Source: Procambarus clarkii (lineage: Eukaryota > Arthropoda > Malacostraca > Decapoda > Cambaridae). Taken from it: a stretch of 64,000 bases of DNA. Positions 1-64,000 of the stretch are shown here, piece after piece. Position 1 is the stretch's first letter; each line of letters begins with the position of its first letter. The position numbers were made by a program, and so were the translations under genes. The notes below the pieces were generated by a model that was not told the DNA's origin, did no database searches, and saw only the letters and a list, made by a program, of their open reading frames with translations. Location of the stretch: NCBI RefSeq assembly GCF_040958095.1, contig NC_091193.1:32252346-32316345 (forward strand), in the 5' to 3' direction.

Positions 1-83
1 ATGTGTTTTAGCCTTCATATCTCAGATTTTTCCATAATATTGCATTTTAAGCAAGTTTTCTTGCATTTTGTTTCATACTAAAC

Positions 84-180
84 ATCATCGAATTTAGCAA
101 TATTTTGACGTTTATCATCCCCTTTTCCTTTATGTGATTTAAACAAAATATCATCGAATTAGGCAATATTTTGTGGTTTT
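84..180 (+). repeat. Internal ~66-bp subrepeat inside the satellite monomer
   Basis: ATCATCGAATTTAGCAATAT starts at 84 and a diverged copy, ATCATCGAATTAGGCAATAT, starts at 150. Each is followed by a TTTG-x-xG-TTT motif. The pair recurs in every monomer, so the 674-bp unit itself contains an old partial internal duplication. Confidence 0.75.
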
Positions 181-1868
181 TCCACGTTTTGGTGAATTTT
201 CAGTTTATTGGTATTAATTCATTAAGAATACGATAAAAATGATGCAAACACGTAATTGATTAGATAATAAACTTAAATACTTCACCTTTAATCATCTATT
301 TGTTTCTCGTTGAAATATTGAGTAGGATATTGAAAAGGGGAGAAGTTCGGTTTTTATTGCATATATCGACGTTTCAGCCGGAATAGAGCGGTTTTACGTG
401 TACTTCTTCCATCGGTAATATAAACGGAAAATCAAGAACATTTTAGTTAATTCTAATGAAAACACATTGATTTTTATCATTTGTATTGGAAACAACATTG
501 TCATATGTCTTTTCTTGGATCTAAATAATACGAAACCTCTATTTATGATTCGAAGTTAAAATCCAGACATTTGGAATAATAGTGACTCTCTTCACGTTTT
601 TCATGTAGTTTGATATGACGTAAATATTTTCATTTTTACCAATATTTCGATACTATTTCATGTAGTATCACGATATGTGATTTAGCCTTCATATCTCAGA
701 TTTTTCCATTATATTGCATTTTAAACAAGTTTTCTTGCATTTTGTTTCATACTAAACATCATCGAATTTAGCAATATTTTGACGTTTATCATCCCCTTTT
801 CCTTTATGTGATTTAAAGAAAATATCATCGAATTAGGCAATATTTTGCCGTTTTTCCACGTTTTTGTGAATTTTCAGTTTATTGGTATTAATTCATTAAG
901 TATACGATAAAAATGATGCAAACACGTAATTGATTAGATAATAAACTTAAATACTCCACCTTTAATCATAAATTTGTTTCTCGTTGAAATACTGAGTAAG
1001 ATATTGAAAAAGGGAGAAGTTTGGTTTTTATTGCATATATCGATGTTTCATCCGGATTAGAGCGGTTTTACGTGTACATCTTCCATCGGTAATATACACG
1101 GAAAATCATGAACATTTTAGTTAATTCTAATGAAAACACATTGATTTTTATCATTTGTATTGGAAACAACATTGTCATTTGTCTTTTCTTGCATCTAAAT
1201 AATACGAAACCTCGCTTTATGATTCGAAGTTAAAATCCGCAAATTTGGAATAATAGTGACTCTCTTCACATTTTTCATGTAGTTTGATATTACGTAAATA
1301 TATTCATTTTTACCAATATTTCGATACTATTTCATGTAGTATCACGATATGTGATTTGGCCTTCATATCTCAGATTTTTCCATAATATTGCATTTTAAGC
1401 AATTTTTCTTGCATTTTGTTTCATACTAAACATCATCGATTTTAGCAATATTTTGACGTTTATCATCCCCTTTTCCTTTATGTGATTTAATCAAAATATC
1501 ATCGGATTAGGCAATATTTTGCTGTTTTTCCACGTTTTTGTGAATTTTCTGTTTATTGGTATTAATTCATTATATATACGATAAAAATGATGCAAACACT
1601 TAAATGATTAGATAATAAACTTAAATACTTCACCTTTAATCATCTATTTGTTTCTCGTTGAAATACTGAGTAAGATATTGAAAAAGGGAGAAGTTTGGTT
1701 TTTATTGCATATATCGATGTTTCATCTGGATTAGAGCGGTTTTACGTGTACATCTTCCATCGGTAATATAAACGGAAAATAAGGAACATTTTAGTTAATT
1801 CTAATGAAAACACATTGATTTTTATCATTTGTATTGGAAACAACATTGTCATATGTCTTTTCTTGGAT

Positions 1869-2054
1869 GCAGGCGATGAGTCACAATAACGTGGCTGAAG
1901 TATGTTGACCAGACCACACACTAGAAATTGAAGGGACGACGACGTTTCGGTTCGTCCTGGACCATTCTCAAGTCGATTGTGATTGACTTGACTTGACTCA
2001 CAATCGACTTGGGAATGGTCCAGGACGGACCGAAACGTCGTCGTCCCTTCAATA
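1869..2054 (+). mobile_element. Hairpin element in satellite, copy L1
   Basis: This is a 186-bp insertion starting GCAGGCGATGAG. It has about 60 bp of non-palindromic lead, then a long inverted repeat (about 58-bp stems, 15-bp loop TTGACTTGACTTGAC). The left stem carries GGTTCGTCC, which mismatches the right stem. The flanking duplication is TCTTTTCTTGGAT on the left and TCTTTTCATGGAT on the right, so the right copy has mutated. It is the most diverged copy at its right end. Confidence 0.9.
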
Positions 2055-5000
2055 TCTTTTCATGGATCTAAATAATACGAAACCTCGCTTTATGATTCGA
2101 AGTTAAAATCTGCAAATTTGGAATAATAGTGACTCTCTTCACGTTTTTCATGTAGTTTGATATTACGTAAATATATTCATTTTTACCAATATTTCGATAC
2201 TATTTCATGTAGTATCACGATATGTGTTTTAGCCTTCATATCTCAGATTTTTCCATAATATTGCATTTTAAGCAAGTTTTCTTGCATTTTGTTTCATACT
2301 AAACATCATCGAATTTAGCAATATTTTGACGTTTATCATCCCCTTTTCCTTTATGTGATTTAAACAAAATATCATCGAATTAGGCAATATTTTGCGGTTT
2401 TTCCACGTTTTGGTGAATTTTCAGTTTATTGGTATTAATTCATTAAGAATACGATAAAAATGATGCAAACACGTAATTGATTAGATAATAAACTTAAATA
2501 CTTCACCTTTAATCATCTATTTGTTTCTCGTTGAAATACTGAGTAGGATATTGAAAAGGGGAGAAGTTCGGTTTTTATTGCATATATCGACGTTTCAGCC
2601 GGAATGGAGCGGTTTTACGTGTACTTCTTCCATCGGTAATATAAACGGAAAATCAAGAACATTTTAGTTGATTCTAATGAAAACACATTGATTTTTATCA
2701 TTTGTATTTGAAACAACATTGTCATATGTCTTTTCTTGGATCTAAATAATACGAAACCTCGCTTTATGATTCGAAGTTAAAATCCACACATTTGGAATAA
2801 TAGTGACTCTCTTCACGTTTTTCATGTAGTTTGATATGACGTAAATATTTTCATTTTTACCAATATTTCGATACTATTTCATGTAGTATCACGATATGTG
2901 ATTTAGCCTTCATATCTCAGATTTTTCCATAACATTGCATTTTAAGAAAGTTTTCTTGCATTTTGTTTCATACTAAACATCATCGAATTTAGCAATATTT
3001 TGACGTTTATCATCCCCCTTTTCCTTTATGTGATTTAAACAAAATATCATCGAATTAGGCAATATTTTGCCGTTTTTGTACGTTTTTGTGAATTTTCAGT
3101 TTATTGGTATTAATTCATTAAGTATACGATAAAAATGATGCAAACACGTAATTGATTACATAATAAACCTAAATTCTTCACCTTTAATCATAAATTTGTT
3201 TCTCGTTGAAATACTGAGTAAGATATTGAAAAAGGGAGAAGTTTGGTTTTTATTGCATATATCGATGTTTCATCCGGATTAGAGCGGTTTTACGTGTACA
3301 TCTTCCATCGGTAATATAAACGGAAAATCAGGAACATTTTAGTTATTTCTAATGAAAACACATTGATTTTTATCATTTGTATTGCAAACAACATTGTCAT
3401 ATGTCTTTTCTTGGATCTAAATAATACGAAACCTCGCTTTATGATTCGAAGATAAAATCTGCAAATTTGGAATAATAGTGACTCTCTTCACGTTTTTCAT
3501 GTAGTTTGATATTACGTAAATATATTCATTTTTACTAATATTTCGATATTATTTCATGTAGTATCACGATATGTGATTTAGCCTTCATATCTCAGATTTT
3601 TCCATAATATTGCATTTTAAGCAAGTTTTCTTGCATTTTGTTTCATACTAAACATCATCGAATTTAGCAATATTTTGACGTTTATCATCCCATTTTCATT
3701 TATGTGATTAAAACAAAATATCATCGAATTAGGCAATATTTTGCCGTTTTTTTACGTTTTTGTGAATTTTCAGTTTATTGGTATTAATTCATTAAGTATA
3801 CGATAAAAATGATGCAAACACGTAATTGATTACATAATAAACTTAAATTCTTCACCTTTAATCATAAATTTGTTTCTCGTTGAAATACTGAGTAAGATAT
3901 TGAAAAAGGGAGAAGTTTGGTTTTTATCGCATATATCGATGTTTCATCCGGATTAGAGCGGTTTTAGGTGTACATCTTCCATCGGTAATATACACGGAAA
4001 ATCATGAACATTTTAGTTAATTCTAATGAAAACACATTGATTTTTATCATTTGTATTGGAAACAACATTGTCATTTGTCTTTTCTTGGATCTAAATAATA
4101 CGAAACCTCGCTTTATGATTCGAAGTTAAAATCCGCAAATTTGGAATAATAGTGACTCTCTTCACGTTTTTCATGTAGTTTGATATTACGTAAATATATT
4201 CGTTTTTACTAATATTTCGATACTATTTCATGTAGTATCACGATATGTGATTTAGCCTTCATATCTCAGATTTTTCCATAATATTGCATTTTAAGCAAGT
4301 TTTCTTGCATTTTGTTTCATACTAAACATCATCGAATTTAGCAATATTTTGACGTTTATCATGCCCTTTTCCTTTATGTGATTTAAACAAAATATCATCG
4401 AATTAGGCAATATTTTGCCGTTTTTCCACGTTTTTGTGAATTTTAAGTTAATTGGTATTAATTCATTAAGAATACGATAAAAATGATGCAAACACGTAAT
4501 TGATTAGATAATAAACTTAAATACTTCACCTTTAATCATCTATTTGTTTCTCGTTGAAATACTGAGTAGGATATTGAAAAGGGGAGAAGTTCGGTTTTTA
4601 TTGCATATATCGACGTTTCAGCCGGAATAGAGCGGTTTTACGTGTACTTCTTCCATCGGTAATATAAACGGAAAATCAGGAACATTTTAGTTAATTCTAA
4701 TGAAAACACATTGATTTTTATCATTTGTATTGGAAACAACATTGTCATATGTCTTTTCTTGGATCTAAATAATACGAAACCTCGCTTTATGATTCGAAGT
4801 TAAAATCCACACATTTGGAATAATAGTGACTCTCTTCACGTTTTTCATGTATTTTGATATGACGTAAATATTTTCATTTTTACCAATATTTCGATACTCT
4901 TTCATGTAGTATCACGATATGTGATTTAGCCTTCATCTCTCAGATTTCTCCATAATATTGCATTTTAAGCAAGTTTTCTTGCATTTTGTTTCCTACTAAA

Positions 5001-6112
5001 CATCATCGAATTTAGCAATATTTTGACGTTTATCATCCCCTTTTCCTTTATGTGATTTAAACAAAATATCATCGAATTAGGCAATATTTTGCCGTTTTTT
5101 GACGTTTTTGTGAATTTTCAGTTTATTGGTATTAATTCATTAAGTATACGATCAAAATGATGGAAACACGTAATTGATTAGATAATAAACTTAAATACTT
5201 CACCTTTAATCATAAATTTGTTTCTCGTTGAAATACTGAGTAAGATATTGAAAAAGGGAGAAGTTTGGTTTCTATCGCATATATCGATGTTTCATCCGGA
5301 TTAGAGCGGTTTTAGGTTTACATCTTCCATCGGTAATATACACGGAAAATCATGAACATTTTAGTTAATTCTAATGAAAACACATTGATTTTAATCATTT
5401 GTATTGGAAACAACATTGTCATTTGTCTTTTCTTGGATCTAAATAATACGAAACCTCGCTTTATGATTCGAAGTTAAAATCCGCAAATTTGGAATAATAG
5501 TGACTCTCTTCACGTTTTTCATGTAGTTTGATATTACGTAAATATATTCATTTTTACCAATATTTCGATACTATTTCATGTAGTATCACGATATGTGATT
5601 TGGCCTTCATATCTCAGATTTTTCCATAATATTGCATTTTAAGCAATTTTTCTTGCATTATGTTTCATACTAAACATCATCGATTTTAGCAATATTTTGA
5701 CGTTTATCATCCCCTTTTCCTTTATGTGATTTAAACAAAATATCATCGAATTAGGCAATATTTTGCTGTTTTTCCACGTTTTTGTGAATTTTCAGTTTAT
5801 TGGTATTAATTCATTATATATACGATAAAAATGATGCAAACACGTAAATGATTAGATAATAAACTTAAATACTTCACCTTTAATCATCTATTTGTTTCTC
5901 GTTGAAATACTGAGTAGGATATTGAAAAAGGGAGAAGTTTGGTTTTTATTGCATATATCGATGTTTCATCCGGATTAGAGCGGTTTTACGTGTACATCTT
6001 CCATCGGTAATATAAACGGAAAATAAGGAACATTTTAGTTAATTCTAATGAAAACACTTTGATTTTTATCATTTGTATTGGAAACAACATTGTCATATGT
6101 CTTTTCTTGGAT

Positions 6113-6298
6113 GCAGGCGATGAGTCACAATAACGTGGCTGAAGTATGTTGACCAGACCACACACTAGAAATTGAAGGGACGACGACGTTTCGGTTCGTC
6201 CTGGACCATTCTCAAGTCGATTGTGATTGACTTGATTTGACTCACAATCGACTTGAGAATGGTCCAGGACGGACCGAAACGTCGTCGTCCCTTCAATT
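6113..6298 (+). mobile_element. Hairpin element in satellite, copy L2
   Basis: This copy is also 186 bp, with the 13-bp direct repeat TCTTTTCTTGGAT on both sides. It shares the GGTTCGTCC left-stem variant with copy L1 and has the loop variant TTGACTTGATTTGAC. Confidence 0.92.
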
Positions 6299-8333
6299 TC
6301 TTTTCTTGGATCTAAATAATACGAAACCTCACTTTATGATTCGAAGTTAAAATCTGCAAATTTGGAATAATAGTGACTCTCTTCACGTTTTTCATGTAGT
6401 TTGATATTACGTAAATATATTCGTTTTTACTAATATTTTGATACTATTTCATGTAGTATCACGATATGTGATTTAGCCTTCATATCTCAGATTTTTCCAT
6501 AATATTGCATTTTAAGCAAGTTTTCTTGCATTTTGTTTCATACTAAACATCATCGAATTTAGCAATATTTTGACGTTTATCATCCCCTTTTCCTTTATGT
6601 GATTTAAACAAAATATCATCGAATTAGGCAATATTTTGCCGTTTTTCCACGTTTTTGTGATTTTTAAGTTAATTGGTATTAATTCATTAAGAATACGATA
6701 AAAATGATGCAAACACGTAATTGATTAGATAATAAACTTAAATACTTCACCTTTAATCATCTATTTGTTTCTCGTTGAAATACTGAGTAGGATATTGAAA
6801 AGGGGAGAAGTTCGGTTTTTATTGCATATATCGACGTTTCAGCCGGAATAGAGCGGTTTTACGTGTACTTCTTCCATCGGTAATATAAACGGAAAATCAG
6901 GAACATTTTAGTTAATTCTAATGAAAACACATTGATTTTTATCATTTGTATTGGAAACAACATTGTCATATGTCTTTTCTTGGATCTAAATAATACGAAA
7001 CCTCGCTTTATGATTCGAAGTTAAAATCCACACATTTGGAATAATAGTGACTCTTTTCACGTTTTTCATGTAGTTTGATATGACGTAAATATTTTCATTT
7101 TTACCAATATTTCGATACTATTTCATGTAGTATCACGATATGTGATTTTGCCTTCATATCTCAGATTTTTCCATAATATTGCATTTTAAGCAAGTTTTCT
7201 TGCATTTTGTTTCCTACTAAACATCATCGAATTTAGCAATATTTTGACGTTTATCATCCCCTTTTCCTTTATGTGATTTAAACAAAATATCATCGAATTA
7301 GGCAATATTTTGCCGTTTTTTGACGTTTTTGTGAATTTTCAGTTTATTGGTATTAATTCATTAAGTATACGATAAAAATGATGCAAACACGTAATTGATT
7401 AGATAATAAACTTAAATACTTCACCTTTAATCATAAATTTGTTTCTCGTTGAAATACTGAGTAAGATATTGAAAAAGGGAGAAGTTTGGTTTTTATCGCA
7501 TATATCGATGTTTCATCCGGATTAGAGCGGTTTTAGGTGTACATCTTCCATCGGTAATATACACGGAAAATCATGAACATTTTAGTTAATTCTAATGAAA
7601 ACACATTGATTTTTATCATTTGTATTGGAAACAACATTGTCATTTGTCTTTTCTTGGATCTAAATAATACGAAACCTCGCTTTATGATTCGAAGTTAAAA
7701 TTCGCAAATTTGGAATAATAGTGACTCTCTTCACGTTTTTCATGTAGTTTGATATTACGTAAATATATTCATTTTTACCAATATTTCGATACTATTTCAT
7801 GTAGTATCACGATATGTGATTTGGCCTTCATATCTCAGATTTTTCCATAATATTGCATATTAAGCAATTTTTCTTGCATTTTGTTTCATACTAAACATCA
7901 TCGATTTTAGCAATATTTTGACGTTTATCATCCCCTTTTCCTTTATGTGATTTAAACAAAATATCATCGAATTAGGCAATATTTTGCTGTTTTTCCACGT
8001 TTTTGTGATTTTTCAGTTTATTGGTATTAATTCATTATATATACGATAAAAATGATGCAAACACGTAAATGATTAGAAAATAAACTTAAATACTTCACCT
8101 TTAATCATCTATTTGTTTCTCGTTGAAATACTGAGTAAGATATTGAAAAAGGGAGAAGTTTGGTTTTTATTGCATATATCGATGTTTCATCCGGATTAGA
8201 GCGGTTTTACGTGTACATCTTCCATCGGTAATATAAACGGAAAATAAGGAACTTTTTAGTTAATTCTAATGAAAACACATTGATTTTTATCATTTGTATT
8301 GGAAACAACATTGTCATATGTCTTTTCTTGGAT

Positions 8334-8519
8334 GCAGGCGATGAGTCACAATAACGTGGCTGAAGTATGTTGACCAGACCACACACTAGAAATTGAAGGG
8401 ACGACGACGTTTCGGTCCGTCCTGGACCATTCTCAAGTCGATTGTGATTGACTTGACTTGACTCACAATCGACTTGAGAATGGTCCAGGACGGACCGAAA
8501 CGTCGTCGTCCCTTCAATT
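8334..8519 (+). mobile_element. Hairpin element in satellite, copy L3 (best reference)
   Basis: The stems are fully complementary: 8390-8447 pairs with 8463-8520 around loop 8448-8462, giving a 131-bp hairpin. The 13-bp duplication TCTTTTCTTGGAT is intact at 8321-8333 and 8520-8532. An uninterrupted monomer has this 13-mer only once, which dates the insertion to an ancestral monomer. The length and single-ended truncation suggest a retroposition-like event rather than a cut-and-paste DNA transposon. No coding capacity or poly(A) tail is present. Confidence 0.93.
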
Positions 8520-10554
8520 TCTTTTCTTGGATCTAAATAATACGAAACCTCGCTTTATGATTCGAAGTTAAAATCTGCAAATTTGGAATAATAGTGACTC
8601 TCTTCACGTTTTTCATGTAGTTTGATATGACGTAAATATTTTCATTTTTACCAATATTTCGATACTATTTCATGTAGTATCACGATATGTGATTTAGCCT
8701 TCATATCTCAGATTTTTCCATAATATTGCATTTTAAGCAAGTTTTCTTGCATTTTGTTTCATACTAAACATCATCGAATTAAGCAATATTTTGACGTTTA
8801 TCATCCCCTTTTCATTTATGTGATTTAAACAAAATATCATCGAATTAGGCAATATTTTGCCGTTTTTTTACGTTTTTGTGAATTTTCAATTTATTGGTAT
8901 TAATTCATTAAGTATACGATAAAAATGATGCAAACACGTAATTGATTAGATAATAAACTTAAATACTTCACCTTTAATCATAAATTTGTTTCTCGTTGAA
9001 ATACTGAGTAAGATATTGAAAAAGGGAGAAGTTTGGTTTTTATTGCATATATCGATGTTTCATCCGGATTAGAGTGGTTTTACGTGTACATCTTCCATCG
9101 GTAATATAAACGGAAAATCATGAACATTTTAGTTAATTCTAATGAAAACACATTGATTTTTATCATTTGTATTGGAAACAACATTTTCATATGTCTTTTC
9201 TTGGATCTAAATAATACGAAACCTCGCTTTATGATTCGAAGTTAAAATCTGCAAATTTGGAATAATAGTGACTCTCTTCACGTTTTTCATGTAGTTTGAT
9301 ATTACGTAAATATATTCATTTTTACTAATATTTCGATACTATTTTATGTAGTATCACGATATGTGATTTACCCTTCATATCTCAGATTTTTCCATAATAT
9401 TGCATTTTAAGCAAGTTTTCTTGCATTTTGTTTCATACTAAACATCATCGAATTTAGCAATATTTTGACGTTTATCATACCCTTTTCCTTTATGTGATTT
9501 AAACAAAATATCATCAAATTAGGCAATATTTTGCCGTTTTTCCACGTTTTTGTGAATTTTAAGTTAATTGGTATTAATTCATTAAGTATACGATAAAAAT
9601 GATGCAAACACGTAATTGATTAGATAATAAACTTAAATACTTCACCTTTAATCATCTATTTGTTTCTCGTTGAAATACTGAGTAGGATATTGAAAAGGGG
9701 AGAAGTTTGGTTTTTATTGCATATATCGATGTTTCATCCGGATTAGAGCGGTTTTACGTGTACATCTTCCATCGGTAATATAAACGGAAAATCATGAACA
9801 TTTTAGTTAATTCTAATGAAAACACATTGATTTTTATCATTTATATTGGAAACAACATTGTCATATGTCTTTTCTTGGATCTAAATAATACGAAACCTCG
9901 CTTTATGATTCGAAGTTAAAATCTGCAAATTTGGAATAATAGTGACTCTCTTCACGTTTTTCATGTAGTTTGATATTACGTAAATATATTCATTTTTACC
10001 AATATTTCGATACTATTTCATGTAGTATCACGATATGTGATTTGGCCTTCATATCTCAGATTTTTCCATAATATTGCATTTTAAGCAAGTTTTCTTGCAT
10101 TTTGTTTCATACTAAACATCATCGAATTTAGCAATATTTTGACGTTTATCATCCCCTTTTCCTTTATGTGATTTAAACAAAATATCATCGAATTAGGCAA
10201 TATTTTGCTGTTTTTCCACGTTTTTGTGAATTTTCAGTTTATTGGTATTAATTCATTATATATACGATAAAAATGATGCAAACACGTAAATGATTAGATA
10301 ATAAACTTAAATACTTCACCTTTAATCATCTATTTGTTTCTCGTTGAAATACTGAGTAAGATATTGAAAAAGGGAGAAGTTTGGGTTTTATTGCATATAT
10401 CGATGTTTCATCCGGATTAGAGCGGTTTTACGTGTACATCTTCCATCGGTAATATAAACGGAAAATAAGGAACATTTTAGTTAATTCTAATGAAAACACA
10501 TTGATTTTTATCATTTGTATTGGAAACAACATTGTCATATGTCTTTTCTTGGAT

Positions 10555-10740
10555 GCAGGCGATGAGTCACAATAACGTGGCTGAAGTATGTTGACCAGAC
10601 CACACACTAGAAATTGAAGGGACGACGACGTTTCGGTCCGTCCTGGACCATTCTCAAGTCGATTGTGATTGACTTGAGTTGACTCACAATCGACTTGAGA
10701 ATGGTCCAGGACGGACCGAATCGTCGTCGTCCATTCAATT
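10555..10740 (+). mobile_element. Hairpin element in satellite, copy L4
   Basis: The private changes are CCGAATCG in the right stem, CCATTC near the right end, and loop TTGACTTGAGTTGAC. The first and last are shared with copy L5, which is its partner in the 2895-bp tandem duplication. Confidence 0.92.
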
Positions 10741-13449
10741 TCTTTTCTTGGATCTAAATAATACGAAACCTCACTTTATGATTCGAAGTTAAAATCTGCA
10801 AATTTGGAATAATAGTGACTCTCTTCACGTTTTTCATGTAGTTTGATATTACGTAAATATATTCGTTTTTACTAATATTTCGATACTATTTCATGTAGTA
10901 TCACGATATGTGATTTAGCCCTCATATCTCAGATTTTTCCATAATATTGCATTTTAAGCAAGTTTTCTTGCATTTTGTTTCATACTAAACATCATCGAAT
11001 TTAGCAATATTTTGACGTTTATCATCCCCTTTTCCTTTATGTGATTTAAAGAAAATATCATCGAATTAGGCAATATTTGGCCGTTTTTCCACGTTTTTGT
11101 GAATTTTAAGTTAATTGGTATTAATTCATTAAGAATACGATAAAAATGATGCAAACACGTAATTGATTAGATAATAAACTTAAATACTTCACCTTTAATC
11201 ATCTATTTGTTTCTCGTTGAAATACTGAGTAGGATATTGAAAAGGGGAGAAGTTCGGTTTTTATTGCATATATCGACGTTTCAGCCGGAATTGAGCGGTT
11301 TTACGTGTACTTCTTCCATCGGTAATATAAACGGAAAATCAGGAACATTTTAGTTAATTCTAATGAAAACACATTGATTTTTATCATTTGTATTGGAAAC
11401 AACATTGTCATATGTCTTTTCTTGGATCTAAATAATACGAAACCTCGCTTTATGATTCGAAGTTAAAATCCACACATTTGGAATAATAGTGACTCTCTTC
11501 ACGTTTTTCATGTAGTTTGATATGACGTAAATATTTTCATTTTTACCAATATTTCGATACTATTTCATGTAGTATCACGATATGTGATTTAGCCTTCATA
11601 TCTCAGATTTTTCCATAATATTGCATTTTAAGCAAGTTTTCTTGCATTTTGTTTCATACTAAACATCATCGAATTAAGCAATATTTTGACGTTTATCATC
11701 CCCTTTTCATTTATGTGATTTAAACAAAATATCATCGAATTAGGCAATATTTTGCCGTTTTTTTACGTTTTTGTGAATTTTCAATTTATTGGTATTAATT
11801 CATTAAGTATACGATAAAAATGATGCAAACACGTAATTGATTAGATAATAAACTTAAATACTTCACCTTTAATCATAAATTTGTTTCTCGTTGAAATACT
11901 GAGTAAGATATTGAAAAAGGGAGAAGTTTGGTTTTTATTGCATATATCGATGTTTCATCCGGATTAGAGTGGTTTTACGTGTACATCTTCCATCGGTAAT
12001 ATAAACGGAAAATCATGAACATTTTAGTTAATTCTAATGAAAACACATTGATTTTTATCATTTGTATTGCAAACAACATTTTCATATGTCTTTTCTTGGA
12101 TCTAAATAATACGAAACCTCGCTTTATGATTCGAAGTTAAAATCTGCAAATTTGGAATAATAGTGACTCTCTTCACGTTTTTCATGTAGTTTGATATTAC
12201 GTAAATATATTCATTTTTACTAATATTTCGATACTATTTTATGTAGTATCACGATATGTGATTTACCCTTCATATCTCAGATTTTTCCATAATATTGCAT
12301 TTTAAGCAAGTTTTCTTGCATTTTGTTTCATACTAAACATCATCGAATTTAGCAATATTTTGACGTTTATCATACCCTTTTCCTTTATGTGATTTAAACA
12401 AAATATCATCAAATTAGGCAATATTTTGCCGTTTTTCCACGTTTTTGTGAATTTTAAGTTAATTGGTATTAATTCATTAAGTATACGATAAAAATGATGC
12501 AAACACGTAATTGATTAGATAATAAACTTAAATACTTCACCTTTAATCATCTATTTGTTTCTCGTTGAAATACTGAGTAGGATATTGAAAAGGGGAGAAG
12601 TTTGGTTTTTATTGCATATATCGATGTTTCATCCGGATTAGAGCGGTTTTACGTGTACATCTTCCATCGGTAATATAAACGGAAAATCATGAACATTTTA
12701 GTTAATTCTAATGAAAACACATTGATTTTTATCATTTATATTGGAAACAACATTGTCATATGTCTTTTCTTGGATCTAAATAATACGAAACCTCGCTTTA
12801 TGATTCGAAGTTAAAATCTGCAAATTTGGAATAATAGTGACTCTCTTCACGTTTTTCATGTAGTTTGATATTACGTAAATATATTCATTTTTACCAATAT
12901 TTCGATACTATTTCATGTAGTATCACGATATGTGATTTGGCCTTCATATCTCAGATTTTTCCATAATATTGCATTTTAAGCAAGTTTTCTTGCATTTTGT
13001 TTCATACTAAACATCATCGAATTTAGCAATATTTTGACGTTTATCATCCCCTTTTCCTTTATGTGATTTAAACAAAATATCATCGAATTAGGCAATATTT
13101 TGCTGTTTTTCCACGTTTTTGTGAATTTTCAGTTTATTGGTATTAATTCATTATATATACGATAAAAATGATGCAAACACGTAAATGATTAGATAATAAA
13201 CTTAAATACTTCACCTTTAATCATCTATTTGTTTCTCGTTGAAATACTGAGTAAGATATTGAAAAAGGGAGAAGTTTGGGTTTTATTGCATATATCGATG
13301 TTTCATCCGGATTAGAGCGGTTTTACGTGTACATCTTCCATCGGTAATATAAACGGAAAATAAGGAACATTTTAGTTAATTCTAATGAAAACACATTGAT
13401 TTTTATCATTTGTATTGGAAACAACATTGTCATATGTCTTTTCTTGGAT

Positions 13450-13635
13450 GCAGGCGATGAGTCACAATAACGTGGCTGAAGTATGTTGACCAGACCACAC
13501 ACTAGAAATTGAAGGGACGACGACGTTTCGGTCCGTCCTGGACCATTCTCAAGTCGATTGTGATTGACTTGAGTTGACTCACAATCGACTTGAGAATGGT
13601 CCAGGACGGACCGAATCGTCGTCGTCCCTTCAATT
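13450..13635 (+). mobile_element. Hairpin element in satellite, copy L5
   Basis: It carries CCGAATCG in the right stem and loop TTGACTTGAGTTGAC, as in L4. It is mirrored by the reverse-strand copy at 48153-48337, which shows the same stem mismatch and loop change. Confidence 0.92.
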
Positions 13636-16600
13636 TCTTTTCTTGGATCTAAATAATACGAAACCTCACTTTATGATTCGAAGTTAAAATCTGCAAATTT
13701 GGAATAATAGTGACTCTCTTCACGTTTTTCATGTAGTTTGATATTACGTAAATATATTCGTTTTTACTAATATTTCGATACTATTTCATGTAGTATCACG
13801 ATATGTGATTTAGCCCTCATATCTCAGATTTTTCCATAATATTGCATTTTAAGCAAGTTTTCTTGCATTTTGTTTCATACTAAACATCATCGAATTTAGC
13901 AATATTTTGACGTTTATCATCCCCTTTTCCTTTATGTGATTTAAACAAAATATCATCGAATTAGGCAATATTTGGCCGTTTTTCCACGTTTTTGTGAATT
14001 TTAAGTTAATTGGTATTAATTCATTAAGAATACGATAAAAATGATGCAAACACGTAATTGATTAGATAATAAACTTAAATACTTCACCTTTAATCATCTA
14101 TTTGTTTCTCGTTGAAATACTGAGTAGGATATTGAAAAGGGGAGAAGTTCGGTTTTTATTGCATATATCGACGTTTCAGCCGGAATTGAGCGGTTTTACG
14201 TGTACTTCTTCCATCGGTAATATAAACGGAAAATCAGGAACATTTTAGTTAATTCTAATGAAAACACATTGATTTTTATCATTTGTATTGGAAACAACAT
14301 TGTCATATGTCTTTTCTTGGATCTAAATAATACGAAACCTCGCTTTATGATTCGAAGTTAAAATCCACACATTTGGAATAATAGTGACTCTCTTCACGTT
14401 TTTCATGTAGTTTGATATGACGTAAATATTTTCATTTTTACCAATATTTCGATACTATTTCATGTAGTATCACGATATGTGATTTAGCCTTCATCTCTCA
14501 GATTTTTCCATAATAATGCATTTTAAGCAAGTTTTCTTGCATTTTTTTTCCTACTAAACATCATCGAATTTAGCAATATTTTGACGTTTATCATCCCCTT
14601 TTCCTTTATGTGATTTAAACAAAATATCATCGAATTAGGCAATATTTTGCCGTTTTTTGACGTTTTTGTGAATTTTCAGTTTATTGGTATTAATTCATTA
14701 AGTATACGATAAAAATGATGCAAACACGTAATTGATTAGATAATAAACTTAAATACTTCACTTTTAATCATAAATTTGTTTCTCGTTGAAATACTGAGTA
14801 AGATATTGAAAAAGGGAGAAGTTTGGTTTTTATCGCATATATCGATGTTTCATCCGGATTAGAGCGGTTTTAGGTGTACATCTTCCATCGGTAATATACA
14901 CGGAAAATCATGAACATTTTAGTTAATTCTAATGAAAACACATTGATTTTTATCATTTGTATTGGAAACAACATTGTCATTTGTCTTTATTTGGATCTAA
15001 ATAATACGAAACCTCGCTTTATGATTCGAAGGTAAAATCCGCAAATTTGGAATAATAGTGACTCTCTTCACGTTTTTCATGTAGTTTGATATTACGTAAA
15101 TATATTCATTTTTACCAATATTTCGATACTATTTCATGTAGTATCACGATATGTGATTTGGCTTTCATATCTCAGATTTTTCCATAATATTGCATTTTAA
15201 GCAAGTTTTCTTGCATTTTGTTTCATACTAAACATCATCGAATTTAGCAATATTTTGACGTTTATCATCCCCTTTTCCTTTATGTGATTTAAACAAAATA
15301 TCATCGAATTAGGCAATATTTGGCCGTTTTTCCACGTTTTTGTGAATTTTAAGTTAATTGGTATTAATTCATTAAGAATACGATAAAAATGATGCAAACA
15401 CGTAATTGATTAGATAATAAACTTAAATACTTCACCTTTAATCATCTATTTGTTTCTCGTTGAAATACTGAGTAGGATATTGAAAAGGGGAGAAGTTCGG
15501 TTTTTATTGCATATATCGACGTTTCAGCCGGAATTGAGCGGTTTTACGTGTACTTCTTCCATCGGTAATATAAACGGAAAATCAGGAACATTTTAGTTAA
15601 TTCTAATGAAAACACATTGATTTTTATCATTTGTATTGGAAACAACATTGTCATATGTCTTTTCTTGGATCTAAATAATACGAAACCTCGCTTTATGATT
15701 CGAAGTTAAAATCCACACATTTGGAATAATAGTGACTCTCTTCACGTTTTTCATGTAGTTTGATATGACGTAAATATTTTCATTTTTACCAATATTTCGA
15801 TACTATTTCATGTAGTATCACGATATGTGATTTAGCCTTCATCTCTCTGATTTTTCCATAATATTGCATTTTAAGCAAGTTTTCTTGCATTTTGTTTCCT
15901 ACTAAACATCATCGAATTTAGCAATATTTTGACGTTTATCATCCCCTTTTCCTTTATGTGATTTAAACAAAATATCATCGAATTAGGCAATATTTTGCCG
16001 TTTTTTGACGTTTTTGTGAATTTTCAGTTTATTGGTATTAATTCATTAAGTATACGATAAAAATGATGCAAACACGTAATTGATTAGATAATAAACTTAA
16101 ATACTTCACTTTTAATCATAAATTTGTTTCTCGTTGAAATACTGAGTAAGATATTGAAAAAGGGAGAAGTTTGGTTTTTATCGCATATATCGATGTTTCA
16201 TCCGGATTAGAGCGGTTTTAGGTGTACATCTTCCATCGGTAATATACACGGAAAATCATGAACATTTTAGTTAATTCTAATGAAAACACATTGATTTTTA
16301 TCATTTGTATTGGAAACAACATTGTCATTTGTCTTTATTTGGATCTAAATAATACGAAACCTCGCTTTATGATTCGAAGGTAAAATCCGCAAATTTGGAA
16401 TAATAGTGACTCTCTTCACGTTTTTCATGTAGTTTGATATTACGTAAATATATTCATTTTTACCAATATTTCGATACTATTTCATGTAGTATCACGATAT
16501 GTGATTTGGCCTTCATATCTCAGATTTTTCCATAATATTGCATTTTAAGCAATTTTTCTTGCATTTTGTTTCATACTAAACATCATCGATTTTAGCAATG

Positions 16601-17018
16601 TTTTGACGTTTATCATCCCCTTTTCCTTTATGTGATTTAAACAAAATATCATCGAATTAGGCAATATTTTGCTGTTTTTCCACGTTTTTGTGATTTTTCA
16701 GTTTATTGGTATTAATTCATTATATATACGATAAAAATGATGCAAACACGTAAATGATTAGAAAATAAACTTAAATACTTCACCTTTAATCATCTATTTG
16801 TTTCTCGTTGAAATACTGAGTAAGATATTGAAAAAGGGAGAAGTTTGGTTTTTATTGCATATATCGATGTTTCATCCGGATTAGAGCGGTTTTACGTGTA
16901 CATCTTCCATCGGTAATATAAACGGAAAATAAGGAACTTTTTAGTTAATTCTAATGAAAACACATTGATTTTTATCATTTGTATTGGAAACAACATTGTC
17001 ATATGTCTTTTCTTGGAT

Positions 17019-17204
17019 GCAGGCGATGAGTCACAATAACGTGGCTGAAGTATGTTGACCAGACCACACACTAGAAATTGAAGGGACGACGACGTTTCGG
17101 TCCGTCCTGGACCATTCTCAAGTCGATTGTGATTGACTTGACTTGACTCACAATCGACTTGAGAATGGTCCAGGACGGACCGAAACGTCGTCGTCCCTTC
17201 TATT
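17019..17204 (+). mobile_element. Hairpin element in satellite, copy L6
   Basis: The diagnostic change is CCCTTCTATT at the right end instead of CCCTTCAATT. It is shared with copy L8, 5115 bp away, and with mirror copies at 39514 and 44610. Confidence 0.92.
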
Positions 17205-19913
17205 TCTTTTCTTGGATCTAAATATTACGAAACCTCGCTTTATGATTCGAAGTTAAAATCTGCAAATTTGGAATAATAGTGACTCTCTTCACGTTTTTCA
17301 TGTAGTTTGATATGACGTAAATATTTTCATTTTTACCAATATTTCGATACTATTTCATGTAGTATCACGATATGTGATTTAGCCTTCATATCTCAGATTT
17401 TTCCATAATATTGCATTTTAAGCAAGTTTTCTTGCATTTTGTTTCATACTAAACATCATCGAATTAAGCAATATTTTGACGTTTATCATCCCCTTTTCAT
17501 TTATGTGATTTAAAAAAAATATCATCGAATTAGGCAATATTTTGCCGTTTTTTTACGTTTTTGTGAATTTTCAATTTATTGGTATTAATTCATTAAGTAT
17601 ACGATAAAAATGATTCAAACACGTAATTGATTAGATAATAAACTTAAATACTTCACCTTTAATCATAAATTTGTTTCTCGTTGAAATACTGAGTAAGATA
17701 TTGAAAAAGGGAGAAGTTTGGTTTTTATTGCATATATCGATGTTTCATCCGGATTAGAGCGGTTTTACGTGTACATCTTCCATCGGTAATATAAACGGAA
17801 AATCATGAACATTTTAGTTAATTCTAATGAAAACACATTGATTTTTATCATTTGTATTGGAAACAACATTGTCATATGTCTTTTCTTGGATCTAAATAAT
17901 ACGAAACCTCGCTTTATGATTCGAAGTTAAAATCTGCAAATTTGGAATAATAGTGACTCTCTTCACGTTTTTCATGTAGTTTGATATTACGTAAATATAT
18001 TAATTTTTACTAATATTTCGATACTATTTTATGTAGTATCACGATATGTGATTTACCCTTCATATCTCAGATTTTTCCATAATATTGCATTTTAAGCAAG
18101 TTTTCTTGCATTTTGTTTCATACTAAACATCATCGAATTTAGCAATATTTTGACATTTATCATACCCTTTTCCTTTATGTGATTTAAACAAAATATCATC
18201 AAATTAGGCAATATTTTGCAGTTTTTCCACGTTTTTGTGAATTTTAAGTTAATTGGTATTAATTCATTAAGTATACGATAAAAATGATGCAAACACGTAA
18301 TTGATTAGATAATAAACTTAAATACTTCACCTTTAATCATCTATTTGTTTCTCGTTGAAATACTGAGTAGGATATTGAAAAGGGGAGAAGTTTGGTTTTT
18401 ATTGCATATATCGATGTTTCATCCGGATTACAGCGGTTTTACGTGTACATCTTCCATCGGTAATATAAACGGAAAATCATGAACATTTTAGTTAATTCTA
18501 ATGAAAACACATTGATTTTTATCATTTATATTGGAAACAACATTGTCATATGTCTTTTCTTGGATCTAAATAATACGAAACCTCGCTTTATGATTCGAAG
18601 TTAAAATCTGCAAATTTGGAATAATAGTGACTCTCTTCACGTTTTTCATGTAGTTTGATATTACGTAAATATATTCATTTTTACTAATATTTCGATACTA
18701 TTTCATGTAGTATCACGATATGTGATTTAGCCTTCATATCTCAGATTTTTCCATAATATTGCATTTTAAGCAAGTTTTCTTGCATTTTGTTTCATACTAA
18801 ACATCATCGAATTTAGCAATATTTTGACGTTTATCATCCCCTTTTCCTTTATGTGATTTAAACAAAATATCATCAAATTAGGCAATATTTTGCCGTTTTT
18901 CCACGTTTTTGTGAATTTTAAGTTAATTGGTATTAATTCATAAAGTATACGATAAAAATGATGCAAACACGTAATTGATTAGATAATAAACTTAAATACT
19001 TCACCTTTAATCATCTATTTGTTTCTCGTTGAAATACTGAGTAGGATATTGAAAAGGGGAGAAGTTCGGTTTTTATTGCATATATCGACGTTTCAGCCGG
19101 AATAGAGCGGTTTTACGTGTACTTCTTCCATCGGTAATATAAACGGAAAATCAGGAACATTTTAGTTAATTCTAATGAAAACACATTGATTTTTATTATT
19201 TGTATTGGAAACAACATTGTCATATGTCTTTTCTTGGATCTAAATAATACGAAACCTCGCTTTATGATTCGAAGTTAAAATCCACACATTTGGAATAATA
19301 GTGACTCTCTTCACGTTTTTCATGTAGTTTGAAATTACGTAAATATATTCATTTTTACCAATATTTCGATACTATTTCATGTAGTATCACGATATGTGAT
19401 TTGGCCTTCATATCTCAGATTTTTCCATAATATTGCATTTTAAGCAATTTTTCTTGCATTTTGTTTCATACTAAACATCATCGATTTTAGCAATATTTTG
19501 ACGTTTATCATCCCCTTTTCCTTTATGTGATTTAAACAAAATATCATCGAATTAGGCAATATTTTGCTGTTTTTCCACGTTTTTGTGAATTTTCAGTTTA
19601 TTGGTATTAATTCATTATATATACGATAAAAATGATGCAAACACGTAAATGATTAGATAATAAACTTAAATACTTCACCTTTAATCATCTATTTGTTTCT
19701 CGTTGAAATACTGAGTAAGATATTGAAAAAGGGAGAAGTTTGGTTTTTATTGCATATATCGATGTTTCATCCGGATTAGAGCGGTTTTACGTGTACATCT
19801 TCCATCGGTAATATAAACGGAAAATAAGGAACATTTTAGTTAATTCAAATGAAAACACATTGATTTTTATCATTTGTATTGGAAACAACATTGTCATATG
19901 TCTTTTCTTGGAT

Positions 19914-20099
19914 GCTGGCGATGAGTCACAATAACGTGGCTGAAGTATGTTGACCAGACCACACACTAGAAATTGAAGGGACGACGACGTTTCGGTCCGT
20001 CCTGGACCATTCTCAAGTCGATTGTGATTGACTTGACTTGACTCACAATCGACTTGAGAATGGTCCAGGACGGACCGAAACGTCGTCGTCCCTTCAATT
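19914..20099 (+). mobile_element. Hairpin element in satellite, copy L7
   Basis: It is unique among left-arm copies in starting GCTGGCG rather than GCAGGCG. Its mirror at 41731-41916 ends CGCCAGC, the exact complement, and no other right-arm copy does. Confidence 0.92.
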
Positions 20100-22133
20100 T
20101 CTTTTCTTGGATCTAAATTATACGAAACCTCGCTTTATGATTCGAAGTTAAAATCCGCAAATTTGGAATAATAGTGACTCTCTTCACGTTTTTCATGTAG
20201 TTTGATATTACGTAAATATATTCATTTTTACCAATATTTCGATACTATTTCATGTAGTATCACGATATGTGATTTGGCCTTCATATCTCAGATTTTTCCA
20301 TAATATTGCATTTTAAGCAAGTTTTCTTGCATTTTGTTTCATACTAAACATCATCGAATTTAGCAATATTTTGACGTTTATCATCCCCTTTTCCTTTATG
20401 TGATTTAAACAAAATATCATCGAATTAGGCAATATTTGGCCGTTTTTCCACGTTTTTGTGAATTTTAAGTTAATTGGTATTAATTCATTAAGAATACGAT
20501 AAAAATGATGCAAACACGTAATTGATTAGATAATAAACTTAAATACTTCACCTTTAATCATCTATTTGTTTCTCGTTGAAATACTGAGTAGGATATTGAA
20601 AAGGGGAGAAGTTCGGTTTTTATTGCATATATCGACGTTTCAGCCGGAATTGAGCGGTTTTACGTGTACTTCTTCCATCGGTAATATAAACGGAAAATCA
20701 GGAACATTTTAGTTAATTCTAATGAAAACACATTGATTTTTATCATTTGTATTGGAAACAACATTGTCATATGTCTTTTCTTGGATCTAAATAATACGAA
20801 ACCTCGCTTTATGATTCGAAGTTAAAATCCACACATTTGGAATAATAGTGACTCTCTTCACGTTTTTCATGTAGTTTGATATGACGTAAATATTTTCATT
20901 TTTACCAATATTTCGATACTATTTCATGTAGTATCACGATATGTGATTTAGCCTTCATCTCTCAGATTTTTCCATAATATTGCATTTTAAGCAAGTTTTC
21001 TTGCATTTTGTTTCCTACTAAACATCATCGAATTTAGCAATATTTTGACGTTTATCATCCCCTTTTCCTTTATGTGATTTAAACAAAATATCATCGAATT
21101 AGGCAATATTTTGCCGTTTTTTGACGTTTTTGTGAATTTTCAGTTTATTGGTATTAATTCATTAAGTATACGATAAAAATGATGCAAACACGTAATTGAT
21201 TAGATAATAAACTTAAATACTTCACTTTTAATCATAAATTTGTTTCTCGTTGAAATACTGAGTAAGATATTGAAAAAGGGAGAAGTTTGGTTTTTATCGC
21301 ATATATCGATGTTTCATCCGGATTAGAGCGGTTTTAGGTGTACATCTTCCATCGGTAATATACACGGAAAATCATGAACATTTTAGTTAATTCTAATGAA
21401 AACACATTGATTTTTATCATTTGTATTGGAAACAACATTGTCATTTGTCTTTATTTGGATCTAAATAATACGAAACCTCGCTTTATGATTCGAAGGTAAA
21501 ATCCGCAAATTTGGAATAATAGTGACTCTCTTCACGTTTTTCATGTAGTTTGATATTACGTAAATATATTCATTTTTACCAATATTTCGATACTATTTCA
21601 TGTAGTATCACGATAAGTGATTTGGCCTTCATATCTCAGATTTTTCCATAATATTGCATTTTAAGCACTTTTCTTGCATTTTGTTTCATACTAAACATCA
21701 TCGATTTTAGCAATGTTTTGACGTTTATCATCCCCTTTTCCTTTATGTGATTTAAACAAAATATCATCGAATTAGGCAATATTTTGCTGTTTTTCCACGT
21801 TTTTGTGATTTTTCAGTTTATTGGTATTAATTCATTATATATACGATAAAAATGATGCAAACACGTAAATGATTAGAAAATAAACTTAAATACTTCACCT
21901 TTAATCATCTATTTGTTTCTCGTTGAAATACTGAGTAAGATATTGAAAAAGGGAGAAGTTTGGTTTTTATTGCATATATCGATGTTTCATCCGGATTAGA
22001 GCGGTTTTACGTGTACATCTTCCATCGGTAATATAAACGGAAAATAAGGAACTTTTTAGTTAATTCTAATGAAAACACATTGATTTTTATCATTTGTATT
22101 GGAAACAACATTGTCATATGTCTTTTCTTGGAT

Positions 22134-22319
22134 GCAGGCGATGAGTCACAATAACGTGGCTGAAGTATGTTGACCAGACCACACACTAGAAATTGAAGGG
22201 ACGACGACGTTTCGGTCCGTCCTGGACCATTCTCAAGTCGATTGTGATTGACTTGACTTGACTCACAATCGACTTGAGAATGGTCCAGGACGGACCGAAA
22301 CGTCGTCGTCCCTTCTATT
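22134..22319 (+). mobile_element. Hairpin element in satellite, copy L8
   Basis: It has the CTTCTATT right end of L6 and lies exactly 5115 bp downstream of it, as expected for the 5115-bp tandem duplication. Confidence 0.92.
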
Positions 22320-25028
22320 TCTTTTCTTGGATCTAAATATTACGAAACCTCGCTTTATGATTCGAAGTTAAAATCTGCAAATTTGGAATAATAGTGACTC
22401 TCTTCACGTTTTTCATGTAGTTTGATATGACGTAAATATTTTCATTTTTACCAATATTTCGATACTATTTCATGTAGTATCACGATATGTGATTTAGCCT
22501 TCATATCTCAGATTTTTCCATAATATTGCATTTTAAGCAAGTTTTCTTGCATTTTGTTTCATACTAAACATCATCGAATTAAGCAATATTTTGACGTTTA
22601 TCATCCCCTTTTCATTTATGTGATTTAAAAAAAATATCATCGAATTAGGCAATATTTTGCCGTTTTTTTACGTTTTTGTGAATTTTCAATTTATTGGTAT
22701 TAATTCATTAAGTATACGATAAAAATGATGCAAACACGTAATTGATTAGATAATAAACTTAAATACTTCACCTTTAATCATAAATTTGTTTCTCGTTGAA
22801 ATACTGAGTAAGATATTGAAAAAGGGAGAAGTTTGGTTTTTATTGCATATATCGATGTTTCATCCGGATTAGAGCGGTTTTACGTGTACATCTTCCATCG
22901 GTAATATAAACGGAAAATCATGAACATTTTAGTTAATTCTAATGAAAACACATTGATTTTTATCATTTGTATTGGAAACAACATTGTCATATGTCTTTTC
23001 TTGGATCTAAATAATACGAAACCTCGCTTTATGATTCGAAGTTAAAATCTGCAAATTTGGAATAATAGTGACTCTCTTCACGTTTTTCATGTAGTTTGAT
23101 ATTACGTAAATATATTAATTTTTACTAATATTTCGATACTATTTTATGTAGTATCACGATATGTGATTTACCCTTCATATCTCAGATTTTTCCATAATAT
23201 TGCATTTTAAGCAAGTTTTCTTGCATTTTGTTTCATACTAAACATCATCGAATTTAGCAATATTTTGACGTTTATCATACCCTTTTCCTTTATGTGATTT
23301 AAACAAAATATCATCAAATTAGGCAATATTTTGCAGTTTTTCCACGTTTTTGTGAATTTTAAGTTAATTGGTATTAATTCATTAAGTATACGATAAAAAT
23401 GATGCAAACACGTAATTGATTAGATAATAAACTTAAATACTTCACCTTTAATCATCTATTTGTTTCTCGTTGAAATACTGAGTAGGATATTGAAAAGGGG
23501 AGAAGTTTGGTTTTTATTGCATATATCGATGTTTCATCCGGATTACAGCGGTTTTACGTGTACATCTTCCATCGGTAATATAAACGGAAAATCATGAACA
23601 TTTTAGTTAATTCTAATGAAAACACATTGATTTTTATCATTTATATTGGAAACAACATTGTCATATGTCTTTTCTTGGATCTAAATAATACGAAACCTCG
23701 CTTTATGATTCGAAGTTAAAATCTGCAAATTTGGAATAATAGTGACTCTCTTCACGTTTTTCATGTAGTTTGATATTACGTAAATATATTCATTTTTACT
23801 AATATTTCGATACTATTTCATGTAGTATCACGATATGTGATTTAGCCTTCATATCTCAGATTTTTCCATAATATTGCATTTTAAGCAAGTTTTCTTGCAT
23901 TTTGTTTCATACTAAACATCATCGAATTTAGCAATATTTTGACGTTTATCATCCCCTTTTCCTTTATGTGATTTAAACAAAATATCATCAAATTAGGCAA
24001 TATTTTGCCGTTTTTCCACGTTTTTGTGAATTTTAAGTTAATTGGTATTAATTCATAAAGTATACGATAAAAATGATGCAAACACGTAATTGATTAGATA
24101 ATAAACTTAAATACTTCACCTTTAATCATCTATTTGTTTCTCGTTGAAATACTGAGTAGGATATTGAAAAGGGGAGAAGTTCGGTTTTTATTGCATATAT
24201 CGACGTTTCAGCCGGAATAGAGCGGTTTTACGTGTACTTCTTCCATCGGTAATATAAACGGAAAATCAGGAACATTTTAGTTAATTCTAATGAAAACACA
24301 TTGATTTTTATTATTTGTATTGGAAACAACATTGTCATATGTCTTTTCTTGGATCTAAATAATACGAAACCTCGCTTTATGATTCGAAGTTAAAATCCAC
24401 ACATTTGGAATAATAGTGACTCTCTTCACGTTTTTCATGTAGTTTGATATTACGTAAATATATTCATTTTTACCAATATTTCGATACTATTTCATGTAGT
24501 ATCACGATATGTGATTTGGCCTTCATATCTCAGATTTTTCCATAATATTGCATTTTAAGCAATTTTTCTTGCATTTTGTTTCATACTAAACATCATCGAT
24601 TTTAGCAATATTTTGACGTTTATCATCCCCTTTTCCTTTATGTGATTTAAACAAAATATCATCGAATTAGGCAATATTTTGCTGTTTTTCCACGTTTTTG
24701 TGAATTTTCAGTTTATTGGTATTAATTCATTATATATACGATAAAAATGATGCAAACACGTAAATGACTAGATAATAAACTTAAATACTTCACCTTTAAT
24801 CATCTATTTGTTTCTCGTTGAAATACTGAGTAAGATATTGAAAAAGGGAGAAGTTTGGTTTTTATTGCATATATCGATGTTTCATCCGGATTAGAGCGGT
24901 TTTACGTGTACATCTTCCATCGGTAATATAAACGGAAAATAAGGAACATTTTAGTTAATTCTAATGAAAACACATTGATTTTTATCATTTGTATTGGAAA
25001 CAACATTGTCATATGTCTTTTCTTGGAT

Positions 25029-25214
25029 GCAGGCGATGAGTCACAATAACGTGGCTGAAGTATGTTGACCAGACCACACACTAGAAATTGAAGGGACGAC
25101 GACGTTTCGGTCCGTCCTGGACCATTCTCAAGTCGATTGTGATTGACTTGACTTGACTCACAATCGACTTGAGAATGGTCCAGGACGGACCGAAACGTCG
25201 TCGTCCCTTCAATT
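25029..25214 (+). mobile_element. Hairpin element in satellite, copy L9
   Basis: It lies 5115 bp downstream of L7. Unlike L7 it starts with the common GCAGGCG, so the L7 change postdates the 5115-bp duplication. Confidence 0.92.
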
Positions 25215-25339
25215 TCTTTTCTTGGATCTAAATTATACGAAACCTCGCTTTATGATTCGAAGTTAAAATCTGCAAATTTGGAATAATAGTGACTCTCTTC
25301 ACGTTTTTCATGTAGTTTGATATTACGTAAATATATTCG

Positions 25340-28300
25340 TTTTTACTAATATTTCGATACTATTTCATGTCGTATCACGATATGTGATTTAGCCTTCATA
25401 TCTCAGATTTTTCCATAATATTGCATTTTAAGCAAGTTTTCTTGCATTTTGTTTCATACTAAACATCATCGAATTTAGCAATATTTTGACGTTTATCATC
25501 CCCTTTTCCTTTATGTGATTTAAACAAAATATCATCGAATTAGGCAATATTTTGCCGTTTTTCCACGTTTTTGTGAATTTTAAGTTAATTGGTATTAATT
25601 CATTAAGTATACGATAAAAATGATGCAAACACGTAATTGATTAGATAATAAACTTAAATACTTCACCTTTAATCACCTATTTGGTTCTCGTTGAAATACT
25701 GAGTAGGATATTGAAAAGGGGAGAAGTTCGGTTTTTATTGCATATATCGACGTTTCAGCCGGAATAGAGCGGTTATACGTGTACTTCTTCCATCGGTAAT
25801 ATAAACGGAAAATCAGGAACATTTTAGTTAATTCTAACGGAAACACATTGATTTTTATCATTTGTATTGGAAACAACATTGTCATATGTCTTTTCTTGGA
25901 TCTAAATAATACGAAACCTCGCTTTATGATTCGAAGTTAAAATCCACACATTTGGAATAATAGTGACTCTTCACGTTTTTCATGTAGTTTGATATGACGT
26001 AAATATTTTCATTTTTACCAATATTTCGATACTATTTCATGTAGTATCACGATATGTGATTTAGCCTTCATCTCTCAGATTTTTCCATAATATTGCATTT
26101 TAAGCAAGTTTTCTTGCATTTTGTTTCCTACTAAACATCATCGAATTTAGCAATATTTTGACGTTTATCATCCCCTTTTCCTTTATGTGATTTAAACAAA
26201 ATATCATCGAATTAGGCAATATTTTGCCGTTTTTTTCGTTTTTGTGAATTTTCAATTTATTGGTATTAATTCATTAAGTATACGATAAAAATGATGCAAA
26301 CACGTAATTGATTAGATAATAAACTTAAATACTTCACCTTTAATCATAAATTTGTTTCTCGTTGAAATACTGAGTAAGATATTGAAAAAGGGAGAAGTTT
26401 GGTTTTTATTGCATATATCGATGTTTCATCCGGATTAGAGCGGTTTTACGTGTACATCTTCCATCGGTAATATAAACGGAAAATCATAAACATTTTAGTT
26501 AATTCTAATGAAAACACATTGATTTTTATCATTTGTATTGGAAACAACATTGTCATATGTCTTTTCTTGGATCTAAATAATACGAAACCTCGCTTTATGA
26601 TTCGAAGTTAAAATCCACACATTTGGAATAATAGTGACTCTCTTCACGTTTTTCATGTAGTTTGATATGACGTAAATATTTTCATTTTTACCAATATTTC
26701 GATACTATTTCATGTAGTATCACGATATGTGATTTAGCCTTCATCTCTCAGATTTTTCCATAATATTGCATTTTAAGCAAGTTTTCTTGCATTTTGTTTC
26801 CTACTAAACATCATCGAATTTAGCAATATTTTGACGTTTATCATCCCCTTTTCCTTTATGTGATTTAAACAAAATATCATCGAATTAGGCAATATTTTGC
26901 CGTTTTTTGACGTTTTTGTGAATTTTCAGTTTATTGGTATTAATTCATTAAGTATACGATAAAAATGATGCAAACACGTAATTGATTAGATAATAAACTT
27001 AAATACTTCACCTTTAATCATAAATTTGTTTCTCGTTGAAATAATGTGTAAGATATTGAAAAAGGGAGAAGTTTGGTTTTTATCGCATATATCGATGTTT
27101 CATCCGGATTAGAGCGGTTTTACGTGTACATCTTCCATCGGTAATATAAACGGAAAATCATAAACATTTTAGTTAATTCTAATGAAAACACATTGATTTT
27201 TATCATTTGTATTGGAAACAACATTGTCATATGTCTTTTCTTGGATCTAAATAATACGAAACCTCGCTTTATGATTCGAAGTTAAAATCCACACATTTGG
27301 AATAATAGTGACTCTCTTCACGTTTTTCATGTAGTTTGATATGACGTAAATATTTTCATTTTTACCAATATTTCGATACTATTTCATGTCGTATCACGAT
27401 ATGTGATTTAGCCTTCATATCTCAGATTTTTCCATAATATTGCATTTTAAGCAAGTTTTCTTGCATTTTGTTTCATACTAAACATCATCGAATTTAGCAA
27501 TATTTTGACGTTTATCATCCCCTTTTCCTTTATGTGATTTAAACAAAATATCATCGAATTAGGCAATATTTTGCCGTTTTTCCACGTTTTTGTGAATTTT
27601 AAGTTAATTGGTATTAATTCATTAAGTATACGAGAAAAATGATGCAAACACGTAATTGATTAGATAATAAACTTAAATACTTCACCTTTAATCACCTATT
27701 TGTTTCTCGTTGAAATACTGAGTAGGATATTGAAAAGGGGAGAAGTTCGGTTTTTATTGCATATATCGACGTTTCAGCCGGAATAGAGCGGTTATACGTG
27801 TACTTCTTCCATCGGTAATATAAACGGAAAATCAGGAACATTTTAGTTAATTGTAATGGAAACACATTGATTTTTATCATTTGTATTGGAAACAACATTG
27901 TCATATGTCTTTTCTTGGATCTAAATAATACGAAACCTCGCTTTATGATTCGAAGTTAAAATCCACACATTTGGAATAATAGTGACTCTTCACGTTTTTC
28001 ATGTAGTTTGATATGACGTAAATATTTTCATTTTTACCAATATTTCGATACTATTTCATGTAGTATCACGATATGTGATTTAGCCTTCATCTCTCAGATT
28101 TTTCCATAATATTGCATTTTAAGCAAGTTTTCTTGCATTTTGTTTCCTACTAAACATCATCGAATTTAGCAATATTTTGACGTTTATCATCCCCTTTTCC
28201 TTTATGTGATTTAAACAAAATATCGAATTAGGCAATATTTTGCCGTTTTTTTCGTTTTTGTGAATTTTCAATTTATTGGTATTAATTCATTAAGTATACG

Positions 28301-29110
28301 ATAAAAATGATGCAAACACGTAATTGATTAGATAATAAACTTAAATACTTCACCTTTAATCATAAATTTGTTTCTCGTTGAAATACTGAGTAAGATATTG
28401 AAAAAGGGAGAAGTTTGGTTTTTATTGCATATATCGATGTTTCATCCGGATTAGAGCGGTTTTACGTGTACATCTTCCATCGGTAATATAAACGGAAAAT
28501 CATAAACATTTTAGTTAATTCTAATGAAAACACATTGATTTTTATCATTTGTATTGGAAACAACATTGTCATATGTCTTTTCTTGGATCTAAATAATACG
28601 AAACCTCGCTTTATGATTCGAAGTTAAAATCCACACATTTGGAATAATAGTGACTCTCTTCACGTTTTTCATGTAGTTTGATATGACGTAAATATTTTCA
28701 TTTTTACCAATATTTCGATACTATTTCATGTAGTATCACGATATGTGATTTAGCCTTCATCTCTCAGATTTTTCCATAATATTGCATTTTAAGCAAGTTT
28801 TCTTGCATTTTGTTTCCTACTAAACATCATCGAATTTAGCAATATTTTGACGTTTATCATCCCCTTTTCCTTTATGTGATTTAAACAAAATATCATCGAA
28901 TTAGGCAATATTTTGCCGTTTTTTGACGTTTTTGTGAATTTTCAGTTTATTGGTATTAATTCATTAAGTATACGATAAAAATGATGCAAACACGTAATTG
29001 ATTAGATAATAAACTTAAATACTTCACCTTTAATCATAAATTTGTTTCTCGTTGAAATAATGTGTAAGATATTGAAAAAGGGAGAAGTTTGGTTTTTATC
29101 GCATATATCG
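25340..29110 (+). repeat. Tandem duplication of a ~2019-bp block (second copy partial)
   Basis: Shared private variants are CATGTCGTATCACG at about 25366/27385, the two-base loss GTGACTCTTCACG at about 25968/27987, and TACGTGTACTTC preceded by GGTTATACG at about 25772/27791. The second copy has an extra 3-bp loss (ATATCGAATT near 28221). The block equals three monomers without inserts. It gives way near 29110 to a monomer with TTTTAGGTGTAC. Confidence 0.8.
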
Positions 29111-29936
29111 ATGTTTCATCCGGATTAGAGCGGTTTTAGGTGTACATCTTCCATCGGTAATATACACGGAAAATCATGAACATTTTAGTTAATTCTAATG
29201 AAAACACATTGATTTTTATCATTTGTATTGGAAACAACATTGTCATTTGTCTTTTCTTGGATCTAAATAATACGAAACCTCGCTTTATGATTCGAAGTTA
29301 AAATCCGCAAATTTGGAATAATAGTGACTCTCTTCACGTTTTTCATGTAGTTTGATATTACGTAAATATATTCATTTTTACCAATATTTCGATACTATTT
29401 CATGTAGTATCACGATATGTGATTTGGCCTTCATATCTCAGATCTTTCCATAATATTGCATTTTAAGCAATTTTTCTTGCATTTTGTTTCATACTAAACA
29501 TCATCGATTTTAGCAATATTTTGACGTTTATCATCCCCTTTTCCTTTATGTGATTTAAACAAAATATCATCGAATTAGGCAATATTTTGCTGTTTTTCCA
29601 CGTTTTTGTGAATTTTCAGTTTATTGGTATTAATTCATTATATATACGATAAAAATGATGCAAACACGTAAATGATTAGATAATAAACTTAAATACTTCA
29701 CCTTTAATCATCTATTTGTTTCTCGTTGAAATACTGAGTAAGATATTGAAAAAGGGAGAAGTTTTGTTTTTATTGCATATATCGATGTTTCATCCGGATT
29801 AGAGCGGTTTTACGTGTACATCTTCCATCGGTAATATAAACGGAAAATAAGGAACTTTTTAGTTAATTCTAATGAAAACACATTGATTTTTATCATTTGT
29901 ATTGGAAACAACATTGTCATATGTCTATTCTTGGAT

Positions 29937-30122
29937 GCAGGCGATGAGTCACAATAACGTGGCTGAAGTATGTTGACCAGACCACACACTAGAAATTGAA
30001 GGGACGACGACGTTTCGGTCCGTCCTGGACCATTCTCAAGTCGATTGTGATTGACTTGACTTGACTCACAATCGACTTGAGAATGGTCCAGGACGGACCG
30101 AAACGTCGTCGTCCCTTCAATT
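29937..30122 (+). mobile_element. Hairpin element in satellite, copy L10
   Basis: The left target duplication is altered to TCTATTCTTGGAT. The mirror copy at 31736 is followed by ATCCAAGAATAGA, the complement of this private change. It is only 873 bp (one C monomer) from the central copy. Confidence 0.92.
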
Positions 30123-30809
30123 TCTTTTCTTGGATCTAAATAATACGAAACCTCGCTTTATGATTCGAAGTTAAAATCTGCAAATTTGGAATAATAGTGA
30201 CTCTCTTCACGTTTTTCATGTAGTTTGATATTACGTAAATATATTCATTTTTACTAATATTTCGATACTATTTCATGTAGTATCACGATATGTGATTTAG
30301 CCTTCATATCTCAGATTTTTCCATAATATTGCATTTTAAGCAAGTTTTCTTGCATTTTGTTTCATACTAAACATCATCGAATTTAGCAATATTTTGACGT
30401 TTATCATCCCCTTTTCCTTTATGTGATTTGAACAAAATATCATCGAATTAGGCAATATTTTGCTGTTTTTCCACGTTTTTGTGAATTTTCAGTTTATTGG
30501 TATTAATTCATTATATATACGATAAAAATGATGCAAACACGTAAATGATTAGATAATAAACTTAAATACTTCACCTTTAATCATCTATTTGTTTCTCCTT
30601 GAAATACTGAGTAAGATATTGAAAAAGGGAGAAGTTTGGTTTTTATTGCATATATCGATGTTTCATCCGGATTAGAGCGGTTTTACGTGTACATCTTCCA
30701 TCGGTAATATAAACGGAAAATAAGGAACTTTTTAGTTAATTCTAATGAAAACACATTGATTTTTATCATTTGTATTGGAAACAACATTGTCATATGTCTT
30801 TTCTTGGAT

Positions 30810-31051
30810 GCAGGCGATGAGTCACAATAACGTGGCTGAAGTATGTTGACCAGACCACACACTAGAAATTGAAGGGACGACGACGTTTCGGTCCGTCCTG
30901 GACCATTCTCAAGTCGATTGTGATTGACTTGACTTGACTCACAATCGACTTGAGAATGGTCCAGGACGGACCGAAACGTCGTCGTCCCTTCAATTTCTAG
31001 TGTGTGGTCTGGTCAACATACTTCAGCCACGTTTTGTGACTCATCGCCTGC
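30810..31051. mobile_element. Central, fully two-sided hairpin copy at the palindrome axis
   Basis: Every other copy has one flank truncated after CAATT. This one continues on both sides, ending CTAGTGTGTGG...CGCCTGC as the complement of its own start. The symmetry axis is 30931. Bases 30924-30938 (TTGACTTGACTTGAC) are the only unpaired loop and keep the left-arm orientation. The array flips from forward to reverse exactly here. One base is missing on the right side near 31033 (GTTTTGTGAC versus expected GTTATTGTGAC). Confidence 0.93.
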
Positions 31052-31735
31052 ATCCAAGAAAAGACATATGACAATGTTGTTTCCAATACAAATGATAAAA
31101 ATCAATGTGTTTTTCATTAGAATTAACTAAAAGTTCCTTATTTTCCGTTTATATTACCGATGGAAGATGTACACGTAAAACCGCTCTAATCGGATGAAAC
31201 ATCGATATATGCAATAAAAACCAAACTTCTCCCTTTTTCAATATCTTACTCAGTATTTCAAGGAGAAACAAATAGATGATTAAAGGTGAAGTATTTAAGT
31301 TTATTATCTAATCATTTACGTGTTTGCATCATTTTTATCGTATATATAATGAATTAATACCAATAAACTGAAAATTCACAAAAACGTGGAAAAACAGCAA
31401 AATATTGCCTAATTCGATGATATTTTGTTCAAATCACATAAAGGAAAAGGGGATGATAAACGTCAAAATATTGCTAAATTCGATGATGTTTAGTATGAAA
31501 CAAAATGCAAAAAACTTGCTTAAAATGCAATATTATGGAAAAATCTGAGATATGAAGGCTAAATCACATATCGTGATACTACATGAAATAGTATCGAAAT
31601 ATTAGTAAAAATGAATATATTTACGTAATATCAAACTACATGAAAAACGTGAAGAGAGTCACTATTATTCCAAATTTGCAGATTTAACTTCGAATCATAA
31701 AGCGAGGTTTCGTATTATTTAGATCCAAGAAAAGA

Positions 31736-31921
31736 AATTGAAGGGACGACGACGTTTCGGTCCGTCCTGGACCATTCTCAAGTCGATTGTGAGTCAAGTC
31801 AAGTCAATCACAATCGACTTGAGAATGGTCCAGGACGGACCGAAACGTCGTCGTCCCTTCAATTTCTAGTGTGTGGTCTGGTCAACATACTTCAGCCACG
31901 TTATTGTGACTCATCGCCTGC
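31736..31921 (-). mobile_element. Hairpin element, right-arm copy R1 (mirror of L10)
   Basis: The full 186 bp is present. The flank ATCCAAGAATAGA after its end reproduces, in complement, the private change beside L10. The loop is GTCAAGTCAAGTCAA, the reverse complement of the left-arm loop. Confidence 0.92.
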
Positions 31922-34900
31922 ATCCAAGAATAGACATATGACAATGTTGTTTCCAATACAAATGATAAAAATCAATGTGTTTTCATTAGAATTAACTAAA
32001 AAGTTCCTTATTTTCCGTTTATATTACCGATGGAAGATGTACACGTAAAACCGCTCTAATCCGGATGAAACATCGATATATGCAATAAAAACAAAACTTC
32101 TCCCTTTTTCAATATCTTACTCAGTATTTCAACGAGAAACAAATAGATGATTAAAGGTGAAGTATTTAAGTTTATTATCTAATCATTTACGTGTTTGCAT
32201 CATTTTTATCGTATATATAATGAATTAATACCAATAAACTGAAAATTCACAAAAACGTGGAAAAACAGCAAAATATTGCCTAATTCGATGATATTTTGTT
32301 TAAATCACATAAAGGAAAAGGGGATGATAACGTCAAAATATTGCTAAAATCGATGATGTTTAGTATGAAACAAAATGCAAGAAAAATTGCTTAAAATGCA
32401 ATATTATGGAAAGATCTGAGATATGAAGGCCAAATCACATATCGTGATACTACATGAAATAGTATCGAAATATTGGTAAAAATGAATATATTTACGTAAT
32501 ATCAAACTACATGAAAAACGTGAAGAGAGTCACTATTATTCCAAATTTGCGGATTTTAACTTCGAATCATAAAGCGAGGTTTCGTATTATTTAGATCCAA
32601 GAAAAGACAAATGACAATGTTGTTTCCAATACAAATGATAAAAATCAATGTGTTTTCATTAGAATTAACTAAAATGTTCATGATTTTCCGTGTATATTAC
32701 CGATGGAAGATGTACACCTAAAACCGCTCTAATCCGGATGAAACATCGATATATGCGATAAAAACCAAACTTCTCCCTTTTTCAATATCTTACACATTAT
32801 TTCAACGAGAAACAAATTTATGATTAAAGGTGAAGTATTTAAGTTTATTATCTAATCAATTACGTGTTTGCATCATTTTTATCGTATACTTAATGAATTA
32901 ATACCAATAAACTGAAAATTCACAAAAACGTCAAAAAACGGCAAAATATTGCCTAATTCGATGATATTTTGTTTAAATCACATAAGGAAAAGGGGATGAT
33001 AAACGTCAAAATATTGCTAAATTCGATGATGTTTAGTAGGAAACAAAATGCAAGAAAACTTGCTTAAAATGCAATATTATGGAAAAATCTGAGAGATGAA
33101 GGCTAAATCACATATCGTGATACTACATGAAATAGTATCGAAATATTGGTAAAATGAAAATATTTACGTCATATCAAACTACATGAAAACGTGAAGAGAG
33201 TCACTATTATTCCAAATGTGTGGATTTTAACTTCGAATCATAAAGCGAGGTTTCGTATTATTTAGATCCAAGAAAAGACATATGACAATGTTGTTTCCAA
33301 TACAAATGATAAAAATCAATGTGTTTTCATTAGAATTAACTAAAATGTTTATGATTTCCGTTTATATTACCGATGGAAGATGTACACGTAAAACCGCTCT
33401 AATCCGGATGAAACATCGATATATGCAATAAAAACCAAACTTCTCCCTTTTTCAATATCTTACTCAGTATTTCAACGAGAAACAAATTTATGATTAAAGG
33501 TGAAGTATTTAAGTTTATTATCTAATCAATTACGTGTTTGCATCATTTTTATCGTATACTTAATGAATTAATACCAATAAATTGAAAATTCACAAAAACG
33601 AAAAAAACGGCAAATATTGCCTAATTCGATGATATTTTGTTTAAATCACATAAAGGAAAAGGGGATGATAAACGTCAAATATTGCTAAATTCGATGATGT
33701 TTAGTAGGAAACAAAATGCAAGAAAACTTGCTTAAAATGCAATATTATGGAAAAATCTGAGAGATGAAGGCTAAATCACATATCGTGATACTACATGAAA
33801 TAGTATCGAAATATTGGTAAAAATGAAAATATTTACGTCATATCAAACTACATGAAAAACGTGAAGAGTCACTATTATTCCAAATGTGTGGATTTTAACT
33901 TCGAATCATAAGCGAGGTTTCGTATTATTTAGATCCAAGAAAAGACATATGACAATGTTGTTTCCAATACAAATGATAAAAATCAATGTGTTTCCATTAC
34001 AATTAACTAAAATGTTCCTGATTTCCGTTTATATTACCGATGGAAGAAGTACACGTATAACCGCTCTATTCCGGCTGAAACGTCGATATATGCAATAAAA
34101 CCGAACTTCTCCCCTTTTCAATATCCTACTCAGTATTTCAACGAGAAACAAATAGGTGATTAAAGGTGAAGTATTTAAGTTTATTATCTAATCAATTACG
34201 TGTTTTGCATCATTTTTCTCGTATACTTAATGAATTAATACCAATTAACTTAAAATTCACAAAAACGTGGAAAAACGGCAAAATATTGCCTAATTCGATG
34301 ATATTTTGTTTAAATCACATAAAGGAAAAGGGATGATAAACGTCAAAATATTGCTAAATTCGATGATGTTTAGTATGAAACAAAATGCAAGAAAACTTGC
34401 TTAAAATGCAATATTATGGAAAAATCTGAGATATGAAGGCTAAATCACATATCGTGATACGACATGAAATAGTATCGAAATATTGGTAAAAATGAAAATA
34501 TTTACGTCATATCAAACTACATGAAAAACGTGAAGAGAGTCACTATTATTCCAAATGTGTGGATTTTAACTTCGAATCATAAAGCGAGGTTTCGTATTAT
34601 TTAGATCCAAGAAAAGACATATGACAATGTTGTTTCCAATACAAATGATAAAAATCAATGTGTTTTCATTAGAATTAACTAAAATGTTTATGATTTTCCG
34701 TTATATTACCGATGGAAGATGTACACGTAAAACCGCTCTAATCCGGATGAAACATCGATATATGCGATAAAAACCAAACTTCTCCCTTTTTCAATATCTT
34801 ACACATTATTTCAACGAGAAACAAATTTATGATTAAAGGTGAAGTATTTAAGTTTATTATCTAATCAATTACGTGTTTGCATCATTTTTATCGTATACTT

Positions 34901-36626
34901 AATGAATTAATACCAATAAACTGAAAATTCACAAAAACGTCAAAAAACGGCAAAATATTGCCTAATTCGATGATATTTTGTTTAAATCACATAAAGGAAA
35001 AGGGGATGATAAACGTCAAAATATTGCTAAATTCGATGATGTTTAGTAGGAAACAAAATGCAAGAAAACTTGCTTAAAATGCAATATTATGGAAAAATCT
35101 GAGAGATGAAGGCTAAATCACATATCGTGATACTACATGAAATAGTATCGAAATATTGGTAAAAATGAAAATATTTACGTCATATCAAACTACATGAAAA
35201 CGTGAAGAGAGTCACTATTATTCCAAATGTGTGGATTTAACTTCGAATCATAAAGCGAGGTTTCGTATTATTTAGATCCAAGAAAAGACATATGACAATG
35301 TTGTTTCCAATACAAATGATAAAAATCAATGTGTTTTCATTAGAATAACTAAAATGTTATGATTTTCCGTTTATATTACCGATGGAAGATGTACACGTAA
35401 AACCGCTCTAATCCGGATGAAACATCGATATATGCAATAAAAACCAAACTTCTCCCTTTTTCAATATCTTACTCAGTATTTCAACGAGAAACAAATTTAT
35501 GATTAAAGGTGAAGTATTTAAGTTTATTATCTAATCAATTACGTGTTTGCATCATTTTTATCGTATACTTAATGAATTAATACCAATAAATTGAAAATTC
35601 ACAAAAACGAAAAAAACGGCAAAATATTGCCTAATTCGATGATATTTTGTTTAAATCACATAAAGGAAAAGGGGATGATAAACGTCAAAATATTGCTAAA
35701 TTCGATGATGTTTAGTAGGAAACAAAATGCAAGAAAACTTGCTTAAAATGCAATATTATGGAAAAATCTGAGAGATGAAGGCTAAATCACATATCGTGAT
35801 ACTACATGAAATAGTATCGAAATATTGGTAAAAATGAAAATATTTACGTCATATCAAACTACATGAAAAACGTGAAGAGTCACTATTATTCCAAATGTGT
35901 GGATTTTAACTTCGAATCATAAAGCGAGGTTTCGTATTATTTAGATCCAAGAAAAGACATATGACAATGTTGTTTCCAATACAAATGATAAAAATCAATG
36001 TGTTTCCGTTAGAATTAACTAAATGTTCCTGATTTTCCGTTTATATTACCGATGGAAGAAGTACACGTATAACCGCTCTATTCCGGCTGAAACGTCGATA
36101 TATGCAATAAAACCGAACTTCTCCCCTTTTCAATATCCTACTCAGTATTTCAACGAGAACCAAATAGGTGATTAAAGGTGAAGTATTTAAGTTTATTATC
36201 TAATCAATTACGTGTTTGCATCATTTTTATCGTATACTTAATGAATTAATACCAATTAACTTAAAATTCACAAAACGTGGAAAAACGGCAAAATATTGCC
36301 TAATTCGATGATATTTGTTTAAATCACATAAAGGAAAAGGGGATGATAAACGTCAAAATATTGCTAAATTCGATGATGTTTAGTATGAAACAAAATGCAA
36401 GAAAACTTGCTTAAAATGCAATATTATGGAAAAATCTGAGATATGAAGGCTAAATCACATATCGTGATACGACATGAAATAGTATCGAAATATTAGTAAA
36501 AACGAATATATTTACGTAATATCAAACTACATGAAAAACGTGAAGAGAGTCACTATTATTCCAAATTTGCAGATTTTAACTTCGAATCATAAAGCGAGGT
36601 TTCGTATAATTTAGATCCAAGAAAAG

Positions 36627-36811
36627 ATTGAAGGGACGACGACGTTTCGGTCCGTCCTGGACCATTCTCAAGTCGATTGTGAGTCAAGTCAAGTCAATCA
36701 CAATCGACTTGAGAATGGTCCAGGACGGACCGAAACGTCGTCGTCCCTTCAATTTCTAGTGTGTGGTCTGGTCAACATACTTCAGCCACGTTATTGTGAC
36801 TCATCGCCTGC
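36627..36811 (-). mobile_element. Hairpin element, right-arm copy R2 (mirror of L9)
   Basis: The junction reads AAGAAAAGATTGAAGGG, lacking two A residues present in the mirror. This is one of the homopolymer-type losses of the right arm. Confidence 0.9.
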
Positions 36812-39513
36812 ATCCAAGAAAAGACATATGACAATGTTGTTTCCAATACAAATGATAAAAATCAATGTGTTTTCATTAGAATTAACTAAAATGTTCCTTA
36901 TTTTCCGTTTATATTACCGATGGAAGATGTACACGTAAAACCGCTCTAATCCGGATGAAACATCGATATATGCAATAAAAACCAAACTTCTCCCTTTTTC
37001 AATATCTTACTCAGTATTTCAACGAGAAACAAATAGATGATTAAAGGTGAAGTATTTAAGTTTATTATCTAGTCATTTACGTGTTTGCATCATTTTTATC
37101 GTATATATAATGAATTAATACCAATAAACTGAAAATTCACAAAAACGTGGAAAAACAGCAAAATATTGCCTAATTCGATGATATTTTGTTTAAATCACAT
37201 AAAGGAAAAGGGGATGATAAACGTCAAAATATTGCTAAAATCGATGATGTTTAGTATGAAACAAAATGCAAGAAAAATTGCTTAAAATGCAATATTATGG
37301 AAAAATCTGAGATATGAAGGCCAAATCACATATCGTGATACTACATGAAATAGTATCGAAATATTGGTAAAAATGAATATATTTACGTAATATCAAACTA
37401 CATGAAAAACGTGAAAGAGTCACTATTATTCCAAATGTGTGGATTTTAACTTCGAATCATAAAGCGAGGTTTCGTATTATTTAGATCCAAGAAAAGACAT
37501 ATGACAATGTTGTTTCCAATACAAATAATAAAAATCAATGTGTTTTCATTAGAATTAACTAAAATGTTCCTGATTTTCCGTTTATATTACCGATGGAAGA
37601 AGTACACGTAAAACCGCTCTATTCCGGCTGAAACGTCGATATATGCAATAAAAACCGAACTTCTCCCCTTTTCAATATCCTACTCAGTATTTCAACGAGA
37701 AACAAATAGATGATTAAAGGTGAAGTATTTAAGTTTATTATCTAATCAATTACGTGTTTGCATCATTTTTATCGTATACTTTATGAATTAATACCAATTA
37801 ACTTAAAATTCACAAAAACGTGGAAAAACGGCAAAATATTGCCTAATTTGATGATATTTTGTTTAAATCACATAAAGGAAAAGGGGATGATAAACGTCAA
37901 AATATTGCTAAATTCGATGATGTTTAGTATGAAACAAAATGCAAGAAAACTTGCTTAAAATGCAATATTATGGAAAAATCTGAGATATGAAGGCTAAATC
38001 ACATATCGTGATACTACATGAAATAGTATCGAAATATTAGTAAAAATGAATATATTTACGTAATATCAAACTACATGAAAAACGTGAAGAGAGTCACTAT
38101 TATTCCAAATTTGCAGATTTTAACTTCGAATCATAAAGCGAGGTTTCGTATTATTTAGATCCAAGAAAAGACATATGACAATGTTGTTTCCAATATAAAT
38201 GATAAAAATCAATGTGTTTTCATTAGAATTAACTAAAATGTTCATGATTTTCCGTTTATATTACCGATGGAAGATGTACACGTAAAACCGCTGTAATCCG
38301 GATGAAACATCGATATATGCAATAAAAACCAAACTTCTCCCCTTTTCAATATCCTACTCAGTATTTCAACGAGAAACAAATAGATGATTAAAGGTGAAGT
38401 ATTTAAGTTTATTATCTAATCAATTACGTGTTTGCATCATTTTTATCGTATACTTAATGAATTAATACCAATTAACTTAAAATTCACAAAAACGTGGAAA
38501 AACTGCAAAATATTGCCTAATTTGATGATATTTTGTTTAAATCACATAAAGGAAAAGGGATGATAAACGTCAAAATATTGCTAAATTCGATGATGTTTAG
38601 TATGAAACAAAATGCAAGAAAACTTGCTTAAAATGCAATATTATGGAAAAATCTGAGATATGAAGGGTAAATCACATATCGTGATACTACATAAATAGTA
38701 TCGAAATATTAGTAAAAATTAATATATTTACGTAATATCAAACTACATGAAAAACGTGAAGAGAGTCACTATTATTCCAAATTTGCAGATTTTAACTTCG
38801 AATCATAAAGCGAGGTTTCGTATTATTTAGATCCAAGAAAAGACATATGACAATGTTGTTTCCAATACAAATGATAAAAATCAATGTGTTTTCATTAGAA
38901 TTAACTAAAATGTTCATGATTTTCCGTTTATATACCGATGGAAGATGTACACGTAAAACCGCTCTAATCCGGATGAAACATCGATATATGCAATAAAAAC
39001 CAAACTTCTCCCTTTTCAATATCTTACTCAGTATTTCAACGAGAAACAAATTTATGATTAAAGGTGAAGTATTTAAGTTTATTATCTAATCAATTACGTG
39101 TTTGCATCATTTTTATCGTATACTTAATGAATTAATACCAATAAATTGAAAATTCACAAAAACGTAAAAAAACGGCAAAATATTGCCTAATTCGATGATA
39201 TTTTTTTTAAATCACATAAATGAAAAGGGGATGATAAACGTCAAAATATTGCTTAATTCGATGATGTTTAGTATGAAACAAAATGCAAGAAAACTTGCTT
39301 AAAATGCAATATTATGGAAAAATCTGAGATATGAAGGCTAAATCACATATCGTGATACTACATGAAATAGTATCGAAATATTGGTAAAAATGAAAATATT
39401 TACGTCATATCAAACTACATGAAAACGTGAAGAGAGTCACTATTATTCCAAATTTGCAGATTTTAACTTCGAATCATAAAGCGAGGTTTCGTATATTTAG
39501 ATCCAAGAAAAGA

Positions 39514-39699
39514 AATAGAAGGGACGACGACGTTTCGGTCCGTCCTGGACCATTCTCAAGTCGATTGTGAGTCAAGTCAAGTCAATCACAATCGACTTGA
39601 GAATGGTCCAGGACGGACCGAAACGTCGTCGTCCCTTCAATTTCTAGTGTGTGGTCTGGTCAACATACTTCAGCCACGTTATTGTGACTCATCGCCTGC
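39514..39699 (-). mobile_element. Hairpin element, right-arm copy R3 (mirror of L8)
   Basis: It starts AATAGAAGGG, the complement of the CTTCTATT end that marks L8. One A of the following ATCCAAGAAAAGA flank is lost. Confidence 0.9.
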
Positions 39700-41730
39700 A
39701 TCCAAGAAAGACATATGACAATGTTGTTTCCAATACAAATGATAAAAATCAATGTGTTTTCATTAGAATTAACTAAAAAGTTCCTTATTTTCCGTTTATA
39801 TTACCGATGGAAGATGTACACGTAAAACCGCTCTAATCCGGATGAAACATCGATATATGCAATAAAAACCAAACTTCTCCCTTTTTCAATATCTTACTCA
39901 GTATTTCAACGAGAAACAAATAGATGATTAAAGGTGAAGTATTTAAGTTTATTTTCTAATCATTTACGTGTTTGCATCATTTTTATCGTATATATAATGA
40001 ATTAATACCAATAAACTGAAAAATCACAAAAACGTGGAAAAACAGCAAAATATTGCCTAATTCGATGATATTTTGTTTAAATCACATAAAGGAAAAGGGG
40101 ATGATAAACGTCAAAACATTGCTAAAATCGATGATGTTTAGTATGAAACAAAATGCAAGAAAAATGCTTAAAATGCAATATTATGGAAAAATCTGAGATA
40201 TGAAGGCCAATCACATTATCGTGATACTACATGAAATAGTATCGAAATATTGGTAAAAATGAATATATTTACGTAATATCAAACTACATGAAAAACGTGA
40301 AGAGAGTCACTATTATTCCAAATTTGCGGATTTTACTTCGAATCATAAAGCGAGGTTTCGTATTATTTAGATCCAAATAAAGACAAATGACAATGTTGTT
40401 TCCAATACAAATGATAAAAATCAATGTGTTTTCATTAGAATTAACTAAAATGTTCATGATTTTCCGTGTATATTACCGATGGAAGATGTACACCTAAAAC
40501 CGCTCTAATCCGGATGAAACATCGATATATGCGATAAAAACCAAACTTCTCCCTTTTTCAATATCTTACTCAGTATTTCAACGAGAAACAAATTTATGAT
40601 TAAAGTGAAGTATTTAAGTTTATTATCTAATCAATTACGTGTTTGCATCATTTTTATCGTATACTTAATGAATTAATACCAATAAACTGAAAATTCACAA
40701 AAACGTCAAAAAACGGCAAAATATTGCCTAATTCGATGATATTTTGTTTAAATCACATAAAGGAAAAGGGGATGATAAACGTCAAAATATTGCTAAATTC
40801 GATGATGTTTAGTAGGAAACAAAATGCAAGAAAACTTGCTTAAAATGCAATATTATGGAAAAATCTGAGAGATGAAGGCTAAATCACATATCGTGATACT
40901 ACATGAAATAGTATCGAAATATTGGTAAAAATGAAAATATTTACGTCATATCAAACTACATGAAAAACGTGAAGAGAGTCACTATTATTCCAAATGTGTG
41001 GATTTTAACTTCGAATCATAAAGCGAGGTTTCGTATTATTTAGATCCAAGAAAAGACATATGACAATGTTGTTTCCAATACAAATGATAAAAATCAATGT
41101 GTTTTCATTAGAATTAACTAAAATGTTCCTGATTTTCCGTTTATATTACCGATGGAAGAAGTACACGTAAAACCGCTCTCAATTCCGGCTGAAACGTCGA
41201 TATATGCAATAAAACCGAACTTCTCCCCTTTTCAATATCCTACTCAGTATTTCAACGAGAAACAAATAGATGATTAAAGGTGAAGTATTTAAGTTTATTA
41301 TCTAATCAATTACGTGTTTGCATCATTTTTATCGTATTCTTAATGAATTAATACCAATTAACTTAAAATTCACAAAAACGTGGAAAAACGGCAAAATATT
41401 GCCTAATTCGATGATATTTTGTTTAAATCACATAAAGGAAAAGGGGATGATAAACGTCAAAATATTGCTAAATTCGATGATGTTTAGTATGAAACAAAAT
41501 GCAAGAAAACTTGCTTAAAATGCAATATTATGGAAAAATCTGAGATATGAAGGCCAAATCACATATCGTGATACTACATGAAATAGTATCGAAATATTGG
41601 TAAAAATGAATATATTTACGTAATATCAAACTACATGAAAAACGTGAAGAGAGTCACTATTATTCCAAATTTGCAGATTTTAACTTCGAATCATAAAGCG
41701 AGGTTTCGTATTATTTAGATCCAAGAAAAG

Positions 41731-41916
41731 AATTGAAGGGACGACGACGTTTCGGTCCGTCCTGGACCATTCTCAAGTCGATTGTGAGTCAAGTCAAGTC
41801 AATCACAATCGACTTGAGAATGGTCCAGGACGGACCGAAACGTCGTCGTCCCTTCAATTTCTAGTGTGTGGTCTGGTCAACATACTTCAGCCACGTTATT
41901 GTGACTCATCGCCAGC
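41731..41916 (-). mobile_element. Hairpin element, right-arm copy R4 (mirror of L7)
   Basis: It ends CGCCAGC, complementary to the unique GCTGGCG of L7. This is the clearest single-copy proof that the arms pair monomer for monomer. One A is lost at the left junction. Confidence 0.92.
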
Positions 41917-44609
41917 ATCCAAGAAAAGACATATGACAATGTTGTTTCCAATACAAATGATAAAAATCAATGTGTTTTCATTAGAATTAACTAAAATGTT
42001 CCTTATTTTCCGTTTATATTACCGATGGAAGATGTACACGTAAAACCGCTCTAATCCGGATGAAACATCGATATATGCAATAAAAACCAAACTTCTCCCT
42101 TTTTCAATATCTTACTCAGTATTTCAACGAGAAACAAATAGATGATTAAAGGTGAAGTATTTAAGTTTATTATCTAATCATTTACGTGTTTGCATCATTT
42201 TTATCGTATATATAATGAATTAATACCAATAAACTGAAATTCACAAAAACGTGGAAAAACAGCAAAATATTGCCTAATTCGATGATATTTTGAAATCACA
42301 TAAAGGAAAAGGGGATGATAAACGTCAAAATATTGCTAAAATCGATGATGTTTAGTATGAAACAAAATGCAAGAAAAATTGCTTAAAATGCAATATTATG
42401 GAAAAATCTGAGATATGAAGGCCAAATCACATATCGTGATACTACATGAAATAGTATCGAAATATTGGTAAAAATGAATATATTTACGTAATTCAAACTA
42501 CATGAAAAACGTGAAGAGAGTCACTATTATTCCAAATGTGGATTTTAACTTCGAATCATAAAGCGAGGTTTCGTATTATTTAGATCCAAGAAAAGACATA
42601 TGACAATGTTGTTTCCAATACAAATGATAAAAATCAATGTGTTTCCATTAGAATTAACTAAAATGTTCCTGATTTTCCGTTTATATTACCGATGGAAGAA
42701 GTACACGTAAAACCGCTCTATTCCGGCTGAAACGTCGATATATGCAATAAAAACCGAACTTCTCCCCTTTTCAATATCCTACTCAGTATTTCAACGAGAA
42801 ACAAATAGATGATTAAAGGTGAAGTATTTAAGTTTATTATCTAATCAATTACGTGTTTGCATCATTTTTATCGTATACTTAATGAATTAATACCAATTAA
42901 CTTAAAATTCACAAAAACGTGGAAAAACGGCAAAATATTGCCTAATTCGATGATATTTTGTTTAAATCACATAAAGGAAAAGGGGATGATAACGTCAAAA
43001 TATTGCTAAATTCGATGATGTTTAGTAGAAACAAAATGCAAGAAAACTTGCTTAAAATGCAATATTATGGAAAATCTGAGATATGAAGGCTAAATCACAT
43101 ATCGTGATACTACATGAAATAGTATCGAAATATTGTAAAAATGAATATTTACGTAATATCAAACTACATGAAAAACGTGAAGAGAGTCACTATTATTCCA
43201 AATTTGCAGATTTTAACTTCGAATCATAAAGCGAGGTTTCGTATTATTTAGATCCAAGAAAAGACATATGACAATGTTGTTTCCAATACAAATGATAAAA
43301 ATCAATGTGTTTTCATTAGAATTAACTAAAATGTTCCTGATTTTCCGTTTATATTACCGATGGAAGATGTACACGTAAAACCGCTGTAATTCCGGATGAA
43401 ACATCGATATATGCAATAAAAACCAACTTCTCCCCTTTTCAATATCCTACTCAGTATTTCAACGAGAAACAAATAGATGATTAAAGGTGAAGTATTTAAG
43501 TTTATTATCTAATCAATTACGTGTTTGCATCATTTTTATCGTATACTTAATGAATTAATACCAATTAACTTAAAATTCACAAAAACGTGGAAAAACGCAA
43601 AATATTGCCTAATTTGATGATATTTTGTTTAAATCACATAAAGGAAAAGGGTATGATAAATGTCAAAATATTGCTAAATTCGATGATGTTTAGTATGAAA
43701 CAAAATGCAAGAAAACTTGCTTAAAATGCAATATTATGGAAAAATCTGAGATATGAAGGGTAAATCACATATCGTGATACTACATGAAATAGTATCGAAA
43801 TATTAGTAAAAATTAATATATTTACGTAATATCAAACTACATGAAAAACGTGAAGAGAGTCACTATTATTCCAAATTTGCAGATTTTAACTTCGAATCAT
43901 AAAGCGAGGTTTCGTATTATTTAGATCCAAGAAAGACATATGACAATGTTGTTTCCAATACAAATGATAAAAATCAATGTGTTTTCATTAGAATTAACTA
44001 AAATGTTCATGATTTTCCGTTATATTACCGATGGAAGATGTACACGTAAAACCGCTCTAATCCGGATGAAACATCGATATATGCAATAAAAACCAAACTT
44101 CTCCCTTTTTTCAATATCTTACTCAGTATTTCAACGAGAAACAAATTTATGATTAAAGGTGAAGTATTTAAGTTTATTATCTAATCAATTACGTGTTTGA
44201 ATCATTTTTATCGTATACTTAATGAATTAATACCAATAAATTGAAAATTCACAAAAACGTAAAAAAACGGCAAAATATTGCCTAATTCGATGATATTTTT
44301 TTAAATCACATAAATGAAAAGGGGATGATAAACGTCAAAATATTGCTTAATTCGATGATGTTTAGTATGAAACAAAATGCAAGAAAACTTGCTTAAAATG
44401 CAATATTATGGAAAAATCTGAGATATGAAGGCTAAATCACATATCGTGATACTACATGAAATAGTATCGAAATATTGGTAAAAATGAAAATATTTACGTC
44501 ATATCAAACTACATGAAAAACGTGAAGAGAGTCACTATTATTCCAAATTTGCAGATTTTAACTTCGAATCATAAAGCGAGGTTTCGTAATATTTAGATCC
44601 AAGAAAAGA

Positions 44610-44795
44610 AATAGAAGGGACGACGACGTTTCGGTCCGTCCTGGACCATTCTCAAGTCGATTGTGAGTCAAGTCAAGTCAATCACAATCGACTTGAGAAT
44701 GGTCCAGGACGGACCGAAACGTCGTCGTCCCTTCAATTTCTAGTGTGTGGTCTGGTCAACATACTTCAGCCACGTTATTGTGACTCATCGCCTGC
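44610..44795 (-). mobile_element. Hairpin element, right-arm copy R5 (mirror of L6)
   Basis: It starts AATAGAAGGG, as expected from L6. The neighbouring monomer (44800-46000) has dense one-base indels. Confidence 0.9.
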
Positions 44796-47700
44796 ATCCA
44801 AGAAAAGACATATGACAATGTTGTTTCCAATACAAATGATAAAAATCAATGTGTTTTCATTAGAATTAACTAAAAAGTTCCTTATTTTCCGTTTATATTA
44901 CCGATGGAAGATGTACACGTAAAACCGCTCTAATCCGGATGAAACATCGATATATGCAATAAAAACCAAACTTCTCCCTTTTTCAATATCTTACTCAGTA
45001 TTTCAACGAGAAACAAATAGATGATTAAAGGTGAAGTATTTAAGTTTATTTTCTAATCATTTACGTGTTTGCATCATTTTTATCTATCGTATATATTGAA
45101 TTAATACCAATAAACTGAAAAAATCACAAAAACGTGGAAAAACAGCAAATATTGCCTAATTCGATGATATTTTGTTTAAATCACATAAAGGAAAAGGGGA
45201 TGATAAACGTCAAAACATTGCTAAAATCGATGATGTTTAGTATGAAACAAAATGCAAGAAAAATTGCTTAAAATGCAATATTATGGAAAAATCTGAGATA
45301 TGAAGGCCAAATCACAATCGTGATACTACATGAATAGTATCGAAATATTGGTAAAAATGAATATATTTACGTAATATCAAACTACATGAAAAACGTGAAG
45401 AGAGTCACTATTATTCCAAATTTGCGGATTTTACCTTCGAATCATAAAGCGAGGTTTCGTATTATTTAGATCCAAATAAGACAAATGACAATGTTTGTTT
45501 CCAATACAATGATAAAAATCAATGTGTTTTCATTAGAATTAACTAAAATGTTCATGATTTTCCGTGTATATTACCGATGGAAGATGGACACCTAAAACCG
45601 CTCTAATCCGGATGAAACATCGATATATGCGATAAAAACCAAACTTCTCCCTTTTTCAATATCTTACTCAGTATTTCAACGAGAAACAAATTTATGATTA
45701 AAAGTGAAGTATTTAAGTTTATTATCTAATCAAATTACGTGTTTGCATCATTTTTATCGTATACTTAATGAATTAATACCAATAAACTGAAAATTCACAA
45801 AACGTCAAAAACGGCAAAATATTGCCTAATTCGATGATATTTTGTTTAAATCACATAAAGGAAAAGGATGATAAACGTCAAAATATGCTAAATTCGATGA
45901 TGTTTAGTAGGAAACAAAATGCAAGAAAACTTGCTTAAATGCAATATTATGGAAAATCAGAGAGATGAAGGCTAAATCACATATCGTGATACTACATGAA
46001 ATAGTATCGAAATATTGGTAAAAATGAAAATTTTACGTCATATCAAACTACATGAAAAACGTGAAGAGAGTCACTATTATTCCAAATGTGTGGATTTTAA
46101 CTTCGAATCATAAAGCGAGGTTTCGTATTATTTAGATCCAAGAAAAGACATATGACAATGTTGTTTCCAATACAAATGATAAAAATCAATGTGTTTTCAT
46201 TAGAATTAACTAAAATGTTCCTGATTTTCCGTTTATATTACCGATGGAAGAAGTACACGTAAAACCGCTCAATTCCGGCTGAAAACGTCGATATATGCAA
46301 TAAAAACCGAACTTCTCCCCTTTTCAATATCCTACTCAGTATTTCAACGAGAAACAAATAGATGATTAAAGGTGAAGTATTTAAGTTTATTATCTAATCA
46401 ATTACGTGTTTGCATCATTTTTATCGTATTCTTAATGAATTAATACCAATTAACTTAAAATTCACAAAAAACGTGGAAAAACGGCCAAATATTGCCTAAT
46501 TCGATGATATTTTGTTTAAATCACATAAAGGAAAAGGGATGATAAACGTCAAAATATTGCTAAATTCGATGATGTTTAGTATGAAACAAAATGCAAGAAC
46601 TTGCTTAAAATGCAATATTATGGAAAAATCTGAGATATGAAAGCCAAATCACATATCGTGATACTACATGAAATAGTATCGAAATATTGGTAAAATGAAT
46701 ATATTTACGTAATATCAAACTACATGAAAACGTGAAGAGAGTCACTATTATTCCAAATTTGCGGATTTTACCTTCGAATCATAAAGCGAGGTTTCGTATT
46801 ATTTAGATCCAAATAAAGACAATGACAATGTTGTTTCCAATACAAATGATAAAAATCAATGTGTTTTCATTAGAATTAACTAAAATGTTCATGATTTTCC
46901 GTGTATATTACCGATGGAAGATGTACACCTAAACCGCTCTAATCCGGATGAAACATCGATATATGCGATAAAAAACCAAACTTCTCCCTTTTTCAATATC
47001 TTACTCAGTATTTCAACGAGAAACAAATTTATGATTAAAGTGAAGTATTTAAGTTTATTATCTAATCAATTACGTGTTTGCATCATTTTTATCGTATACT
47101 TAATGAATTAATACCAATAAACTGAAAATTCACAAAACGTCAAAAAACGGCAAAATATTGCCTAATTCGATGATATTTTGTTTAAATCACATAAAGGAAA
47201 AGGGGATGATAAACGTCAAAATATTGCTAAATTCGATGATGTTTAGTAGGAAAAAAATGCAAGAAAACTTGCTTAAAATGCATTATTATGGAAAAATCTG
47301 AGAGATGAAGGCTAAATCACATATCGTGATACTACATGAAATAGTATCGAAATATTGGTAAAAATGAAAATATTTACGTCATATCAAACTACATGAAAAA
47401 CGTGAAGAGAGTCACTATTATTCCAAATGTGTGGATTTTAACTTCGAATCATAAAGCGAGGTTTCGTATTATTTAGATCCAAGAAAAGACATATGACAAT
47501 GTTGTTTCCAATACAATGATAAAAATCAATGTGTTTTCATTAGAATTAACTAAAATGTTCCTGATTTTCCGTTTATATTACCGATGGAAGAAGTACACGT
47601 AAAACCGCTCAATTCCGCTGAAACGTCGATATATGCAATAAAAACCGAACTTCTCCCCTTTTCAATATCCTACTCAGTATTTCAACGAGAAACAAATAGA

Positions 47701-48152
47701 TGATTAAAGGTGAAGTATTTAAGTTTATTATCTAATCAATTACGTGTTTGCATCATTTTTATCGTATTCTTAATGAATTAATACCAATTAACTTAAAATT
47801 CACAAAAACGTGGAAAAACGGCCAAATATTGCCTAATTCGATGATATTTTGTTTAAATCACATAAAGGAAAAGGGATGATAAACGTCAAAATATTGCTAA
47901 ATTCGATGATGTTTAGTATGAAACAAATGCAAGAAAACTTGCTTAAATGCAATATTATGGAAAAATCTGAGATATGAGGGCTAAATCACATATCGTGATA
48001 CTACATGAAAGTATCGAAATATTAGTAAAAACGAATATATTTACGTAATATCAAACTACATGAAAACGTGAAGAGAGTCACTATTATTCCAAATTTGCAG
48101 ATTTTAACTTCGAATCATAAGTGAGGTTTCGTATTATTTAGATCAAGAAAGA

Positions 48153-48337
48153 AATTGAAGGGACGACGACGATTCGGTCCGTCCTGGACATTCTCAAGTC
48201 GATTGTGAGTCAACTCAAGTCAATCACAATCGACTTGAGAATGGTCCAGGACGGACCGAAACGTCGTCGTCCCTTCAATTTCTAGTGTGTGTCTGGTCCA
48301 ACATACTTCAGCCACGTTATTGTGACTCATCGCCTGC
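48153..48337 (-). mobile_element. Hairpin element, right-arm copy R6 (mirror of L5)
   Basis: It carries GACGATTCGGTCC and loop GTCAACTCAAGTCAA, the complements of the two L5-specific changes. Bases are lost in GGACATTCTC and GTGTGTCTGG relative to L5. Confidence 0.9.
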
Positions 48338-50334
48338 ATCCAAGAAAAGACATATGACAATGTTGTTTCCAATACAAATGATAAAAATCAATGTGTTTTC
48401 ATTAGAATTAACTAAAATGTTCCTTATTTTCCGTTTATATTACCGATGGAAGATGTACACGTAAAACCGCTCTAATCCGGATGAAACATCGATATATGCA
48501 ATAAAACCCAAACTTCTCCCTTTTTCAATATCTTACTCAGTATTTCAACGAGAACAAATAGATGATTAAAGGTGAAGTATTTAAGTTTATTATCTAATCA
48601 TTTACGTGTTTGCATCATTTTTATCGTATATATAATGAATTAATACCAATAACTGAAAATTCACAAAAACGTGGAAAAACAGCAAAATATTGCCTAATTC
48701 GATGATATTTTGTTTAAATCACATAAAGGAAAAGGGATGATAAACGTCAAAATATTGCTAAATTCGATGATGTTTAGTATGAAACAAATGCAAGAAAACT
48801 TGCTTAAAATGCAATATTATGGAAAAATCTGAGATATGAAGGCCAAATCACATATCGTGATACTACATGAAATAGTATCGAAATATTGGTAAAAATGAAT
48901 ATATTTACGTAATATCAAACTACATGAAAAACGTGAAGAGAGTCACTATTATTCCAAATTTGCAGATTTTAACTTCGAATCATAAAGCGAGGTTTCGTAT
49001 TATTTAGATCCAAGAAAAGACATATGACAATGTTGTTTCCAATATAAATGATAAAAATCAATGTGTTTTCATTAGAATTAACTAAAATGTTCATGATTTT
49101 CCGTTTATATTACCGATGGAAGATGTACACGTAAAACCGCTCTAATCCGGATGAAACATCGATATATGCAATAAAAACCAACTTCTCCCCTTTTCAATAT
49201 CCTACTCAGTATTTCAACGAGAAACAAATAGATGATTAAAGGTGAAGTATTTAAGTTTATTATCTAATCAATTACGTGTTTGCATCATTTTTATCGTATA
49301 CTTAATGAATTAATACCAATTAACTTAAAATTCACAAAAACGTGGAAAAACGGCAAAATATTGCCTAATTGATGATATTTTGTTTAAATCACATAAAGGA
49401 AAAGGGTATGATAAACGTCAAAATATTGCTAAATTCGATGATGTTTAGTATGAAACAAAATGCAAGAAAACTTGCTTAAAATGCAATATTATGGAAAAAT
49501 CTGAGATATGAAGGGTAAATCACATATCGTGATACTACATAAATAGTATCGAAATATTAGTAAAAATGAATATATTTACGTAATATCAAACTACATGAAA
49601 AACGTGAAGAGAGTCACTATTATTCCAAATTTGCAGATTTTAACTTCGAATCATAAAGCGAGGTTTCGTATTATTTAGATCCAAGAAAAGACATATGACA
49701 AATGTTGTTTCAATACAATGATAAAAATCAATGTGTTTTCATTAGAATTAACTAAAATGTTCATGATTTTCCGTTTATATTACCGATGGAAGATGTACAC
49801 GTAAAACCACTCTAATCCGGATGAAACATCGATATATGCAATAAAAACCAAACTTCTCCCTTTTTCAATATCTACTCAGTATTTCAACGAGAAACAAATT
49901 TATGATTAAAGGTGAAGTATTTAAGTTTATTATCTAATCAATTACGTGTTTGCATCATTTTTATCGTATACTTAATGAATTAATACCAATAAATTGAAAA
50001 TTCACAAAAACGTAAAAAAACGCAAAATATTGCCTAATTCGATGATATTTTTTTAAATCACATAAATGAAAAGGGGATGATAAACGTCAAAATATTGCTT
50101 AATTCGATGATGTTTAGTATGAAACAAAATGCAAGAAAACTTGCTTAAAATGCAATATTATGGAAAAATCTGAGATATGAAGGCTAAATCACATATCGTG
50201 ATACTACATGAAATAGTATCGAAATATTGGTAAAAATGAAAATATTTACGTCATATCAAACTACATGAAAAAACGTGAAGAGAGTCACTATTATTCCAAA
50301 TGGTGGATTTTAACTTCGAATCATAAAGCGAGGT

Positions 50335-50834
50335 NNNNNNNNNNNNNNNNNNNNNNNNNNNNNNNNNNNNNNNNNNNNNNNNNNNNNNNNNNNNNNNNNN
50401 NNNNNNNNNNNNNNNNNNNNNNNNNNNNNNNNNNNNNNNNNNNNNNNNNNNNNNNNNNNNNNNNNNNNNNNNNNNNNNNNNNNNNNNNNNNNNNNNNNNN
50501 NNNNNNNNNNNNNNNNNNNNNNNNNNNNNNNNNNNNNNNNNNNNNNNNNNNNNNNNNNNNNNNNNNNNNNNNNNNNNNNNNNNNNNNNNNNNNNNNNNNN
50601 NNNNNNNNNNNNNNNNNNNNNNNNNNNNNNNNNNNNNNNNNNNNNNNNNNNNNNNNNNNNNNNNNNNNNNNNNNNNNNNNNNNNNNNNNNNNNNNNNNNN
50701 NNNNNNNNNNNNNNNNNNNNNNNNNNNNNNNNNNNNNNNNNNNNNNNNNNNNNNNNNNNNNNNNNNNNNNNNNNNNNNNNNNNNNNNNNNNNNNNNNNNN
50801 NNNNNNNNNNNNNNNNNNNNNNNNNNNNNNNNNN
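50335..50834. other. Assembly gap of exactly 500 N
   Basis: The round length marks a placeholder gap rather than a measured distance. It separates the end of the reverse satellite arm from the 13-bp minisatellite. Whether the two flanks are truly adjacent, and what lies between them, cannot be told. Confidence 0.99.
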
Positions 50835-52425
50835 TGGGTGATTGTCCTGGGTGCTTGTCCTGGGCTCTTGTTCTAGGCGCTTGTCCTGGGTACTTGTCCT
50901 GGGTGCTTGTCCTGGGCGCTTGTCCTGGGTGCTTGTCCGGACGCTTGTCCTGGGCTTGTCTAGGCGCTTGTCCTGGGTGCTTGTCCTGGGTGCTTGTCCT
51001 GGGTGCTTGTCCTGGACGCTTGTCCTGGGCTCTTGTCTGGCGCTTGTCCTGGGTGCTTGTCCTGGGTGCTTGTCCTGGGTGCTTGTCCTGGGTGCTTGTC
51101 CTGGACGCTTGTCCTGGGTGCTTGTCCTGGACGCTTGTCCTGGGTGCTTGTCCTGGACGCTTGTCCTGGACGCTTGTCCTGGGTGCTTGTCCTGGGTGCT
51201 TGTCCTGGGCGCTTGTCCTGGACGCTTGTCCTGGGTGCTTGTCCTGGGTGCTTGTCCTGGACGCTTGTCCTGGGTGCTTGTCCTGGACGCTTGTCCTGGG
51301 TGCTTGTCCTGGGTGCTTGTCCTGGGTGCTTGTCCTGGGTTTTCCTACGCTTGTCCTGGGTGCTTGTCCTGGGTGCTGTCCTGGGTGCTTGTCCTGGGTG
51401 CTTGTCCTGGGCGCTTGTCCTGGGTGCTTGTCCTGGGTGCTTGTCCTGGGTGCTTGTCCTGGGTGCTTGTCCTGGACGCTTGTCCTGGGTGCTTGTCCTG
51501 GCGCTTGTCCTGGACGCTTGTACCTGTGACGCTTGTCCTTGGTGCTTTGTCCTGGAGGCTTGTCCCGGACGCTTGTCCTGGACGCTTGTCCTGGGTGCTT
51601 GTCCTGGTGCTTGTCCTGGTGCTTGTCTTAGGTGCTTGTCCTGGGTGCTTGTCTTGGGTGCTTGTCCTGGACCGCTTGTCCTGGACGCTTGTCCTGGGTG
51701 CTTGTCCTGGACGCTTGTCCTGGACGCTTGTCCTGGGTGCTTGTCCTGGGTGCTTGTCCTGGACGCTTGTCCTGGACGCTTGTCTTGGGTGCTTGTCCTG
51801 GGTGCTTGTCCTGGGCGCTTGTCCTGGGTGCTTGTCCTGGATGCTTGTCCTGGGTGCTTGTCCTGGGTGCTTGTCCTGGGCGCTTGTCCTGGACGCTTGT
51901 CCTGGGAGCTTGTCCTAGACGCTTGTCCTGGACTCTTGTCCTGGGCGCTTGTCCTGGGCGCTTGTCCTGGACTCTTGTCACTGGACGCTTGTCCTGAACG
52001 CTTGTCCTGAGCGCTTGTCCTGAACGCTTGTCCTGGGCGCTTGTCCTAGTCTCTTGTCCTGGACGTTTGCCCTGGGCGCTTGTCCTGGACTCTTGTCCTG
52101 GACGCTTGTCCTGGGTGCTTGTCCTGGGCGCTTGTCCTGAATGCTTGTCCTGGGCGCTTGTCCTGAACGCTTGTCCTGGACGCTTGTCTGGGCGCTTGTC
52201 CTGAACACTTGTCCTGGGCGCTTGTCCTGAACGCTTGTCCTGGGCGCTTGTCCTGAACGCTTGTCCTGGACGCTTGTCCTGAACGCTTGTCCTGGGCGCT
52301 TGTCCTGAACGCTTGTCCTGGACGCTTGTCCTGAACGCTTGTCCTGGACGCTTGTCCTGAACGCTTGTCCTGGGCGCTTGTCCTGAACGCTTGTCTTGGG
52401 CGCTTGTCCTGGACGCTTTCCTGAG
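50835..52425 (+). repeat. GC-rich 13-bp minisatellite (~120 units)
   Basis: The unit is CTTGTCCTGGGTG, with main variants CTTGTCCTGGACG, CTTGTCCTGGGCG and CTTGTCCTGAACG. Thirteen is not a multiple of three and the unit lacks stops, so long frames stay open in several registers on both strands. These translate to a 13-residue peptide periodicity that is a by-product of the repeat. Variant composition changes along the array: GGGTG/GGACG dominate to about 51850, while GAACG alternating with GGGCG or GGACG (a 26-bp dimer) dominates after about 52000. Occasional units are 11, 12 or 14 bp. The left end is cut by the gap. Confidence 0.95.
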
Positions 52426-53128
52426 ACCTCTATCTCTACTGCTCTTCTGGGGCCAGATTCACGAAGGTATTTATGAAGGTTTTTCTTCTTAGCTACGAAT
52501 GTTTTCCTTCTTAGCGCCTTCGTGGCGGCTACGTCGGTATTCAGGTAGCTACCCTAAGTCGAAAACCTTCATAAGTTTGGTCCGGGATCTAAGTGTTGTG
52601 TCGACCACTCGTAGCTTTACGTAAACTGGATATAACTCAATTTTTCTCTACTACATAACACTGTGATCGATTTTAATATAACAAAAGATTATTAGTTGGC
52701 GAATCTCGTGAAGAGGAGTCCTTCGTGTTAGTTATATATGCATTCTCTGCTTGAAACTTGAAGTAAATATGTCTTTTATGATAGTAGAATTAGTTTTATA
52801 ATAGCAAGATATTATACCAGTAGTTATTAAGTAAATAAACACTGGTGAATATGAAATATGAGAGAAGGTGATGAGCCCTGCCTGATGGGATCATTTACTT
52901 TCACCAAATGCCCTGTTCACCTAGTAGTAAGGGTGTACCTTAGCTATACATACCCATTTCTAATTTATTTAGTTTGGTTTTATTTTGAAATTAAATCTGG
53001 GTGAGACATAAAAGAAAAATATCCAGCACAAATGATGTTAGGTTAGGGTAAAAACTTCTCATTGAATACTTAAACCTATAACTATAACTATATGGACTAT
53101 TAAAGAAGAGAGAGGAAAGTAGGGGGTT

Positions 53129-53161
53129 CAAGACCTCTTCCTATTACACAATTTGGGTGTG
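53129..53161 (+). repeat. Short direct repeat, copy 1
   Basis: AAGACCTCTTCCTATTACAC followed by AATTTGGGTGTGTGG. A second copy at 53563-53596 differs at a few positions. It is probably a piece of a dispersed family whose full length is not visible here. Confidence 0.6.
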
Positions 53162-53265
53162 TGGAACCAGTATTATCAATCATTTTTCTCATTTTCTCTT
53201 GTAATGTATCTTTCATTTATCAATTCTGATTGAAATTACCTACTTAAAATTATCTGCTAGATTAA

Positions 53266-53397
53266 GGACCTGCCCGAAACGCTGCGCGTACTAGTGGCTT
53301 TACAAGTATGTAAATACTGTACTATCCAATGTATTCTCACAAACCCAATGTACCTTCTTGTATATATATAAATAAATAAATAAATAAATAAATAAAA
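53266..53397 (+). mobile_element. Retroposon 3' end with AAAT tail
   Basis: A module starting about GGACCTGCCCGAAACGCTGC ends in a run of TA followed by about seven AAAT units (53361-53397). A short-repeat tail after a conserved non-coding module is typical of SINE or LINE 3' ends. I recall similar sequences from decapod genomes but cannot verify that here. The 5' end is not defined. Confidence 0.5.
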
Positions 53398-53652
53398 GAA
53401 GGCACCATGCCGGGAAGGCTATGTAGCAGTAAGGCAGTGAGGTGAGGCAGCTGCTTATCTGAAGAATGCTTATTTTATTTACCTTATAAGCTGAGGCAGC
53501 CTATGTTATTTGAAGAATGCTCAGCTGATTCCTTTACATTTAGCATGGAACAAATTTGTGTCCAAGACCTCTTCCTGTTACACAATTTGGTTGTGTAACA
53601 ATCAGTAAGTAATTATCAAAAGAAGGCACCAAGCTGGGAAGGTTATGTAGCA
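53397..53652 (+). repeat. Cluster of degenerate local direct repeats
   Basis: AGAAGGCACCATGCCGGGAA at 53398 recurs as AGAAGGCACCAAGCTGGGAA at 53621, each followed by GGYTATGTAGCA. Between them, GAGGCAG...TGAAGAATGCT occurs at 53443-53470 and again at 53492-53521. The 53129 repeat recurs at 53563. The segment seems to be built of two or three diverged copies of one larger unit. Confidence 0.6.
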
Positions 53653-54002
53653 TCATTGTGTGGAGCAATAATCCTAATTTTTTTAATAATGCACCTGTGA
53701 GAAACAAATTCTGTCAGCTGTAAAAATATTGATGCAGTTATTTAAATAAAAAATATAATGAAAGAAATATTACTGGTTTATTTTTATCCTATCTTTTGTA
53801 CTATACAGTACAGTATATCCAAAAGAGTGAAAAATTGAGACATTATGCACAATTTAAAGATGATTCAAAAGAATATGACTACTGTATTACATATCAACAT
53901 GACATCTTAATGATCCATGGTTAACTTGATTAATAGGGATAATATTGGTAATAACACAAACTATAATTTAAAATCTTTATTATTGATATTTTTGTATTAA
54001 GA

Positions 54003-54153
54003 AGCTTAGGTATACATATCAATGTGCTGCTACCCTATTCTATATGGAAGATTACACAGTGTAGGTAAAAAAAAAAAACTAGTTATAAGTTCGTCTAATA
54101 CTACCCTCTCACAGGATGGTTAGTCCATACATGGAATCAGGGGAGAAAATACT
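54003..54153 (+). repeat. ~150-bp direct repeat, copy 1
   Basis: It pairs with 54303-54447 at a 300-bp offset. Common anchors are GCTTAGGTATA, GTGCTGCT-CCCTATTCT, ACACAGTGTAG, CTCACAGGATGG, and ATACATGGAATCAGG. Copy 1 has a 13-A run (about 54067-54079) absent from copy 2. Confidence 0.75.
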
Positions 54154-54302
54154 AGCGTCAATACAAAAACAAATCAACTCTGACTAAATAATACTTCTCA
54201 ATTTTCACAAGAGGTAAGCACTGAATCATGGAAACATTATATTATAACTACTCTTACTAGCTTCTACAAGACTCCTCTCAAACAATGTATTTTTTTTAAC
54301 AT

Positions 54303-54447
54303 GCTTAGGTATATACAGAGGTGTGCTGCTTCCCTATTCTGTGTGAAGGACCACACAGTGTAGATCAAAACCCAGCTACAAGCTCATCCAACATCCTCAC
54401 CTCACAGGATGGCCAGTCATACATGGAATCAGGAGAGAACAAAATAC
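54303..54447 (+). repeat. ~150-bp direct repeat, copy 2
   Basis: This is the second copy of the repeat at 54003 and the less A-rich of the two. A 65-codon open frame starting inside it (54321-54518) has no recognisable protein feature and is treated as non-coding. Confidence 0.75.
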
Positions 54448-54639
54448 TTAAGGCTGATCTATTAGCCTCCACTGGCAAAATCTGGGTGCAGCACAAGAAT
54501 ATCTTCCAATATCCCTGAGTGTATGATGTAATTACATGGCTCAAAGTGCCTCATACCATTTGGTATGAAGTCACTGATAAACAGGGCAATCACAGATATA
54601 GTGTTGGAGAGTATGTCCTCTCAAGTAGGACCTGAAAAA

Positions 54640-54740
54640 CTGATTTTTTTTTACCCAGATGGTTAAAACCTATGGAACCGCCTACCCGCTGAAGCCGTAC
54701 CTGCCAAAATCCAGCTAGAAAATATCATTAGGACAAGTGG
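54640..54740 (+). pseudogene. C-terminal remnant of a non-LTR retrotransposon protein
   Basis: One frame from about 54668 reads WNRLPAEAVPAK and continues to IIRTSGET before a stop near 54749. W-N-x-LP-x-E-x-V-x-A is a pattern seen at the C-terminus of reverse-transcriptase proteins in LINE-like elements. The upstream coding part is frameshifted by one base (stop in VKT-LWN). The following bases to about 54900 (TAGGTAAATTTAGG-like words) may be its 3' tail. The assignment rests on one short motif. Confidence 0.4.
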
Positions 54741-55440
54741 CGAGACTTAACAAGCCCCTAGCTTTTTGTCCTCGTAGAGGTCACTATATAGTTAGTGGCC
54801 CTTGGGTAAATTTAGGTAAATAAATACGTAAATAGATACCATCGCTTCTCAAGTCCTGGGAGCGACAAGGGGAGCTATACACTATCTCTTAGAATTACGT
54901 AGGTAAACAAAAAATGTAACATATTTGTATACTACAATGTCGGTGCTGACTGTACAAGTTGAAAAAACATTGTTTTACTTCGAAATATACTAATTTTATA
55001 AGAAAATTCGACGTAAATATGTTTCAAGTGGTCACGGATAAGCTCCGATATGGCAGCGTCGTTATTGGCTACAGCTGTAAGATGAAAAAATGTTACCTTC
55101 TCTCTGATTGGCCAAACTAGAAGCTTAGTGACATCTAGCGAGACCTAAGTGAACTACTTAGAAATCTTCGTAAGTTTACGTCTCTGAATCGCTCTTTGGC
55201 GCCTTCTTAGCGGGCACTTAGGAACCTTCGCAGCAAACCTACTTACGAAGAAATACATGGAGCTTCGTGAATCTAGGTCCTGATCTGGAGTAATATTGCC
55301 ATTGTTCTCCTGCTTTTTCAGATGAACGTTCATTCCTCAGCCGTTATTATCTGTGTGAGTAATGGTATACCTCTATTCCCTTCATCTCGCCCACCCACAT
55401 GTTACACTTTCTTTTCCCAATCTTAAATATATCTGGAATT

Positions 55441-57060
55441 AATCCATGAATGCTGTGCTCCTCTTAGGTGATTTTAACTCTCAGCGTGCCCTCTAGGGCA
55501 ATGATTTGACAAACACCGGAGGATGAGAATTAGAATATTCCTTCCTTTCTCCTTCTTGGTCTCTTCTACACTCCTACAAGTCTACTGATGTTGACTCACT
55601 CACCTGAACCTCTTTCCTGTACTGATTTTCGTCTTCTCTCCTATTTATATAGGCCTGACGCAGAAAAACCTTAATAACGTCGATAATAGTGAACATTTCC
55701 CCATACTCATAACCCTCTTTTTTTTCTTTCTGCCCTCCTGTTTTTTTCCCTGTTTACCAGTCTGATAAAGTGGACGGGTATCTTTTCTCCCTTCACGCTA
55801 CTCTTCCCAACCTATCCACTATGCCTTTCCCTTGAGCCCTCCTTATTTTTCACTACAACTTATTGGGTGTTCTGTTCCTGCCGCTCTGTTCCTCTCGATG
55901 GCTCCCATGACTTGCGTAAGTGTATTCCCTGTCACAGTTCAGACTCTTCACAGTCTGTATGTTGTAACCATGCAACCTGGAAAAGTCACCGACGCCGACA
56001 GATGCCCGATTCTCTTATTTTGTTTCAGAAGGCAAGTTTGGTAGGCCATTAAGCGATCCATACAGCTAAACATTAGCGATGGAAATCTCATATTTCCACC
56101 ATTATGGTTGACACCCCTCTGTCAATAACCCGAAGGTTATTGTTCCAGATATATCGCCTGTCCTTCATCTCTCTGGTTTTGTCGTGGAAGTTCCGGTGTT
56201 GGTGGCCAACTAACTGGGTTTGCACTTTAAAACCATTACCTCAGGTACTCGTCTTCTTCTTACTTTTCTTGCCCTTTTATTGAACTGCGTTCCTTGGGTT
56301 ATGGCACTCGCCCATAACGATCTCTCCTCCCATTCGTAACTTTTGCCAACCCTGACTCACTGCACTTCTCCGGCAGTGAGGTCAGACGGCATTTCCCATG
56401 AAATGCTTTGTCATCTCGCTTAGTGCGCCTGTCAGTATTTGCTGAATATTTATAACAATATTTGGGATGCGACATCAGTCCCCGAGGACTCGTTTGAGGC
56501 AGTCGTTCTTCCCATTCGAAAACTCAGTACTCAGGGGACTTTCCCTAAGGATTTTTGCCCCATTGTCCTGATGAGTTTTGTCTGAAAACTTTTTGAACAA
56601 ATGGGTAAACTTACACTCCTACTATTCAATTCACATATGGGTATCTGTTAATGGTGTTAGCTATTCCATTGTCTTAACTAACCAAACCTATATGTGCCAC
56701 CTACAGCCAGAGGCTAGTTTCTTCATGGAGACTTTAAGCAATTTTGTTAAGCTTTAATGCTTTAAGCTTTAATGTAACTGAACACTTTTCATTTTCTTAG
56801 CTGTGTCTTAATAATTACCCCCCCCCCCCCCAGAACACCACCTTGCCCCCTATTGTCTACACTGCACAGTCCCACTTACTCTCGTGCACTTCCTTGTAGA
56901 ATGTCCCAATTTTCAGGACGATGACATGTCTTGCTACCTAGCCATCTAGCCTCGCCTTACTTTGAGTCCTCACGATCATTTGCCCCTCGAAAGAATCCTT
57001 ACAAATCCTATATTGCTCGCATTATGTGCTTTTATTCTTGTATTTGCATAAAGTATATTA
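55441..57060 (+). pseudogene. Relic Jockey-type non-LTR retrotransposon (ORF2), frameshifted and internally deleted
   Basis: Several hallmark motifs occur in order, in different frames. The endonuclease motif LLLGDFNSQRAL lies at 55458-55493 and NSEHFPILI (compare the family SDHFPI motif) near 55685-55711. The reverse-transcriptase region contains DGISHEMLCHLA from 56385, then VPEDSFEAVVLPIRKLS and KDFCPIVLMSF, to about 56604, interrupted by in-frame stops. After about 200 bp without recognisable coding and a 14-C run (56818-56831), a C-terminal CCHC finger reads CLHCTVPLTLVHFLVEC (56854-56904). The catalytic centre of the polymerase and everything up to the finger are missing, so this is a dead copy. 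The stretch between the motifs (55720-56350) also gives fragments such as HRRRQMPDSLILFQKA that fit the linker of this family. Confidence 0.8.
56818..56831 (+). repeat. Poly-C run of 14
   Basis: It sits exactly at the join between the reverse-transcriptase remnant side and the C-terminal finger remnant. It may mark the deletion junction or be a later slippage tract. Confidence 0.85.
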
Positions 57061-59240
57061 CTTTTGCATAGACGTATATTATGGATGTGCATAAAAGAAT
57101 ATTACAAAGGATTTGCATCCTGAGTAGTATTCGGGACATTTTGCATATTGTGCACCCACCAACACTGATGGTGTTTCATAGTTTTCCAAGATTAGTGATT
57201 TCTTTTCATAGTTACTTCTTCATTGTTGTATTCATATCATCGCACGAGACAAAGTTAACAAGGTGTTGGAATGTATAATATGAAGCATCAGAACCAGTAA
57301 TGGCTGTCACCTATCTGCTATATCCAGCACTGATGAAGCCCAACTTGTTCTGTGCTGTATAGTGATGCTCCCCATACTACATAATGGACATAAATTCTAA
57401 AACAAGACGACTCACAATTAAGTACACAAACGAGTATTTTCTTTGGATTATTGAACATAGAAAAGTTCTCTGTGCAACCTGTCCTCTTTATAACGTGTCT
57501 CATTTTGTTGTATACTTTACCTAAAGCCAAGTACTGTCATACCAGAAAAAGATAGCGACTCGCAAAATTGACGTAATATCCCGTTGTCTGCTCATGGCGC
57601 AGGAGAATATACAAGGATTATAGATGAAGAGGAAAATAACATAGGAACAAACATCTGGTACAAGAACCATGAATTTAACATTAATAATATTGTAATTGTT
57701 GATAAAGTTCAAAACAATAAGGCTCTTAGCTGAATGCAAGGTTCCTATGCTGGATGGTAAGTCCACTCCTCTGTGATTTTGATACTGGTAATGGGCTGTA
57801 GCAGGTAGGGCCCTTAAGGCTGATCTGGCTCATAAACTCCAGAACACAAACTACCTGTGGGTACACCCACACATTTAACATGTAATTTACATGGATAAGG
57901 TTAAACAGCTCTATGACTGCAAGCTCTGGTGAGGTTCATGATCAAAGACCTGAACTATATGCACACTCTAGCCTAGTCCTAGGAATATCTGTGTTGTTGC
58001 ACACAAGGTATAATTACACAAGGTAAATATAAATTTACATTAAAAAATATCATACGCAATAAAAAACTAACTGATAATTTAAGATTTATGGATATGGTAA
58101 TTCTGATTATATGAATATTCAGCAACATGAACTCAGATAGTGCACGAGCAGGTCAGAACTTACTGATGATGAGGCGTTGCCTCGCTGCCTAACGACTCTC
58201 AATTTATATATGAAAGTATTAATGTAATAAAGCATGCTAATTGACCAATCTACGCTCTAAAACAATTAATAACATATCCTGAAATTGAGAACCGGAGCCT
58301 ATCAGACAGTAGCCAGATGGTGTTCCTCTTGCTGAGACCAGATTCTGTATTTTAATGATGAAATGGCAGCTTGATGATGATGTTTTGATCTCATAACGTT
58401 GCTGTAAATGATTCTAGTGACTTGCTCAGATATGGAGTGCAGGTTGTTGCGTCTCACTTGGTACATGAGGTGGTGGTGGGGCCTCACTAGCCGGCGGATA
58501 TCCACACTCTTGATTTTGAATATATGTACCAGGAATTCCTCCTTAAATACGGTTCAAACTCTCTCCCAATATTCAGGGAGCTATCACTAAAGATTATGAT
58601 AAGTTTGAGTGTAATTATCTTGCTGAAAATGTCTTCAGCACTTCACCCATGTGCACTCTCCGGATGTAAACAAAGAATGATCACGTACAGGACGATTCTG
58701 CCCCACCGCCGGCATCAGTGGAACTGCCGGCAATGGTTATAAATTGAACATTTTCCTTATTTAGACTGATTATTGTGATAAAGTTATATCACAAGAAAAT
58801 TGCCTAGTGGATTTAAAGATTATTAATAGTACTTGATAGCACAATTTGCCTCTTCATTAAGGATTTTGAAATTACATCACTGGAAGCTATAACTTTAGTT
58901 CCAGCAATATTTTTGATTACCTGGAAGCTTTCTTGATTCTGGCGATCACATCTATAATATTGTAAAGGCATTAAGCCCAATGGTGTACTTTACTAATGGT
59001 CATGAAGGATGTTGACGTAAATACAGTAAATATGATCAAATGATAATGAATCGTATATGATTCAGATATATAGATATGATATGGAATAATACATTCCTAA
59101 GATAATAATAATATTAACATGAGTGGAATTTTCAAAACTTGAGTCCTCTGGTAGATTAAGTTAGGGTACCTTAGTGCGACAGTTTTTGTCTTTAGAAACT
59201 CTTGCGAGAACACGCTGCACTGTGCATGGTCCTGTTAAGT
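57061..59240. other. Unassigned low-copy DNA without a recognised gene
   Basis: Open frames of 60-81 codons occur on both strands (for example minus strand 57318-57530, 57521-57766 and 58302-58505, and plus strand 58408-58742). None has a convincing start context, domain, signal peptide or splice structure that I can recognise. Composition is ordinary and AT-rich, and no tandem repeat is evident. Introns or untranslated sequence of a neighbouring gene are possible. Confidence 0.5.
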
Positions 59241-59246
59241 ACTTAC

Positions 59247-59300
59247 ACTATTGATGTGACTTCCTGGGGCCGGGAAGCAATGGTCCAGCAGAGGCAGCAT
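59247..59300 (-). CDS. Weak candidate first coding exon on the minus strand
   Basis: On the minus strand an ATG at 59300 in a favourable context (GCTGCCATGC) opens 18 codons, MLPLLDHCFPAPGSHINS. These run in frame directly into a consensus splice donor GTAAGT at 59246-59241. It lies head-to-head with the plus-strand candidate at 59447, so a divergent gene pair is conceivable. The frame is short, so chance is a serious alternative. Confidence 0.2.
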
Positions 59301-59319
59301 GGCAGCCACTACTACATAA

Positions 59320-59446
59320 GTGAGTATCGAGTTGAGTCATACTGTGTAATGCAGCACGCCGGACAGTAGTAAAGTGCAGCACATACACCACTTGTGTAAA
59401 GTATTTTTACTGATTCATTAACCTGTCATTACATGTATCCTTGCAG
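59320..59446 (+). other. Candidate short intron before the signal-peptide exon
   Basis: The donor reads CATAA/GTGAGT with GT at 59320-59321. The acceptor is a pyrimidine-containing TGTATCCTTGCAG ending at 59446. The length of 127 bp is plausible for an arthropod intron. If real, sequence up to 59319 is 5' untranslated exon. The same DNA overlaps the weak minus-strand exon call nearby. Confidence 0.35.
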
Positions 59447-59563
59447 ATGTGGAGGCTGCTCCTGGTGGCGGCCGCCGCGGCCAGCGCCGGAGGGACCGAC
59501 AACATTCACCAAGAAGTCAACTCGCATCACATACTCTCCCCGATCCACGAAAATTGTACACAA
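59447..59563 (+). CDS. Candidate initial coding exon of a secreted protein
   Basis: An ATG directly follows a good splice acceptor (TATCCTTGCAG). The 39 codons begin MWRLLLVAAAAASAGG, a textbook signal peptide with a basic residue at position 3, a hydrophobic Leu/Ala core at 4-12, and a small-residue cleavage zone around ASAGG. The mature start would be TDNIHQEV, followed by a single Cys in IHENCTQ. The exon ends in phase 0 at CAA/GTAAGA (GT at 59564-59565), a strong donor. The GC-rich start (GGCGGCCGCCGCGGCC) contrasts with AT-rich surroundings, as genuine exons here might. Reading through the donor would stay open to 59725 but becomes low-complexity and ends in poly-A. No homologue is recognised, and no downstream exon could be paired within the window. 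Confidence 0.45.
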
Positions 59564-59725
59564 GTAAGAAATGAAGACTTCCTCCGTCCAAATTTTCCTG
59601 CAGCTGCAATATATTTTCGCCAGCTCATACACACATTCCAACACAACAGTTGGGAAGATCACATCACCATAACATGCGGCTCTAGATACAAAAATTATTC
59701 AGAAAAAAAAAGTTATTTGGAATAA

Positions 59726-61367
59726 CAAAACTGTCACCAGTCACTGGATACTGTTGATCCATAAAGCTGTAGTAAGTAGTTAATGGTACTAGGGCCACAG
59801 AAATGAGGAATGAGTCCCGATTCCCACATGAATGGTGACCTTTTGACAAAAAGTAGAGTGAAGGAATGTATACTGTGACGGGAAAATGAAGGAGTGTAGA
59901 TGTTCGGCAGTCTTCCTAATGGCTGGTGTCAATGCCTATCACGTTAAAGAAAAAAAAAGATCGACTGCTTGGTTGTTGTCTGTGGTAAAGTAAGGGAATA
60001 CACGCAAAACACATAGTATGAATAATGAAACTTGATTAAATTGAAAGCAAATTAAAAACAAAGACAATTCCTTGGCTATGTACAGTGCAAACAAACAAGT
60101 CAAAAAATATAACATAAAAATTAAGAACAGGGATGACGTCACTCTATAATATAAAGACAAAATGAAATAAGCAGGCGCTGAGAATATAGCGCTAGCTGAG
60201 AAACATCCACCTGGTAGACAGAGCGTATATCAGTTAGTTGTTCACAGCTTGAGAGTGTTACTTATCGTTCGTTACGGCTCGTGACCCTACAACAGTCAAC
60301 TTTAAAAAAGGTCTAGGGTTACTAAAACTGCTGTTCACAAGAGCGGGTCACCAGTGTAACCCCTTAATAAGTAATGAGCACTTTGTTAAACTTTTCCTTT
60401 AGGACTGAAGAATTATACATATAACTTATAATATATATATTGAATACAGTATAATATAAAAACACAGATGGTCAAGTTAACTTATACAACCAAACAAAAG
60501 TATTGTCTCCCACAGATTATATTATAATAACATATGGCACAACATGAATGTTACAGACTTAACTCTACAAAGATGTGATCTCTCCTGACCCGTATCAGCT
60601 ACTGAACTCTCGCTCTGTCGCTACCCATAATCCTCTCCTTCTCTGCCTCATCCAGGATGAGGGATGGAAACTAAAGACTTTTTAATATTAAAAACTAATT
60701 GAACAACCACTTGTTCTCAAACCACATAAGAATGCAAATTAAATATAATAGTTACTTGCAAAATATATAAGTACAATGCCACCTGCTTAATTACAGTAAA
60801 TAAACAATTATATAAACTTAGTAAAAGTGACATCTGGAACTCCCAAACTGAACAGGTCCAGCAATTCTAATTTCCCGAATCTAACAGGTATTAGACGTGT
60901 GAAGAGCCACCGTGCTCCTGTCCCCACTGATGCTGCCACACCGCACGATAATTTACAAAAACACAATATGTGTACATATACAGGCAATGATATAATGGAA
61001 CAAAACAAGTTATTTTAAATTTATATACGTATTCAGCTAGGAGTACGTAACAGAGAGCACAAGATATTCTTACTTCAATGACTGGTTCAAGCCCAGACAT
61101 CGATTAAGTAGAGGGCGCTGAGGTGCAGAGGTTCAGGTGTGCAGTCGGCGGGTAACTAATCATAAGCAGGCAGGCTGGGAAAGGTAGTTTGCTGGTTGAT
61201 GACGGTGGCGAGCCAGCATGGAGGGAGTGTGGAGTAGGGGGGAGTTTAGGGTACGTTTGCCTCCTGGTCAAAACGTTTTGTGCTACTGGTAGACTTATCT
61301 TGAAGGTAGCATCTTATTGTTGTATATATATATATATAAGTAACTTTATGTAGGGAAGAGCAGGCTC
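59726..61367. other. Unassigned AT-rich DNA, possibly repeat-derived
   Basis: It contains no convincing coding exon. Open frames of 63-73 codons on both strands are unremarkable. The GC-richer part at 61080-61280 and the homogeneous AT-rich part at 59940-60240 look like repeat modules on the minus strand, but no paired terminal repeats occur inside the window to prove it. Confidence 0.45.
61323..61338 (+). repeat. TA dinucleotide microsatellite
   Basis: Eight TA units sit in a boundary region just before the short palindrome at 61368. Confidence 0.85.
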
Positions 61368-61396
61368 AATCTCTCTTGAAAGAGATTATCGTCACA
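61368..61396 (-). mobile_element. Possible LTR-type terminus with 20-bp near-palindrome
   Basis: On the minus strand the sequence begins TGTGACGATAATCTCTTTCA. The 20-bp segment 61368-61387 is nearly self-complementary (arms of 10 with one mismatched pair). A TGTGACG start could be the 5' end of a long terminal repeat running toward lower coordinates. No matching CA end, primer-binding site or second LTR was identified, so this is only a pointer. Confidence 0.22.
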
Positions 61397-61553
61397 ATAC
61401 AAAATGGAGTCTAGTTCACTCCTGCTTCATTCTGAAAACAAGAGACACAGACGCGTCACTGAGAAGAGCCTGCGTCATTCTCTACGTTATCTGGAATGTT
61501 CCACCTTTTCTTATCCAAAGGTTCCCTCTCCCACTTGTCAACTTCACCTCTCG

Positions 61554-64000
61554 CACTCTCACCTCCTCCTCTACTCCAGCTCTCCCCTACTCTCACCTCC
61601 TCCTCTACTCCAGCTCTCCCCTACTCTCACCTCCTCCTCTACTCCAGCTCTCCCCTACTCTCACCTCCTCCTCTACTCCAGCTCTCCCTCTACTCTCACC
61701 TCCTCCTCTACTCCAGCTCTCCCTCTACTCTCACCTCCTCCTCTACTCCAGCTCTCCCCTACTCTCACCTCCTCCTCTACTCCAGCTCTCCCCTACTCTC
61801 ACCTCCTCCTCTACTCCAGCTCTCCCCTACTCTCACCTCCTCCTCTACTCCAGCTCTCCCCTACTCTCACCTCCTCCTCTACTCCAGCTCTCCTCTACTC
61901 TCACCTCCTCCTCTACTCCAGCTCTCCCTCTACTCTCACCTCCTCCTCTACTCCAGCTCTCCCCTACTCTCACCTCCTCGTCTACTCCAGCTCTCCCTCT
62001 ACTCTCCCTCCTCCTCTACTCCAGCTCTCCCTTACTCTCCCTCCTCCTCTACTCCAGCTCTCCCCTACTCTCACCTCCTCCTCTACTCCAGCTCTCCCTC
62101 TACTCTCACCTCCTCCTCTACTCCACCTCTCCTCTACTCTCACCTCCTCCTCTACTCCAGCTCTCCCCTACTCTCACCTCCTCCTCTACTCCAGCTCTCC
62201 CCTACTCTCACCTCCTCCTCTACTCTCACCTCCTCCTCTACTCCAGCTCTCCCTCTACTCTCACCCCCTCCTCTACTCCAGCTCTCCTCTACTCTCACCT
62301 CCTCCACTACTCCAGCTCTCACCTACTCTCACCTCCTCCTCTACTCCAGCTCTCCCCTACTTTCACCTCCTCCTCTACTCCAGCTCTCCTCTACTCTCAC
62401 CTCCTCCTATACTCCAGCTCTCCCCTACTCTCACCTCATCCTCTACTCCAGCTCTCCCCTACTCTCACCTCCTCCTCTACTCCAGCTCTCCTTTACTCTC
62501 ACCTCCTCCTCTACTCCAGCTCTCCTCTACTCTCACCTCCTCCTCTACTCCAGCTCTCCCTCTACTCTCCCTCCTCCTCTACTCCAGCTCTCCCCTTACT
62601 CTCCCTCCTCCTCTACTCCAGCTCTCCCCTACTCTCACCTCCTCCTCTACTCCAGCTCTCCCTCTACTCTCACCTCCTCCTCTACTCCAGCTCTCCCCTA
62701 CTCTCATCTCCTCCTCTACTCCAGCTCTCCCCTACTCTCACCTCCTCCTCTACTCCAGCTCTCCCTCTACTCTCACCTCCTCCTCTACTCCACCTCTCCT
62801 CTACTCTCACCTCCTCCTCTACTCCAGCTCTCCCCTACTCTCACCTCCTCCTCTACTCCAGCTCTCCCCTACTCTCACCTCCTCCTCTACTCTCACCTCC
62901 TCCTCTACTACAGCTCTCCCTCTACTCTCACCCCCTCCTCTACTCCAGCTCTCCTCTACTCTCACCTCCTCCTCTACTCCAGCTCTCCCCTACTCTCACC
63001 TCCTCCTCTACTCCAGCTCTCCCCTACTCTCACCTCCTCCTCTACTCCAGCTCTCCTCTACTCTCACCTCCTCCTATACTCCAGCTCTCCCCTACTCTCA
63101 CCTCCTCCTCTACTCCAGCTCTCCCCTACTCTCACCTCCTCCTCTACTCTCACCCCCTCCTCTACTCCAGCTCTCCTCTACTCTCACCTCCTCCTCTACT
63201 CCAGCTCTCCCCTACTCTCACCTCCTCCTCTACTCCAGCTCTCCCCTACTCACCTCCTCCTCTACTCCAGCTCTCCTCTACTCTCACCTCCTCCTATACT
63301 CCAGCTCTCCCCTACTCTCACCTCCTCCTCTACTCCAGCTCTCCCCTACTCTCACCTCCTCCTCTACTCCAGCTCTCCCCTACTCTCACCTCCTCCTCTA
63401 CTCCAGCTCTCCCTCTACTCTCACCTCCTCCTCTACTCCAGCTCTCCTCTACTCCACCTCCTCCTCCTATCCAGCTCTCCCCTTACTCTCACCTCCTCCT
63501 CTACTCCAGCTCTCCCCTACTCTCACCTCCTCCTCTATTCCAGCTCTCCTCTACTCTTCCTCCTCCTCTACTCCAGCTCTCCCCCTCCTCTACTCCAGCT
63601 CTCCTCTACTCTCACCTCCTCCTCTACTCCAGCTCTCCTCTACTCTCACCTCCTCCTCTATTCCAGCTCTCCTCTACTCTCACCTCCTCCTCTACTCCAG
63701 CTCTCCCTTTACTCTCACCTCCTCCTCTACTCCAGCTCTCCCTCTACTCTCACCTCCTCCTCTACTCCAGCTCTCCCCTACTCTCACCTCCTCCTCTACT
63801 CCAGCTCTCCCTCTACTCTCACCTCCTCCTCTACTCCAGCTCTCCCCTACTCTCACCTCCTCCTCTACTCCAGCTCTCCCCTACTCTCACCTCCTCCTCT
63901 ACTCCAGCTCTCCCTCTACTCTCCCTCCTCCTCTACTCCAGCTCTCCCCTTACTCTCACCTCCTCCTCTACTCCAGCTCTCCCCTACTCTCACCTCCTCC
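61554..64000 (+). repeat. Pyrimidine-rich 34-bp minisatellite (~72 units, runs off window end)
   Basis: The unit is 34 bp (for example 61557-61590) and contains CTCACCTCCTCCTCTACTCC and a linker with AGCTCTCCCCTACT-type sequence. Units of 33-36 bp arise from CCCCTA, CCCTCTA and CCTCTA linker variants. The plus strand is overwhelmingly C and T, with only one G per unit. Larger duplications are visible: the CTCCACCTCT variant at 62121 and 62788 and the CTCACCCCCTCC variant at 62260 and 62927 are both 667 bp apart, with a third of the latter about 222 bp further on. CCTCCTATACTCC at about 62401, 63069 and 63290 follows the same spacings. No conserved reading frame is expected because 34 is not a multiple of three. 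Confidence 0.95.

Follow-up and report, generated by a model that had tools for sequence, protein, structure and literature searches.

A 39-kb satellite palindrome in a crayfish genome assembly is probably a technical fold-back at a hairpin insert

The locus examined here raises the question of whether a long mirror image in an assembled satellite array belongs to the chromosome of the animal or to the way in which its DNA was read and assembled. The window, a stretch of 64,000 nucleotides from a Procambarus clarkii assembly (scaffold C44, positions 32252346-32316345; 4.03 Gb in 2308 pieces), had been described in a first-pass annotation as containing a ~39-kb satellite palindrome with arms of ~19.4 kb and a 15-bp spacer, and either a very young inverted duplication or a technical fold-back had been offered as its origin, with no choice made between them. 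Our results indicate that the pattern is real in the assembly, while the structure is probably not real in the animal. As judged from the assembled sequence, the mirror image very probably is technical rather than a chromosome structure, with fold-back reads that turned at a hairpin having become the end of a contig.

Bases 1-50334 of the window consist of a satellite with a 674-nt monomer. This satellite is abundant, with one of its 27-mers matching the assembly 61,228 times in forward and 64,892 times in reverse orientation; the number 674 does not occur in the main text of a crayfish satellitome paper (PMC13130569). In the contig left of the palindrome axis, 53 monomer spacings were exactly 674 nt and 23 exactly 873 nt, the latter via a 199-nt insertion. 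This insertion contains a hairpin with a 15-nt loop, a loop length shared by all 15 window hairpins listed by a search that required perfect arms of 25 nt or longer and allowed loops of up to 15 nt. An ordinary, non-axis example at 25083..25217 (+ strand) has 60-bp arms and the same 15-nt loop, and forward satellite resumes at its right. By eye, the insert resembles a small retroposon, with a 13-nt target-site duplication (TCTTTTCTTGGAT) in the satellite, e.g., at ~25029-25214, and a dispersed copy at C62:26834840 ends in an A run followed by an apparent repeat of the upstream flank. Most of the second half of the insert is reverse-complementary to a portion of the first half, and insert RNA would therefore fold into a long hairpin. 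The insert presumably resembles decapod repeats.

The axis of the palindrome is precisely the 15-nt loop of one of these recurrent hairpin inserts (30924..30938, + strand, TTGACTTGACTTGAC), with 95-bp perfect arms on both sides, and this explains the 15-nt spacer. The 205 nt around the axis are predicted to fold, when single-stranded, into one DNA hairpin of 95 pairs (-127.7 kcal/mol, z -30.8). Such an axis would also suit a real, very recent inverted duplication, that is, a genuine near-perfect palindrome of 39 kb, in which a break beside the retroposon-like insert would have produced a hairpin-capped chromosome end, and replication would then have inverted at least 19.4 kb of the array. In E. 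coli cells without SbcCD and RecA, interrupted palindromes of 246 bp or 85 bp are reported to be able to seed an inverted chromosome duplication via a capped end (PMC3315005), and the axis studied here sits exactly on a short interrupted palindrome of this type. We regard a real duplication as unlikely, and give it this much weight because in cells a broken end could be capped by this very hairpin (PMC3315005).

Aligned to its own reverse complement, the window from 11442 to 50334 had 99.24% identity across 39,023 columns; as in a fold-back, the two halves are near reverse complements of each other over 39 kb and are separated by only 15 nt. The palindrome is thus present in the assembled sequence. 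The left arm (11442..30923, + strand) comprises 19,482 nt of forward 674-bp monomers, some of 873 bp, with few indels relative to the consensus, and the right arm (30939..50334, - strand) is a reverse-complement copy of 19,396 nt, 86 nt shorter than the left. Their global alignment contained 19,330 identical columns, 49 mismatches, and 132 runs of difference, with 17 nt missing from the left arm and 103 nt from the right. The next longest inverted matches in the window, one of 10.7 kb at 96.7-96.8% and others of ~7.2 kb at 96.7-98.7%, are other registers of the satellite repeat. Arms of this length had been called extreme for a eukaryotic genome, which does not hold: human Y palindromes P1-P8 are reported to have arms of 8.7-1450 kb (PMC6218980), and the inverted dyads of Tribolium satellite arrays to reach 75 kb (PMC13081366). 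The existence of dyads of tens of kb in Tribolium arrays also speaks for a real duplication (PMC13081366).

The right arm repeats private features of the left arm, as had been proposed. The left arm has 664 21-mers that the other fetched satellite sequence lacks (a comparison pool of ~201 kb when summed as 111.4 + 90 kb, although labelled 171 kb in the analysis script); 538 of them were found again in the right arm, and the left arm held 0, 0, 5, and 0 of the private 21-mers of four control segments. A left-arm 31-mer located 0.3 kb left of the axis occurs at exactly two places in the 4.03-Gb assembly, at mirror positions. Hairpin spacings mirror between the arms, and the motif pair GCTGGCG/CGCCAGC was confirmed, with GCTGGCG occurring once (19914) and CGCCAGC once (41910) in bases 1-50334. 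A second pair, searched in the same bases, held for CGATTCGG, which occurs once (48170), but CCGAATCG occurs both at 10716 and at 13611 and is thus unique merely within the arm. We rejected the possibility that the right arm is a different copy of the array rather than a mirror of the same place, the order of inserts and the private variants being decisive. When the left arm was compared in 2.7-kb slices, the right arm had fewer mismatches than the best other fetched copy in six of seven slices and tied in one (slice 16842; 3 and 3 mismatches), and when the right arm was compared in the same way, the left arm was the better match in all seven. Left slices 11442, 16842, and 22242 had near-identical partners elsewhere too (3-6 mismatches), and identity alone is therefore weak evidence there. 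The repetition of private variants would also fit a fold-back made by the assembler only, in which a graph path reverses at a hairpin and left-arm reads are re-used in reverse, without any fold-back read. The hairpin inserts are indeed self-complementary and frequent in the array, but the self-complementary stretch of an ordinary insert is ~135 bp, which is probably short for a long-read overlap, and we consider this route highly improbable.

The contig carrying the palindrome (C44:32165753-32302679, 136,927 nt) has N gaps on both sides. From its start to the axis, a length of 117.5 kb, all exact monomer anchors in this contig point forward, and in the remaining 19.4 kb all point backward. There is no left-arm boundary at 11442, where forward satellite runs on leftward to the contig start, and 11442 is not a biological edge, as no exact monomer anchor of the contig points backward before the axis. 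On the other side, the final base of the right arm, 50334, directly adjoins a scaffold gap of 500 N (50335..50834). Given that the right arm stops at the contig end while the left satellite continues, the arm length is set by the contig stop. The palindrome initially placed at 11452..50334 therefore stands, but it starts at 11442, without a biological edge, and its end is the contig end, beside a gap that the first-pass annotation had left unmentioned. As in a fold-back, nothing independent follows the second half. That the right arm never meets unique sequence and stops at a gap argues against a real duplication, under which the contig end would mark the point where the assembler was unable to resolve further. 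In the next contig beyond the gap, no exact monomer anchor was found; this contig contains a 13-nt minisatellite (~123 copies) at 50842-52423 and a 34-nt minisatellite (~71 copies) at 61555-64000.

Sequence quality changes at the axis. Consensus scoring, which covered 172 of 181 monomer segments, yielded 10 deletions of at most 3 nt in the 19,356 nt scored up to 20 kb left of the axis and 99 in 18,599 nt of the right arm, a tenfold rise from 0.5 to 5.3 short deletions per kb. The step was already apparent close to the axis, with no deletions in 2,221 nt on the left and 8 in 2,214 nt on the right within 2.5 kb, and 3 on the left versus 20 on the right within 5 kb (P = 0.0003). Right-arm deletion rates were ~3.5-6 per kb near the axis and up to 9.4 far away. 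Substitutions relative to the consensus were unchanged across the axis (roughly 13-26 per kb in the bins of either side), and plain monomers measured 667-673 nt in the right arm and mostly exactly 674 nt in the left arm. Among ten other fetched pieces, six with 17-20 substitutions per kb had 0.11-0.68 deletions per kb, and the other four had 32-61 substitutions, 1.6-3.8 deletions, and 1.6-2.9 insertions per kb. One candidate control for poor polishing, C1:258-274 kb, had short monomer periods but 61 substitutions per kb in the fetched part; it was dropped as a divergent subfamily rather than a poorly polished region. The deletion step also weighs against the assembler-only route, since re-used left-arm reads should carry left-arm quality and not tenfold deletions.

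The differences between the arms were also strongly one-sided. When 122 merged differences were polarised against sequence outside both arms, 103 were odd in the right arm, 9 were odd in the left arm, and 10 were unclear. For indels, the counts were 99 in the right arm and 1 in the left, with 6 more unclear (under equal sharing, P = 1.6e-28). The right arm had 92 pure deletions, 67 of which lay within runs of at least three of one base, and the identical deletion recurred in identical context five times in a CCCC run and five times in a TTTTT run, as expected of base-calling errors. Two truly diverging arms would split their indels evenly, and therefore we read the right-arm indels as sequencing errors in what appears to be a poorly corrected copy. 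Aside from the 9 left-odd differences, the arms thus appear to differ through errors rather than shared divergence, as expected of a fold-back. A real duplication would be expected to accumulate indels in both arms, yet the right arm holds 99 of the 100 that were polarised.

Eight of the nine left-odd differences fall within a substitution tract at 18030..20438 (+ strand; mirror at ~41393-43786), where the arms differ by 11 substitutions. Of these 11, 8 have the rarer variant on the left and the commoner one on the right, 1 has its odd state on the right, and 2 are unclear. Outside the tract, the remaining left-odd difference spans 3 nt at 28222, with the right arm in the common state. The sequence that was fetched contained no single donor copy for the tract. 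Each of three processes would explain it: a mixture of alleles in the left consensus, misplacement of reads into the right arm, and, were the palindrome real, gene conversion. Conversion of one arm is accordingly a point that a real duplication could claim. Together with the difference at 28222, the tract counts against a fold-back, as a pure same-molecule copy would look different unless alleles or misplaced reads had been mixed in.

The mirrored satellite-insert junction around the axis (30801..31060) was the sole exact match to its pattern in the 4.03-Gb assembly, and the opposite fold-back type, in which the right flank is kept, had 0 exact matches. For the exact insert-satellite 5' junction there were 76 matches, every one of them on C44; 40 in reverse orientation lie at 31.698-31.811 Mb, 32 in forward orientation at 32.203-32.283 Mb, and the other 4, again reverse, in the right arm. 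Hence, 1 of 72 insert copies outside the right arm has turned, at 19.4 kb from the contig end, in counts that comprise exact matches and miss diverged copies on both sides of the count. Searched with one private 31-mer across the whole assembly, left-arm private variants did not continue past the insert on another contig, the 31-mer being confined to the two arms. In Tribolium, inversion sites are reported to recur (PMC13081366), and the single exact junction match found here counts against a real duplication. Of the two origins that the first-pass annotation had left side by side, the technical fold-back is thus favoured by the arm ending at the contig end, the indel step at the axis, the 99 of 100 polarised indels that fall on the right, and the single junction match.

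The 72 junctions form two blocks of opposite orientation, C44:31698391-31811389 and C44:32203438-32283168, ~390 kb apart. With all junctions on one scaffold, one founding insertion apparently was amplified along with the satellite, and the opposite orientation of the two blocks may be genuine or may come from an error in scaffolding. The fetched part of the reverse block at 31.70-31.81 Mb contained no comparable mirror image and matched the left arm at 96-98% only. Within this block, C44:31700841-31713273 has two inverted 2.3-kb copies (99.3%) ~7.9 kb apart.

We infer a scheme for what happened in the reads, how the strand was switched, what the assembler did, and which platform was used. Its starting point would be the forward satellite array with its many copies of the hairpin-forming insert. 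One molecule, or a few, would have ended or been nicked within the 3' stem of one insert, and the molecule end could then have folded back on the 5' stem, giving a hairpin-capped molecule or self-primed copying. By either route, extension of the folded end or passage round a hairpin-closed end as round an adapter, the sequencer would have read the strand and then its complement in a single long read. If the assembler extended the contig with such a fold-back read, the contig would retrace itself for 19.4 kb and end where the fold-back reads end, and the right arm might then have been less well corrected than the left, retaining many small deletions.

Other observations temper this scheme. Fewer deletions near the axis than far from it would be expected of any contig end, real or artefactual. 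The arms are ~0.8% apart, and raw long-read error is far above this value; the right arm would thus require several reads or strong correction, and true axis-crossing reads are possibly included. Moreover, Nanopore errors past an inverted junction would strike a real palindrome too.

Fold-back reads are documented in published surveys. Among genomic reads from Nanopore, they are reported to represent ~0.55-0.6%, and a single breakpoint can be common to two of them (PMC12870357). The same authors place their origin in library preparation. Two other results of that survey count against the scheme, namely no signal noise around breakpoints in a checked subset and virtually no fold-backs in PacBio HiFi (PMC12870357). 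In a non-amplified PacBio control, 0.5% of reads were palindromic, a value that includes false positives and missed adapters (PMC6218980). Nanopore quality is described as falling from an inverted junction onward, with the second half shortened via missed bases (PMC7229812), which matches the right arm being 86 nt shorter.

Scans of draft assemblies for giant palindromes or inverted satellites will run into this pattern. In our study, three checks that use the assembly only revealed the probable artefact: a second arm at a gap, one-sided indels, and a deletion step at the axis. These results suggest that hairpin inserts in satellites can be favoured turning points for fold-back reads. If the palindrome were true instead, it would indicate that satellite-seeded mobile hairpins can flip array orientation, and it would represent a satellite macro-dyad beyond Tribolium, the sole genus known to its describers (PMC13081366).

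Among known systems, the Tribolium macro-dyad symmetries are similar to this locus in having satellite subarrays of opposite orientation over tens of kb, but the sites described there are recurrent and conserved (PMC13081366), whereas here, among exact matches in the assembly, the junction occurred once and its opposite type not at all, and the right subarray ends at a gap instead of lying, like both subarrays of a macro-dyad, inside a contig and off gaps. The hairpin-capped ends of E. coli sbcDC recA share the position of the axis at a short interrupted palindrome (PMC3315005); unlike in that system, the right arm here is of lower quality and ends at the contig end. The loss of Nanopore quality at inverted junctions offers a closer parallel, with quality dropping at the junction and a shorter second half, here deletion-rich, although those inverted duplications were observed in yeast and human reads (PMC7229812) and a Nanopore platform is only presumed here. 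Finally, the locus resembles the fold-back reads targeted by Breakinator (PMC12870357) and the palindromic reads targeted by Pacasus (PMC6218980), with near-perfect forward and reverse copies, almost no spacer, and a second half without new sequence. Such reads are said to tangle assembly graphs (PMC12870357; PMC6218980); in contrast to those reads, the mirror image described here stands in a finished contig, and its turning point is a genomic hairpin.
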